Of a stretch of DNA of 64,000 nucleotides, positions 1-64,000 are shown one piece after another. The stretch lies in contig NBBA01000014.1 of assembly GCA_002794785.1 (NCBI GenBank), positions 62,001 to 126,000 on the forward strand. Direction: 5' to 3'. The position numbers and the translations under genes are program-made. The notes beneath the pieces are model-generated. The model searched no databases, was not told where the DNA came from, and saw nothing but the letters and a program-made list of their open reading frames with translations. This DNA is from Coniferiporia sulphurascens (lineage: Eukaryota > Basidiomycota > Agaricomycetes > Hymenochaetales > Hymenochaetaceae). Within the stretch, counting starts at the first letter, position 1; each line of letters opens with the position of its first letter.

Positions 1-13
1 GTCCCGCCGACTG

Positions 14-1024
14 GTGTCCCCCACCTGCGCCACAGCCACAGATGCCGAGGAATTCTCCCTCACCACGGCCCCGGGCTGGGTAGCACACCGCCTCCTGGCG
101 CAACTGCGTGTTGCATCGGACATCTTCTTTCTGTCCGATTCGCTGACCGCTCTCCACCTTTTCTGCACATGGACAGCCGCCCCTGGCACCCATCTCCTCC
201 ACATTTGGAAAGCGGGTGTGGAGACTCTCCTGGACTCGTACCCCCAGCTCACCATTCATTTCATATGGTGCCCAGGCCACTCGGACATCCCCGGCAATGA
301 ATGGGCTGACACGGAAGCAAAGCTGGCCACAGAGCTCCCCCCATCCGACCTCAAACCTTCCACCTCTGCACTAAAAGAGGTTGCCGTCTGCACCCTCATG
401 GAGCGATGGACAATCTCACTAGCCCACCCCCTTGCCTCAACCACCAACAAGTACTTGGCAGTCCATGGCCTCCCCTCACACCAGCCACGAAAGCTGCTCA
501 TGCATTTGGTCGACCACCCACACAATGAGCTATCTGCAGTCACACAGGTCCTCTGCTGCACCGGTCCCTACAGGGGATACTGGCTGAGTTTTGACTTGGC
601 CTACTGCCACAGGCATGGCCTGATCTTGCATTGCAGGTGGCACAACCACCCCCCCTGGCCTGCACAGTCGACCACCCACATCCTTGGCAGCTGCAGTACC
701 TTCCATTCGTGGATATGGTGCGTGTGGCCACCTCAGGACCCTCTCCCAGTCCACCACTCAGAGTGGGCTGACGAAAACTGCCTCCCGGTTTTGCGCCGCT
801 GGCTGAAGCTAACGGGGCACCTAAACCGCCTTTCCGACCATGCCACGGGCACCATCCGGCTGGCCTTCGCCATGATGGAACTCGATGGACACCCAACCGA
901 CAAGGATATGGACCTGGACCTCCTATGGGAATACATGCGTTGTATGCTCGGACCTTGAACCCGGGACTCGGACCCAGCCCTCTTGGAGCTATCAGGTATG
1001 CTCGCTCCCTTCCTGCTCGAGTAA
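14..1024 (+). pseudogene. LINE-A ORF2 C-terminus (RNase H and Cys/His tail)
   Basis: Partial ORF2 of a Tad1/I-like LINE. It shows RNase H motifs: the carboxylate region FFLSDSLTALH and the C-terminal HSDIPGNEWAD. These are followed by a tail with a zinc-finger-like cluster (HCRWHNH, later H-X4-C). The frame is open from the window edge to a TGA at 956-958. Other copies have a CGA arginine codon there, so this looks like C-to-T decay at a CpG. The family's natural stop is the in-frame TAA at 1022-1024. RNase H would remove template RNA during target-primed reverse transcription. This fragment has no endonuclease or reverse transcriptase and cannot be autonomous. Confidence 0.85.
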
Positions 1025-1274
1025 AAGCCTGCCTTTCGGATTCCCACAAGATACATCTCGGCCAGTGCTCTTGCCCTCCCTTTCCATTTCTAAGCTACCT
1101 ACTTTAACCTGCCTTTGCCTGCTTGGTTTGTTCATAGCAATATGTATCCCTCTCTCTCGTGATCTTTCTAACAAATAGGGGCTCTCCACACACCAGCACC
1201 CCTCAGGGAGCAGAGCCCCTGCCCAGTTTTGTGCGATGTGCAATGACGGGCGCCTCCATTGTTATGTAGTTAGG

Positions 1275-1295
1275 GCTCCCCCTTCGGGGGGCAGC
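1275..1295 (+). other. LINE-A 3' UTR hairpin with UUCG loop
   Basis: A C-run and a G-run closed by TTCG sit just upstream of the GCAGCTTGTAATTATG segment and the tail. Every LINE-A 3' end in the window has this hairpin, with loop variants TTCA and TTTG. By analogy with stringent LINEs it is likely the 3' RNA structure recognised by the reverse transcriptase. That role is inferred. Confidence 0.6.
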
Positions 1296-1317
1296 TTGTA
1301 ATTATGTAATACTGCAG

Positions 1318-1353
<36 letters not shown>

Positions 1354-1363
1354 TTAAAAAAAG

Positions 1364-2333
1364 TATCCGTCCATGGGGGATGCATGTATGCAGGGACCTG
1401 TTGAACCCGGGGGGCTTGGGCCTGCAAAGAAAGGGAGAAGGGTCTATTAGCTACGTTTTTAAAAAGTTTTTGACCAATAGAATGCGGGGTGCGCCATAGG
1501 CACAGAGAATGGGTTGTCTTTATATATTTGAAATAGAAAGATAGGGGGGGAACAGAGCAAAGAAAATTTGTAGAATGGGGGGAGGTGCCTTTGTAGACAC
1601 CCAGAATCCAGCAGCAGGCCATGTTTTGTATGGCTTGTAGGTGGGTTACCAAGGTTTTTTGGCAGTGGCCGTGGTACCAGACTGGCGCCCCCCATGACAG
1701 GATGGAGCAGACACAGGAGGTATATAGGTGGTGGAGGAGAAGGGCCAAGATACCGCATTGTGTGTTGCCTAAAATGCAGAGAGCGGTGAGGGTGGAGAGC
1801 CCTTTAGAGCACATGCGCTCGACATGGGGCTTGAAAGAGAGACCTGGGTCCCACCATATCCCTAGCCACCAGAGGGGGATTGAGGGGCAGATCAGGGTGT
1901 TGGGGTCGACCTGGACCCCAGTGGTGTCCCAGCTGTTATAGCTGGTGCATCGCCAAGGGGGGTGAAAGTGGAGGCACTCTGTTTTGGCAGCTTTGATGTT
2001 GAGACCGATGGTGCCGAAGAGGGTGTCGAGTTGTTGGTATGCGTGGGCGAGGGCACAGCAGTTAGATGCCACTGAGGGACCTACACAGATGAGTAAGTGG
2101 TTGTCAACATATGCTAGGGTGGTGGTTCCGGCTTGGTGAAAGCACTGGAGAACCACCCCTGTGAATATGGTTGACAGGATGGGGGAGACTGGCAATCCCT
2201 GTGGGGTACCGTAGTCGGGTTTGGGGGTGGTGGGGAGTGTGGTGCCATCGAAGGCAATGGCTACCTGCCGGTCCATCATGAAGGATAAGCACCAGTCAGC
2301 CATATCGGGGGTGCAACTGAGATCCAGCAGTAC
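1364..2333 (-). pseudogene. LINE-A ORF2 reverse transcriptase fragment, copy 2
   Basis: Minus-strand fragment of the LINE-A reverse transcriptase. It runs from just before the MADWCLSFMMDR segment, through the GTPQGLPVSPILSTIF motif and the catalytic box, to the PPWTD segment ahead of RNase H. The catalytic box reads YVDN instead of YVDD (GAC to AAC in a CpG context), so the enzyme would be dead. Both ends are cut: copy 1 abuts its 3' side and the 5' end of copy 3 abuts its 5' side. The apparent poly-Tyr end of the open frame is only the (TAA)n tail of copy 1 read in reverse. Confidence 0.85.
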
Positions 2334-2367
2334 ACCATCGACTAGTGCGGGCAGCTAAAACTCCCCC

Positions 2368-4093
2368 ATGTTGAACCCTAGTGACTACTGGAATGCTCTA
2401 TGTCGTACTTGACAACCCCTCCCACCTCCCTCATCAGCCAGCAATGCTGCCGATCGGGCAGCCAGAGCCGCCGCCAACTGGGTGGCCGCTGGCACCACTG
2501 CTGCCGCCCTTCATGGAACGGCCCCCACCACCCCCACCACCAACCTGCTCCAAGCCCTGACATCCTCACCAGACATCCTCGCCCCCTCTCCTGCCATTGG
2601 CAACTCCCAACTAGTGTCGGCCTACGACTTCACTGCCCAAGCACACATGGAGTCAAGGCAAGCATCCTGAGCCAGCTCCCCAGCTGCCTCGGTTGGGTCG
2701 ATCCAGGGATCGAATGAATTCAGTGAGACAGCCCCAGAGATGGTGGTTGACCCCCATACCCCCCCGCAACAGGTGGGAGGCGCAAGCCTCGGGCAGAAAT
2801 GCTCCTCAGCCGCCATGTCGCCTCTCACTCTGAGAGGACCCCCTACCCAGTCCCAGCATGAACCCCATACCGCAGTATTCATGCACGCCCTCTCCCACGC
2901 CCTGGACGACTTCGACCAGAACACCAGGGAAGCCACCACCGCTGACATCGACATCAAGGCGGCACAGTTCATTGGCGACCTCCTTTGGAACATCCAACAG
3001 ACTCTGGCCAACATTGCGCAAGAAAGGAAAGACCCCCAACACATCATCTACCGCAACGTGGTCATGGCCTACAACTTCACAAGGGAGGGGGCGGAAATCA
3101 TCCTCCTGGAACCCTTTGCCCCAGCTCGCCCCCCTCAAAGGGCCCTGTCCACCACTGGGACCCCCGGCACCACCCCCATGACCCCAGAAATGAGAGCGCT
3201 GACTGAGGCAGTCAAGTGCCTGACTACTGACGTGGCTTCTATTTCCTGTCAGATGGCTTCCATCAGCTCTAGGCCCGCCCCCTGACAACAGCAACAACAA
3301 CAACAACAGCAACCTGCCCCCCAGGCTGCCATTATGGCACTGCCCACCTCCTATGCCCAAGTGGCCGCAGCAGCGGCCCCCCCAACAACCACCAACCCGG
3401 CTCCAGTGGCCCCAGCCGCCAGAACAGTCATCAACCCAGCACAGAAGAAGAAGCACCAGCAGAAGGTGCCCCCCCACCCACTATGTATGCCAAGGACCTG
3501 ACCTTGGTCCTCACCCCAACCATTGGCATCCGTGCCGAAAACCAGAAATCTGCGATGGCCCTGACAAAGACATCACATGAGTTTTTTTGCCTCCCTCCCC
3601 ACCACAGACCAAGTCCCAGTCTTGTCCTCTTCATACAATGTGAAGGGAAACATTGTGACCACATTTGCAGTGCGCCCATCCTTGGCTAACCCGACTACAG
3701 AAACGATCATCGATCATCACTCTGTGGCCTATGCCTCCCATATGCGCACAGAGTGCATTGTGGCAGGAATAACTATCCTGACCACTTTCTCCCTAACCCC
3801 TTCCAGAGTCCGCCCCCGGTCTGCCCTCCGCATCTCTATGGTGCCATGCAAGGACTTCCTGTTTGGCCAGAACGGACACACCATCACTGAGAAGGCCCTT
3901 ATGGCCGAAATCCGGCACAACCCGGCACTCCGCAACCTCGACTTCATAGTCACCCCTCACTTCGCTGCCATGGAGGACCACCTGCCAACACTCGACAGGT
4001 GCCCAGTGGTCTTCTCCTTTGTCGACCCCGATGGCTCCATCCATGAGCACCTCCTCAAGAGGCCACATGTCTGGATGTTCGGATCCGCCCTCC
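2368..4093 (+). pseudogene. LINE-A ORF1 (gag-like), N-terminal and central part
   Basis: ORF1 begins with an ATG at 2368 (MLNPSDYWNAL) and meets a TGA within 15 codons. Other readable blocks are 2740-3285 and 3577-4093. Recognisable conserved segments include VDPHTPPQQVGG, the QFIGDLLWNIQQTLANIA helix, MYAKDLTLVLTPT and ECIVAGITI. A TGA at 3283-3285 falls just before the CAA/CAG glutamine tract, where copy 4 stays open and LINE-B has Arg. The frame then runs across 4093 into an inserted LINE, giving a misleading 493-codon ORF (3577-5058). The protein would bind LINE RNA in the RNP. This copy is broken. Confidence 0.8.
4081..4093 (+). repeat. Target-site duplication, left copy (13 bp)
   Basis: GGATCCGCCCTCC occurs here and again at 5386-5398, either side of the inserted LINE 3' end. 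ORF1 of the host reads continuously from one copy to the other when the insert is removed. A 13-bp duplication is typical of target-primed LINE insertion. Confidence 0.9.
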
Positions 4094-5354
4094 TCGCCAC
4101 AGCCCCAGGCTGGGTAGCACACCGCCTCCTGGCACAACTGCACGTCACATCAGACATCTTCTTCCTGTCCAATTCACTGACCACCCTCCACCTTTTCCAC
4201 ACCTGGGCCACCGCCCCTGGCACCCACCTCCTACACATCTGGAAAGCAGGTGTGGAGACTCTGCTGGACTCGTACCCCCAGCTCACCATTCATTTTGTAT
4301 GGTGTCCTGGTCACTCAGACATCCCCAGCAATGAATGGGCTGACATGGAAGCAAAGCTGGCAATGGAGCTCCCCCCATCCGACCTCAAACCCTCCACCTC
4401 CGCACTAAAAGAGGTTGCTGTCCACACCCTCATGGAGCGATGGACATTCTCGCTAGCCTGCCCCCTCACCTCAACCACCAACAAGTACCTGGCAGTTCAC
4501 GGCCTCCCCTCATGCCGACCACAAAAGCTGCTCATGCAATCGGTTGACCACCCACACAACGAGCTATCAGCAGTTGCGCAGGTTCTCTGCCATGCCAGTC
4601 CCTATGGGGGCTACTGGCTGAGCTTCGACTCAGCCTACCAGCGCAGGCATGGCCTGATCTCACACTGCAGGTGGCACAACCACCCCCCCTGGCCCACGCA
4701 GTCAACCACCCACATCCTCGGCGGCTGTAGTACCTTCCACTCGTGGATACAGTGCGTGTGGCCACCTCAGGACCCTCTCCCAGTCCACCACTCAGAGTGG
4801 GCTGACGAAAACCGCCTCCTGGTTCTGCGCTGTTGGCTAAAGCTGACAGGGCACCTAAACCGCCTTTCTGACCATGCCGCAGGCGCCATTCGGCTGTCTT
4901 TCGCCGCGATGGACCTAGACAGACACCCAACTGACAAGGATATGGACCTGGACCTCCTAAGGGATTACATGCACCATATGCTCAGAGCTCGAACTCGGGA
5001 CTCGGACCAAGCCCTTTTGGAGCTATCAGGTATGCTCCCTCCCTTTCCACTTGAGTAAAGCCTGCCTTTCAGATTCCTACAAGATACATCTTGGCCAGCA
5101 CTCTCGCCCTCCCTTTCCTTTTCTAAGCTTCTTACTTTAACCTGCCCTCACCCGTGTGGTTTGTTCATAGTGATATGTATTCCTCCCTCTTGGGTTCCTC
5201 CTACTAAATAGGGGCTCTTCACACTTCGGCACCCCTCCAGGAGCAGAGCCCCTGCCCAGTTTTGTGCGATGCACAATGACAGGCACCTCCATTGTTATGT
5301 AGTTAGGGCCCCCCCCTTCAGGGGGGGCAGCTTGTAATTACGTAATACTGCAGG

Positions 5355-5385
<31 letters not shown>
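4094..5385 (+). mobile_element. LINE-A copy 3b: 5'-truncated insertion inside ORF1 of copy 3
   Basis: This 1.29-kb insertion begins inside the RNase H domain (TATAPGWVAHRLL region) and ends with a (TAA)n-A tail. It carries the RNase H motifs LSNSLTTLH and HSDIPSNEWAD, the Cys/His tail, the ORF2 stop at 5056-5058 (LPPFPLE then TAA), the 3' UTR and the hairpin. It sits in frame with the host ORF1, so gag-like and RNase H-like sequence appear as one 493-codon ORF. The 13-bp flanking duplication shows this is an insertion and not a designed fusion. Confidence 0.9.
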
Positions 5386-5398
5386 GGATCCGCCCTCC

Positions 5399-5724
5399 AT
5401 CTCTCGGTCCCACCCATTCGCCCCACCCTCACCCAATGTGAGCAGTGCTAGGGCCTCAGCCATGGAACCAAGGGCTGCAGAGCCCAACCATGCTGTGCTG
5501 ACTGTGTGGGTGCCCATTTGACCTGTAATCACTGCAAATTGTGTGCCCACTGCATGACAGATGCAGTGCCCGAAGGCGACACATGTCCCCACCCCTGCCT
5601 CTGCAACAACTGCAAGGGCAACCACCCCGCCACCCTACCGGCCTGCCCTAAGAAGAGGTGTTACTGCCAAATCGAAGAGGCCCTTGCTGCCAACCCCACC
5701 AATGACCAGATGGAGGAAATATGA
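5399..5724 (+). pseudogene. LINE-A ORF1 C-terminus (Cys/His knuckles), copy 3
   Basis: Continuation of copy 3 ORF1 after the nested insertion. It encodes the Cys/His-rich nucleic-acid-binding end: CNHCKLCAHC, CNNCKGNHPATLPAC and a basic PKKRCY tail. The first knuckle is damaged (QC followed by TAG). The ORF1 stop TGA overlaps the ORF2 ATG as ATGA at 5721-5724. Confidence 0.75.
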
Positions 5725-6028
5725 TAGAGACACTCTCTATCCTGCAGTGGAATGCCGCCCACTCACTAGCAGTGATACATTCACTAATCCCCATCCTTAC
5801 AACTGACCCCTCCCCCCCACACCTAATTCTTATTCAGGAACCACCCTGGTACCAAATAGGCCTGCAACCCTCACTCACCGACCCGACCGGCACCCCAGTC
5901 CTCAATGTCCCTACCATCCCAGGCTACATACCTGTCCTACCACCAGAGGTCCGACCTCAGGTAGTCACATATGTATCCAGGGCCCTCCCCCCTACCTCCT
6001 GGTTGATCCTTGGAGCTGCATCCCATCC
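5721..6028 (+). pseudogene. LINE-A ORF2 start (endonuclease N-terminus), copy 3
   Basis: The start of the apurinic-like endonuclease domain of ORF2. MIETLSILQWNAA contains the Asn of the first catalytic motif, and LILIQEPPWYQIG contains the Glu motif. It stops at about 6028, where the next LINE begins with its 5' terminal CATCCTTCTTG. No downstream catalytic residues remain. Confidence 0.75.
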
Positions 6029-6086
6029 CATCCTTCTTGACCAGTAACCACCACCATTGACTAGTGCAGGCAGCTAAAACTCCCCC

Positions 6087-8093
6087 ATGTTGAACCCAAG
6101 TGATTACCATGGAGCACTTCGTTGTACTCGACCCACCATCCCTTCCTCCTCATTGGCTAGTCTAGCCGCTGCAAGAGCCGCCGAAGCGGCCGCCTCCACA
6201 CAACACAAGACAACCCCCATACCCTATGCAACCGGTTTCCCGCCACTGACCTCCTCCCTGGACGTCCTGGCACCCTCCCCCACCATTGGTGACTCCCAAC
6301 TGGTGTCAGCCTACGATTTCACGGCCCAGGCATGCGTGGAATCAAGGCAAGCATCCCGAGTGGGCTCCCCAGCCGCCTTGGTAGAGTCGATCCATGGCTC
6401 CAATGAATTCGAAGAAATGGCCCCAGAAATGGCGGTCGACCCCCATACCCCCCTGCAACAGGTGGGAGGTGCAAGCCTCAGGCAGAAGCGCTCCTCTGCC
6501 GCCATGTCGCCCCTCACCCCAAGAGGACCCCCGGCCCAACAACATGAACAGCACACTGCAAGGTTCATGTACGCCCTTACCCGAGCCCTGGATGACTTTG
6601 ACCAGCAAACCAGGGACACCACCACCGAAACAATTGACACCAAGGCAGCACAGTTTGTGGGCGACCTCCTCTGGAACGTCCAACAAATGCTGGCCAACAT
6701 TGCTCAAGAAAGGAAAGACCCCCAACACATCATCTACTGCAATGCAGTAATGGCCTACAACTTTGCGAGGGGGGGGACGGAAATCGTCCTCCTGGAACCC
6801 TTTGCCCCAGCTCGCCCCCCCCAAAGGGCCCTGGCCACCACCGGGACCCCAGAAATGAGGGCGCTGACCGATGCGGTCAAACACCTGACTACTGACATGG
6901 CTTCTATCTCGCGTCAGATGGCATCCATCAGCTCTAGGCCTGCCCCCCATCAACAGCAACAGCAACAACAACAACAACAGCAAACCGCCCCCCAGGCGGC
7001 AATTCAGGCTGCCCCCACCTCCTATGCGCAGGTCGCCGCAGCAGCGGCCCCCCCAACAGCCACCAACCCAGCTCCAGTGGCCCCAGCTGCCGGAGCAGTC
7101 ATCAACCCAATGCAGAAGAAGAAGAAGCGCCAGTGGAAGGTGCCCCCACCACCCACAATGTATGCCAAGGACCCAACCTTGGTCCTCACCCCCACAGTCG
7201 GCATACAGGCCGAAAACCAGAAGTCAGCAATGTCCCTGACCAAAACGACCTGTGAGTTCTTCACTGCCCTTCCCACCACAGACCAAGTCCCGGTCCTGTC
7301 CTCTTCCTACAACATAAAGGGGAACATTGTGACCACGTTCACAGTGTGCCCATCCTCTGCTAACCCGACCACAGAAACAATCATTGATCATCACTCCGCA
7401 GCCTATGCCTCCCACATGCGCACAGAGTGCATCGCAGCAGGGATTACAATCCCAAATGCATTTTCTCTAACCCCCTCCAGAGTCTGCCCTAGGTCCGCTC
7501 TCTGCATCTCTATGGTGCCATGCAAGGACTTTCTGTTTGGCCAGAATGGACACACCATCACTGAGAAGGCCCTCATGGCTGAAATCTGGCACAACCCGGC
7601 ACTCCACAACCTCGACTTCGTAGTCACCCCCCACTTCACCACCACTGAGGACCATCTGCCAACACTGGACAGGTGCCCAGTGGTCTTCTCCTTTGTCAAC
7701 CCCGACGGCTCCATCTGCGAGCACCTCCTCAAGAGGCCACGCATATGGATGTTCGGGTCCACCCTCCGACTCTCGGTCCCACCGGTCCACCCCACCCTCA
7801 CTCAATGTGAGCGGTGCCAGGGCCTCGGCCATGGGACCAGGGGCTGCCGAGCCCAACCATGTTGCACTGACTGCGTGGGTGCCCACTTGACCTGCAATCA
7901 CTGCAAATTGTGTGCCCACTGTGCGACTGACGCAGTACCAGAAGGCGACACATGCCCCCACCCCCGCCTATGCAACAACTGCAAAGGCGACCATCCCACC
8001 ACCCTGCCAGCCTGCCCCAAGAAAAGGCGGTACCGACAAATCGAAGAGGCCCTCGCCACTGACCCCACCAATGACCAGATGGAGGAAATATGA
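6087..8093 (+). CDS. LINE-A ORF1 protein (gag-like, intact)
   Basis: This 668-residue frame is the only uninterrupted ORF1 in the window. The ATG at 6087 follows the family's conserved AAAACTCCCCC leader. An Ala/Ser-rich N-terminus is followed by a conserved helical block (QFVGDLLWNVQQMLANIA, about residues 190-210), a glutamine tract (about 289-300), a basic KKKKRQWK stretch (about 343-350, possible nuclear localisation), and a Cys/His-rich end. That end starts with a canonical C-X2-C-X4-H-X4-C knuckle (about 572-585) followed by further CXXC clusters to about 650. LINE ORF1 proteins coat element RNA in the RNP. The stop overlaps the ORF2 start (ATGA, 8090-8093), which suggests reinitiation. 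The gag-like assignment rests on the knuckles and position. Confidence 0.85.
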   Translation: MLNPSDYHGALRCTRPTIPSSSLASLAAARAAEAAASTQHKTTPIPYATGFPPLTSSLDVLAPSPTIGDSQLVSAYDFTAQACVESRQASRVGSPAALVESIHGSNEFEEMAPEMAVDPHTPLQQVGGASLRQKRSSAAMSPLTPRGPPAQQHEQHTARFMYALTRALDDFDQQTRDTTTETIDTKAAQFVGDLLWNVQQMLANIAQERKDPQHIIYCNAVMAYNFARGGTEIVLLEPFAPARPPQRALATTGTPEMRALTDAVKHLTTDMASISRQMASISSRPAPHQQQQQQQQQQQTAPQAAIQAAPTSYAQVAAAAAPPTATNPAPVAPAAGAVINPMQKKKKRQWKVPPPPTMYAKDPTLVLTPTVGIQAENQKSAMSLTKTTCEFFTALPTTDQVPVLSSSYNIKGNIVTTFTVCPSSANPTTETIIDHHSAAYASHMRTECIAAGITIPNAFSLTPSRVCPRSALCISMVPCKDFLFGQNGHTITEKALMAEIWHNPALHNLDFVVTPHFTTTEDHLPTLDRCPVVFSFVNPDGSICEHLLKRPRIWMFGSTLRLSVPPVHPTLTQCERCQGLGHGTRGCRAQPCCTDCVGAHLTCNHCKLCAHCATDAVPEGDTCPHPRLCNNCKGDHPTTLPACPKKRRYRQIEEALATDPTNDQMEEI

Positions 8094-9331
8094 TAGAGAC
8101 ACTCTCTGTCTTACAGTGGAATGCCACCTGCTCACTCATGGCAATACACTCCTTAATCCCCACCCTTACAACTGACCCCTCCCCCCCACACCTAATACTT
8201 ATCCAGGAACCACCCTGGTACCAAATAGGCCTGCAACCCTCACTCACCAACCTGACTGGCACTCCAGTCCTCAACGTCCCCACCATCCCAGGCTACATAC
8301 CAGTCCTACCACCAGAGGTCCGCCCTTGGGTAGTGATGTATGTATCTAGGGCCCTCCCCCCTACCTCCTGGTCGATCCTCAGAGCCATGTCCCATGGCAC
8401 CGATGTACTGACAGTAGAAGTACGATCACAACTCACTCTCCAAGTGTGCAACTATTACGGCATGCACCCCCCAGACCAAGAGAACACTACACCCCAGTAC
8501 CCAGGTGAGTCTTTCCTTTTCTCACTCCCTGCGGTGCTAGCCACCACCCTACTTGTGGCGGGCGACTTCAACCATCGCCACCACACATGGTCCGATTTCT
8601 CTGTCCCACGAAGAGACGACTTGGGGGCACAACCCCTTGATGACTTTTTTTTGCGGGCACGGCCTGGTGCCTGCCCACCTCCCGGATTCTGACTCCAGGC
8701 CTGATGGCAATCACCGTTGGTGCCCCATTGACATGATCTGGGTCCCACCCGCGGTCAACCCCAACTCTATCTTAGATTCGGCCACCTCCGAACCCTCACC
8801 AATGTCCGACCACGCCATCCTGCACTGGTCACTGCTGTTTCAGCCCCCCCCTCCTGTCCTAAAGACATGCCGGCTGACACCAGCTGACAAGGAAGAATGG
8901 ACCGAGATCGCCTTCCCTCTACTCGAAGAAGCCTTCTGACTCCTGGGACTCAACACCCACACCCTGGACATCAAAGCAAGGGTGGTCATAGATTCCATGA
9001 TCGCCACCCTCCAGCCTTTCACCTGCCTCTCCAAGCCATCGAAAACGGAAGTCCCATGGTGGTCCCCCCACTGCAAGACCCTCCTAGCCACCATTACAAC
9101 AGCCACCACCCCCCTCCAGTGCTCCGCAGCCCGACATGCCTTCAAAAGGGGCATTAGGACAGCCAAATGACAGTTCTATGCTGACCAGGCCGCAGAAGCG
9201 GACGCGTCCAACATCTGGAACTGGGCCAAACGAAGCCTTGGCAACCGACCTACCCCCATCCCCTCGCTCAAAAAGCGGGACGGCTCCTTCACCCAGATGG
9301 ACAACGAGAAAGGTGAGCTTTTCTGAGAAAC
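8090..9331 (+). pseudogene. LINE-A ORF2 part 1: endonuclease domain, copy 4
   Basis: ORF2 starts at the ATGA overlap. The endonuclease motifs are in order: QWNAT, LIQEPPW, VAGDFNHRHHTW, CPIDMIW and SDHAIL, which supply the Asn, Glu, Asp and His residues of the exonuclease-endonuclease-phosphatase fold. A T-run at 8645-8652 has one extra base compared with other copies and shifts the frame. The reading then resumes at 8553-8939 in the +1 frame and meets a TGA at 8937-8939. The region after it (spacer before RT) is open in part up to the LTR insertion at 9332. This enzyme would nick target DNA to prime reverse transcription. Confidence 0.85.
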
Positions 9332-9504
9332 TGTTAGATTCGCTCCCTGAGTAAGGGATTGAAACAAGTGATAACAGATTCACACAGTAATACTAGTTAG
9401 TTTAGGGTAGGCTTGTTACCCTCCACTCGCTAGAGTGTTAGAGCTGATGATGGTGGTAAGAGACAAGAGATGAATTAAACTGCTTTTTACTGCAATTTTA
9501 CATT

Positions 9505-9518
9505 GGGCTTTTATACCC
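9505..9518 (-). promoter_or_regulatory. TATA-like box of LTR copy C
   Basis: On the minus strand this reads GGGTATAAAAGCCC, about 175 bp upstream of the LTR 3' end. LTR copies A and B have TATATAAGG at the equivalent distance. It would set the U3/R boundary. Confidence 0.55.
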
Positions 9519-10008
9519 TACATGTTGTAGTCTATTTACTATGTTCTGGTAGATACTACAACATACTACTCTCACTTTATAAGTCATAGGAATATTCTGG
9601 TACCGTCCTGTACATGCTATTTAATATTTTTAGCTTCCTATGAGTCAGTCATATATTCCGGTACATTCTACAGCCTACCTTGCTATCTTTATCTTATGCC
9701 AGAACCTTCCCTGAGTTTCCATCAAGTCATATAGTACAATACCTAAGTTAACCATTCTCAGATACTACTATACCTATGATGCTTCTCCTTATTTCCTAAT
9801 TGGTTCTGCTATGCGATGCACTATACTTGGCTCCCATCAATTGCATCTTCAATTGATCACCATGCTTCCATCGGCTATTCTTAGCCAAACGCTTAGATAT
9901 ACTTGTGTGGCTCAGCGATTATGCTAGCCTTCTTAATCTTATCTTGTTGTGGCTTATTACTGTAGACTAAGATTGAGTCATACCTTCCATAATATCATTA
10001 AAAGGGGT

Positions 10009-10617
10009 TCATTCTGGTGTCCTATTGTCTACTGGCATAAAGAGCACTTCAGGTCCTATGGCATTTATATTTGTTATCCTGCTATACCCTGGTGTGACTC
10101 TATATGACAGTTCATCATTGAACCATTGTATTATAATCTCCTTATCTATTGGTACTAGCTCCTGTCTTTGATTGGGTTCCTTTTGATCTACTGTTGTGTG
10201 TCCTTTGGCTATGAAGTTGGCCTTGTATGTGAATAGTTGTTCTCGTAATTGTTTATTGATAGTATGAACTATTTGGTGTGCCGCTTCTGCATAATCGGTT
10301 GATGTAATAACTGCCCTTTGATAACATAATTCATTATGTGGCTGATTATAAATCTTGGTTCTTGTGTAAGCGCTGATTACATATCTATTCAATTAGTATG
10401 AGAACATAGTCACTCTATGTTCGATTATTACTTCCAGCCTTTCTGCCACTTGTTGTTCCCTTGTAGTATGATCGAATGTAATTTGACAGTTGTCATATCC
10501 TGCATTCTGTCCTACTGCTGCGCATGCAATATTAAAAGCTTTCCATGCTACTTGATCTGCATCTTTACAGCATTGGCACAGGTTCCTTGTATCAATTAAA
10601 GTTACGGGTCTTGCCAT
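10009..10617 (-). pseudogene. U3-encoded protein of the ORF-bearing LTR family, copy C
   Basis: A reading frame of about 202 codons from an ATG at 10617, 57 bases into the LTR, with a single in-frame TAA at 10393-10395. The first part shares a spaced pattern with the protein in LTR copies A and B: RPVT, then LCQCC (an LC-X2-C motif), W-X-AFN, and AGYDNCQIT-X-DH. The second part (rich in Gln, Tyr and Ile, ending near ITNINAIGPEV) has no counterpart I recognise. The conserved pattern in LTRs of very different sequence suggests the frame was under selection. I do not recognise the family. Its place in U3 means a full element would carry it at the 3' end of its genomic RNA. Confidence 0.55.
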
Positions 10618-10673
10618 GTCGATCTTGCTAATCTGTTGATCCGGTGATCACGATTTTCATCAATTTACTAACA

Positions 10674-13436
10674 GAAACCTTCTTCATGCCCCCCCCACCC
10701 CAAGCAGCGGCCGACCCCCCGCCACCACCCACCCAACCAGCTGCCCTGCCCATCCTCCTTGCAGAACTTATGGGGGCACTGGCCGATACATCCAACTTGT
10801 CGGCTCCGGGCCTCTCGGGAATAGGCTACCACCCCCTGAAATGGGTGGTGGACACCTACCCCAATGAGATACTCACACTTTTCAATGACTGCCTGCGCCT
10901 GGGACACCACCCTGAGTGCTGGCAGGCGGCAAAAGTCATAATGCTCCGGAAGCTGAACAAGAAGGACCCATTCTCACCATGCTCATACCGGCCCATCACC
11001 CTCAAGGAGACCCTTGGGAAACTCCTTGAAAAGATTATAGCTAACTGGCTCCAGTTCCTCACTAACATGTGGGGCTGGTTGCCACCTAACCAGTATGGGG
11101 GGCACCAAGGCCACTCGGTCTATGATGCCACCCAACACCTCCTACAGATTGTGGAATGTGCCCACTCAGAGGGCCTAGTCTGCTCGGTCCTAGTGGTCGA
11201 CATTCAAGGCTTCTTCGACTCAGTACACCCCCAGCTCCTCCACCAACAACTGTTGGACCTCGGTTGCGCCCCAGATATGGCCAACTGGTGCTTATCCTTC
11301 ATGACGGACTGGCAGGTAGCCATCGCCTTCGATGGCACCACACTCCCCACCACCCCCAAACCCGACTACGGTACCCCACAGGGATTGCCAGTCTCCCCCA
11401 TCCTGTCAACCATATTCGCAGGGGTGGTCCTCCAGCACTTTCACCAAGCCAGAACCACTGCTTTGGCATATGTTGACAACCACTTACTAATTTGTGTAGG
11501 CCCCTCAGTGGCATCCAACTGCCGCGCTCTAGCCTGTGCATACCAGCAACTCAACACCCTCTTCGGCACCATCGGTCTCAACATTGAAGCTGCCAAAATG
11601 GAATGCCTCCACTTTCACCCCCCATGGCGACACACCGGCTATGACAGCTGGGACACCGCTGGCGTCCAGGTCGACCCCAACACCCTGATCTGCCCCTCAA
11701 TCCCCCTCCGGTGGCTAGGGATATGGTGGGACCCAGGTCTCTCTTTCAAGCCCCATGTCGAGTGCATGCGCTCTAAAGGGCTCTCCACCCTCGCCACTCT
11801 CTGCATTTTAGGCAACACACAACGCGGTATCTCAGCCCTCCTCCTCCGCTGCCTATACACCTCCTGCATCCACTCGGTCCTTTCTTGGGGGGCACCAGTC
11901 TGGTACCATGGCTGCCGCCAAAAAACTTTGGTAACCCGCCTGCAGGCTGTGCAAAACACGGCCTGCCAATGGATTCTGGGCGTCTTTAAAGGCGCCTCCC
12001 CCCATTCTACAAATTTTCTTTGCTCTGTTCCCCCTCCATCTTTCTATTTCGAATATATAAAGACAACCCATTCCCTGCGCCTCTGGTGCACCCCACACTC
12101 TATTGGTCAGAAACTTTTTAAAAACATAGCTAATAGGCCCTTCTCCCTTTCTTTGCAGGCCCGAGCCCCCCGGGTTCAACAGGTCCCTGCATACACACAT
12201 CCCCCATGGACGGATCCTCTGGCCTTCACAAAAGGTTGTGTCCGCTTCACCACTCCTGCCACCCCGGTCAGTGCTGACACCCAAAAATCATTCGTAATGG
12301 CCACGTGCCAACTAGGCAGCACCCCCCACATCCAGGTATTCACCGACAGCTCCCGCATCGACAATAAGTCGGGTTCAGCCATCTGCGCAATGCTCGGCCA
12401 CACCCGACTCCGATCCCACCGATTGGAGTCTCCCACCTGTGCCACAGCCATGGACACCGAGGAATTCTCCCTCACCATGGCCCTGGGCTGGGTAGCACAC
12501 CGCCTCCCAGCACAACTGCATGTCGCATCAGACATCTTCTTCCTGTCCGATTCGCTGACTGCCCTCCACCTGTTCCACACTTGGGCCACCGCCCCTGGCA
12601 CCCACCTCCTCCACATTTGGAAAGCGGGTGTGGAGACTCTGCTGGACTTGTACCCCCAGCTCACCGTCCATTTCGTATGGTGTCCCAGTCACTTGGACAT
12701 CCCCAGCAATGAATGGGCTGACACGGAAGCAAAGCTGGCAATGGAGCTCCCCCCATCCGACCCTAAACCTTCCACCTCCGCACTAAAAGAGGTCGCCATC
12801 CGCACCCTCATGGAGCGATGGACGTTCTCACTAGCCCGCCCCCTTGCCTCAACCACCGACAAGTACTTGGCAGTCCACAGCCTCCCCTCATGCCGACCTC
12901 AAAAGCTGCTCATGCAATTGGTCAACCATCCATGCAGCGAGCTATCTGCAGTAGCACAGGTCCTATGCTGTGCCGGTCCCTACAGGGGCTACTGGCTGAG
13001 CTTTGACTCAGCCTACTGGCATAGACACGGCCTGACCTCACACTGCAGGTGGCACAACCACCCCCCCTGGCCCGCGCAGCTGACTGCCCACATCCTAGGC
13101 GGCTGTAGTACCTTCCATTCGTGGATACGATGTGTATGGCCACCCTGGGACCCTCTCCCAGTCCACCACTCAGAGTGGGCTGACAAAAACTGCCTCCCAG
13201 TTTTGTGCTGTTGGCTAAAACTGACAGGGCACCTAAACCGCCTTTCTGACCACGCTGCGGGCACCATCCGGCTGTCTTTCACTGCGATGGACCTAGATGG
13301 ACACCAAACCAATGAAGATATGGACCTGGACCTCCTATGGGATTACATGCACTGTATGCTCGGACCTCGAACCTGGGACTCGGACCCAGCCCTTTTGGAG
13401 CTATCAGGTATGCTCCCTCCCTTCCCACTTGAGTAA
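10674..13436 (+). pseudogene. LINE-A ORF2 part 2: reverse transcriptase and RNase H, copy 4
   Basis: A continuous frame of about 920 codons covering the rest of ORF2 after the LTR insertion. Reverse transcriptase blocks in order: LRKLNKKDPFSPCSYRPI, QYGGHQGHSVYDATQH, VVDIQGFFDSVHPQLL (motif A), GTPQGLPVSPILSTIF (motif B), and AYVDNHLLIC (motif C). RNase H follows: FTDSSRIDNKSGSAI, TEEFS, LSDSLTALH and the region before NEWAD. A Cys/His tail follows, with the stop at 13434-13436 after LPPFPLE. Motif C reads YVDN where intact copies have YVDD, so polymerase activity should be lost even though the frame is open. RT copies LINE RNA onto the nicked target and RNase H degrades the template. Confidence 0.88.
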
Positions 13437-13635
13437 AGCCTGCCTTTCGGATTCCCACAAGATACGTCTCGGCCGGTGCTCTTGCCCCCCCTTTCCTATT
13501 CTAAGCTTCTTACTTTAAACCTGCCCTCACCTGCAGAGCCTGTTCATAGTGATATGTATTCCTCTCTCTCGCATTTTTCCTACTAAATAGGGGCTCTTCA
13601 CACTTCGGCACCCCTTGGGGAGCAGAGCCCCTGCC

Positions 13636-14194
13636 TGTTAAGCTCTACAGTTACGCGATGATCGATGTCAGGGCTTCCTGATCGTCTAGTCTGATGGTAC
13701 GGCAACGGGGCTTCCTAGATGTCGTAAGTCGAGGGGGATCGGCGATGGGGCTTCCTGATCGGCGATGTGGACGCAGTAGGCTTCTTATAGCAAGTCGGGT
13801 TACGACAAAGTGACTAATGGCCAAGAGGCACACAGTAGACTGGTGGTAGCAGATAATGGGCTTGTATGAACAAAGAGCACAAGCTTAGGGCTTGTGCTAC
13901 TGAAGTTACATGCTTATATGCTACTCTATGTGTTTACTACTGTAGCAGCCTGTGTAGGGTAGTTTACCAGACTATGGAAGGTCATGGAAACCCAAGGAAT
14001 GCCTTGGTAATACAAGTAGGGCTATCAGTAAGCAAAGCACGTCATGATGGTGCAATACGGTGTCATCATGGCGTCTTATGGCGCAAGGCGAATAAGGATG
14101 AGTAAGGCAGAGAAATGGGGGAGTTGCGCTGACTGATGATGACGAATGGGAAGTGAGTCAGCGCAGTAGAGGAAAGTAAAGGAAAATTGTAACA
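13636..14194 (-). mobile_element. Chromovirus solo LTR in the 3' UTR of LINE copy 4
   Basis: A 559-bp LTR reading TGTTAAGCTC ... TTGTAACA on the plus strand (its sense strand is minus), flanked by the perfect 5-bp duplication CTGCC (13631-13635 and 14195-14199). It contains the hairpin AGCACAAGC/GCTTGTGCT and TATAAG box of the family. Without it the LINE 3' UTR is continuous. Confidence 0.92.
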
Positions 14195-14250
14195 CTGCCC
14201 AGTTTTGTGCGATGTGCAATGATGGGCACCTCCATTGTTATGTAGTTAGG

Positions 14251-14272
14251 GCCCCCCCTTTGGGGGGGCAGC
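14251..14272 (+). other. LINE-A 3' UTR hairpin, copy 4
   Basis: GCCCCCCC and GGGGGGGC closed by a TTT(G) loop, directly upstream of the TAA tail. It is the same element as at 1275-1295 with a changed loop and an unchanged stem. Confidence 0.55.
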
Positions 14273-14319
14273 TTGTAATTATGTAATACTGCAGGAATAA
14301 TAATAATAATAATAATAAA

Positions 14320-14395
14320 CCAAATGGACGAGGGCAGGCAAAGGGGGTAGTTTAGAATAGGAAAGGGAGGGCGAGAGTGCCGGCCGGGACGTGCC
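14320..14395 (-). mobile_element. LINE 3' UTR remnant fused to X module copy 1
   Basis: On the minus strand this matches the LINE 3' UTR (CACTCTCGCCCTCCC, then TTCCTATTCTAA). It follows the 3' end of X copy 1 in the same orientation, and the tail of LINE copy 4 interrupts it. It is the LINE part of an X-LINE chimera. Confidence 0.7.
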
Positions 14396-15713
14396 AGAAT
14401 TAAAGGGCGCCCTTGTGGGACCCCACTATGTGTGCACCTTCCTCATGACATAGAAGCCTGACTGGTAGGACTTACACCCGACATGCTGTCCTCTATGGTG
14501 CGCTGGATTGGGAAGGGCATGCCGCACCAGGAGGACATTCCAAGTGAGGGTCGCGGCACTGTGGGCACTACCCCACCCATTGGGTGCCCCCCCTACCCTA
14601 CACATTCCCCCCCTTACCCTGCTTTCCACTGTGGAGTGCTGCTCGTTTCTGGGAATCAACTTAAGCACACAATAGGACTTACTCCTATGTGCACCCACGC
14701 CAGATTTAGTGCTCTGGAGCCAGTGGAGGGAACTATCCCCCACCGCTACAGCTTGCTCCATAGTGGAGGGGTTTCCTAGGCCCCCCCGGAGTTTCCTGTT
14801 CCCTGGCACATGCTTCAGAACCCCGAAGGGGAATACTCAGGCACAAGGCCCACTTCTGGATCTGCAATGTACCGGAGTTGATGTGTTGCCCTCGCTTGGA
14901 CCCTGGCGCTTGTTACAGCCACCAGGGAGTCTGCTCAGACTAACCACCTCTCGAGGGGTACCAGTGTCCTTCCCACTTCGATGGGAGAGGGCCAGCTACC
15001 AGGGACTTCCTGCGAATGCTAGGTGAGCCCCAGTGTTATCCCCCCAAGAGGCCCATGGTGGCCTGTCGCTTTCGCGTTGGCTGGTTCTTACCACAACGCC
15101 ATGTGTTATGAAGCCCCTATCTCCTTATATCAACTAGTGACGTCATCAGAGACCCTTTCAGGATTTGGGGTGGCAGTTTTTATGGTTTGTCATGCCAGGG
15201 ACAATGCAGCCCCAGGATTTTAAGTCCCGACCCAAAGGCCAGATCCGAGTTTCCCTGAACCCGAGGTCTCCCAACCAAAGCCAACCACTGAAGGGCAGAG
15301 GGTTACCCCCCCCCCACGTGGGTGTGGGGACGTTAACGTCGTGTCCCCCCCTGACTGGCAGGCATGCGCCCCTTGCGCTGCCGAGAGGCAGACCAGTGAG
15401 TACGCCATCCTCGAGAAGGTCAGTGCAGACGTGAGAGAGGATCATCCTCACCGAGTCTCCCCCCCAGGAGGATGTTAATGATGGGTCCTCATGCCAGCCA
15501 GCAAACACAAGTGCCCATCTCCCATCATCCAGTGATGCCACTACAGTGCCTTGGTGACCGGCCAGCTGCCCTCCCTATAAGGGTGGGCAGTCAGAGAGCC
15601 TTCTCTCATGTTGCCCCAGTAGTATACCAGAGCTAGACTTGGGTTGCTGCGACTGACCAGAGATGACCCCAGAGCGAAGGTGAGACGGTGGTGGTAAGAG
15701 GACAAGAAGGATG
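14396..15713 (-). mobile_element. X module copy 1 (non-coding 5' half of an X-LINE chimera)
   Basis: About 1.3 kb without a convincing gene. Its minus-strand sense begins CATCCTTCTTGTCCTC then TTACCACCACC, and ends GGGCGCCCTTTAATT. The same sequence is found at 34402-35034 with 35399-35717 and 43153-43454, at 49372-50634, at 60294-61252 with 61816-62106, and partly at 63861-63980. A perfect palindrome GACGTTAACGTC lies at 15329-15340 beside C/G runs. Short ORFs here are not conserved between copies. In all five cases the 3' end is joined to a LINE 3' region at a different point. Confidence 0.75.
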
Positions 15714-17416
15714 GGCCAGCGATGCTGCCGACCGGGCTGCCAGAGCCACCGCCAACTGGGCGGCTGCTGGCACCACCGCCACTGCCCTTCACGGAATGGC
15801 CCCCACCACCCCCACCACCAACCCCCCCCCAGGCCCCGACATCCTCACCAGATGTCCTCACCCCCTCCCCTGCCATCGGCGACTCCCAACTGGTGTCAGC
15901 CTATGACTTCACCGCCCAAGCATGCAATGAGTCGAGGCAGGCATCCCATGCAGGCTCCCCAGCAGCCTTGGTTGGGTTGATCCATGGCTCCAATGAATTT
16001 GGCGAGACGGCCCCAGAGATGGTGGTCGACCCCCATACCCCTCTGCAACAGGTGGGAGGTGCAAGCCTCGGACAGAAACGTTCCTCCGCCACCATGTTGC
16101 CGCTCACCCCTAGAGCAGCCCCTGGTACCTCCAACTATGAACCCCACACCTCGGGGTTCATGTACTCCCTCTCACACGCCCTGGGAGATTTCAACAAGGA
16201 AACAGCAGACGCCTCCACCACTGACACCAACATCAAGGCGGCATAGTTTGTTGGCAACCTCCTATGGAATGTCCAGCAGACACTTGCCCACCTAGTGGAG
16301 GAAAAGAAGGACCCCCACCACCTCATTCTCTGCAACACGGAAATGGCCTACAACTTTGCGAAGAGGGGGAAAGTAATTGCCCTCCCAGAACCCTTTGCCC
16401 CAGCCTGCCCCAGCAGAACCCCCCAGCCACCACCAGGACCCCCGCCACCGCCCCCATGACCCCAGAAATGAAGGCGCTGACTGATGCAGTCAAGCACCTG
16501 ACTACTGATGTGGCTTCTATTTCGCATCAGATGGCTTCCATCAGTTCTAGGCCCGCCCCCTGACAAAGATGTCCCATGAGTTCTTCGCCTCCCTCCCCAC
16601 TGCAGACCAAGTCCCGGTCCTCTCCTCTTCATATAATGTGAAGGGGAACATTGTGACCACTTTTGCGGCACGCCCGTCCTCAGCTAACCCGACCACGGAA
16701 ACGATCATTGATCGTCACTCCACAGCCTATGCTTCCCACATGCGCACAGAGTGCATCGCAGTGGGAATTACCATCCCAACCACCTTCTCCCTGACCCCCT
16801 CCAGAGTCCGCCCCTGGTCCGCCCTCTGCATCTCAATGGTGCCATGCAAGGACTTCCTGTTTGGCCAAAATGGACACACCATCACCAAGAAGGCCCTCAT
16901 GGCTGAAATCCGGCACAACCCGGCACTCCAAAACCTTGACTTTGTAGTCACCCCTCACTTCGCCGCCACCAAGGACCACCTGCCGACACTCGACAGGTGC
17001 CCAGTGGTCTTCTCCTTTGTTGACCCCGACGGTTCCATCCACAAACACCTCCTCAAGAGGCCCCACATCTGGATGTTTGGATCTGCCCTCCGCCTCTTGG
17101 TCCCACCTGTCCGCCCCACCCTCACTCAATGTGAGCAGTGTCAGGGCCTCAGCCATGGAACCAAGGGCTGCTGAGCCCAACCTTGCTGTGCTGACTGCAT
17201 GGGTGCCCATTTGACCCGTAATCACCGCAAATTGTGCGCCCACTGCGCCACTGATGCAGTACCCGAAGGCGACACATGTCCCCACCCCCGCCTATGCAAC
17301 AACTGCAAAGGCGACCACCCCGCCACCCTGCCACCCTGCCCTAAGAAGAGGCATTACTGCCAAATCGAAGAGGCCCTCGCCACTGACCCCACCGACAAAC
17401 AGATGGAGGAAATATG
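15714..17416 (+). pseudogene. LINE-A ORF1, copy 5
   Basis: ORF1 lacks its N-terminus. It is broken by TAG at 16244-16246 (from CAG), TGA at 16561-16563, and TGA at 17172-17174 (from CGA). A deletion at about 16560-16570 removes the glutamine tract, the basic KKKK segment and MYAKDPTL. The join falls in CCCTGACAA, which occurs at both ends of the missing part in other copies, so the loss was probably between short direct repeats. Remaining landmarks are VDPHTPLQQVGGASLG, SANPTTETIIDRHS and CNNCKGDHPATLPPC. Confidence 0.8.
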
Positions 17417-18640
17417 ATAGAGACACTCTCTATCTTACAGTGGAATGCCGCCCACTCACTTGCAGTGATACATTCCCTAATCCCCACCCTTACAACTGAC
17501 CCCTCCCCCCCACACCTAATACTTATCCAGGAACTGCCCTGGTACCAAATAGGGCTGCAACCCTCACTCACCAACCTGACCGGCACTCCGGTCCTCAATG
17601 TCCCCATTCTACCACCAGAGGTTTGCCCCCAGGTAGTCACGTATGTATCCAGGGCCCTCCCCCCTACCTCATGGTCGACCCTTGGAGCCGCATCCCATGG
17701 CACTGATGTACTGATAGTGGAGGTCTGATCCCAACTCACCCTCCAGGTGTGCAACTACTATGGCATGCACCCTCCAGATCGAGAGAATGCCTCCCCTCAG
17801 TACCCAGGTGAGTCCTTCCTATGCTCACTACCCTCAGTGCTAGCCACTACCCTACTTGTGGCGGGCGACTTCAACCGTTGCCACCACACATGGTCCGAAC
17901 TCTCAGCCACATGGCAAGATGACTTGGGGGCGCAACCCCTCAATGACTTTTTCTGTGGGCATGGCCTGGCGCCTGCCCACCTTCCTGACTCTGACTCATG
18001 GCCCAATGGCAATCATCATCGGTGTCCCATTGACATGATCTGGGCCCCACCCATGGTCAACCCCGATTCTATCCTAGATTCGGCTACCTCCGACCCATCA
18101 CCACTGTCCAACCACACTATCCTGTGATGGTCACTGCCATTTCGGCCCCCCCCTCCTGTCCTAAAGACCCGCCAGCTGCTACCAGCCAACAAGGAGGAAT
18201 GGACCAACATAGCCTTCCCTCTACTTGAAGCAACCTTCTGTCTCCCAGGGCTCGACACCCATGCCCTGAACATCAAAGCGAAGGCAGTTATTGACTCTAT
18301 GGTCACCGCCCTCCAGCCATTCACCCGCCTCTCTAAGCCGTCGAAAACAGAAGTCCCATGGTGGTCACCCCACTGCAAGACCCTCCTATCCACCATTACA
18401 ATGGCCACCACCACCCTCCAGCATTCCTCAGCTAGACGAGCCTTCAAAAGAGGTGTCAGGATGGCCAAACGGCAGTTCTATGCCGACCAGGCATCAGAAG
18501 TGGATGCCTCCAACATCTGGAACTGGGCCAAATGTGGCCTCGGCAACCGACCTACCCCCATCCCCTCGCTGAAACGGTGAGATGGCTCCTTCACCCAAAT
18601 GGACAATGAGAAAGGTGAGCTTTTCTGAGAAACCTTCTTC
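17414..18640 (+). pseudogene. LINE-A ORF2 endonuclease, copy 5
   Basis: ORF2 opens at the ATGA overlap (17414). Motifs: LQWNAA, LIQELPWYQ (Glu motif kept), VAGDFNRCHHTW, CPIDMIW and LSNHTIL, where the usual SDH reads SNH. A short in-frame deletion removes the GYIPV segment. Stops at about 17726, 18125 and 18578 all match a CGA-to-TGA change when compared with other copies. The frame from about 18290 to 18580 is the spacer before RT. Confidence 0.8.
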
Positions 18641-20707
18641 ATGCCCCCTCCACCCCAGGCAGCGGCTACCACCCTGCTGCCACCACCTCAACCAGCTGCC
18701 CTGCCCATACTCCTATCAGAGCTTATGGGGGCACTGGCTGACACATCCAACTTGTCGGCTCCAGGCCTCTCGGGAATAGGCTATCACCCCCTGAAATGGG
18801 TGGTGGATGCCTACCCCGATGAGGTACTTACACTTTTCAATGACTGCCTTCGCCTGGGGCACCACCCCGAGTGCTGGTGGGTGGCAAAAGTCGTAATGCT
18901 CAGGAAGCCAAACAAGAAGGACCCCTTCTCACCACAGTCTTACTGGCCCATCACCCTTGAGGAGACCTTAGGGAAACTCCTTGAAAAGATAATAGCTAAC
19001 CAGCTCCAGTTCCTCACTAACACGAGGGACTGGCTGCCACCTAATCAATATGGGGGGCGTCAAGGCCATTCGGTCTGCAATGCCACCCAACACCTTTTAC
19101 AGATTGTGGAGTGTGCTCATTTGGAGGGCCTCATCTGCTCGGTCCTTGCGGTCAACATTCAGGGTTTTTTCGACTTGGTGCACCCCCAGCTCCTCCACCA
19201 ACAACTGTTGGACCTCGGTTGCACGCCAGACATGGCTGACTGGTGCTTGTCCTTCATGATGGACCGGCAGGTGGTGGTTGCCTTCAATGGCACCACCCTC
19301 CCCACCACCCCCAAACCCGACTTCGGCACCCCCCAGGGATTGCCAGTCTCCCCCATCCTGTCAACTATATTTGCAGGGGTGGTCCTCTGGCGCTTTCACC
19401 AAGCCAGCACCACTGCCCTGGCATATGTTGACGACCATCTACTAATCTGCATAGGTCCTTCAGTGGCATCCAACTGCTGCACTCTCGCCTGTGCCTACCA
19501 ACAACTCGACACCCTCTTTGGCACCATCGGTCTCAACATCAAAGCCACCAAGATGGAGTGCCTCCACTTCCACCCCCCTCAGCAACACACCGACTATGAT
19601 GGCTGGGACACTGCCGGCATCCAGGTCGACCCCAACACCCTGATCCGCCCCTCCATTCCACTCCAGTGGTTGGGGATATGGTGGGACCCAGGCCTCTCCT
19701 TCAAACCTCATGTCAAGCACATGTGCTCCAAGGGGCTCTCCACTCTTGCCGCCCTCCGCATCCTGGGCAACACCCAACGCGGCATCTCGGCCCTCCTCCT
19801 CTGCCGTCTTTATACCTCCTGCGTCTGCTCCATCCTGTCATGGGGAGTGCCAGTGTGGTACCATGGCCGCCACCAAAAAACCCCGGTAAACCGCCTCCAG
19901 GCTGTGCAAAACATGACCTGTCACTGGATATTGGGCGTCTTCAAAGGTGCCTCCCCCCATTCCACTAATTTTCTTTGCTCCATTCCTCCTCTTTCTTTTT
20001 ACTTCGAGTATATAAAGACTACCCATTCTCTGCACCTCTGGTGCACCCCCCACTCTATTGGCTGCAAACTATTTAAAAACATAGCTAACGGACCTTTCTC
20101 CCTTTCTCTGCAGGTCCAAGCCCCCTGGGTTCAACAGGTTCCTGCATACACACATCCCCCATGGATGGATCCCCTGGCTTTCACCAACGGCCATGTCCGC
20201 TTCACCACCCCCCCACCCCGGTTAGCGCTGACACCCGGAAACAGTTTGTGAGTGCTGCATGTGAGCTTAGCTCCACCCCCCATGTCCAAGTCTTCACAGA
20301 TGGCTCCCACATCGACAATAAATCGGGATCAGCCATCTGTGCCATGCTTGGCCCCACCTGTCTCCGGTCTCACTGACTGGAGTCCCCCACCTGCACCACC
20401 ACCACGGATGCCGAGGAATTCTCCCTCGCCACAGCTCCGGGCTGGGTTGTGCACTGCCTCCTGGTGCAACTGCATGTCGCATCAGACATCTTCTTCCTGT
20501 CTGATTCACTGACTGCAATCCACCTTTTCTGTACATGGGCCACCACTCCTGGTGCCCATCTCCTACACATCTGGAAAGTGGGTGTGGAAACTCTGCTGGA
20601 CTCATACCCCCAGCTCACCATTCACTTTGTATGGTGCCCCAGACACTCAGACATCCCAGGGAATGAATGAGCTAACACGGAAGCGAAACTGGCAACTGAG
20701 CTCCCCC
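18641..20707 (+). pseudogene. LINE-A ORF2 reverse transcriptase and start of RNase H, copy 5
   Basis: A 536-codon open block (18641-20251) holds all RT motifs, including FGTPQGLPVSPILSTIF and an intact AYVDDHLLIC catalytic box. It is one of three copies in the window with the box preserved. A frameshift near 20215 leads into RNase H (VFTDGSHIDNKSG). A stop at about 20374 (CGA to TGA) and a TGG-to-TGA change after HSDIPGNE interrupt it. The element is cut at 20707 by LTR copy A. Confidence 0.82.
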
Positions 20708-22183
20708 TGTTAGGACCAAGGGTAACCGTGGTTAGCCGATGGAACAAGTAGTTGAGATAGAGTTGAGGCATGTGATTGAGTCAAGAATAAGTTGGTAGAT
20801 GTTGGTACTTTGCTCAGGAGAAGTCTGAGAGAATTGAGAAGGTGAATTAAACTGGGGGTCTAGGCTGGTCTAGGCCCTCCTTATATACATGAAGAAGAAG
20901 CTCCGCTTGAAAGCGGATGCTCCACAAGGCTCTGCAGTTGGAGCTATGATGCCTCACAGTGTTGTCATAAGCTCCACTGACTTGGAGCTGCATACCAGTG
21001 CAAATGACCTCATTAGAGGATCATATGAGAAATAACTATCTATGATTGGCCGTTGGTGCTCCACTGAGCTCCACTGCGTGTCATGTGCTCCACTATGCTC
21101 CACTAGGCTCCACTGAGCTCATAGGGACGTCATATGGTATCATAATGACTTCACCATGACGCTTAGGCTGTGCGCATTGCCCCACTGTTCTGCACACTAC
21201 CCTGTAGTCTTATGTGCCAGTGGCTTCTTGTTGAGATGCTGCCTAACAGCTTGATGATTGGTAAGTCGTTAACTTGTCTTGTTGGCCTCCTGTACTGGTT
21301 CCTTCATGTTGTCTTGTCATATTGGACACTTCACCATTTAGAGTTTGTGGCTGGCTTCAGTAAGCGCTTCGGTTCCTGCCGAGTGTGGCTTAATCGCGTA
21401 ATGCGATATTGGCTAAAGGTCCATAGGTGGGTACCTTTCGGTTGGTGTCCTGTCGTCGATCACATTGTCCAGCGGTTTGTTAATGTGGTTTATCCTAGCA
21501 ATACGTCGCGTGTATCCTGGAGGTGGTGCCGGGGGTGATCCATTTGATAACCATAGTGTTATCATGTAAAGATTAACATTGCCGATCTGTTGATCGGCAG
21601 TTGTCGATCCCTTTGCTGATAGATTCTCGAAGAGGGTGATTACCTTTGTGCATAATCAGTGAGCATTAGCTAGGAATGTGTTATCCTGCAATGTCCTGTA
21701 CAGGAAGGATCCTGAGACCACTCGTAGGTCACATTCCTTGTCATGTATGTGCAGGTTCACTATCATCTGGACATGGACGTTGTGCAAAAACTCCTGTACA
21801 TCGAAGATGTACATTTGTATCGTGTGCATTACCCTGACCTCTGTGCCATCGCCTATAGGGTCTACAGGGTGATCTGTAGTTACCTGGCAGTTCGTGTACC
21901 CTGCCATGTAAAAGCATTTGGTTATTACCGTGTTAAATGCTTCCCATGATTGATTGTATGCAGTCCGGCATCGGTGGCAGAGTCTTGATGAGTCAAGAGT
22001 TTTTAGTGGTCGCTTGAGCATTGTGATTGGCCTGATGTTCCCAAGAAGTCCTGGTTTTCTAGTTAGTTCCGTCCCCATGTTGAATGATCGCTGGATAGTC
22101 TCCATGGGAGTCCCTTCCTGTATTGGTAGTCGCTGGTATCATTGTCTAAGCTTGTAAGCAAGCTTATTCATCAATTCCTAACA
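20708..22183 (-). mobile_element. ORF-bearing solo LTR, copy A (left inversion junction)
   Basis: A 1,476-bp LTR with ends TGTTAGGA and TCCTAACA on the plus strand and sense on the minus strand. It is almost identical, inverted, to 46692-48167. Only a few differences were seen, three of them near the 5' end of the reading frame. Its flanks do not match (CCCCC at 20703-20707, GATCA at 22184-22188), but they pair exactly with the flanks of copy B. A TATA-like TATATAAGG lies about 170 bp from its 3' end (near 20880). Repeated GTGGAGC motifs lie upstream of the TATA box. Confidence 0.8.
21656..22171 (-). pseudogene. U3-encoded protein of the ORF-bearing LTR family, copy A
   Basis: The same reading frame as 46704-47219, starting 13 bases into the LTR, but codon 11 is TGA where copy B has CAA. 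A later ATG at 22105 leaves a 149-codon open frame. It keeps the conserved block: RPITML, LCHRC (an LC-X2-C motif), W-X-AFN, and AGYTNCQVT-X-DH. No family is recognised. The nonsense change is recent, since the rest of the frame matches copy B nearly base for base. Confidence 0.55.
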
Positions 22184-23451
22184 GATCAGAGGAAAAGGGA
22201 GGAAGCACACCTGAAAGCTCCAAGAGAGCCGGGTCCGGGTCCTGGGAATGGGGTCCAAGCATATGACTCATGTATTCCCGGAGGAGGTCCAAGTCCATAT
22301 CCTCATCAGTTGGGTGGCCCTCCAGCTCCATCGCAGTGAAAGCCAAGCGGATGGTAGCAGAGGTGCAGTCAGAAAGGCAGTTCAGGTGCCTGGTCATCTT
22401 CAACCAGCGGCACAGAACCTGGAGATGGTTTTCATTGGCCCACTCAGTGTGGTGGGTTGGAAGTGGGTTGTGGGGAGGCCAGACTTTGCAGATCCAGGGT
22501 CAGAATGTGCAACACCCACCCAGTACATGGGCAGTCAACTGAGCCGGCCAGGGGGGGTGGTTGTGCCATCTGCAGTGCAAGATCAGGCCGTGCCTGTGTT
22601 GGTAGGCTGAGTCGAAGCTCAGCCAGTATCCCCTGTAGGGACTGGCATGACATAGGACCTGGGCAACTGTGGAGAGTTCATGGCAGGGGTGGTTGACCAA
22701 CTGCATTAGAAGCTTATGGGGCCGGCATGAGGGGGTGCCATTGACAGCCAGGTACTTATCAGCTGTCGAGGCAAGTGGGCAGGTGAGTGAGAGTGACCAG
22801 TGCTCCATCAGTGTGTTGATGGTGGCCTCTTTCAGTGCAGAGGTGGAGGGTGCGAGGGAGGATGGGGGTAGGTTTGTTGCAAACTTCGCCTCATGGTCTG
22901 CCCATTCATTCCTGGGGATGTCAGAGTGACCCGGGCACCATACAAAATGGATGGAAAGATCTGGGTAGGAGTCCAAAAGGGTCTGGACCCCCGCCTTCCA
23001 TTGATGGAGGAGATGAGCACCTGGTACCAGTGCCCATGTGCAGATGAGGTGGAGTGCTGTCAGCAAATCTGACAGAAAGAAAATGTCAGATGCGACAGGC
23101 AAGAGGTCCCGGAGGTGGTGTGCTGCCCAGCTCAGTGCGGAGGTGAGGGAGAAAATCTCCACGTCCATGGCTGTTGTGCAGGTGGGGGAGGCCAGCCAGT
23201 GGGACTTGAGGCGGGTAAGGCCCCTCATAGCGCAGACAGCTGATCCAGACTTAGAACCCATGTGTGAGCCATCGGTGAAAACCTGGAGGTGGGGGAGGGT
23301 GCTTAGGGAGTGTGTGGCACCCACAAATTCCTTGCAGGTGTCCTTGCTGACTGGAGTGATAGGAGTGGCAAATGAGACTTGTCCGGTCATAAATGCCAGC
23401 AGATCCATCCATGGGGGATGAGTGTATGCAGGGACTGGTTGAACCTGAGGG
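22184..23451 (-). pseudogene. LINE-A ORF2 RNase H and C-terminus, copy 6
   Basis: A 302-codon open frame (23408-22500) encodes VFTDGSHMGSKSGSAV (first RNase H Asp), the MDVEIFS Glu region, LSDLLTALH (Asp), HSDIPRNEWADHEAKFA (His and Asp), and the Cys/His tail. It ends at a TAA after GGCCTF where other copies continue, and a second frame (22403-22184) gives the last residues up to LLELSGVLPPFSSD. The four RNase H acidic positions look preserved. The frame is still broken and has no initiation context. Confidence 0.8.
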
Positions 23452-23803
23452 TGTAAGCCCAGGGCTTACTACTCCAATGCCTATGCATTGGAGACCACCG
23501 GGTCCGGACATCACCTGACATGCCGGGTTGTCAGTCACATGATGCGCCGGGCTGTCACCTGACACACCGGACTGATGGTCACATGATTGTATTTCCTCCG
23601 GACTGTACAGATCTACGCTTACATAATTCCCTCACTATTCCCATTCACTTTCTGCGCCTTTGTTGCCTCAGTCTATCTGACAGCAACAAAGGTGAGTAGT
23701 TATAGCATGGAATGTATGTAGTCTATCTGACAGCAACAAAGACACCTTTGTCCTTTCTGTCCTAGGCTGAACTTTAGTGTTGCCAACTCCTGGTTGGCTT
23801 CCA
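23452..23803. mobile_element. Small solo LTR-like insertion (LTR-D)
   Basis: A 352-bp insertion with TG...CA ends (TGTAAGCC and GGCTTCCA, imperfect inverted repeats) flanked by the 5-bp duplication GAGGG (23447-23451 and 23804-23808). A 22-base segment starting AGTCTATCTGACAGCAACAA occurs twice inside it, about 50 bp apart. It has no coding capacity. A solo LTR of another family is the simplest reading. The strand is not decided. Confidence 0.6.
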
Positions 23804-25300
23804 GAGGGACCTGGACCTGCAGAGAAGTGGAAAAGGGATGGTTAGTTACGTTTTTATAATATTGCTTTCCACCGATGGAGTGCAGGGTGTGCCAGAGACA
23901 CAGAGAGTGGAGGGTCTTAGCATATTCAAAATAATAGGAAAGGGGGGGAAGGGAACAAAGAAAATTTGTAGAAAAAGGGGAGGCACCTTTGTAGATGCCG
24001 AGAATCCATCTGCATGCCATGTTTTGCACAGCCTGCAGGCGAATTACTAGTGTTTTTTGGCATCGGCTGTGATACCACACCAGTGCACCCCATGTGAGGA
24101 TGGAGCAGACACAGGCAGTGTACAGTCGATGGAGGAGAAGGGCCGAGATTCTGTGCTCAGTGTTACCGAGAATGTGGAGGGCGGCAAGGGTGGAGAGGCC
24201 CTTGGAGCGCATGCATTTGATGTGGGCCTTGAAGGTAAGGGCGGGGTCCCACCATATTCCCAGCCAGCATAGCGGGATAAAGGGTCGGATGAGCATGGTG
24301 GGGGTGACCCAAACCCCGGTGGTAACCCAGTTGGTGTAGGCAGCTGAATGGCATCGGGGTGGGTGGAAGTGTAGGCACTCTGTTTTGGCAGCTTCAATGT
24401 TGAGACTGATGGCACTGAAGTGGGCATTGAGTTGGTGGTAGGCGTTGGACAATTGCTGGCAGTTGGATGCCATGCTGGGTCCGATGCACACTAGGAGGTG
24501 GTCGTCTATGTATGTGAGGGTGGTGGTGCCGGTTTGGTGGAATTTCTGGAGGACCACACCTGCAAATATGGTCGAAAGGATTGGAGACACCAGCGATCCT
24601 TGGGGGGTGCCGAGGTCGGGTTTGTGGGCGGTTGGGAGGGTGGTGCTGTCAAAGGCAACGGCTACCTGCCGGTCTGTCATGAAGGATAGACACCAGTCCG
24701 CCATGTCAGGCAGGCACTGGAGATCCAGCAGTTGTTGGTGGAGGAGTTGCGGGTGGACAGAGTCGAAAAAGCCCTGTATGTCGACCGCTAGGACCGAACA
24801 TACATGACCCTCAGCATGGGTGCACTCTGCAATTTGTAAGAGGTGCTGGGCGGCATCATAGACAGAGTGTCCCTGACGTCCCCCGTATTGGTTAGGTGGC
24901 AGCCAATCCCGTGTATTTGCGAGGAATTGGAGCCGGTTAGCTATTATCTTTTCAAGGAGTTTCCCTAAGGTCTCCTCAAGGGTGATGGGCCGGTAAGACT
25001 GTGGCGAGAAGGGGTCCTTCTTGTTTGGCTTCCTGAGCATTACGACTTTTGCCACCCACCAGCACTTGGGGTGGTGTCCCATGTGCAGACAGTCATTGAA
25101 AAGGGTGAGGATCTCATCGGGGTAGGCGTCTACTACCCATTTAAGGGGGCGGTAGCCGATGCCCAAGAGGGCCGGAGCTGACAAGTTGGAGGTGTTGGAC
25201 AGTGCCCCCATGAGCTCCGAGAGGAGTATGGGCAGGGCAGCTGGTTGGGGAGGAGGTGGCAGAGTGTTGGCCGCTTGTTGGGGTGGGGGGGGCATAAAGA
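23804..25300 (-). pseudogene. LINE-A ORF2 reverse transcriptase, copy 6
   Basis: A 531-codon open block with the complete RT domain: LRKPNKKDPFSPQSYRPI, QYGGRQGHSVYDAAQHLL, AVDIQGFFDSVHPQLL, LGTPQGSLVSPILSTIF and an intact TYIDDHLLVC catalytic box. This is the best-preserved RT active site in the window. The open frame ends inside LTR-D with unrelated residues. Upstream it is out of frame with the endonuclease remnant. Confidence 0.85.
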
Positions 25301-26436
25301 AAGTAGTGCGGAAGAGCTCACCTTTCTTGTCATCTGATTGGGTGAAGGTGCCATTGCGCTTCTTGAGTGAGGGAATTGGGGTAGGTCAGTTGCTGAGGCC
25401 ACACTTGGCCCAGCTCCAGATGTTGGAGGTGTCGGCTTGGTCAGCTTGATCAGTGTAGAACTGCCGCTTGGCCGCCTGTATACCACGTTTGAAGGCACAG
25501 CGGGCTGCTGATCACTGAAGGGGGGTGGTGGCCATCAAGATCACCTGGAGGAGCGACTTGCATGTCGGGGTCCACCAGGGGACCTCGGATTTTGATGGCT
25601 TGGCGAGTCGGGTGAATGGTGTGAGGGCGGCAATCATAGAGTCGACCACTGCCTGCGCTTTGATGTCAAGGGTGAGGGTGTTGTCTGCCAGGAGGTGAAA
25701 AGTGGTTTCGAGTAATGGAAAGGCGATGTCAGACCATTCTTCCCTGTCGGCCAGGAGTAACCGGCAGGTTTTTATGACTGGGGGTGGGGGCCGAAAAGGC
25801 AAGGACCAGCACAGCATGGTGTGGTCAGACAGTGGGGAGGCAGTCAATGTGCTCAAATCTATTACTGAGTCGGGGTTTATCGAGGGGGGGGTCCAAATCA
25901 TGTCAATGGGGCACTGTTGACGATTGTCAACAGGCCGTGAGTCAGAATCCGGGAGGTGAGCTGGCGCAAGGCTGTGCCCCCAGAAGAAGTTGTTGAGGGG
26001 TTGTGCCCTCAAGTCCTCCTGCCATGAGGCAAGGAGTTCGGACCACGAGTGGTGGCGATGGTTGGATCTCACCTACCACCAGTAGAGTGGAGGCTAGCGC
26101 TGGTGGGATTGTGAAAAGAAATGACTCACCAGGGTAGAGGGGGGTGGCGGTGGTGCGGTCCGGTGCATGCATGCCGTAGTAGTTGCACACATGGATCGTC
26201 AGGAGTGAGCGGATTTCGATGGTGAGGACATTGGTGCCAGAGGAGGCAGCCCCAAGGATGGACCAGGTGGTTGCGGGGATGGCACAGGATACATACGTGA
26301 TGACCCTCGGCCGAGTGGCCAGGGGGAGAACAGCTGTGTACCCTGGGAGAGATGGTACATTGAGGACCGGCATGCCGGTGGGGTCAGTGAGGGAGGGCTG
26401 GAGGCTGATTTGATACCAGGGTGGTTCCTGAATTAA
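25301..26436 (-). pseudogene. LINE-A ORF2 endonuclease remnant, copy 6
   Basis: Pieces of the endonuclease and the spacer before RT. The part at 26373-25942 begins after the first catalytic motifs. The part at 26072-25512 has CPIDMIWTPPSINPD and LSDHTMLCW, the Asp and His motifs. Frame changes fall near 26040 and 25500. The 5' truncation at 26436 lies just after the Glu motif (CAGGAACCACCCTGG). Confidence 0.75.
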
Positions 26437-26458
26437 ATGACGGTGGGTGGGGATGGGT

Positions 26459-27369
26459 TCCTCACCCCAACTGTTGGCATTTGTGCCGAAAACCAGAAAT
26501 CCGCGATGGCCCTCACTAAAGTGTCACATGAGTTTTTCGCCTCCCTCCCCACTGCAGACTGAGTCTCGGTCCTGTCCTCTGCATTTAATGTGAAGGGGAA
26601 CATCGTGACCACATTTGCGGCACGCCCATCCTCGGCTAACCCGACCACAGAGACAATCATTGATCGTCACTCCATGGCATATGCCTCCCACATGTGCACT
26701 GAGTGCATCACAGTGGGAATCACTATCCCGACTGCCTTTTCCCTAACCCCCTCCAGAGTCCGCCCCTGGTCCACCCTCCACATCTCCATGGTGCCCTGCA
26801 AGGACTTCCTGTTCAGCCAGAACAGACACACCATCACTGAGAAGGCCCTTTTGGCCAAAGTCTGGCACAACCTGGCACTCCTCAACCTCGACTTTGTAGT
26901 CGCCCCCCAGTTCACTGCCACCGAAGACCACCTGCCAACTCTTGACAGGTGCCCCATGGCCTTCTCCTTTGTCGACCCCGATGGCTCCATCCGCAAACGC
27001 CTCCTCAAGAGGCCACAAGTATGGATGTTCAGCTCTGCCCTCCAACTCTCTGTTCCACCCATTTGCCCCACCCTCACTCAATGTGAGCACTGCCAGGGCC
27101 TCTGACATGGAACCAAGGGTTTCCACACCCAACCCTACTGCGCTGACTGTGTGGGTGCTCACCTGACCCGCAATCATCGCAAATTGTGCGCCCACTGCGC
27201 CACTGACACAGTGCCCGAAGGTGACACATGTCCCCACCCCCGCCAATGCATCAACTGCAAAGGCGACCATCCCGCCACCCTGCCGATGTGCCCCAAGAAA
27301 AGGCGCTACCGCCAAATCATAGAGGCCCTCGACGCCGACCCCACTGACAAACAGATGGAGGAAGTATGA
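26459..27369 (+). pseudogene. LINE-A ORF1 C-terminal half, copy 7
   Basis: Begins at the LTPTVG-like segment. A TGA near 26562 and another near 27105 (in the first Cys knuckle, GL then stop then HGTKG) interrupt it. The later CXXC clusters (CAHCATD, CINCKGDHPATLPMC) are readable to the stop, which overlaps ORF2 as ATGA at 27366-27369. Confidence 0.75.
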
Positions 27370-29152
27370 TAGAGATGCTCTCTATCCTACAGTGGAATGC
27401 CGCCCGCTCACTCGCGGCGATACATTCCCTTATTCCAGTCCTTACTACTGATCCCTCCCCCCCACACCTAATTCTTATTCAGGAACTGCCCTGGTACCAA
27501 ATAGGGCTGCAACCCTCGCTCACCGATCCGGCCAGCACCCCGGTCTGTAATGTCCCCACCATCCCAGGATACATACCTGTTCTACCCCCCAAGGTCCGCC
27601 CCCGGGTAGTCATGTATGTATCCCGGGCCCTCCCCCCTACTTCATGGTCAATCCTCAGAGCCATGTCCCATGGCACCAATGTACTGACGGTGGAGGTCCG
27701 ATCCCAACTCACCCTCAGGTGTGCAACTACTACAGCATGCACCCCCTGGACCAAGAGAACACCTCCCCCCAGTACCCAGGTGAGTCCTTCCTATTCTCAC
27801 TCTCCTCAGAACTGGCCACCACTCTACTTGTGGTGGGCGACTTCAACCGTCACCACCACACGTGGTCCGAATTCCCTGTCCCATGACAAGATGATTTGGG
27901 GGTGCAACCCCTCAATGACTTTTTCTGTGGGCATGGCCTGATGCCTGCCCACCTTCCTGACTCTGACTCGCAGCCCAATGGCAATCATTGTCAGTGCCCC
28001 ATTGACATGATCTGGGCCCCACCCATGGTCAACCCCAACTCTATTTTAGATCCAGCTACCTCTGACCCCTCCCCGCTGTCCGACCACGCCATCCTCTGGT
28101 GGTCACTGCCATTTTGGCCCCCCCCTCCAGTCTTAAAGACCCGCCAGCTTCTCCCAGCCAACAAGGAGGAATGGACCAACATCACCTTCCCCCTCCTCAA
28201 AGCAGCCTTCCACCTCCTGGGGCTTGACACCCATGTCCTGGACATCAAAGCTAAGGTGGCATCAACTCTATGGTAGCCACCCTCCAGCCATTCACCCATC
28301 TCTCAAAACCGTCGAAAACAGAAGTCCCATGGTGGTCACCCCACTGCAAGACACTCCTAATGGCAATTTCGACGGCCACCACCCCCCTCCAGCGATCATC
28401 AGCTCGACACACCTTCAAAAGGGGTGTAAGAATGGCCAAACACCAGTTCTATGCTGACCAGGCATCAGAAGCAGATGCCCCAACATCTGGAACTGGGCCA
28501 AGTGTGGCCTCGGCAACTGACCTACTCCCATCCCCTTGCTCAGATGGCGAGATGGCTCCTTCACCCAGACAGATGACAAGAAAGGTGAGCTCTTCTGCAA
28601 AACTTACTTCATGCCCCCCCCCCACCCCATGCAGCGGCCAACACCCAGCTGCCACCACCCCACCCAGCTGCCCCACCCATACTCCTATCGGAGCTTACGG
28701 GGGCACTGTCCAACACTTCCAACTTGTCAGCTCTGGGCCTCTCGGGAATAGGGTACCGCCCCCTCAAATGGGTGGTGGAGGCCTACCCTGATGAGATTCT
28801 CTCACTTTTCAATGACTGTCTGTGCTTGGGGCACCACCCTGAGTGCTGGCAGGCGGCAAAGGTGGTGATGCTCCAGAAGCCCAACAAGAAGGACCCTTTT
28901 TTGCCACGCTCTTACCGGCCCATCACCCTTGAGGAGACCCTAGGGAAACTCCTCAAAAAGATAATAGCTAACCAGCTCCAGTTCCTCGCAAACATGCAGG
29001 ACTGGCTGCCACCAAACCAATATGGGGGGCGTCAAGGCCATTCGGTCTACGACACTGCCCAACACCTCTTACAGATTGCGGAATGCGCCCACTCGGAGGG
29101 CCTCATCTGCTCGGTCCTTGCAGTCAACATTCAGGGCTTCTTTGATTCTTTT
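27366..29152 (+). pseudogene. LINE-A ORF2 endonuclease and start of RT, copy 7
   Basis: The endonuclease motifs LQWNAA, LIQELPW, VVGDFNRHHHTW, CPIDMIW and LSDHAIL are all visible but spread over three frames. A short deletion at about 27716 and a base loss near 28260 shift the frame. RT starts at about 28600 and is open from 28724 through LQKPNKKDPFLPRSYRPI and QYGGRQGHSVYDTAQHLL to VNIQGFFDS, where it is cut. The VNIQ at motif A replaces the usual VDIQ, so a catalytic Asp is already lost. Confidence 0.8.
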
Positions 29153-30955
29153 TTTTTTAATTTTTAAAAATTATTCCTGCAGTATTACATAATTACAAGC
29201 TGCCCCCCCTGAAGGGGGGGCCCTAACTACATAACAACAGAGGTGCTCATCATCACACAATGCATGAAATTGGGTGGGGGCCCTGCTCCCCAAAGGGTGC
29301 CAAGGTGTGAAGGGCCCCTATTAGTAAAAGAGAAGAAAGAAAGAGGGAGGAATACATTTCACTATGGCAAAGCCAAACGGACGAGAGCAGGCAAATGGGG
29401 TAGCTTAGAATAGGAAAGGGAGGGCGAGAGTGCTGGCCAGGACATACACAGGGGAGTCCAAAGGGCAGGCACTAGTCAGAGGAAAAGGTAGGGAGTGCAC
29501 CTGAAAGCTCCAAAAGAGCTGGGTCCAGGTCCTGGGAACGGTGTCCAAGCATATGACTCATGTAGTCCCGTAGGAGATCCAAGTCCATATCTTCATCAGT
29601 TGGGTGTCCTTCCAGTTCCATCATGGTGAAGGCCAAGCAGATGGTGGCTGAGGTGCAGTCAGATAGGCGGTTCAAATGCCCCGTCAGTTTAAGCCAGCAG
29701 TGGAGAACCAGGAGGTGGTTTTTGTCGGCCCACTCGGTGTGGTGGGTCGGAAGTGGGAGGCAGGGGGGCCAGACCTTGCGAATCCATGGTTGGAAGGTGC
29801 GACATCCACCCAGGACATGAGCGGTTGACTGGGCTGGCCAGGGGGGGTGGTTGTGCCATCAGCAGTGCGAGATCAGGCTGTGCCTGCGCCAGTAGGCTGA
29901 GTCAAAGCTCAGCCAGTAGCCCCCATAGGGACCGGCACGACATAGGACCTGGGCGACTGCCGAGAGCTCCCGGCGGGGGTGGTCAACCAACTGCATGATC
30001 AGCTTTCAGGGACGGCAAGAGGGGACCCCGTTGACAGCTAAGTACTTGTCTGCTGTCGAGGCTAGGGGGCGGGCAAGTGAGAGGGACCAATGCTCCATGA
30101 GTGTGTTAACAGTGGCCTCTTTCAGTGTGGAGGTGGAGGGTGCGAGGGAAGATGGGGGTAGGTTCATTGCAAACTTTGCCTCGCGGTCTGCCCATTCATT
30201 CCCAGGGATGTCAGAGTGACCCGGGCACCATACGAAATGAACAGAAAGGTCCGGGTATGAGTCCAGAAGAGTCTGGACCCCTGCCTTCCATTGGTGGAGG
30301 AGGTGAGTGCCTGGTACTGGCGCCAATGTGTGAATGAGGTGGAGGGCTGTCAGCAAATCTGACAGAAAGAAGATGTCAGATGCGACAGGCAGGTGCTCCC
30401 ATAGGTGGTGTGCTGCCCAGCTCGGCACAGAGGTGAGAGAAAATCTCTGCATCCGTGGCTGTTGTGCAGGTGGGGGAGGCAAGCTGGTGGGACTTGAGGC
30501 GGGTGAGGCCCCTCATGGTGCAGACGGCTGAACCAGACTTCGAGCCCATGCATGAGCCATTGGTGAAGACCTGGAGGTGGGGGAGGGTGCTCAGGGAGCA
30601 TGCGGTGCCCACAAATTCCTTGCGGGTGTCCTCGCTAACCAGAGTGATAGGAGTGGCGAATGAAACACGTCCAGCAGTGAATGCCAGAGGGTCTGTCCAC
30701 AGGGGATGAGTGTATGCTGGGACTGGTTGAACCCGAGGGACCTGGACCTGCAGAGAAGTGGAAAAGGGGCGGTTAGTTACGTTTTTATAATATCATTTTC
30801 TACCAACAGAGTGAGGGGTGCGCCAGAGGTGCAGAGAGTGGAGGGTCTTAGCATATTCAAGATAATAAGAGAGAGGGGGAAGGGAACAAAGAAAATTTGT
30901 AGAGAAGGGGGAGGCACCCTTGTAGACGCCAAGAATCCATCTGCAGGCTGTGCAA
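29153..30955 (-). pseudogene. LINE-A ORF2 end of RT to 3' tail, left palindrome arm
   Basis: Reading on the minus strand: the end of RT (SAYYL/ILNMLRPSTL region), RNase H (FTNGSCMGSKSG, where the usual FTDGS Asp is Asn), LSDLLTALH, HSDIPGNEWADREAKFA, a TGA after CRP, the Cys/His tail, the ORF2 stop near 29472, 3' UTR, hairpin and tail at 29153-29185. Frameshifts near 30450-30480. It is the same sequence as the right arm. Confidence 0.8.
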
Positions 30956-32757
30956 AACACGGCATGCAGATGGATTCTTGGCGTCTACAAGGGTGCCTCC
31001 CCCTTCTCTACAAATTTTCTTTGTTCCCTTCCCCCTCTCTCTTATTATCTTGAATATGCTAAGACCCTCCACTCTCTGCACCTCTGGCGCACCCCTCACT
31101 CTGTTGGTAGAAAATGATATTATAAAAACGTAACTAACCGCCCCTTTTCCACTTCTCTGCAGGTCCAGGTCCCTCGGGTTCAACCAGTCCCAGCATACAC
31201 TCATCCCCTGTGGACAGACCCTCTGGCATTCACTGCTGGACGTGTTTCATTCGCCACTCCTATCACTCTGGTTAGCGAGGACACCCGCAAGGAATTTGTG
31301 GGCACCGCATGCTCCCTGAGCACCCTCCCCCACCTCCAGGTCTTCACCAATGGCTCATGCATGGGCTCGAAGTCTGGTTCAGCCGTCTGCACCATGAGGG
31401 GCCTCACCCGCCTCAAGTCCCACCAGCTTGCCTCCCCCACCTGCACAACAGCCACGGATGCAGAGATTTTCTCTCACCTCTGTGCCGAGCTGGGCAGCAC
31501 ACCACCTATGGGAGCACCTGCCTGTCGCATCTGACATCTTCTTTCTGTCAGATTTGCTGACAGCCCTCCACCTCATTCACACATTGGCGCCAGTACCAGG
31601 CACTCACCTCCTCCACCAATGGAAGGCAGGGGTCCAGACTCTTCTGGACTCATACCCGGACCTTTCTGTTCATTTCGTATGGTGCCCGGGTCACTCTGAC
31701 ATCCCTGGGAATGAATGGGCAGACCGCGAGGCAAAGTTTGCAATGAACCTACCCCCATCTTCCCTCGCACCCTCCACCTCCACACTGAAAGAGGCCACTG
31801 TTAACACACTCATGGAGCATTGGTCCCTCTCACTTGCCCGCCCCCTAGCCTCGACAGCAGACAAGTACTTAGCTGTCAACGGGGTCCCCTCTTGCCGTCC
31901 CTGAAAGCTGATCATGCAGTTGGTTGACCACCCCCGCCGGGAGCTCTCGGCAGTCGCCCAGGTCCTATGTCGTGCCGGTCCCTATGGGGGCTACTGGCTG
32001 AGCTTTGACTCAGCCTACTGGCGCAGGCACAGCCTGATCTCGCACTGCTGATGGCACAACCACCCCCCCTGGCCAGCCCAGTCAACCGCTCATGTCCTGG
32101 GTGGATGTCGCACCTTCCAACCATGGATTCGCAAGGTCTGGCCCCCCTGCCTCCCACTTCCGACCCACCACACCGAGTGGGCCGACAAAAACCACCTCCT
32201 GGTTCTCCACTGCTGGCTTAAACTGACGGGGCATTTGAACCGCCTATCTGACTGCACCTCAGCCACCATCTGCTTGGCCTTCACCATGATGGAACTGGAA
32301 GGACACCCAACTGATGAAGATATGGACTTGGATCTCCTACGGGACTACATGAGTCATATGCTTGGACACCGTTCCCAGGACCTGGACCCAGCTCTTTTGG
32401 AGCTTTCAGGTGCACTCCCTACCTTTTCCTCTGACTAGTGCCTGCCCTTTGGACTCCCCTGTGTATGTCCTGGCCAGCACTCTCGCCCTCCCTTTCCTAT
32501 TCTAAGCTACCCCATTTGCCTGCTCTCGTCCGTTTGGCTTTGCCATAGTGAAATGTATTCCTCCCTCTTTCTTTCTTCTCTTTTACTAATAGGGGCCCTT
32601 CACACCTTGGCACCCTTTGGGGAGCAGGGCCCCCACCCAATTTCATGCATTGTGTGATGATGAGCACCTCTGTTGTTATGTAGTTAGGGCCCCCCTTCAG
32701 GGGGGGCAGCTTGTAATTATGTAATACTGCAGGAATAATTTTTAAAAATTAAAAAAA
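30956..32757 (+). pseudogene. LINE-A ORF2 end of RT to 3' tail, right palindrome arm
   Basis: A 5'-truncated LINE-A whose continuous sense reaches back to about 30941 (CTGCAGGCTGTGCAAAAC). It holds the RT end, RNase H with Asn in place of the first Asp (FTNGSC), HSDIPGNEWAD, a TGA at about 31903, a TGA in the Cys/His tail (HC then stop), the end LLELSGALPTFSSD at 32436-32438, 3' UTR, hairpin (near 32690-32710) and tail to 32757. Confidence 0.8.
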
Positions 32758-34173
32758 GGGAGAAAGGGGTGTTAGCATTGGGATTGAACTTTTTCTGCCC
32801 AACACAGTGGGGGGTGCGCCAGAGGTGCAAGGCATGAGTGGTCTTTAAATATTCAGAATAAGCGAAAAAAGGGGGAGTGGAACAAAGGAAATTTGTGGAA
32901 AGAGGAGACACACCCTTGTAGACACCCAATATCCAACAACAAGCAGTGTTCTGCATGGCCTGTAGTCGATTGACTAGGGTTTTTTGACAATGCCCATGAT
33001 ACCACACTGGTGCACCCCATGCTAAGACGGTGTGCATGCAGGTGGTATAGAGTCACTGGAGGTGGATGGTGGACAGGCCCCTCTCAGTGTTGCCGAGAAT
33101 CTTGAGGGCTGCCAGTGTTGAAAGGCCTTTGGAGTGCATGCACTCCACATGAGGTTTGAAGGTGAGGCCCGCATCCCACCAGATACCCAGCCATCGCAGA
33201 GGGTTGGTGGGGCGGACCAGGGTGTTGTTGTTGATTTGGATCCCAGTGGTATCCCAGCAGTGGTAGCCGGTTTGTTGCCTGGGTGGGTGGAAGTGGAGGG
33301 CCTCTGTCTTTGCTGGTTCGATATTGAGACTGATTTGGCGAAAGAGGAGGTTGAGTCACTGGTATGCCTGTGCAAGAGATCTGTAGTTAGCCATTACTGA
33401 GGTGCCCACGTAGGCGATGAGATGGTTGTTGACATAAGTCAGTAGTTGCGAGCTGTGCTGTTGGAAGCGCTGTGCTACAATGCCTGCGAAGATAGTCGAC
33501 AGGATGGGTGACACTGGTGATCCTTGCGGAGTGCCGAGGTCAGGTTTTGGTGCAGTCAGTAGGGTTGTGCCATCGAATGAGATGGCCACTTCCCTGTTCA
33601 TCATGAAGGAGAGGCACCACACTGCCATGTCCGGCAGGCATCCCATCTCCAGTAGCTGGTGGTGGAGTCATCCTGGGTGGACCGAGTCAAAGAAGCCCTG
33701 TATGTCCACTGCTAGAATGGAGCACATGAGGCCCTTTGCATAGGCACCCTCTATGATCTGTAAAAGGTGCTGAGTGGCATCATAGACTGAGTGGCCCTGA
33801 CGTCCCCCATACTGGTTTGGTGGCAGCCAGTTCCTCGTGTTTGCAAGGTACTGGAGCTGGTTAGCAATCATTTTTTCGAGTAACTTGCCCAAGGTTTCCT
33901 TGAGAGTGATGGGGCGGTAGGAGCGGGGGGAGAAGGGGTCCTTCTTGTTCGGCTTCCAGAGCATTATGACTTTTGCTGTCTGCCAGCAGGCTGGGTGGTG
34001 ACCCAGTCACAGGTAGTCATTGAAAAGCGCAAGCACCTCATTGGGGTAGGCATTGACCACCCATTTCAGGGGGCGATACCCAATCCCTGAAGGGCCCGGG
34101 GCTGACAGGTTGGAGGTGTCAGCCAGTGCTCCTGTAAGCTCTGAGAAGAGTAATGGCGGAGCAGCTGGGGTAC
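32758..34173 (-). pseudogene. LINE family B reverse transcriptase fragment
   Basis: A minus-strand RT about one third different from LINE-A. Segments in order: LLFSELTGALADTSNLSA, LWKPNKKDPFSPRSYRPI, LAVDIQGFFDSVHP, MGCLPDMAVWCLSFMMNR, LGTPQGSPVSPILSTIFA, and a catalytic box reading TYVNNHLIAY, in which both Asp residues are Asn. Frames change near 33660 and 33365. It ends at 32758 against the palindrome tail, and its 5' side is cut at 34173 by the 5' end of another LINE-A. Confidence 0.82.
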
Positions 34174-34401
34174 ATCCTTCTTGACCAGTAACCACCACCA
34201 TCGACTAGTGCAGGTAGCTAAAACTCCCCCATGTCTGATCCTAGTGTTTACAGGAATGCCCTCTGTCATACTTGACAACCCCTCCCACCCCCCACATTGG
34301 CCAGTGCCAATGCTGACAGGGCCGCCAACTGGGCAGCCACCAGTGCCAATGCTGCCGCCCTCGTTCAAGGAACGGCCGCCCCCACCACCCCCAACCCTCA
34401 A
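34174..34401 (+). mobile_element. LINE family A, copy 8: 5' UTR and start of ORF1 (other half at 44758-45116)
   Basis: Starts with the family 5' end (ACATCCTTCTTGACCAG, then ACCACCACC), the leader AAAACTCCCCC and an ORF1 ATG (MSDPSVYRNAL) with an early TGA. X module copy 2 cuts it after CCCCCAACCCTCAA (34388-34401). The same 14 bases start the inverted ORF1 fragment at 45116, which continues this ORF1 exactly. Confidence 0.8.
34388..34401 (+). repeat. 14-bp target duplication of the X-LINE chimera, left copy
   Basis: CCCCCAACCCTCAA precedes X module copy 2. Its partner is on the minus strand at 45103-45116, next to a LINE tail, in a segment that has been turned round. Confidence 0.8.
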
Positions 34402-35019
34402 CATCCTTCTTGTCCTCTTACCACCACCATCTCGATTTTGTGACTGGGGTCGGCTGGGGGAAGTTGCAGCTACCCGACCTTGTCTGGACTCTCTGTGACT
34501 GGGCATTGTATGAGAGAAGGTTCCGACTCATCCTAGTGCACCAGGGTTGGTCATTGGTCGCCGTAATGCGGCAGGAAACGGGCGTGGAGCTCACTGGTGG
34601 TCTTGGCAACCTGTCGAAAACATTGCTACTGGTTGGATTCTCGGTGAGCTTGCATCCTTCTGGCATCTGCGCTGTCCTCTCGGGGTGGCATGCTTGTAGG
34701 GCCTGCATTGTATGTGGGCTCAGTGGGGGGGGGACACGACGTTAACATCCTCACAGGGGGGGGGGAAACCCCCTGCCTCGCAGCAGGCAACTTCGGTTGG
34801 GAGATCTCAGTTCGGGGCAACTTGGATCATGCCTTCAGGTGCTGAGCAATGCCCTCCTGGGTACCTTGGGGCCTGCATTGTCCCTGGCATGACAAATCAA
34901 AAACTGCCCCCCCAAATTCCCAAAAGGGTCTCTGATGATGGCACCTCGTGCTAAAAGAAGATAGGGGGCTCATAACACATGGCGTGGTGGTAAGAACCAC
35001 CCAATGTCGAAAGGCGACA

Positions 35020-35398
35020 GGGCACCATGGGCCTTGTGCCTCCCCCCTTTTCCTCTGCTTAATGCCTGCCCTTCGGACTCCCCCTCATACATCCTGGCCA
35101 GCGCTCTCGCCCACCCTTTCCTATTCTAAGCTACCCCCTTTTGCCTGATGTCATCTGTTTGGCATGGCCATAGTGATATGTATTCCTCCCTCTTTCTCCT
35201 TCTCTGGTACTAATAGGGGCCCTTCCCACCTTGGCACCCTTTGGGGAGCAGGGCCCCTGCCCAGTTTCGTGCATTGCACGATGATGGGCGCCTCTGTTGT
35301 TATGTAGTTAGGGCCCCCCCTTCGAGGGGGCAGCTTGTAATTATGTAATACTGCAGGAATAATAAATGTTAAAAAAAAAAAAAGGGCACCATGGGCCT
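35020..35398 (+). repeat. 15-bp target duplication flanking a LINE 3' end
   Basis: GGGCACCATGGGCCT lies at 35020-35034 and again at 35384-35398. The X module is continuous when the inserted LINE and one copy of the duplication are removed. Confidence 0.9.
35035..35383 (+). mobile_element. Short LINE-A 3' end insertion in X copy 2
   Basis: 349 bp: the last codons of ORF2 (CCCTTTTCCTCTG), 3' UTR, hairpin (CCCCCCCTTCGAGGGGGC), GCAGGAATAATAAATGTT and a run of 13 A. It is strongly 5'-truncated and has no coding function. Confidence 0.88.
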
Positions 35399-35717
35399 CT
35401 TGGGTGGGTTGGACCCCCTTGAGGTGGTTAGTATCCCCTACTCCCTAGGACAGCATTGCCACTGGGGTCGGGTATGTGAGATGGAGATCCTGGTACGATC
35501 ACGGATCCAGAAGCGGGGGCTGGGGGTTGACTGGGCGCTTGTCCCATGACCTCAGTTCCTGAGTATTCCAGCTGTAATGGCTGTTTCTGAAGTGCGTGCC
35601 AGGGCACAGGAAAGGGCCATCATGGAGCATGCATTGGATCATCGGCGCACTGAAGTGATGTGTCTCAGGCTGTAGCACTGTGGGAGAGTTGCCTGCAGTG
35701 GCTCCAGAGGACTAAAT

Positions 35718-36275
35718 TGTTAAGCTCAATGGTTACGCGATGATCGACGTTGGGGCTTCCTGATCGTTGGGGCTGGTAGTACGGCAGCAGGGCTTCCTAG
35801 ATGTCATAAGTCGAAGGTGATCGGTGATGGGGCTTCCTGATCGGCGATGTGGATGCAGTAGGCTTCTGTGGCGAATCAGGTTATGACAAAGCAACTAGTG
35901 GCACACTGGTGCACAGTAGATTGGTGGTAGCAGATAATGGGCTTGTATGAACAAAGAGCACAAGCTTAGGGCTTGTGCTACTGAAGTTACATGCTTATAT
36001 GCTACTCTATGTGTTTGCTACTGTAGCAACTTGGTTAGGTGTGTTTACCAGCCTTTGGAAGGTCATGGAAACTCAAGGAAGGCCTTGGTAATACAAGTGC
36101 AGTGATCAGTAAGCAAGGCATGTCATGATGGTGCAGTAAGGCGTCATCATGGCGTCTTATGGCACAAAGCGAATAAGGATGAGTAAGGTAGAGAAATGGG
36201 GGAGTTGCGCTGACTGATGATGACGAAGAGGAAGTGAGTCAGCGCAGTATGGAAAAGTAAAGGAAAATTGTAACA
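35718..36275 (-). repeat. Chromovirus 3' LTR
   Basis: 558 bp. TGTTAAGCTC ... TTGTAACA on the plus strand. It matches the LTR at 42607-43147 closely, apart from about 18 bp missing from the latter near its TGTTAAG end. That points to a fairly recent insertion. Confidence 0.92.
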
Positions 36276-36290
36276 TTGCCTCCCATTTAG
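36276..36290 (-). other. Polypurine tract
   Basis: On the minus strand AAATGGGAGGCAA lies directly before the TGTTACAATT of the 3' LTR. Position and purine content fit the primer for second-strand DNA synthesis. Confidence 0.55.
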
Positions 36291-36644
36291 GATTGACAAG
36301 TCACCGAATTGTCAAAATAAAATATAGGGGTGAGTCATAAAAGAGAGAAAAGAAAAATCCAGGTGTATCAAGATGCCAGCCTAGCAGGTCTTTAAGTGTA
36401 GTGCTAGGTTCACTGCCGAGTTTGTTACCGTGCTCGTTGGTACCTAATCCAGGTCTTTCGCCAATATTAATGGTATGATGTCTGAAGACGGCAAAAAAAG
36501 CGGAAAAACGATGCAAAAAGAATCCCTAACCCAGATTGCGAGTCATATTAACTAGTGGGCCTTTTAAGGTCATACCCAGGAGTAGTAGTTTAGGGTCCTT
36601 GCAGACACACACTAGTTTACTGTCATTGCGGACTAGGACCCTTT
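36291..36644. other. Non-coding 3' region of the chromovirus
   Basis: About 350 bases between the last ORF and the polypurine tract. One open frame of 71 codons on the minus strand has no recognisable features. Nothing else was seen. Confidence 0.4.
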
Positions 36645-37314
36645 TTAGTTGGACTGGTCGTCATTGTTAGACCCCATATCGATGTTGTCGATATCTATAC
36701 CTGCCGCAATGTCGTCCATATATGACCGGAGGAGAACGCGGGCCCCTAGATCGGTGAGGCGTACCATGTGTCTACCGTTTGGTTTCAGGTCATGTACTGG
36801 GTACCAGCAATGGGTTGCTTGGTGGTGGCGGCGACGGTACTCGGCATTGGTTCCGCTGCTCCTGGAGTTGGGCTGAGAGTGCAAGCTCATGGAAGAGGAT
36901 GGCCTGGTTGTGTAGGTTGGCGAGGTGAAGGAGTAGATCGACTGACGGTGGATCAGTGCGACTTAGCTGGTTTTCGAGTCCTCCGATCTCGAACTTGATT
37001 TCAGTGAGGTCCGAGGGTTGGATGAAATCTTCCGGGAAAGTTCTTTGTAATTGTTCAATTACGTCCTGGCGTGTGGGAGCAGATCTGCGGGGTTGGTATT
37101 CCTGGTGCCGGATTTCAATTGGGGGGTTTTGAATGGGGATAGTTGGAGAGAGAGGTCGGCGATTGGCGATGGTGGGGTAGCGGATGTGTGGGGTGCGATG
37201 GGTGTGGTTGTGGATGGTGGTGGTGATTGCGCAGATGAAAATGAAGAGACCAGTGGGTATGGCTACGGCGAGGTACCAGAGGTGATTGTTGTTGGTGATG
37301 TAGGCAGTGAGCAT
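36645..37314 (-). CDS. Third ORF of the chromovirus, with a membrane-like segment
   Basis: Begins with an ATG 28 bases after the pol stop. The 174-codon frame (37314-36790) starts with a short leader and a hydrophobic stretch WYLAVAIPTGLFIFICAI (about residues 12-31), then a proline- and arginine-rich region, then an acidic helical part (EFEIGGLENQLS). An overlapping frame (36890-36645) continues with HHQATHCWYPVHDLKPNG and an acidic end. A single-base shift near 36830-36890 could join the two into one protein of about 220 residues. Position between pol and the 3' LTR is where env-like or accessory ORFs sit. I do not recognise the family, and there is no fusion peptide or cysteine-rich ectodomain to support an envelope. 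Confidence 0.5.
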
Positions 37315-37342
37315 AGGATGAGATGAGGGCGGATGAAGGGTG

Positions 37343-38308
37343 TTAGGTGATTTTTTTGAGGTTTTTATATGTGTCTAGGGTGTTGGAAGCATGTGACAGG
37401 TCTTTTTCGGCTAACCATTGATTTTCGGAAGACGGATAGCCAGTCCACTTGACTAGGAAACGCCATCTGTTTCCGGCGCCCTTGTGTGAGAGAATAGCTT
37501 CGATTTCGTATTCCTGCTGATCTTCTATCAGGTCAGGTGGCGGTTGACTGAATGGAGGTCCGTGTGCGTCGGTCTCCGAGTATGCCGATAGAAGTGAGGC
37601 GTGGAAAACAGGGTGTATATGCCATGCCTTGGGTAATTTGAGGCGGTAATTCAGGGGTGATAGTACCTGAATTATGGGAAATGGTCCCTCTTGTTTAGGT
37701 GACAATTTGCGGGATTGGTTGGGGAAATGCAAGTTAGTGGCTTCTAACCAAACTTTGTCGCCGAGTTTGAATGGTTTGAAGCCTCGTGCTCCGAAGCGTG
37801 CCATATGGGCACGGGCTAAGTCATGGGCGGCGAGTGCTTCCTTTCTGATTGATGAAAGGAGGCGCAGGCGCTGTGAGAGAGATGGGAGATTGGTATCTTC
37901 TATCACCGTGGGAATGGGTATAGGGTTGTATCCTAGCATGATGGTGAACGGCGAAGTCTTGGTGACTGAATGGGTCTGGATATTGTGTGAGAATTCCAGG
38001 TCGGTGAGTGAGTCAGCCCATGAGTGAGGTGATGTGCCGCAATAAATGCGCAGATAAGCTTCAACTTCCTGGTTGGTGTGTTCAGTTTGCCCATTGGTTT
38101 GAGGGTGATATGCCATGGATAGTTTCGATTTAATCCCAAGGCGTTTGCACAACGTTTGGAAAACTTGTGATGCAAATTGGGGTCCTCTGTCCGAGATGAT
38201 ACGTTTGGGGAGTCCGAAACGTCGGTAGACGTTGTCATGGTAACATTTCGCTGTTCTGAGTGTGTCAATAGTTTTGTGACAAGGAATGAGAACAATTCCT
38301 TTGGAAGA
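37343..38308 (-). pseudogene. pol: Chromovirus pol: integrase core (second half), GPY/F-like region, chromodomain
   Basis: The open frame reaches back into the nested LTR, but element sequence starts at 38308. The integrase core has ISDRGPQFASQVF (second Asp) and HPQTNGQTEHTNQEVEAY (the Glu of DD35E). It is followed by LGDKVWLEATNL, the KQEGPFPIIQVLSPLNYRL GPY/F-like module, HPVFHASLLSAY, and a C-terminal chromodomain (YEIEAILSHKGAGNRWRFLV, WTGYPSSENQWL). Chromodomains steer integration to modified histones. The first Asp is on the other side of the LTR, at about 38900. The stop is at 37343-37345. Confidence 0.9.
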
Positions 38309-38313
38309 GTCGT

Positions 38314-38873
38314 TGTTAAGCTCAATGGTTACGCAGTGATTGACGTCAGGGTTTCCTGATCGTCGGGACTGATGGTTACGGCAACGGGGCTTCCTAGATG
38401 TCATAAGTCGAAGGTGATCGTCGATGGGGCTTCCTGATTGGTGATGTGGACGTGAGGTGCTTCTTAGCAGAGTCGGGTTATGACGAAGCGACTAATGGCC
38501 AAGTGGTGCACAGTAGACTGGTGGTAGCAGATAATGGGCTTGTATGAACAAAGAGCACAAGCTTAGGGCTTGTGCTACTGAAGTTACATGCTTATATGCT
38601 ACTCTATGTGTTTGCTACTGTAGCAACTTGGTTAGGTATGTTTGCCAGACGAAGGAAGGTCATGGAAACTCAAGGAAGGCCTTGGTAATACAAGTATGGT
38701 GATCAGTAAGCAAAGCATGTCATGATGGTGCAATAAGGTGTCATCATGGCATCTTATGGCGCAAGGCGAATAAGGATGAGTAAGGTAGAGGAATGGGGGA
38801 GTTGCGCTGACTGATGATGACGAAGAGGAAGTGAGTCAGCGCAATAAAGGGAAAGTAAAGGAAAATTGTAACA
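38314..38873 (-). mobile_element. Chromovirus solo LTR nested in the integrase gene
   Basis: A 560-bp solo LTR of the same family and orientation, inserted in the integrase core between the MVVIDH segment and the SSKGIVLIPCHK segment. Flanking bases are GTCGT (38309-38313) and GTCAT (38874-38878): a 5-bp duplication with one CpG-to-CpA change. Translation across it explains the odd ends of the two flanking open frames. Confidence 0.9.
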
Positions 38874-38878
38874 GTCAT

Positions 38879-41276
38879 GATCTATGACTACCATGATGGA
38901 GTCATATCCGTTTGACATGGGTAAGTCTGTGATGAAGTCCATGGATACTGATTGAAACAGGAGCATTGAGGCATCTGCGGGTATCAGGAGCATTGGTGGC
39001 TTGGTCGGATGTGTGTTGATTTTCATCTGTTGGCACGCCGCACATCCTTTGACATAGTTCCCTACAAACACCATTAAACCGGGCCACCAATAGTGTTGTC
39101 GCACCAATTGGGATGTTTTGAATACCCCTGGGTGTCCGAATGATGGGAGATCATGGAACATTTGTAAGATTTCCCGTTTGATTTCCGCATTGTCCGGTAT
39201 ATAAACTTGTTTCTGGTATCTTAGGAGACCTGAATCAATAGTCCAGTTGTCAAGAGAGAATCGGAAAGGAGACGGAATTTTTAAATTCCGTGCATCCTGG
39301 ATCGTTTTTGCGAATGAATCGCCTTCCTGGGCGTCTCGGATGCGATTTTGGAGGTTGACATTGATTGTTCCGATAAACAAGGTTTTTGGTAACATTATAC
39401 ATTCTTCTAGTGGTTCTTCGCCATGGTCAGGGCGTCTAGATAAAGTGTCTGCCCCTGGAGTGGATTTCCCTGGGCAGTGTGTGATTATGCAATTGAATTG
39501 GGAGAGGAATAAATTCCATCATGATTGTCTTGGGGTTAAATGGCGTTCGGATCTGAAGTACGATAGGTTTTTGTGATCACACCAAATCGTGGTTGTATGG
39601 GGGTTGCTGAGAAGATAATGACACCATGCTTCGAGTCCTCGTATTATCCCTAGGAGTTCTCTGTCATAAACCTCATATCATTGTTGAGCCGGTCTGAATG
39701 TTTCTGATATGTATCTGCATGGTTGTAGATCGCCATTAGAATTTGTCTGATAGAGTATGGCTCCTGAAGCTACTTTAGATGCATCCGTCTCAAGGATAAA
39801 TGGTTTTGTGGGATCTGGTATGAGTAGGGCTGGTTTATCAAGGAAGAGCATTTTAAGCTTGGTAAATGCTTGGTCCCGTTCAGGTGTCCATTTCCATAGT
39901 TCGTTGGTGTGGGTGAGCTCGTTGAGCGGGTATACAATATCCGAAAAACTGGGAATAAAATGTCTGTAATAATTGCAGAAACCCATAAAGCTTTGGAGCT
40001 GTTTGATGGTGTGCAGGGTAGGCCAATCGGCAATTCCTGCCAGTTTGACAGGGTCCATGTGGATATTATCTGGGGTAATAATCATTCCTAAAAATTCGAC
40101 GTGTTGTACCCCAAATAGGCATTTTTCTAGTTTGCAATAAAGGTCATTGGCTGCGCAGATATCAAGAACATGGCAGGTGCGCTGGTAAAGCTCTTCCATT
40201 GAGTTGGCGAGGATAAGTACGTCATCCATGTAGATCAGGGTTCCATCTTCCAGAATTACAAAACGGAACATGTCGTCCATGAAGGCCTGGAATGTGGCGG
40301 GCGAATTGCATAGTCCGAAGAACATGACAGTTGGTTTGAAAAGTCCTCAAGGGGTTTTAAAGGCGGCTTTCCATTGATCGCCATCCTTTATCCGAATGTT
40401 ATTATATCCCGATCTAAGGTCAAGTTTCATAAAATACTTGGCTCCTTTGAGTTTGTCCATGAGATTGCTGATCAGAGGTAACGGGTATGCGTTCTTAATG
40501 ATTCCTTCATTGAGAGCTCTGTAGTCCTGACATCCTCGTAGGCTAGTGTCCTTTTTTCCCACGAAGAAGAAGGGGGATGCCATAGGTGATTTGGATGGTC
40601 GAATATAGCCTTTGCGCAAGTTTTCATCTAGGAATTCATCAAGTGCTGCCAATTCTTTAGGTGCCAGTGGGTAGACTTTACAGTTGCGTGGTATGAAATC
40701 CGGTTTGAGATCAATGGCGTGGTCGTAGGGTCTGGAGATTGGGAATCGTTCTGCCGATTTTTTGCGAAAGATGTCGAGGTACTGGTGGTATTCAGGGGGA
40801 ATTAGTTGTTCCACAGGCTTTGTTTCTTTAACCTGTTCCTGAGCGAGTGAGGTAGCAGTAGTAACTTTTGCAATAGCGAGAGTGCCTTTTTGCCAATTTA
40901 TAACCGGATTATGGTTTTTTAACCATGGTAGGCCAAGGATAACGTCTTCCTTGCCTAGAGAAGTTACAAGTAACTTTAGGGGAAGCGATTTCCCTTCGAT
41001 GCGAGCCAGTCGCCAAGTGTACTTGGTGATGGTTCCATGTTCGTTGGTGGATCTGTCCGCATTAAGAACCATAATGGGACGAGCAAGTGTTCACATTGGT
41101 ATGCGATGCTTGATGACGAATTTGGCATCAATGAACTGGCCTTCAGCGCCGGAATCAATGAGCGCGTTGGTGGGGATGGTTTGGTCATAGACAATCATAG
41201 AAATTGGAATCTTCATTGCAGGGAGTGAAGGGTCGGATTTTACAATTGGAGACATGGTAACAGGAAGACTTAACAT
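38879..41276 (-). pseudogene. pol: Chromovirus pol: protease, RT, RNase H, integrase N-terminus
   Basis: One frame interrupted by stops at about 41091, 40347, 39678 and 39541. Protease: ALIDSGAEGQFID (D-S-G). RT: YPLAPKELAALDEFL, DYRALNEGIIKNAYPLPL, MKLDLRSGYNNIRI, MFFGLCNSPATFQAF and the catalytic LIYMDDVLILA, intact. RNase H: PFILETDASKVASGAILYQ and later YEVYDRELLGI. Integrase zinc module: HDLPSFGHPG, HYWWPG and CAACQQMK (HHCC), then VSMDFITDLP with the first catalytic Asp and MVVIDH at the LTR. The ATG at 41276 is in a different frame from gag and lies 17 bases after the gag stop, so pol was made by reinitiation or by a frameshift. Confidence 0.9.
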
Positions 41277-41293
41277 CCGTCTAAGCTTCCTCT

Positions 41294-42547
41294 TTAAAAA
41301 CCCTGTTTGTCTAGGATGTCGAATATCTCATCTTTCTTCGTCTCGTCAAACTGATTGAGTAGATTGCGGATGCTCGTCGCGATGTGTTTGGGATCTTGGT
41401 TTTCCGGAACGGGTTCGGTTGCTTCGACAATTGGGAACACATTATCGATGGTATGGACTGTGCGTTGTTGGTCGGATCCCTGTTGGTACTTGGTACAATC
41501 GCAGGCGTTGTGGCCTTTCTCTCTACAGGTGAGGCATCGTCCTTTGCACATACATTTGGCTCGTTCTTCCTCGGAGAGGCGTGGTGGATGTCCGGTATTT
41601 GTGCTTTGTGTAGTGCGCTGGTTGGGTTGGTAAGGTCGGCGCTGTTGTCCATTTCTGAGATTGCGGAAACGATTCTCTTGTTTAGTAGGAGCTTGTCCTG
41701 GGCCTCGGAGGGCCTTGAGTCATTGGTAGACTGCGTCCTGTTTGGATGCCTCTCGGTACCATTCCTCAATGGTGGTGGGGGTTTTGGCACTTGCTAGAAC
41801 GCGTGCAAGGAGGCCGTGTCTGAGGCCTTTCTCGTATATGGGAATGAGGTTGTTGTCTCCTGACATGCCTGCCCGTGTTACGAGTGACTGGAAGCGACTA
41901 TTGTAATCGTCTGCAGATCCCATTTGTTGGAGTGCCATGATCTCCTGAGAGGCTTCAGCCACATCATCAGTGGTGATGAATGTGTTACAGAAGTCGCATT
42001 TGAAATCACCCCATGTGCCGTATCCGACGAGGGTAGTGAGGGTCTTGCCATTGGGGTCTTTGGTGAAGGCTGATGCGAGCGTCTCGTGGTTGATGGCCCA
42101 TTCTCCTGCAGTCCCTGTCTGCATATAGGAGAGGACAAAGTTGACTTTCAACTCACCAGTGGTGTACATGTGTCGGTTGATGTGGAGGTACGCCTCGCAG
42201 CTGGACAGAAAGCGACGAGCGTACTTGCGGTCCCCATCGAAGGTGTTGGGACAGGCAAGGTTAATCTCCTTGGGTACTGGTTGGGACATTGGAGGAGGTG
42301 GTGTCTGGGTTTTTGGGAAGATGGTTCGGTAGTTGGGGACGTTTTGTTCAAAAGTTAGATGTGCGTCTTTGGCGTCGTTAGCTTTGAACCACTGAAAGTC
42401 TCCATTGGTATTCTCTAACCACGAGTAGTAGTCGTAGTCGTTTGAGTTGGTTTGCTTTTTCTTAAAGCACTTGAGGTCATGGTCCCAGGTTCCTCCAACA
42501 AGGGGGTAGACGGGCGCTGGGATGACTAGTTTCGACAGGTTGGGCAA
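41294..42547 (-). pseudogene. gag: Chromovirus gag
   Basis: A gag polyprotein of about 417 codons in one frame, broken by TGA at 41720-41722. The capsid-like region contains NLACPNTFDGDRKYARRFLS, LSYMQTGTAGEWAINHE, WGDFKCDFCNTFITTD, LQQMGSADDYNSRFQSLVTR and GLRHGLLARVLAS, typical of Ty3 gag. The nucleocapsid knuckle is CLTCREKGHNACDC (C-X2-C-X4-H-X4-C), in which the last spacing residues are normal. An upstream ATG (about 42565) is in another frame, so the true start is unclear or has a frame change. The stop is at 41294-41296. Confidence 0.87.
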
Positions 42548-42589
42548 AGGGTTGGTGCTTGGACATTGGATACATCAGCAAAAAAATTT

Positions 42590-42606
42590 GGGAAAGCTTG
42601 TGCTAG
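42590..42606 (-). promoter_or_regulatory. Primer-binding site, probably self-priming
   Basis: The minus strand right after the 5' LTR reads CTAGCACAAGCTTTCCC. It lacks the TGG expected of a tRNA primer site. AGCACAAGCT is exactly complementary to AGCTTGTGCT inside the same LTR (42829-42838), about 30 bases downstream of the TATAAG box, where transcription should start. This is the arrangement known from Tf1, whose RNA 5' end primes its own reverse transcription. Confidence 0.65.
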
Positions 42607-43147
42607 TGTTAAGCTCAATGGTTACGCAATGATCGACATCAGGGCTGGTAGTACGGCAACAGGGCTTCCTAGATGTCATAAGTCGAAGGTGATCGGTGAT
42701 GGGGCTTCCTGATCGGCAATGTGGACGCAGTAGGCTTCTGTGGTGAATCAGGTTACGACAAAGCAACTAGTGGCACACTGGTGCACAGTAGATTGGTGGT
42801 AGCAGATAATGGGCTTGTATGAACAAAGAGCACAAGCTTAGGGCTTGTGCTACTGAAGTTACATGCTTATATGCTACTCTATGTGTTTGCTACTGTAGCA
42901 ACTTGGTTAGGTGTGTTTACCAGCCTTTGGAAGGTCATGGAAACTCAAGGAAGGCCTTGGTAATACAAGTGCGGTGATCAGTAAGCAAGGCACGTCATGA
43001 TGGTGCAGTAAGGCGTCATCATGGCGTCTTATGGTGCAAAGCGAATAAGGATGAGTAAGGTAGAGAAATGGGGGAGTTGTGCTGACTGATGATGACAAAG
43101 AGGAAGTGAGTCAGCGCAGTATGGAAAAGTAAAGGAAAATTGTAACA
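42607..43147 (-). repeat. Chromovirus 5' LTR
   Basis: 541 bp. It is like the 3' LTR but lacks about 18 bases near 42635 (a CTTCCTGATCGT segment). It has a TATAAG box (42866-42871, minus strand) and the hairpin AGCACAAGC/GCTTGTGCT at about 42829-42852, which probably spans the transcription start. Confidence 0.92.
42829..42871 (-). promoter_or_regulatory. LTR core promoter: TATA box and hairpin at predicted start
   Basis: On the minus strand TATAAGCATG is followed about 30 bases later by AGCTTGTGCT, the 3' arm of a 9-bp inverted repeat with a five-base loop. Spacing fits TATA to start site. All LTR copies in the window keep both parts. Confidence 0.6.
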
Positions 43148-43152
43148 TAAAT

Positions 43153-43454
43153 CGTCCATCGGTTCATGTGGGGGTAATTCCCACTGCGGGCTTAAGTTGA
43201 TTCCCTTAAACGAAGTGGTGCTTCACATCACCAAGCGGGTATGGGGAGGCGTGAGTCCAGGCGGCTGGGGGCAGTGGGGTAGTGCCTATGGTGCCGTGAC
43301 CCTCACACTACACCCTTGGTGTGTCAGGTAGCTCTAATCCTACCTTTAGGCCTGTGCGGCATGAAGGACAGCGGGAGGGGTCTGGTTGCCCCATATCCCG
43401 AGGAAGGTGCATGCATATGTTGAGCCCTGCAAAGGTGTTCTTAATTTTGGCCCC
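43153..43454 (+). mobile_element. X module copy 2, last third
   Basis: Continues from 35717 across the chromovirus (the sequence AGGACTAAAT is followed by CGTCCATCGG). It ends in AAAGGTGTTCTTAATTTT and is then joined to LINE RNase H sequence. There is no gene. Confidence 0.75.
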
Positions 43455-44294
43455 TGGTGCCACCTCCTTCACATCTGGAAAGCTGGTGTGGAGACCCTGC
43501 TGGACTTGTACCCCCAGCTCACTGTTCATTTCGTTTGGTGCCCTAGTCACTCAGACATCCCCGGCAATGAATGGGCTGACAGGGAAGTGAAACTGGCAAC
43601 AGAGCTCCCTCCATCCGACCTAAAGCCCTCCACTTCTGCGCTAAAAGAGGTCGCCATCTGCACCCTCATGGATAGGTGGACGCTCTCGCTTGCCCACCCC
43701 CTTGCCTCAACTGCCGACAAATACTTGGAGGTACATGGCCTCCCCTCTCGCCGACCTTGAAAGCTGCTCATGCATTCGGTCAACCACCCATGCAACGAGC
43801 TTTCTGCAGTCGCACAGGTCCTCTGCCACGCTGGTCCCTATGGGGGTTACTGGCTGAGTTTTGACTCAGCCTACCGGCACAGGCATGGCCTGATCTCGCA
43901 TTGCAGGTGGCACAACCACCCCCCATGGCCAGCGCAGTCGACCACCCACATCCTCGGTGGCTGTAGCACTTTCCACCCATGGATTAGATGCATATGGCCA
44001 CCTCAGGACCCTCTCCCAGTCCACCACTCAGAGTGGGCTGATGAAAACCGCCTCCCGGTTTTGCACTGCTGGCTTAAGCTGACAGGGCACCTAAACTGCC
44101 TTTCTGACCATGCCATGGGCGCCATCTGGCTGTCTTTTGCTGCAATGGACCTAGATGGCCACCCAACTGACAAGGATATGGACCTGGACCTCCTACAGGA
44201 CTACATGCATTGTATGCTCGGACCTCGAACCCAGGACTCAGACCAAGCCCTTTTGGAGCTATCAGGTATGCTCCCTCCCTTTCCTCTTGATTAG
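43455..44294 (+). pseudogene. LINE-A ORF2 RNase H C-terminal part and tail, chimera 2
   Basis: Encodes LHIWKAGVETLLDLYPQL, HSDIPGNEWADREVKLA and the Cys/His tail. A TGA at about 43758 follows SRRP, where other copies have CGA. It ends LLELSGMLPPFPLD at 44292-44294. It lacks the first RNase H acidic residues and all of RT. Confidence 0.8.
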
Positions 44295-44620
44295 TGCCCA
44301 TCTTTCGGATTCCTACAGATACATCTCAGCTGGCGCTCTCGCCTCCCCATTCTCACTTCTAAGCTTCTTACTTTGCCTGCCCTCACCTGCTTGGTTGGTT
44401 GGTAGCAATATGTATCCCTCCTTCTTTTTTTTGTCTTTCTTACTAAATAGGGGCTCTCCACCCTTTGGCACCCTTTGGGGAGCAGAGCCCCTGCCCAGTT
44501 TTGTGCGATGTGTGATGATGGGCGCCTCCGTTGTTATGTAGTTAGGGCCCCCCCTTTGGGGGGGCAGCTTGTGATTATGTAATACTGCAGGAATAATAAT
44601 AAATAAATAAATAAATAAGC
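43455..44620 (+). mobile_element. LINE-A part of X chimera 2; left arm of palindrome 2
   Basis: A 5'-truncated LINE-A from the RNase H domain to a (TAA/TAAA)n tail at 44590-44620. From about 43655 to the tail it is nearly identical, inverted, to 45120-46078. Before 43655 the two differ by several bases in 50. The tail should be followed by the duplication CCCCCAACCCTCAA, which is instead found at the far end of the intervening segment. Confidence 0.82.
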
Positions 44621-45119
44621 ATTGCTGGCCAATAAGGGAGGTGGGAGGGGTTGTTGAGTACGATGGAGAGCATTCTGGTAATCATTATGGTTCAACATGG
44701 GGGAGTTTTAGCTGCCCACACTAGTTGATGGTGGTGGTTACTGGTCAAGAAGGATGTGAACCCCAAGGTGTGGGGTTCATAGTTGGAGGTGCCAGGGGCT
44801 GCTCTTGGGGTGAGCGGCGACATAGCAGCAGAGGAACGCTTCCGTCCGAGGCTTGCACCTCCCACCTGTTGCGGAGGGGTATGGGGGTCGACCACCATCT
44901 CTGGGGCCATCTTGCCGAACTCGTTGGATCCATGGATCAACCCTACCAAGGAGGCCGGGGAGCCGGCTTGGGATGCATGCCTCAACTTGTTGCGTGCTTG
45001 GGCGGTAAAGTCGTAGGCCGACACCAGTTAGGAGTCGCCGATGTTGGGAGAGGGTGCCAGAACGTCTGGGGAGGAGGTCAAAGGTGGGAATCCGGTGAGG
45101 GGTTGAGGGTTGGGGGTTT
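44621..45119 (-). mobile_element. Inverted spacer of palindrome 2: two LINE-A ORF1 pieces
   Basis: On the minus strand, 45116-44758 is ORF1 from CCCCCAACCCTCAA through FPPLTSSPDVLAPSP, a TAA after GDS, LVSAYDFTAQA, VDPHTPPQQVGGASLG and EPHTLGF. It is then cut by the 5' end of another LINE-A (44757-44621), whose ORF1 starts MLNHNDYQNAL. The first piece is the missing half of LINE copy 8 (34174-34401), so this 500-bp segment has been turned round between the palindrome arms. Confidence 0.78.
45103..45116 (-). repeat. 14-bp target duplication of the X-LINE chimera, displaced right copy
   Basis: The minus strand reads CCCCCAACCCTCAA next to a LINE tail. It is identical to 34388-34401. With 44621-45119 reversed, it would directly follow the tail of chimera 2 at 44620. 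Confidence 0.8.
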
Positions 45120-46125
45120 TATTTATTTATTTATTTATTATTATTCCTGCAGTATTACATAATCACAAGCTGCCCCCCAAAGGGGGGGCCCTAACTACAT
45201 AACAACGGAGGCGCCCATCATCACACATCGCACAAAACTGGGCAGGGGCTCTGCTCCCCAAAGGGTGCCAAAGGGTGGAGAGCCCCTATTTAGTAAGAAA
45301 GACAAAAAAAAGAAGGAGGGATACATATTGCTACCAACCAACCAAGCAGGTGAGGGCAGGCAAAGTAAGAAGCTTAGAAGTGAGAATGGGGAGGCGAGAG
45401 CGCCAGCTGAGATGTATCTGTAGGAATCCGAAAGATGGGCACTAATCAAGAGGAAAGGGAGGGAGCATACCTGATAGCTCCAAAAGGGCTTGGTCTGAGT
45501 CCTGGGTTCGAGGTCCGAGCATACAATGCATGTAGTCCTGTAGGAGGTCCAGGTCCATATCCTTGTCAGTTGGGTGGCCATCTAGGTCCATTGCAGCAAA
45601 AGACAGCCAGATGGCGCCCATGGCATGGTCAGAAAGGCAGTTTAGGTGCCCTGTCAGCTTAAGCCAGCAGTGCAAAACCGGGAGGCGGTTTTCATCAGCC
45701 CACTCTGAGTGGTGGACTGGGAGAGGGTCCTGAGGTGGCCATATGCATCTAATCCATGGGTGGAAAGTGCTACAGCCACCGAGGATGTGGGTGGTCGACT
45801 GCGCTGGCCATGGGGGGTGGTTGTGCCACCTGCAATGCGAGATCAGGCCATGCCTGTGCCGGTAGGCTGAGTCAAAACTCAGCCAGTAACCCCCATAGGG
45901 ACCAGCATGGCAGAGGACCTGTGCGACTGCAGAAAGCTCGTTGCATGGGTGGTTGACCGAATGCATGAGCAGCTTTCAAGGTCGGCGAGAGGGGAGGCCA
46001 TGTACCTCCAAGTATTTGTCGGCAGTTGAGGCAAGGGGGTGGGCAAGCGAGAGCGTCCACCTATCCATGAGGGTGCAGATGGCAACTTCTTTGAGTGCAG
46101 AGGTGGAGGGCTTTAAGTCGGATGG
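45117..46125 (-). mobile_element. LINE family A, copy 5: 3' end (displaced from 20707); right arm of palindrome 2
   Basis: RNase H C-terminal part, Cys/His tail, ORF2 stop, 3' UTR, hairpin and tail on the minus strand. ORF pieces 46120-45985 and 45966-45442 carry SDLKPSTSALKEVA, a TGA after SRRP, and HSVNHPCNELSAVAQVL. The sequence joins to 20707 if LTR copy A or B and a Gypsy LTR (46126-46682) are removed and the 24.5-kb segment is reversed. Confidence 0.8.
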
Positions 46126-46682
46126 TGTTACAATTTTCCTTTACTTTCCCTTATGCGCTGACTCACTTCCTCTTTGTCATCATCAGTCAGCACAACTCCC
46201 CCATTTCTCTGCCTTACTCATCCTTACTCACCTTGCGCCATAAGACGCCATGATGACGCCTTATTGCACCATCATGACGTGCTTTGCTTACTGATACCTC
46301 AACGTGTATTACCAAGACCGTCCTTGGGTTTCCATGACCTTCCATAGCCATGTAAATTACCATACACATGACCCTACAGTAGCAAACACATAGAGTAGCA
46401 TATAAGCATGTAACTTCAGTAGCACAAGCCCTAAGCTTGTGCTCTTTGTTCATACAAGCCCATTATCTGCTACCACCAGTCTACTGTGTGCCACTTGGCC
46501 ATTATTCGCTTCATCGTAACCCGACTCGTCATAGAAGCCTACCGCGTCCACATCGCCGATCAGGAAGCCCCATCGATGATCACCCCCGACTTACGACATC
46601 TAGGAAGCCCCGTTGCCGTACCACCAGTTCCGATGATCAGGAAGCCCCGACGTCGATCACCGCGTAACCATAGAGCTTAACA
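46126..46682 (+). mobile_element. Chromovirus solo LTR in the RNase H of LINE copy 5
   Basis: 557 bp, sense on the plus strand (TGTTACAATT ... GAGCTTAACA), flanked by the perfect duplication GATGG (46121-46125 and 46683-46687). It is the only complete family LTR in plus orientation, as expected if it was turned round with the inverted segment. Confidence 0.9.
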
Positions 46683-46703
46683 GATGGGGGGTGTTAGGAA
46701 TTG

Positions 46704-47219
46704 ATGAATAAGCTTGCTTACAAGCTTAGACAACAATACCAGCGACTACCAATACAGGAAGGGACTCCCACGGAGACTATCCAGCGATCATTCAACATGG
46801 GGACGGAACTAACTAGAAAACCAGGACTTCTTGGGAACATCAGGCCAATCACAATGCTCAAGCGACCACTAAAAACTCTTGACTCATCAAGACTCTGCCA
46901 CCGATGCCGGACTGCATACAATCAATCATGGGAAGCATTTAACACGGTAATAACCAAATGCTTTTACATGGCAGGGTACACGAACTGCCAGGTAACTACA
47001 GATCACCCTGTAGACCCTATAGGCGATGGCACAGAGGTCAGGGTAATGCACACGATACAAATGTACATCTTCGATGTACAGGAGTTTTTGCACAACGTCC
47101 ATGTCCAGATGATAGTGAACCTGCACATACATGACAAGGAATGTGACCTACGAGTGGTCTCAGGATCCTTCCTGTACAGGACATTGCAGGATAACACATT
47201 CCTAGCTAATGCTCACTGA
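46704..47219 (+). CDS. U3-encoded protein of the ORF-bearing LTR family, copy B (intact)
   Basis: An intact frame of 171 residues starting 13 bases from the LTR 5' end. The N-terminus is basic (MNKLAYKLRQQYQRLPIQ). The central block RPITMLKRP, LCHRC, W-X-AFN, AGYTNCQVT-X-DH is shared with the protein in LTR copy C despite great overall divergence. The C-terminal half is hydrophobic-alternating (MYIFDVQEFLHNVHVQMIVN). There is no signal peptide or membrane segment. LC-X2-C with the later NC could bind a metal. In a complete element this frame would be the last one, inside the 3' LTR, a position used by accessory proteins of some retroviruses. I do not recognise the family and infer no function. 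Confidence 0.6.
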   Translation: MNKLAYKLRQQYQRLPIQEGTPTETIQRSFNMGTELTRKPGLLGNIRPITMLKRPLKTLDSSRLCHRCRTAYNQSWEAFNTVITKCFYMAGYTNCQVTTDHPVDPIGDGTEVRVMHTIQMYIFDVQEFLHNVHVQMIVNLHIHDKECDLRVVSGSFLYRTLQDNTFLANAH

Positions 47220-47754
47220 TTATGCACAAAGGTAATCACCCTCTTCGAGAATCTATCAGCAAAGGGATCGACAACTGCCGATCAACAGATCGGCAATGTT
47301 AATCTTTACATGATAACACTATGGTTATCAAATGGATCACCCCCGGCACCACCTCCAGGATACACGCGACGTATTGCTAGGATAAACCACATTAACAAAC
47401 CGCTGGACAATGTGATCGACGACAGGACACCAACCGAAAGGTACCCACCTATGGACCTTTAGCCAATATCGCATTACGCGATTAAGCCACACTCGGCAGG
47501 AACCGAAGCGCTTACTGAAGCCAGCCACAAACTCTAAATGGTGAAGTGTCCAATATGACAAGACAACATGAAGGAACCAGTACAGGAGGCCAACAAGACA
47601 AGTTAACGACTTACCAATCATCAAGCTGTTAGGCAGCATCTCAACAAGAAGCCACTGGCACATAAGACTACAGGGTAGTGTGCAGAACAGTGGGGCAATG
47701 CGCACAGCCTAAGCGTCATGGTGAAGTCATTATGATACCATATGACGTCCCTAT

Positions 47755-47955
47755 GAGCTCAGTGGAGCCTAGTGGAGCATAGTGGAGCACATGACACGCA
47801 GTGGAGCTCAGTGGAGCACCAACGGCCAATCATAGATAGTTATTTCTCATATGATCCTCTAATGAGGTCATTTGCACTGGTATGCAGCTCCAAGTCAGTG
47901 GAGCTTATGACAACACTGTGAGGCATCATAGCTCCAACTGCAGAGCCTTGTGGAG
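47755..47955 (+). promoter_or_regulatory. Cluster of GTGGAGC motifs in U3 of LTR copy B
   Basis: GTGGAGC followed by any base occurs five times within about 70 bp (47760-47820) and twice more before 47955, all upstream of the TATA box at about 47994. Regular repeats in U3 often bind transcription factors. Here that is inference. Confidence 0.45.
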
Positions 47956-47993
47956 CATCCGCTTTCAAGCGGAGCTTCTTCTTCATGTATATA

Positions 47994-48002
47994 AGGAGGG
48001 CC
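47994..48002 (+). promoter_or_regulatory. TATA box of LTR copy B
   Basis: GTATATAAGGAGG about 170 bp before the LTR 3' end, at the same relative position as in copies A and C. Confidence 0.55.
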
Positions 48003-48167
48003 TAGACCAGCCTAGACCCCCAGTTTAATTCACCTTCTCAATTCTCTCAGACTTCTCCTGAGCAAAGTACCAACATCTACCAACTTATTCTTGACTCAAT
48101 CACATGCCTCAACTCTATCTCAACTACTTGTTCCATCGGCTAACCACGGTTACCCTTGGTCCTAACA

Positions 48168-48497
48168 TGATCTATGACTGCCTTTCAGACTCTCCCACAT
48201 ATGTCCCGGCTGGTGCTCTCACCCACCCTTTCCCATTCTAAGCTACCCCCTTTTTCCTGATATCATCTGTTTGGCTTGGCCGTAGTGATATGTATTCCTC
48301 CCTCCTTCTCTTTCTCTCTTACTAATAGGGGCCCTTCCCACCTTGGCACCCTTTGGGGAGCAGGGCCCCTGCCCAGTTTCGTGCATTGCACGATGATGGG
48401 CGCCTCTGTTGTTATGTAGTTAGGGCCCCCTCTTTGGGGGGGCAGCTTGTAATTATGTAATACTGCAGGAATAATTTAAAATAAAATAAAATAAAGA
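48168..48497 (+). mobile_element. LINE family A, copy 6: 3' UTR and tail (displaced from 22184)
   Basis: Starts TGATCTATGACTGCC, continues as the LINE 3' UTR with hairpin (GCCCCCTCTTTGGGGGGGC), and ends in a tail of TAAAA repeats at 48473-48497. The ORF2 end before it is at 22184-22403 on the minus strand. Confidence 0.8.
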
Positions 48498-49371
48498 GGA
48501 CTTGCGCCACTGCAGTGAGCTCCGAGCAGGGGTGGTCGACTGAGATGGTGACTAGTTTTCTCAGTCGTTGAGTGGGGGGCCCAGTTACTACCAGGTACTT
48601 GTCAGTGGTGGAGGCCAGGGGGCAGGCCAGTTGAAGGGACCAGTGCTCGCTGAGTGTGTGAGTGGCGACTTCCTTCAGAGTGGAGATAGAGGGGGCAAGG
48701 GTAGAGGGGGGAAGCTCAGTTGCTATTTTCGCCTCAGAGTCGGCCCATTCATTCCCAGGGATGTCCTCATGGCCCAGGCACCATTGGAAATGAACAGTCA
48801 GATTCGGAAACGAGTCAAGGAGGGTCTCGACCCCCACCTTCCAAAGGGGGAGGAGCTGGGCTCCCGAAGTGGAGGGCCAGGTGTGGAATAGGCCAAGTGC
48901 CATCAGAGAGTCTGAGAGAAAGAAGATCTCCTGTACTTCTGGCAGCAGGTGGTGGAGGTGTCTTGCAGCCCAGCCTGGGGCAGTTGCCAAAGAAAAGATT
49001 TTGGCGTCTGTTGCTGTGGCGCAAGTGGGGGAGGCGAGCCTGAGGGAGCTGATGTGGAGTGGCCCCTTCATGCTGCAGATGGCTGATCCTGAGGCATTTC
49101 CGATGTGTGAGCCATCGGTGAATACCTGCAGGGAGGTGATGGTGCAGCAGGTCCTGGCCTGGGCGACATAGTTGGCGCACATGTCCTCAGAGACCGGCTG
49201 TCTGGGAACTGTAAAGACGATTCGACCTTGCCCAAAGGCAAGGGGGTCCATCCAGGGGGGGTGCGTGTATGCTGGGATCCGTTGGACTCGGGGGACACGG
49301 ATCTGCAATGAAAGGGAAAAAGGAGTGTTAGCATTAGGTTTAAACTTTTTCTGCCCTACACAGTCCAGAAT
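48498..49371 (-). pseudogene. LINE family B RNase H, LINE part of X chimera 3
   Basis: Open from 49404 to the tail of the neighbouring LINE. It starts at the end of RT (CVGQKKFKPNANTPFSL), then RNase H: VFTDGSHIGNASGSAI (Asp), ATDAKIFSLATA (Glu replaced or shifted), LSDSLMALGLF (Asp), GHEDIPGNEWADSEAKIA (His and Asp), and the start of the C-terminal region (VDHPCSELTAVAQVLF). The 3' end is cut by the tail at 48497. The last residues of the open frame are only that tail read in reverse. Confidence 0.8.
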
Positions 49372-50634
49372 TAAGAGCGCCCTTGCGGGACTCAAACAAC
49401 GCATGCACCTTCCTCAGGATATGCAGCAGGCGAAACTGCTCCCGCTGTCCTCTCCGACTTATGGACACGTGACACACTAGGGTAAGGCGTGCTGTGCCAG
49501 GAGGCCACCCCAGGTGCAGGTTGCGGCACCATAGGCACTACTACACCCATATGGAATGACCCCCCTACCCTACACATTCCTTCCCCGACCATAGAGGTCC
49601 TGGAGAGCGCTGCTGCGCTTCTGGGAATCAACTTAAGCGACACAGTCAGAATTACCCCAACATGCACCGACAGAGGATTTAGTCCTCTCGAGCCACTGTA
49701 TGCAACTCTCACACAGTGCTATGGCCTGCGACACATCACTTCAGCAAGCCGGGATGCCGACTCATGCTCCATGATGGCCGTTTCCCATTCCCAGGCACAT
49801 GCTTCAGAAACAAGCCATTACAGCCTGGAATACTCAGGGCCACCAGTCATGAGTGGCAAATGCCCAGTCAAACCCGGCTGCCCTGCTTCTGGATCTGCAA
49901 TCGTACCTGGATCTCTGCCTCGCATAGCTTGACCCCAGTGGCAAAGCCGCCTGAGGAGTCCGCCATACTAACCACTGACTGGGAGATGAAACAGCCCAGC
50001 CAGCCCGTGCTGCCCTGCGCCCTGCTGGGCTTGGGTGGTTATAACCCACAATAGACACATGTTATGAGCCGCCTATCTCCTTTTAGCATTAAATGCCATC
50101 ATCAGAGACCCTGCCGGGACTTGGCGGAGCAGTTTTTGATTTGTCATGCTAGGGACAGCGCAGGCTCCGAGGTGCCCAGGAGGACAGAGCTCAGCACCCA
50201 AAGGCGCAATCCGAGTTGCCCTGAACTGAGGTCTCCCGACCGAAGTCACCTGCTGTGAGGCAGGGGGTTTCTCCCCCCCCCCTGTGAGGATGTTAATGTT
50301 GTGTCCCCCCCCCGCCAAGCCCACATACAATGCAGGCCCAACGAGCACACCGCCCCGAGAGAACAGTGCAGACACCAGAGAGAATCATCCTCACCAAGTC
50401 ATCAATCCAGAGGCAACATTTTCGATGGGTTGCCAAGCCAGCTGGCGAGCTCTGCACCTGTTTCCTGCCGCATTACGGTGACCGACGAATGACCCTGGTG
50501 CACCGAGGTAAGTCGGATCCCTTCTCTCGCACAATGGCCGAGGCGAGGCCCCAGCACAAGGTCGGGTTGCTGTGACGTACTGCCAAGAACACCCCAGAGT
50601 GAAAGTGAGATGGTGGTGGTAAGAGGACAAGAAG
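49372..50634 (-). mobile_element. X module copy 3
   Basis: About 1.26 kb of X module on the minus strand (CTTCTTGTCCTCTTACC ... GGGCGCTCTTAATTCTGG), directly followed in the same sense by LINE-B RT/RNase H. The palindrome GACGTTAACGTC has decayed to GATGTTAATGTT here (about 50288), again CpG loss. There is no gene. Confidence 0.75.
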
Positions 50635-50640
50635 AGATGA

Positions 50641-51461
50641 TCTGGAAAGTGGGTGTGGAGACTCTGCTGGACTCGTACCCCCAGCTCACCATCCATTTCA
50701 TGTGGTGCCCTGGTCACTCAGACATCCCCGGCAATGAATAGGCTGATATGGAAGCAAAACTAGCAACGGAGCTCCCTCCATCCGATTTAAAGCCCTCCAC
50801 CTCCGCACTAAAAGAAGTCACCATCCGCACCCTTATAGACTGGTGGACCTTCTCGCTTGCCTGACCCCTAGCCTCAACTGCCAACAAATACTTGGTGGTA
50901 CACAGCCTTCCCTCCCGCCGACCCCGGAAGCTGCTTATGCACTTGGTCAACCACCCCCAAAGCGAGCTATCAGCAGTTGCTCAAGTCCTCTGCCATGCCG
51001 ATCCCTACAGGGGTTACTGGCTGAGTTTTGACTCAGCCTACCGGCGACACCACGGCCTGTTTTCGCACTGCAGGTGGCACAACCACCCCCCCTGGCCCGC
51101 ACAGTCGACTGCCCACACCCTTGGTGGCTGCAGCACATTCCATTTGTGGATATGATGTGTATGGCCACCATGGGACCCTCTCCCAGTCCACCACTCAGAG
51201 TGGGCTGATGAACACCACCTCCCAGTTTTGTGTCGTTGGCTTAAGCTGATGGGGCACCTAAACCGCCTCTCTGACTGCACCATGGGCACCATCAGGCTGT
51301 CTTTTGCTGTGATGGACCTAGACGGCCACCCAACTGACGAGGATATGGACCTGGACCTCCTATGGGACTACATGCATCATATGCTCGGACCTCAAACCCA
51401 GGACTTGGACCCAGCCCTTATGGAGCTATCAGGTATGCTCCCTCCTTTTCCTTCTGATTAG
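50641..51461 (+). pseudogene. LINE-A ORF2 RNase H C-terminal part, copy 9
   Basis: Segments HSDIPGNE (then TAG instead of TGG), PSDLKPSTSALKEV, a TGA after FSLA, KYLVVHSLPSRRPRKLLMH, the Cys/His tail, a TGA at about 51155, and the end LMELSGMLPPFPSD at 51459-51461. Confidence 0.8.
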
Positions 51462-51710
51462 AGCCTGCCTTTCGAATTCCCATGAATACATCCTGGCCAG
51501 TGCTCTCACCACCCCCCTTTTCAATTCTAAGCTTCTTACTTTACCTGCCCTCACCTGCTTGGTATGTTTGTAGCAATATGTATTCCTCCTTCTCTTGTTT
51601 GTCTCATTTAATAGGGGCTCTTCACACATTGGCACCCCTTGGGGAGCAGAGCCCCCACCCAGTTTTGTGTGATGCACAATGACGGGTGCCTCCATTGTTA
51701 TGTAGTTAGG

Positions 51711-51732
51711 GCCCCCCCTTCGGGGGGGCAGC
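51711..51732 (+). other. LINE-A 3' UTR hairpin, copy 9
   Basis: GCCCCCCC-TTCG-GGGGGGGC, a perfect stem with a UUCG loop, upstream of the tail. This is the clearest example in the window. Confidence 0.6.
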
Positions 51733-51780
51733 TTGTGATTATGTAATACTGCAGGAATAATAATTTAAAAAAAAAAAGGG

Positions 51781-53116
51781 TGTCAGCGCTGACTGGGGTG
51801 ATGGGGGTGGTGAAGTGGACTTGGCCGTTGGTAAAGGCCAGAGGGTCCATCCATGGGGGATGTGTGTATGCAGGGACTTGTTGAACCCAAGGGGCTTGGA
51901 CCTGCAACAAAAGGGAGAAAGGTCTGTTAGCTACGTTTTTAAATAATTTATGGCCAATAGAGTGAGGGGTGCACCAGAGGTGCAGAGAATGGGTCGTCTT
52001 TATATACTCAAAGTAGAAAGAGAGAGGGGGAACAGAGCAAAGGAAATTGGTGGAATGGGGGGAGGTGCCTTTGAAGATGCCCAGAATCCAGCGGCAAGCC
52101 GTGTTTTGCACAGCCTGCAGTCGGTTTACCAGTGTTTTTTGGTGGCGGCCATGGTACCATACTGGCACTCCCCACACTAGGACAGAGTGTATGCAGGAGG
52201 TATATAGGTGGTGGAGGAGGAGGGCCAAGATGCTGCATTGGGTGTTGCCCAGGATGCGGAGGGCGGTGAGGGTGGAGAGCCCCTTGGAGCGCATGTGCTC
52301 AACATGGGGCTTGAAAGAGAGGCCTGGATCCCACCAAATCCCCAACCATCGCAGTGGGATTGGGGGGCGAATCAGGGTGTTGGGGTCGACCTGGACCCCG
52401 GCAGTGTCCCAGCCGTTGTAGCCAGTGCGTTGCCGGGGGGGGTGGAAATGGAGGCACTCTGTCTTGGCAGCTTTGATGTTGAGACCAATGGTGCTGAAGA
52501 GGGTGTCGAGTTGGTGGTATGCACTGGTGAGGGAGCGGCAGTTGGATGCTACAGAGGGGCCAACACATATTAGTAAGTGGTCATCGATGTATGCTAAGGC
52601 GGTGGTGCCGTCAAAGGCAACGGCGACCTGCCGGTCCGTCATGAAGGACAAACACCAGTTGGCCATGTCAGGCATGCAACCGAGGTCTAGCAATTGTTGG
52701 TGGAGGAGTTGGGGGTGTACCGAATCAAAGAAGCCCTGAATGTCGACTGCAAGGACCGAGCAGACAAGGCCCTCTGAGTGGGCACACTCCACAATCTGTA
52801 AAAGGTGTTGGGCGGCATCATAGACTGAATGGCCTTGACGCCCCCTGAGGAGGTGTTGGGCAGCATTGTAGACCGAATGGCCCTGACGCCCCCCATATTG
52901 GTTTGGTGGCAGCCAGCCCTGCATGTTTGTGAGGAACTGGAGCCGGTTAGCTATTATCTTTTCAAGGAGTTTCCCTAGGGTCTCCTCAAGGGTGATGGGC
53001 TGGTAAGAGTGCAGCGAAAAAGGGTCCTTCTTGTTGGGCTTCCAAAGCATCACCACCTTTGCCACCTGCCAGCACTCAGGGTGATGCCCCAAGTGCAGAC
53101 AGTCATTGAAAAGTTC
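51781..53116 (-). pseudogene. LINE-A ORF2 reverse transcriptase, copy 10
   Basis: A 464-codon open frame. LWKPNKKDPFSLHSYQPI, VLAVDIQGFFDSVHPQLL and an intact AYIDDHLLIC box are present, but an in-frame deletion of about 45 codons between two GTT segments removes the GTPQGLPVSP motif B. A tandem duplication repeats the GRQGHSVYNAAQHLL segment. Both keep the frame open, so ORF length alone would mislead. The 3' side is cut by the tail of copy 9. Confidence 0.85.
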
Positions 53117-53123
53117 CCACCAT

Positions 53124-53973
53124 TTTAAAAAAAAAATTATTCCTGCAGTATTACATAATTACAAGCTGCCCCCATGAAGGGGGGGCCCTAACTACATAAC
53201 AACAGAGGCGCCCATCATCGCACAACACATGAAACTGGGCAGGGGCCCTGTGTTAAGCTCAACGGTTACACGGTGATCAACATCGGGGCTTCCTGATTGT
53301 CGGAACTGATGATATGGCAACGGGGCTTCCTAGATGTCGTAAGTCGAGGATGATCATCAGTGGGGCTTCCTGATCAACGATGTGGACACGGTAGGCTTCT
53401 ATAGCGAGTCGGGTGGCGACGAAGCGACAAATGGCCAAGTGGCACACAGTAGACTGGTGGTAGCAGATAATGGGCTTGTATGAACAAAGAGCACAAGCTT
53501 AGGGCTTGTGCTACTGAAGTTACATGCTTATATGCTACTCTATGTGTTTGCTACTGTAGCGACTTGGTTAGGTATGTTGACCAGACTATGGAAGGTCATG
53601 GAAACTCAAGGAAGGCCTTGGTAATACAAGTACGATGATCAATAAGCAAAGCACATCATGATGGTGCAGTAAGGCGTCATCATGGCGTCTTATGGTGCAA
53701 AGTGAATAAGGATGAGTAAGGTAGAGAAATGGGGGAGTTGCGCTGACTGGTGATGACGAAGAGGAAGTGAGTCAGCGCAGTAATGGAAAAGTAAAGGAAA
53801 ATTGTAACACCCTGCTCCCCAAAGGGTGCCAAGGTGTGGAGGGCCCCTATTAGTGAACGAGAAAGAAGAGGGAGGAATACATATCACTACAGCAAAGCCA
53901 AACAGGCAAAGGCAGGCAAGAGGGGTAGCTTAGAATAGGAAAGGGAGGGCGAGAGTGCTGGCCGGGACATATG
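53124..53973 (-). mobile_element. LINE 3' UTR remnant, copy 11, split by a Gypsy LTR
   Basis: Minus-strand LINE 3' UTR with hairpin (GCCCCCATGAAGGGGGGGCC on the plus strand, loop changed) and T/A tail at 53124-53142. A solo LTR at 53251-53809 splits it. The 5' end of LINE copy 12 cuts it at 53973. Confidence 0.8.
53251..53809 (-). mobile_element. Chromovirus solo LTR
   Basis: 559 bp with the perfect 5-bp duplication CCCTG (53246-53250 and 53810-53814). TATAAG box and hairpin present. Confidence 0.92.
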
Positions 53974-54036
53974 CGGGACATCCTTCTTGTCCAGTAACCA
54001 CCACCATTGACTAGTGTGGGCAGCTAAAACTCCCCC

Positions 54037-55549
54037 ATGTCAAACCCTAGTGACTACCGGAATGCTCTTCGTTGTACTCAACCCTCTGTCTCCTCAAGCT
54101 CGTCAGCTAGCATAGCCGCTGCAAGATCCGCTGAAGCCGCCGCCTCCGCTATGCATGAGACAACCCCTACCCCCTACTCTCAAAACCCCCTCCTGGCCCC
54201 GACCTCCTCCCCAGACATACTGGCACCCTCCCCCAACATTGGCGACTCCCAACTGGTGTCGGCCTACGACTTTACCGCCCAAGCATGCAACGAGTCGAGG
54301 CACGTGTCCCGAGCCGGCTCCCCAGCCTCCTTGGTAGGGTCGATCCATGCATCCAACGAGTTTGGTGAGATGGCCCCAGAGATGGCGGTCAACCCCCATA
54401 CCCCCCCACAACAGGTGGGAGGCACAAGCCTCAGACGGAAACGTTCCTCTGCCGCCATGTCACTGCTCACCCTGAGAGCAGCCCCCAGCACCTCCAACTA
54501 TGAACCCCACACCTTGGGGTTCATGTACTCCCTCTTGCGTGCCCTGGAAGACTTTGACAAGGAAATGGCGGACGCCTCCACCACCAACACTGACATCAAG
54601 GCGGCACAGTTTGTTGGTGACCTCCTCTGGAATGTACAGCAGACTCTAGCCCGCCTAGCAGAGGAAAAGAAGGACCCCCACCACCTCATTCTCCGCAATG
54701 CAGAAATGGCCTACAACTTCATGAAGGGGGGGAAAGTAATTGCCCTCCCAGAACCCTTTGCCCCAGCCCGCCCCAGCAGAACCCCCCGGCCACCACCAGG
54801 ACCCCCACCACCGCACCCATGACCCCAGAAATGAAGGCACTGACTGATGCAGTCAAGCGCCTGACTACTGATGTGGCTTCTATTTCGCATCAGATGGCTT
54901 CCATCAGTTCTAGGCCCACCCCCTGACAACAGCAGCAACAGCAACAGCCACCTGCCACCCTGGCCACCAACACAGCCGCCCCCACCTCCTATGTGCAGGT
55001 AGCCACAGCCGCGGCTCCCCTGACATCCGCTAACCCAGCTCCAGTGGCCCTGGTCACCGGAGCAGTCATCAACCCAGTGCAGAAGAAGAAGAAACGCCAG
55101 TGTAAGGTGCCCCCCCCACCCACAATGTATGCCAAGGACCCAACATTGGTCCTCACACCAACTGTTGGCATATGGGCCAAAAATCAGAAGTCAGCAATGG
55201 CCCTGACCAAGACGTCCCATGAGTTCTTCACCTCCCTCCCCACTGCAGACAAGTCCCGGTCCTCTCCTCTTCATATAACATGAAGGGGAACATCATGACC
55301 ACTTTTGTGGCACGCCTGTCCTCGGCTAACCCGACCATGGAAACAATCATTGATTGTCACTCCACAGCCTATGCTTCCCACATGCACCAGAGTGCATCGT
55401 GGAGGGAATTACTATCCCGACTGCCTTCTCCCTAACCCCCTCCAGAGTCCACCCCCAGTCTGCCCTCCACATCTCCATGGTGCCCTGCAAGGACTTTTTG
55501 TTTGACCAGAATGGACACACCATCACTGAGAAGGCCCTCATGGCCGAAA
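54037..55549 (+). pseudogene. LINE-A ORF1, copy 12
   Basis: The ATG at 54037 follows the leader AAAACTCCCCC. The first 261 codons are open (MSNPSDYRNALRCTQPSVSS start, VNPHTPPQQVGGTSL, QFVGDLLWNVQQTLARLA). Then come a frame change near 54800, TGA at about 54924-54926 before the glutamine tract, KKKKRQCKVPPPPTMYAKD, a one-base loss near 55250, and the deletion at 55549 before the Cys/His knuckles. Confidence 0.82.
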
Positions 55550-56942
55550 TCTGCCCATACTCCTTTCGGAGCTTACAGGGGCACTGGCCAACACATCCAA
55601 CTTGTTGGCTCCAGGCCTCTCAGGAATAGGCTATCACCCCCTGAAATGGGTGGTAGAAGCCTACCCTGATGAGATACTTATGCTTTTCAACGACTGTCTG
55701 TGCTTGGGGCACCACCCTGAGTGCTGGTGGGTGGCAAAGGTTGTAATGCTTAGGAAGCCAAACAAGAAGGACCCCTTCTTGCTGCATTCATACCAGCCCA
55801 TCACCCTCAAGGAGACCTTAGGGAAACTCCTTGAAAAGATAATAGCTAACCAGCTCCAGTTCCTCACTAACATGTGGGACTGGTTGCCACCTAATCAATA
55901 TGGGGGGCGTCAGGGCCATTCGGTCTACGACACTGCCCAACATCTTTTACAGATTGCGGAGTGTGCTCACTCGGAGGGCCTCATATGCTCGGTCCTAGTG
56001 GTCGACATCCAGGCGGTCAACATCCAGGGGTTTTTCGACTCAGTGCACCCCCAGCTCCTCCACCAACAACTGTTGGACCTCGGTTGCATGCCTGACATGG
56101 CCGACTGGTTCTTGTCCTTCATGATGGACAGGCAGGTTGCTGTCGCCTTCGATGGCACCACCCTCCCTACCGCCCCCAAACCCAACTTCAGCACCCCCCA
56201 GGGATTGCCAGTCTCCCCCATCCTGTCAACTATATTCACAGGGGTGGTCCTCCAGCACTTCCACCAAGCCGGCACCACTGCCCTGGCATATGTCAACAAC
56301 CATCTACTAATCTGTGTAGGTCCCTCAGTGGCATCCAACTGCCGTGCCCTCGCCCACACCTACCAACAACTCGACACCCTCTTTGGCACCATCAGTCTCA
56401 ACATCGAAGCTGCCAAGACGGAGTGCCTCCACTTTCACCCCCCTCGGCGACACACCGGCTATGATGGCTGGGACACCACTGGTGTCCAAGTCGACCCCAA
56501 CACCCTGATCCGCCCCTCAATCCCACTGCAATGGTTGGGGATATGGTGGGACCCGGGCCTCTCCTTTAAGCCCCATGTTGAGCACATGCACTCCAAGGGG
56601 CTCTCCACCCTCGCCACCCTCCACATCCTGGGCAACACCCAACATGGCATCTCAGCCCTCCTCCTCCACCGCCTATATACCTCCTGCATCCGCTCTGTCC
56701 TGTCATGGGGGGCACCAGTCTGGTATCATGGCCGCCACCAAAAAACCCTGGTAAACTGCCTCCAGGCCATGCAAAACACGGCTTGCCGCTGGATTTTGGG
56801 CGTCTTCAAAGGCGCCTCCCCCCATTCCACTAATTTTCTCTGTTCCGTCCCCCCTCTTTCTTTCTACTTCGAATATATAAAGACTACCCATTCCCTGTGC
56901 CTATGGCGCACCCCTCACTCTATTGGCCAAAAAAAATTTTAA
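55550..56942 (+). pseudogene. LINE-A ORF2 reverse transcriptase, copy 12
   Basis: Open from about 55602. LRKPNKKDPFLLHSYQPI, QYGGRQGHSVYDTAQHLL, motif A with a short tandem repeat (VVDIQAVNIQGFFDS), FSTPQGLPVSPILSTIF (Gly of GTPQG changed to Ser) and a catalytic box AYVNNHLLIC with both Asp changed to Asn. It ends at an A-run frame change at 56935-56942. Confidence 0.85.
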
Positions 56943-58252
56943 ATGTAGCTAACAGACCTTTTTCCCTTTCTCTGCAGGTCCGAGCCCCTTGGGTTCAACA
57001 AGTCCCTGCATATACACATCCCCCATGGATGGACCCCCTGGCTTTCACCAAAGGCCGAGTCCATTTCACCACCCCCATCACCCCCGTTAGTGCCGACACC
57101 CGCAAAAAGTTCATTAACACCACATGGGACCTAGGCACCACTCCCCACGTCCAAGTATTCATGGACGGCTCTTACATTGATGACAAGTCGGGCTCTGCCA
57201 TCTGTGCAATGCTGGGCTCCACCTGTCTCCGGTCATGCCGACTGGAGTCCCCCACCTGCGCTACCACCATGGATGACAAGGAGTTCTCCCTCACCACGGC
57301 CCCAGGCTGGGTAGCATGCCGCCTCCCAGTGCAACTGCATGTCACATCAGACATCTTCTTTCTGTCCAATTCGCTGACTGCACTCCACCTCTTCTGCACT
57401 TGGGCTGCTGCCCCCAGTGCCCACCTCCTCCACATTTGGAAAGCAGGTGTGGAGACTCTGCTGGACTCATATCCCCAGCTCACCGTTCACTTTGTATGGT
57501 GTCCTGGCCACTCAGACATCCCCAGAAATGAATGGGCTGACACGGAAGCGAAGCTGGCAACCGAGCTCCCTCCATCCGACCTCAAACCATCCACCTCCGC
57601 ACTAAAAGAAGTCACTGTCCACACCCTCATGGACCGATGGACCTTCTCGCTTGCCCGCCCACTAGCATCCACTGCCAACAAATACCTTGTGGTACATGGC
57701 ATCCCCTCTCACTGACCTAGGAAGCTGCTCATGCACTTGGTCGACCACCCCTGATGCGAGCTGGTGGCAGTCGCTCAAGTCCTCTGTCACGCCGGTCCCT
57801 ATGGGGGCTACTGGCTGAGTTTTGGCTCAGCCTACTGGCATAGACACAGCCTTATTTCGCACTGCCGGTGGCACAACCACCCCCCCTGGCCTGCGCAGTC
57901 GACCACCCACATCCTAGGCGGCTGCAGCACCTTCCACCCTTGGATATGACATGTGTGGCCACCTCAGGACCCTCTCCCAGTCCACCACTCAGAGTGGGCT
58001 GACGAACACTGCCTCCCAGTTTTGCACCATTGGCTTAAGCTGACGGGGCACCTAAACCACCTCTCTGACCGTGCTGCAGGCGCCATCAGGCTCTCTTTTG
58101 CCATGATGGACTTAGACAGCCACCCAACCAATGAGGATATGGACCTGGACCTCCTACAGGACTACATGCACTGTATGCTCAGACCTTGAACCCAGGACTC
58201 GGACCCAGCCCTTTTGGAGCTCTCAGGTATGCTCCCTCCCTTTCCCTCTGAT
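56943..58252 (+). pseudogene. LINE-A ORF2 RNase H and C-terminus, copy 12
   Basis: RNase H is open to 57715: VFMDGSYIDDKSGSAI, MDDKEFSLTTA (Glu), LSNSLTALH (Asp to Asn), HSDIPRNEWADTEAKLA. TGA at about 57713-57715 and about 57754, then the Cys/His tail (57764-57949 and 57953-58189), and TGA at about 58187 before the natural end LPPFPSD near 58250. Three of the stops match CGA-to-TGA changes. Confidence 0.82.
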
Positions 58253-58580
58253 TAGTGCCCATCTTTCAAATTCCTATGGATATGTCTCGGCTGGCACTCT
58301 CGCCTCCTCATTCTCATTTCTAAGCTTCCTACTTTAACCTGTCCTCATCCACTTGGTTTGTTCATAGTGATATGTATTCCTCCTTCTCGGGTTTTCTCTT
58401 TTGTACTAAATAGGGGCTCTTCACACTTTGGCATCCCTAGGGGAGCAGAGCCCCTGCCCAGTTTTGTGCGATGCACAATGACAGGTGCCTCCGTTTTTAT
58501 GTAGTTAGGGCCCTCCCTTTGGGGGGGCAGCTTGTAATTATGTAATACTGCAGGAATAATAATAAATAAATAAATAAAAC

Positions 58581-59823
58581 CATGACACCATGTCTGGTGG
58601 GCATCCCATCTCCAAAAGCTGATGGTGGAGTCGTCTTGGGTGCACCGAGTTGAAGAAGCCCTGAATGTCCACCACAAGGATGGAGCAAATGAGGCCCTTC
58701 ACTTGGGTGCCTTCGACGATCTGTAAAAGGTGCTGGGCAGCATCATAGACCGAGTGGCCCTGACATCCCCCATATTGGTTTGGTGGCAGCCAGTCTCATT
58801 GATTAGTGAGGTACTGGAGCCAGTTAGCAATCATTTTTTTGAGTAACTTGCCCAAGGTTTCCTTGAGGGTGATGGGGTGATAGGAGCAGGGGGAGAATGG
58901 ATCCTTTTTGTTTGGCTTCTGGAGCATTACGACTTTTGCCATCCGCCAGAAGGCTGGGTGGTGGCCCAGTCGCAGGCAGTCATTGAAAAGTGCAAGTACC
59001 TTGTCTGGATAGGCATCGACCACCCATTTAAGGGGGCAATACCCAATCCTTGAAGGGCCCAGGGCTGACAAGTTGGAAGTATCGGCCAGTGCGCCTGTAA
59101 GCTCAGAGAAGAGTAGCAGCGGTGCAGCTGGGGTAGGGGGAGGCAGGGGGCCAAGGCCCACAGCTGGGAGTGGGGGGGGCGGCAGAAAGAATGTTGATCT
59201 GAAAAGCTCACCTTTCTCTTTGTCGGTTTGGGTGAATGTGCCATCCGCACATTTCAGCGAGGGGACTTGGGTTGGTCAGATGCCGAGGTCTCGTTTGGCC
59301 CATGACCAGATGTTAGAGGGGTCGGCCTCTGATGCCTGTTCCGAGTAGTATGTCTGCTTCGCCACACACACCCCTCTCTTGAAGGAGCACCTTGCCGCAG
59401 CTTTTGCTGTGGGTGTTGTGGCACTGTGAATCGAATTCAGTAAGTCATGGCAGTTGGATGACCACCAGGGGACTGCTGTTTTCGATGGAGACCGGATTGT
59501 GGTGAAAGGTTGAAGTGCATCTGTCATGGCTTTAAGGACAGCACTGGCTTTGAGATCTAGGGAGTTAGCATCTACAACTGGGAGGGCGAATGTGTCTGTG
59601 AGGGCTGGAAATGCGGCCTCCGTCCAGCTGTCCTTGTCCTTGTTGCCGAGTTTTCGGGTTGTTGGTGTAGGCCGGGGCATTGTTGTTGGTATGGACCATC
59701 GCAGGATGTGATGGTCAGAGAGTGGTGATTGGGTGTTGGCGAAGGAGTCCATGATGGGCTCTGGGTTGATTGATGGTGGGGCCCATACCATGTTGATTGG
59801 GCAACATTGATGCCCTGGGAGGG
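58581..59823 (-). pseudogene. LINE family B endonuclease and RT (copy with ORF1 at 62107-63165)
   Basis: Minus strand. Endonuclease part 59791-59276: MVWAPPSINPEPIMDS, LSDHHILRW, then the basic spacer AARCSFKRGVCVAKQTYY and NIWSWAKRDLGI. RT part from about 59250: LLLFSELTGALADTSNLSA, LQKPNKKDPFSPCSYHPI, HSVYDAAQHLL, MSTTRKE-like motif A region (VDIQGFFNSVHP), and MGCPPDMVSW. Several frame changes. The 3' side ends against the tail of LINE copy 12. The 5' side is joined to X chimera 4 at 59823. Confidence 0.8.
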
Positions 59824-60293
59824 GCCGGGTTTTTTATTTATTTTTAAATTTATTATTCCTACTGAGCTACATAATACACCTGCGGCCCTGAAGGAGCTGC
59901 CTGTAAACTACCTAACTACTGAGGTGCCCGTCATCGCTCATTGAGTGAAACTGGGTGGGGCACGTGCCACCCAGGGGAGGCCTAGTGTACTTATGCACCC
60001 TATTAGGGATAAATAGAGGGGAAAGAGGGAGGCATACATATTGAGACTACAAAAAGCCAAACCAGGCAAGAAGCATGATCAGGAAAAGAGGAGTCCCTTA
60101 GAAGAGGAAAGGAGCAGCTGCCAGTGCCATAGAAGGAACCAATGTGGAATCCGAAGGGCAGTCAAGAGTCAGAGGGAAATGGTGGGAGTGTACCTGAGAG
60201 CTCCAAAAGAGCCGGGTCCACATCCTGAGTCCTGGATCCAAGCAACCTGCACATGTAGCCCCAGAGGGTGTCCAAGTCCAGGTTGTTATCCAC
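59824..60293 (-). mobile_element. LINE family B 3' end, LINE part of X chimera 4
   Basis: Minus strand: the last ORF2 codons (LDLDTLWGYMCRLLGSRTQ, LLELSGTLPPFPSDS, stop near 60162), 3' UTR, and a tail of T/A repeats at 59828-59855. The 3' end differs from LINE-A (GGAATAATAAATTT preceded by a different short stem), which defines family B. Confidence 0.75.
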
Positions 60294-62106
60294 GATTAAG
60301 GGCACCCTTGCAGGACCCATCACTATGCATACACCTTCCTCATGACATCGCTGCCCCCAGGACAAAGGCCTTACACATGACACGCTGTCCTCTATGGCAC
60401 ACTGGGTTGGGTAAGGTGTGCCGTGCCAGGAGAACACCCCGAGTGAAGGTCGCAGCACCATAGGCACTACTCCACCCATTGGGATGCCCCCCCTACCCTA
60501 CACATTCCCTCCCTTGCCCCGCTTTCCACTGTAGAGCGCTGCTGGATCATGGGAATCAACTTAAGCCCAAGATGGGAATTACCCCTACCTGAACCCACAG
60601 AGGATTTAGTCCTCTCAAGCCAAATGAAGGGAACTACCCCCCACCGCTATGGCCTGCTCAGAGGTCAGGTTACCCCAACATGAGTTTCCCATTCCCATGC
60701 ACACGCTTCGGAGCCCAGGGTAAACCCCGGGGAATACTCAGGACTGAGTCCCGCTTCCGGATCCGCAGTGTACACGAGTCTCCGCATTGCCAGAGGCTTG
60801 GACCCTAGCCTATCTCTTTCAAGGCTGCCAGGGAGTCCACTTGACTAACCACCCCCAGTGGAGCACTGACCACCTCCTGTCGTTCCCAGTGAAGGGTTCA
60901 TGAGTAGGGACCTGCCATCTCCCCCGAGGGCCCATGGTGGCCTGTTGCTCTCGCATCGGCTGGTTATCACTGACGATGCCACATGTTATGAGACCCCTAT
61001 GTCCTTATAGCATCCAATGCCGTCATCAGACACCCTCTCGGGATTTGGGGATGGCAGTTCTTTGATTAGTCTATGCCGAGGACTACGCAGCCCCAGATCC
61101 GAGTTTCCCAACTGAAGCCGACTGCTGGCTGGGCAGGGGGTCCCCCCCCCCCCGTAGGGACGTTAACGTCATGTCCCCCCCGACTGGCAGGCATACGCAC
61201 CCTTGCGCCACCGAGAGGCGGACCAGCAAGCACACTGCCTCAAGAAGGTCAGTGTTAAGCTCAACAGTTACGCGGTGATCGACGTCGGGGCTTCCTGATC
61301 GTCAGAACTGATGGTACGGCAATGGGGCTTCCTAGATGTCATAAGTCGAGGATGATCATTGGAGGGGCTTCCTGATCGGCGATGTGGACGTGGTGGGCTT
61401 CTATAACGAGTTGGGTTACGACGAAGCAACTAGTGGTCAAGAGACACACAGTAGGCGAGTGGTAGCAGATAATGGGCTTGTATGAACAAAGAGCACAAGC
61501 TTAGGGCTTGTGCTACTGAAGTTACATGCTTATATGCTATTCTATGTGTTTGCTACTGTAGCGACTTGGTTAGGTATGTTTACCAGACTATGGAGGGTCG
61601 TGGAACTCAAGGGAATGCCTTGGTAATACAAGTACGGTGATCAGTAAGCAAAGCACGTCATCATGGTGCAATACGGCGTCATCATGGTGCCTTATGGTGT
61701 AAGGTGAATAAGAATGAGTAAGGTAGAGGAATGGGGGAGTTGCGCTGACTGATGATGATGAAGAGGAAGTGAGTCAGCGCAGTAAGGGAGAATAAAGGAA
61801 AATTGTAACAGTCAGTGCAGATGTGAAGAAGGATCATCCTCACCGAGTCACCCCCCCCAATGCAACATTTTCGATGGGTTGCATACCCTCCAGCAAGCGG
61901 TTAAGCCCCTTTCGTGCCATCCAACGATGCCGTTACAGCGCCTTGGCGACCAGCAAGCAGCACTCCTTTATAAAAGGTGCACAGTTGGATACCTTCTCTC
62001 ATGATGCCCCAGTAGTATACCAGAGCAGAGCACAGGTTGCTGCAACTGACCAGAGACAACCCCAGAGTGAAGGTGAGATGGTGGTGGTAAGAGGACAAGA
62101 AGGATG
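60294..62106 (-). mobile_element. X module copy 4, split by a Gypsy LTR
   Basis: X module on the minus strand (62106-61816 and 61252-60294) interrupted by the solo LTR at 61253-61810. It contains the intact palindrome GACGTTAACGTC (61159-61170). Its 3' end (GGGTGCCCTTAAT) joins the LINE-B 3' end. Its 5' end (CATCCTTCTTGTCCTC) lies in a LINE-B ORF1 at a run of C. There is no gene in this 1.8 kb. Confidence 0.75.
61253..61810 (-). mobile_element. Chromovirus solo LTR in X copy 4
   Basis: 558 bp with the perfect 5-bp duplication GTCAG (61248-61252 and 61811-61815). Confidence 0.92.
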
Positions 62107-63225
62107 GGGGAGGGGGTGGTTGCCTGACTTTCTTCACCTTCTTCGCTGGGGCCATCTGGGCTGCCAGGGGCTGGGGGAGGTTAGCTGCAATCGCCGCTAA
62201 CTGTGCATACATCATTGGTGCTCCTGCTGGCATGACTTTCACCACAGCCTCAAGCTGAGCCAAGGTAATGGTTGTGGCAACAGGTGCCATGCTGGTGGGA
62301 GTGGGGGTGGTTCCTCCCACACTCGTGGGAGTCTGCTGAGTGGCCTGTTGGGGCCTCGGGGCAGGGCGAGACGCCAAGGAGGAGACCTGGTGGGTGAGGT
62401 TCCCCACATCAACTGAGAGGCATTTGACAATGTCTGCCAGAGCTGTGATCTGTGAATCCGGGGGGGTGGGTTGGGCTTGGGCCTGCAGTCTTGCTCTTGG
62501 GGTGAATAAGAATGGGGTTCTGAGGGCTGAGGAGAAGGGGGCCCCGAGTGAAATTCGGGCCCCCATCATGTTCTGGATGTACACCTGTTCTGCAGTGTGG
62601 GTGGCGATGTGGTCCGGATCATCCTGTTCTTGTGTCTGGTATGCTGTCAACAGCATTTCGTGGCTGAGGGCTGTTAAATTCCCCAGGAACGCTGCTGTTG
62701 CTTGTACTACTGCAGTGGAGTTGGCAGCCTTTTCGATGTTGGCCCGAAGTGTTTGAAGTGCCCTTTCGATGCTGGGCACGAAGTCCATCAGAGCTCAAAC
62801 GAACTCCGAGGTGACTGGCCGGTTTCAAGGGGTCTCAGGGGAGAGGACATCGGCATTGCGCTTGCCTGTCGACAGTGGGGGTGTACGTGAGTCGTCTCGC
62901 ATCTGGTCATCTCCCTCTGGCCCTGATACACTCTGGGCCTGGGGGGCGTTGGGGTTGGGCTGGGCATCCCGTTGCGGCCACTGTGAGAGGTCGCCAAGGG
63001 GGCAAAGCGGTTGGGGGAGGGGCGGTGCACCAGTGGGGACAGCAAGCAGCTCCAGGGGGCAGGGGGCGACTGACAGGCTTGATGGGTGGCGCCAGACGTG
63101 GTGGAACTGGCTGTTGATAGGCCTGTGGTACGTAGTGGATGACCACCAAAATGATCTGCCATGGGGGAGTTTGAGCTGCCCATGCTAGAGAGATGGTGGT
63201 GGTAAGAGGTCAAGAAGGGATGGAC
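62107..63225 (-). pseudogene. LINE family B 5' UTR and ORF1
   Basis: The element starts at about 63225 (CATCCCTTCTTGACCTC, then TTACCACCACC), with leader CAAACTCCCCC and an ATG at about 63162 (MADHFGGHPLR). A frame change lies near 62790, after which the frame is open to 62107: FVPSIERALQTLRANIEKAA (helical), HEMLLTAYQTQEQDD, AEQVYIQNMMGARISLGAPF, ADIVKCLSVDVGNLTHQVSS, the Q/T/P-rich region with PAPRPQQATQQ, and the basic PAKKVKKVRQPPPPP, where X copy 4 cuts it. The RPAPR arginine here is the position where three LINE-A copies have TGA. Confidence 0.8.
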
Positions 63226-63350
63226 TTGAGTCTGCTGTTTAGGCCTCATGCTAAAAGAAAACAGGGCTCTGAAGGTGGAGGAGAATGGTGCACCAAGGGA
63301 GATTTGCACCCCCATCATGTTCTGAGCATACACCTGTTCTGCCAAGTGGG
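63226..63350 (-). pseudogene. LINE family B ORF1 fragment
   Basis: AEQVYAQNMMGVQISLGAPF and FRALFSFSMRPKQQTQVHP on the minus strand, cut on the downstream side by the 5' end of the neighbouring LINE-B and on the upstream side by a LINE-A tail. Confidence 0.75.
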
Positions 63351-63860
63351 GTTTTTATTATTATTATTATTATTATTATTCCTGCAGTACTACATAATTA
63401 CAAGCTGGCCCCCCAAAGGGGGGCCCTAACTACATAACAACAGAGGCGCCTGTCATCATGCATCACACAAAACTGGGTGGGGGCTCTGCTCCCCAAAGGG
63501 TGCCGAAGTGTGAAGAGCCCCTATTTAGTATGAAGGATGCTAGAAGGAGGAATACATATTGCTACAAACAAACCAAATGGATAAGGGCAGGTTAAAGTAA
63601 GAAGCTTAGAAGTGGAAAGGGAGGGCGAGAGCACTGGCTGAGACATATCCATAGGAATCTGAAAGACAGGCACTAATCAGAAGGAAAGGGAGGGAGCGTA
63701 CCTGAGAGCTCCAAAAGGGCTGGGTCCGAGTCCTGGGTTTGAGGTCTGAGCATACAACACATGTAGTCCTGTAGGAGGTCCAGGTCCATATCCTTGTTGG
63801 TTGGGTGGCCATCTAAGTCCATTGCGGCAAAAGAAAGCCTGATGGTGCCTGCAGCGCCTG
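63351..63860 (-). mobile_element. LINE-A 3' end, LINE part of X chimera 5
   Basis: Minus strand: the last ORF2 codons (MDLDGHPTNKDMDLDLLQDY, LLELSG), 3' UTR, hairpin (CCCCCCAAAGGGGGGC) and a long TAA tail at about 63352-63382. It is preceded in the same sense by X module sequence. Confidence 0.8.
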
Positions 63861-63980
63861 ACTAAAGGACGCCCTTGCGGGGCCCAACATACATGTGCAC
63901 CTTCCTTGGGATATGGGGCCCAACAAACCCCTCCTGCTGTCCTTCACACCACACAGGCCTAAAGGTGAGATTAGAGCTAC
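63861..63980 (-). mobile_element. X module copy 5 (3' end only)
   Basis: On the minus strand this is the last 120 bases of X (GGTGCACATGTATG, then GGGCGTCCTTTAGTC), joined to LINE-A 3' sequence. The rest is separated by the LTR that starts at 63981. Confidence 0.65.
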
Positions 63981-64000
63981 TGTTACAATTTTCCTTTACT
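63981..64000 (+). mobile_element. Start of a chromovirus LTR, cut by the window edge
   Basis: TGTTACAATTTTCCTTTACT is the exact 5' start of the chromovirus LTR in plus orientation. Whether a solo LTR or a full element follows cannot be seen. Confidence 0.8.

What the first reader, a model, noticed from the sequence alone, without database searches (positions are those of the whole stretch)
20708..48167. A 24.5-kb inversion between two inverted solo LTRs, proved by swapped target duplications
LTR A has flanks CCCCC and GATCA. LTR B, read in the same orientation, has GATCA and CCCCC. Turning round the segment between them gives two solo LTRs with perfect 5-bp duplications (CCCCC/CCCCC and TGATC/TGATC). 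It also rejoins two split LINEs: RNase H of copy 5 (20707 to 46691) and the ORF2 end with 3' UTR of copy 6 (22184 to 48168). The one complete family solo LTR in the opposite direction (46126-46682) also lies inside. This is ectopic recombination between inverted LTRs.
Basis: partly seen in the sequence, partly recalled or inferred. Interest (0 to 1): 0.88.

Follow-up and report, generated by a model that had tools for sequence, protein, structure and literature searches.

The report
Inverted LTRs that flipped 24.5 kilobases
Two copies of an old transposon end, lying in opposite directions, recombined with each other and turned round the 24.5 kb of probably fungal DNA between them, and several other close inverted pairs of the same repeat in this genome show the same exchange.

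Summary
Confirmed. LTRs A (20708-22183, +) and B (46692-48167, -) are 99.80% identical and carry exchanged 5-bp duplications (CCCCC/GATCA, GATCA/CCCCC). Intact LINE copies span 3 of 4 re-inverted junctions (C14 and C26) and 0 of 4 present ones; the fourth holds a nested LTR. Inversion by recombination between inverted LTRs is well supported, but it is not isolated. Of 47 full-length copies read, 28 have perfect duplications and 10 form five inverted pairs with exchanged ones: this locus, its counterpart on contig C26, and three more. Of 8 inverted pairs within 25 kb, 7 are 99.3-100% identical; all 1,073 other pairs are below 96.3%. C26 is collinear with the window at about 96.5%, in the same exchanged state. 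At 62 variable LTR sites the partners agree within a contig at 54, show the allelic pattern at 0, and 8 are other. So the LTRs were homogenised after C14 and C26 diverged. A nested inverted LINE pair has its 0.5-kb spacer in opposite orientations on C14 and C26. The mechanism is known (yeast flip/flop region, Drosophila Galileo). My searches found no earlier multi-locus solo-LTR case in a fungus.

The parts
20708..22183 (+). Solo LTR A, 1476 bp, TGTTAGGA...TCCTAACA
46692..48167 (-). Solo LTR B, 99.80% identical to A, opposite orientation
22184..46691 (.). Inverted segment, 24,508 bp
   Evidence: Exchanged duplications at both ends and LINE continuity on re-inversion
20703..20707 (+). CCCCC, half of the duplication whose partner lies at 46687-46691
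46687..46691 (+). GGGGG (CCCCC on the other strand), partner of 20703-20707
22184..22188 (+). GATCA, half of the duplication whose partner lies at 48168-48172
48168..48172 (+). TGATC (GATCA on the other strand), partner of 22184-22188
18628..20707 (+). Front part of LINE copy 5, cut by LTR A
   Evidence: aligns to 10673-12753
45119..46125 (-). LINE 3' part at the place of copy 5's continuation; now 99.2% identical to 43611-44618 (converted)
43611..44618 (+). Other arm of the nested inverted LINE pair
44619..45118 (.). Spacer of the nested LINE pair; 44625-45118 lies inverted relative to C26:127570-127077 (97.4%)
22184..23451 (-). LINE copy 6 part, separated by the inversion from its 3' end at 48168-48495
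48168..48495 (+). 3' end of LINE copy 6
46126..46682 (-). Nested 557-bp solo LTR of another family with GATGG duplication (46121-46125, 46683-46687); the site is empty on C26
29152..32757 (.). LINE palindrome, 99.7% arm identity; counterpart on C26 at 117633-122655

Best explanation
Two solo LTRs of one family inserted independently, in opposite orientation, into two LINE copies about 24.5 kb apart on one chromosome (their 5-bp duplications differ). The chromosome folds back, the LTRs pair, and a break in one is repaired from the other (inferred). Repairs without crossover copy sequence and keep the two LTRs almost identical (conversion shown by site patterns). A repair with crossover turns round the segment between them and exchanges the flanking duplications (inversion shown; crossover inferred). 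Because homogenised arms can keep recombining, the segment may flip repeatedly. What is seen is an odd number of flips, in a state shared by C14 and C26. The same process acts on other inverted LTR pairs within about 25 kb and on some inverted LINE pairs.
For: Exchanged duplications. Re-inverted junctions spanned by intact LINEs in 3 of 4 cases, present ones in 0 of 4. Five exchanged inverted pairs (four loci, C14 and C26 being one) among 47 full-length copies. 7 of 8 inverted pairs within 25 kb at least 99% identical, against 0 of 1,073 other pairs. Pair C1:1028748/1040065 is 99.66% identical with each copy's own duplication intact: conversion without net inversion. C26 is collinear and in the same state. 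Four-copy patterns, within-contig: allelic: LTR 54:0 (8 other), palindrome 71:0, C26/C28 LINE arms over 1.2 kb 62:0. Differences within a pair cluster at one end, as partial conversion tracts would leave them: P 0.004-0.008 for C14, 0.0003-0.001 for C26, 0.005-0.013 for C7:750140/752330.
Against: The A/B segment has the same orientation on C14 and C26, so no flip of this segment is seen as a polymorphism. CCCCC is a low-complexity duplication. The inverted C27 pair, 22 kb apart, is not homogenised (95.6%). Clustering is weak for C1 (P 0.02-0.06) and C23 (0.08-0.11). Only one direct LTR pair lies within 25 kb, so orientation dependence is thinly tested. The nested LINE arms are not homogenised on C26: in that four-copy set 49 of 52 variable sites were singleton/other and 3 within-contig. 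Most inverted repeat pairs in the window are not homogenised either (32 of 35 of at least 500 bp), among them inverted 557-bp LTRs at 87.7-89.9%.
Confidence: 0.91

Rival explanations
1. One-step replicative or aberrant transposition: an element at one site attacks a second site on the same chromosome, leaving two identical inverted copies with exchanged duplications and an inverted segment.
For: It gives the same duplication pattern and, at time zero, identical copies. The five exchanged pairs are reciprocal best matches. The Galileo paper discusses such a rival (PMC2775673, passages).
Against: Pair C1:1028748/1040065 is as homogenised, yet both copies keep their own duplications. C14 and C26 share the exchanged state, but partners are 99.7-99.8% alike within a contig and 95.2-95.5% between, so later conversion is needed anyway. 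A solo LTR has no known cut-and-join ends (recalled).
Confidence: 0.04
2. Assembly error: the assembler flipped the segment between two near-identical 1.5-kb repeats.
For: The repeats are 99.8% identical, and no reads were available to me.
Against: Contig C26, about 3.5% diverged and with different transposon insertions, has the same order across both LTRs. Four other pairs, on C26, C23 and C7 (two), show the same exchange, one with a single mismatch.
Confidence: 0.03
3. A and B are recent insertions of one source copy, so their identity needs no conversion, and the flank exchange came from a single later crossover.
For: Simple; identity alone would allow it.
Against: C14 and C26 share both insertions, yet between-contig differences (57 and 59 substitutions) far exceed within-contig ones (3 and 5). 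Allelic-pattern sites number 0.
Confidence: 0.02

Closest known systems
Saccharomyces chromosome XIV 24-kb flip/flop region (PMC9731477; abstract, IR section and Discussion read)
   Same: A segment of about 24 kb between inverted repeats that are homogenised within strains and species; inversion attributed there to gene conversion with occasional crossover.
   Different: There the repeats are 4-kb gene pairs at one locus and both orientations are seen. Here they are solo LTRs at several loci, the 5-bp duplications record the parity of flips, and both contigs share one orientation of A/B.
Drosophila buzzatii inversion 2z3 made by Galileo copies (PMC2775673; passages)
   Same: Copies in opposite orientation with exchanged target duplications at the breakpoints.
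   Different: Galileo is a DNA transposon with 7-bp duplications, its breakpoint copies are chimeric, and single target copies were seen in uninverted chromosomes. Here the copies are homogenised, so chimerism cannot be read.
Human polymorphic inversions between inverted repeats (PMC3961182; passages)
   Same: Recurrent inversion between highly similar inverted repeats.
   Different: Shown there by genotyping many people and some apes; here inferred from one genome.

Membership tests
Inversion by ectopic recombination between inverted transposon copies (Galileo-type criteria) | Two copies in opposite orientation at the two breakpoints | tested here: met
Inversion by ectopic recombination between inverted transposon copies (Galileo-type criteria) | Target duplications exchanged between the two copies | tested here: met
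Inversion by ectopic recombination between inverted transposon copies (Galileo-type criteria) | Re-inverted order restores continuous pre-insertion sites | tested here: met
   3 of 4 re-inverted junctions (C14 and C26) spanned by paralogous intact LINEs, the fourth holding a nested LTR; present junctions 0 of 4. No uninverted chromosome was available.
Inversion by ectopic recombination between inverted transposon copies (Galileo-type criteria) | Both copies chimeric | tested here: inconclusive
   Only 3 differences remain between A and B
Flip/flop region with homogenised inverted repeats | Repeats more alike within a haplotype than between | tested here: met
   54 within-contig to 0 allelic sites, 8 other; that C26 is a haplotype is inference
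Flip/flop region with homogenised inverted repeats | Both orientations exist | tested here: inconclusive
   A/B segment in one orientation on both contigs; the nested spacer 44625-45118 is in opposite orientations
Solo LTR of an LTR retrotransposon | TG...CA ends and 5-bp target duplication | tested here: met
   28 of 47 full-length copies have perfect duplications; so do 4 copies split by insertions
Solo LTR of an LTR retrotransposon | Full-length relatives with an internal coding region | tested here: inconclusive
   No internal region shared by the flanks of the copies read; no direct full-length pair closer than 17 kb. Each genome search scored only 40 of 90-98 candidates, so absence is not proved.
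Replicative or aberrant transposition product | Near-identity of partners arises together with exchanged flanks | tested here: not met
   C1 pair 99.66% identical with unexchanged duplications

The most novel reading that the evidence does not exclude
In this fungus nearly any two solo LTRs of the family that lie inverted within about 25 kb become a flip-flop switch: conversion keeps them identical and their interval turns over often enough that its orientation is near random. Exchanged duplications record flip parity (5 exchanged, 1 native and 1 inverted duplication among 7 homogenised pairs, C14 and C26 counted apart), and flips may segregate between the two nuclei of the dikaryon. Direct pairs are lost by deletion, leaving an excess of inverted ones (8 to 1 within 25 kb, P 0.04, or 7 to 1, P 0.07, with C14 and C26 counted once).
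Probability: 0.4. Interest if true: 0.75.

Novelty: new variant of a known kind. Interest (0 to 1): 0.6.

Why it matters
Solo LTRs carry a built-in record: their duplications show, without an outgroup, whether the flanked interval has flipped an odd number of times. With several loci in one genome, one could measure how often conversion between inverted repeats ends in a crossover, how that falls with distance, and whether close inverted repeats survive because direct ones delete. It also warns that LTR identity cannot be used to date such copies.

Tried and rejected
Replicative transposition was taken seriously, because it gives the same exchanged duplications; it was set aside on the C1 pair and the C14/C26 comparison. 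I first thought the C14 and C26 LTRs might have been converted in opposite directions from two different insertions. Classifying differences showed that a 10-bp insertion is private to the C26 pair among the 47 copies and that most differences are CpG transitions, so I dropped it. An orientation difference between C26 and C28 at the LINE arms looked possible from distances; the outer flank showed that C28 is simply reverse-complemented there. C18:245572/253126 looked like an exchanged pair but is an inverted duplication with at least 773 bp of shared outer flank at 99.87%. The re-inversion test for C7:1568590/1571625, C1 and C18 had no spanning copy for either order among the sequences held. 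C2:524996 and its inverted, truncated neighbour 526681 (209 bp apart) do not show an exchange at the end that could be read. Paper searches for an earlier multi-locus fungal LTR case found none; the library lacks most subscription journals. Passages of PMC2773423 and PMC12510652 were looked at and gave nothing closer; the papers listed were seen as listings only.
Full report
SETTING. The window is G000:C14:62001-126000 of a 39.3-Mb, 31-contig genome. The LINE protein at 10644-13433 has its best named match, by E-value, in Coniferiporia weirii (65% identity over 89% of the query), so the host is probably a hymenochaetoid basidiomycete; that is inference. Three RNA polymerase second-subunit loci suggest a mainly haploid assembly.

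OBSERVATION. LTR A is 20708-22183 (+) and LTR B 46692-48167 (-). Each is 1,476 bp, with 3 differences between them. A has CCCCC / GATCA, and B read in the same sense has GATCA / CCCCC. Re-inverting 22184-46691 gives CCCCC/CCCCC and TGATC/TGATC. With 200-base flanks joined and one duplication kept, none of the 4 present junctions on C14 and C26 is spanned by a LINE copy in the window. Of the 4 re-inverted junctions 3 are, by 10 alignments each (not all independent: some copies are themselves palindromic). The fourth, the left one on C14, contains the nested 557-bp LTR 46126-46682.

GENOME-WIDE COPIES. Searches with the LTR, its two ends and a divergent copy score only the best 40 of 90-98 candidates, so counts are lower bounds. 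One full-length-size hit (C12:662262-663738) was not fetched. From 55 stretches fetched, 47 full-length copies were read; 20 partial pieces were left out of the pair counts, and the flanks of 17 of these 20 were read later. 28 of 47 have perfect 5-bp duplications. Of the 19 without, 10 form five inverted pairs with exchanged flanks: C14 A/B; C26:109187/129152; C23:385730/395004; C7:1568590/1571625; and C7:750140/752330 (one mismatch). Two are an inverted duplication on C18; 7 are unexplained or carry near-matching flanks. C14 and C26 are the same locus, so there are four different exchanged loci. Among the sequences held, re-inverted but not present junctions were also spanned for C7:750140/752330 (7 and 1 alignments; at least one lies in the locus's own stretch) and on one of two sides for C23 (1 alignment). 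C7:1568590/1571625, C1 and C18 gave no spanning copy in either order.

HOMOGENISATION. Mean identity over all pairs is 94.3%. Inverted pairs within 25 kb: 7 of 8 are at least 99% identical, the exception being C27 at 95.6%. All other pairs: 0 of 1,073, maximum 96.25% (Fisher P about 2e-17, pairs not independent). Those 1,073 include the single direct pair within 25 kb (95.5%) and, at 25-100 kb, 4 inverted and 3 direct pairs. The C1 pair (9.8 kb apart) is 99.66% identical with both duplications intact, so conversion occurs without net inversion; an even number of flips would look the same. Residual differences cluster at one end in C14, C26 and C7:750140/752330, more weakly in C1 and C23; the C7:1568590 and C18 pairs have none.

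CONTIG C26. C26:100-140 kb is collinear with window 11.8-57.5 kb at about 96.5% (95.3-97.9% by block), with different transposon insertions and the same exchanged state. C26's left part matches C28 in reverse at 93-95% and its right end matches C14:189-192 kb at 97-99%. It therefore seems to bridge C28 and C14 and is most likely the other haplotype; a paralogous copy is not excluded. In 9 blocks outside the LTRs, C14 and C26 differ at 25.4% of CpG positions and 1.1% of others over 25,605 aligned bases. At four-copy variable sites, within-contig agreement: allelic pattern is 54:0 for the LTRs (8 other), 71:0 for the palindrome 29152-32757 and 62:0 for 1.2 kb of the C26/C28 LINE arms. The fourth set, part of the nested LINE arms, gave 3:0 with 49 singleton/other, because those arms are not homogenised on C26. 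The first three sets evolve in concert within each contig. Identity between A and B therefore says nothing about the age of the inversion, and the crossover cannot be placed.

A SECOND INVERSION. The inverted LINE arms 43611-44618 and 45119-46125 are 99.2% identical on C14. Their C26 counterparts are 86-90% alike, and the spacer 44625-45118 lies the other way round on C26 (97.4%). On C14 the right arm appears to have been overwritten from the left up to the nested LTR, and the spacer differs in orientation; which orientation is older is unknown.

LIMITS OF GENERALITY. Among repeat pairs of 500 bp or more within 25 kb, at least 99% identity is found in 3 of 35 inverted and 0 of 42 direct pairs in the window, and in 2 of 23 and 0 of 19 on C26 (these overlap by homology). 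Most inverted pairs are therefore not homogenised; three quarters of them lie below 88% identity, so high starting identity may be needed (inference). Inverted 557-bp LTRs, 87.7-89.9% alike, are not homogenised. Inverted LINE pairs on C28 (99.83%) and C3 (100%) were fetched because their scores matched, so they are not a sample; the C26 pair (99.67%) came up by chance from a contig-end query.

MECHANISM. Shown: exchanged duplications, LINE continuity on re-inversion, concerted evolution within contigs, homogenisation with unexchanged duplications at C1. Inferred: fold-back pairing in cis, crossover as the inversion step, recurrence. Replicative or aberrant transposition would give the same duplications but not the C1 pair, and cannot by itself give the C14/C26 pattern.

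COMPARISON. Exchanged duplications as evidence of ectopic recombination are established for Galileo in Drosophila (PMC2775673, passages). A 24-kb flip/flop with homogenised inverted repeats is established in Saccharomyces (PMC9731477, abstract and two sections). Recurrence of inverted-repeat inversions is reported in humans (PMC3961182, passages). Hughes and Coffin 2001 on HERV rearrangements was seen only as a line in the reference list of PMC3625200. My searches found no earlier report of several exchanged solo-LTR pairs in one fungal genome.

Noticed in passing
29152-32757: LINE palindrome with 99.7% arm identity and almost no spacer; on C26 the arms are longer (2,465 bp, 95-bp spacer, 99.6%), and arms agree within contigs at 71 of 71 variable sites.
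   Followed up: partly
43611-46125: Nested inverted LINE arms whose spacer is inverted relative to C26, with one arm apparently overwritten on C14.
   Followed up: yes
whole window; G000 contigs such as C3, C4, C7, C11, C17: Hits of three LINE queries (capped lists) fall on many contigs into one block (for example C7 1061-1331 kb, C3 2105-2287 kb, C17 746-940 kb; C12 and C23 are broader), unlike the dispersed element. These may be centromeres; the window is rich in the same LINEs.
   Followed up: partly
14195-57557 against C26:101808-140000: C14 and C26 differ at 25.4% of CpG positions and 1.1% of others, a strong CpG transition bias that could reflect methylation or a RIP-like process.
   Followed up: partly
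35718-43148: Ty3-type element with gag, integrase and chromodomain matches and LTR ends 97.8% identical over 507 bp, absent from C26.
   Followed up: partly
G000:C18:245572-254609 (L047, L048): Identical inverted LTRs with at least 773 bp of shared outer flank at 99.87% around a 6-kb centre: an inverted duplication rather than an exchanged pair.
   Followed up: partly
G000, 1476-bp LTR family: Only solo copies or pieces were seen; no full-length element was found among the copies fetched (searches capped).
   Followed up: partly
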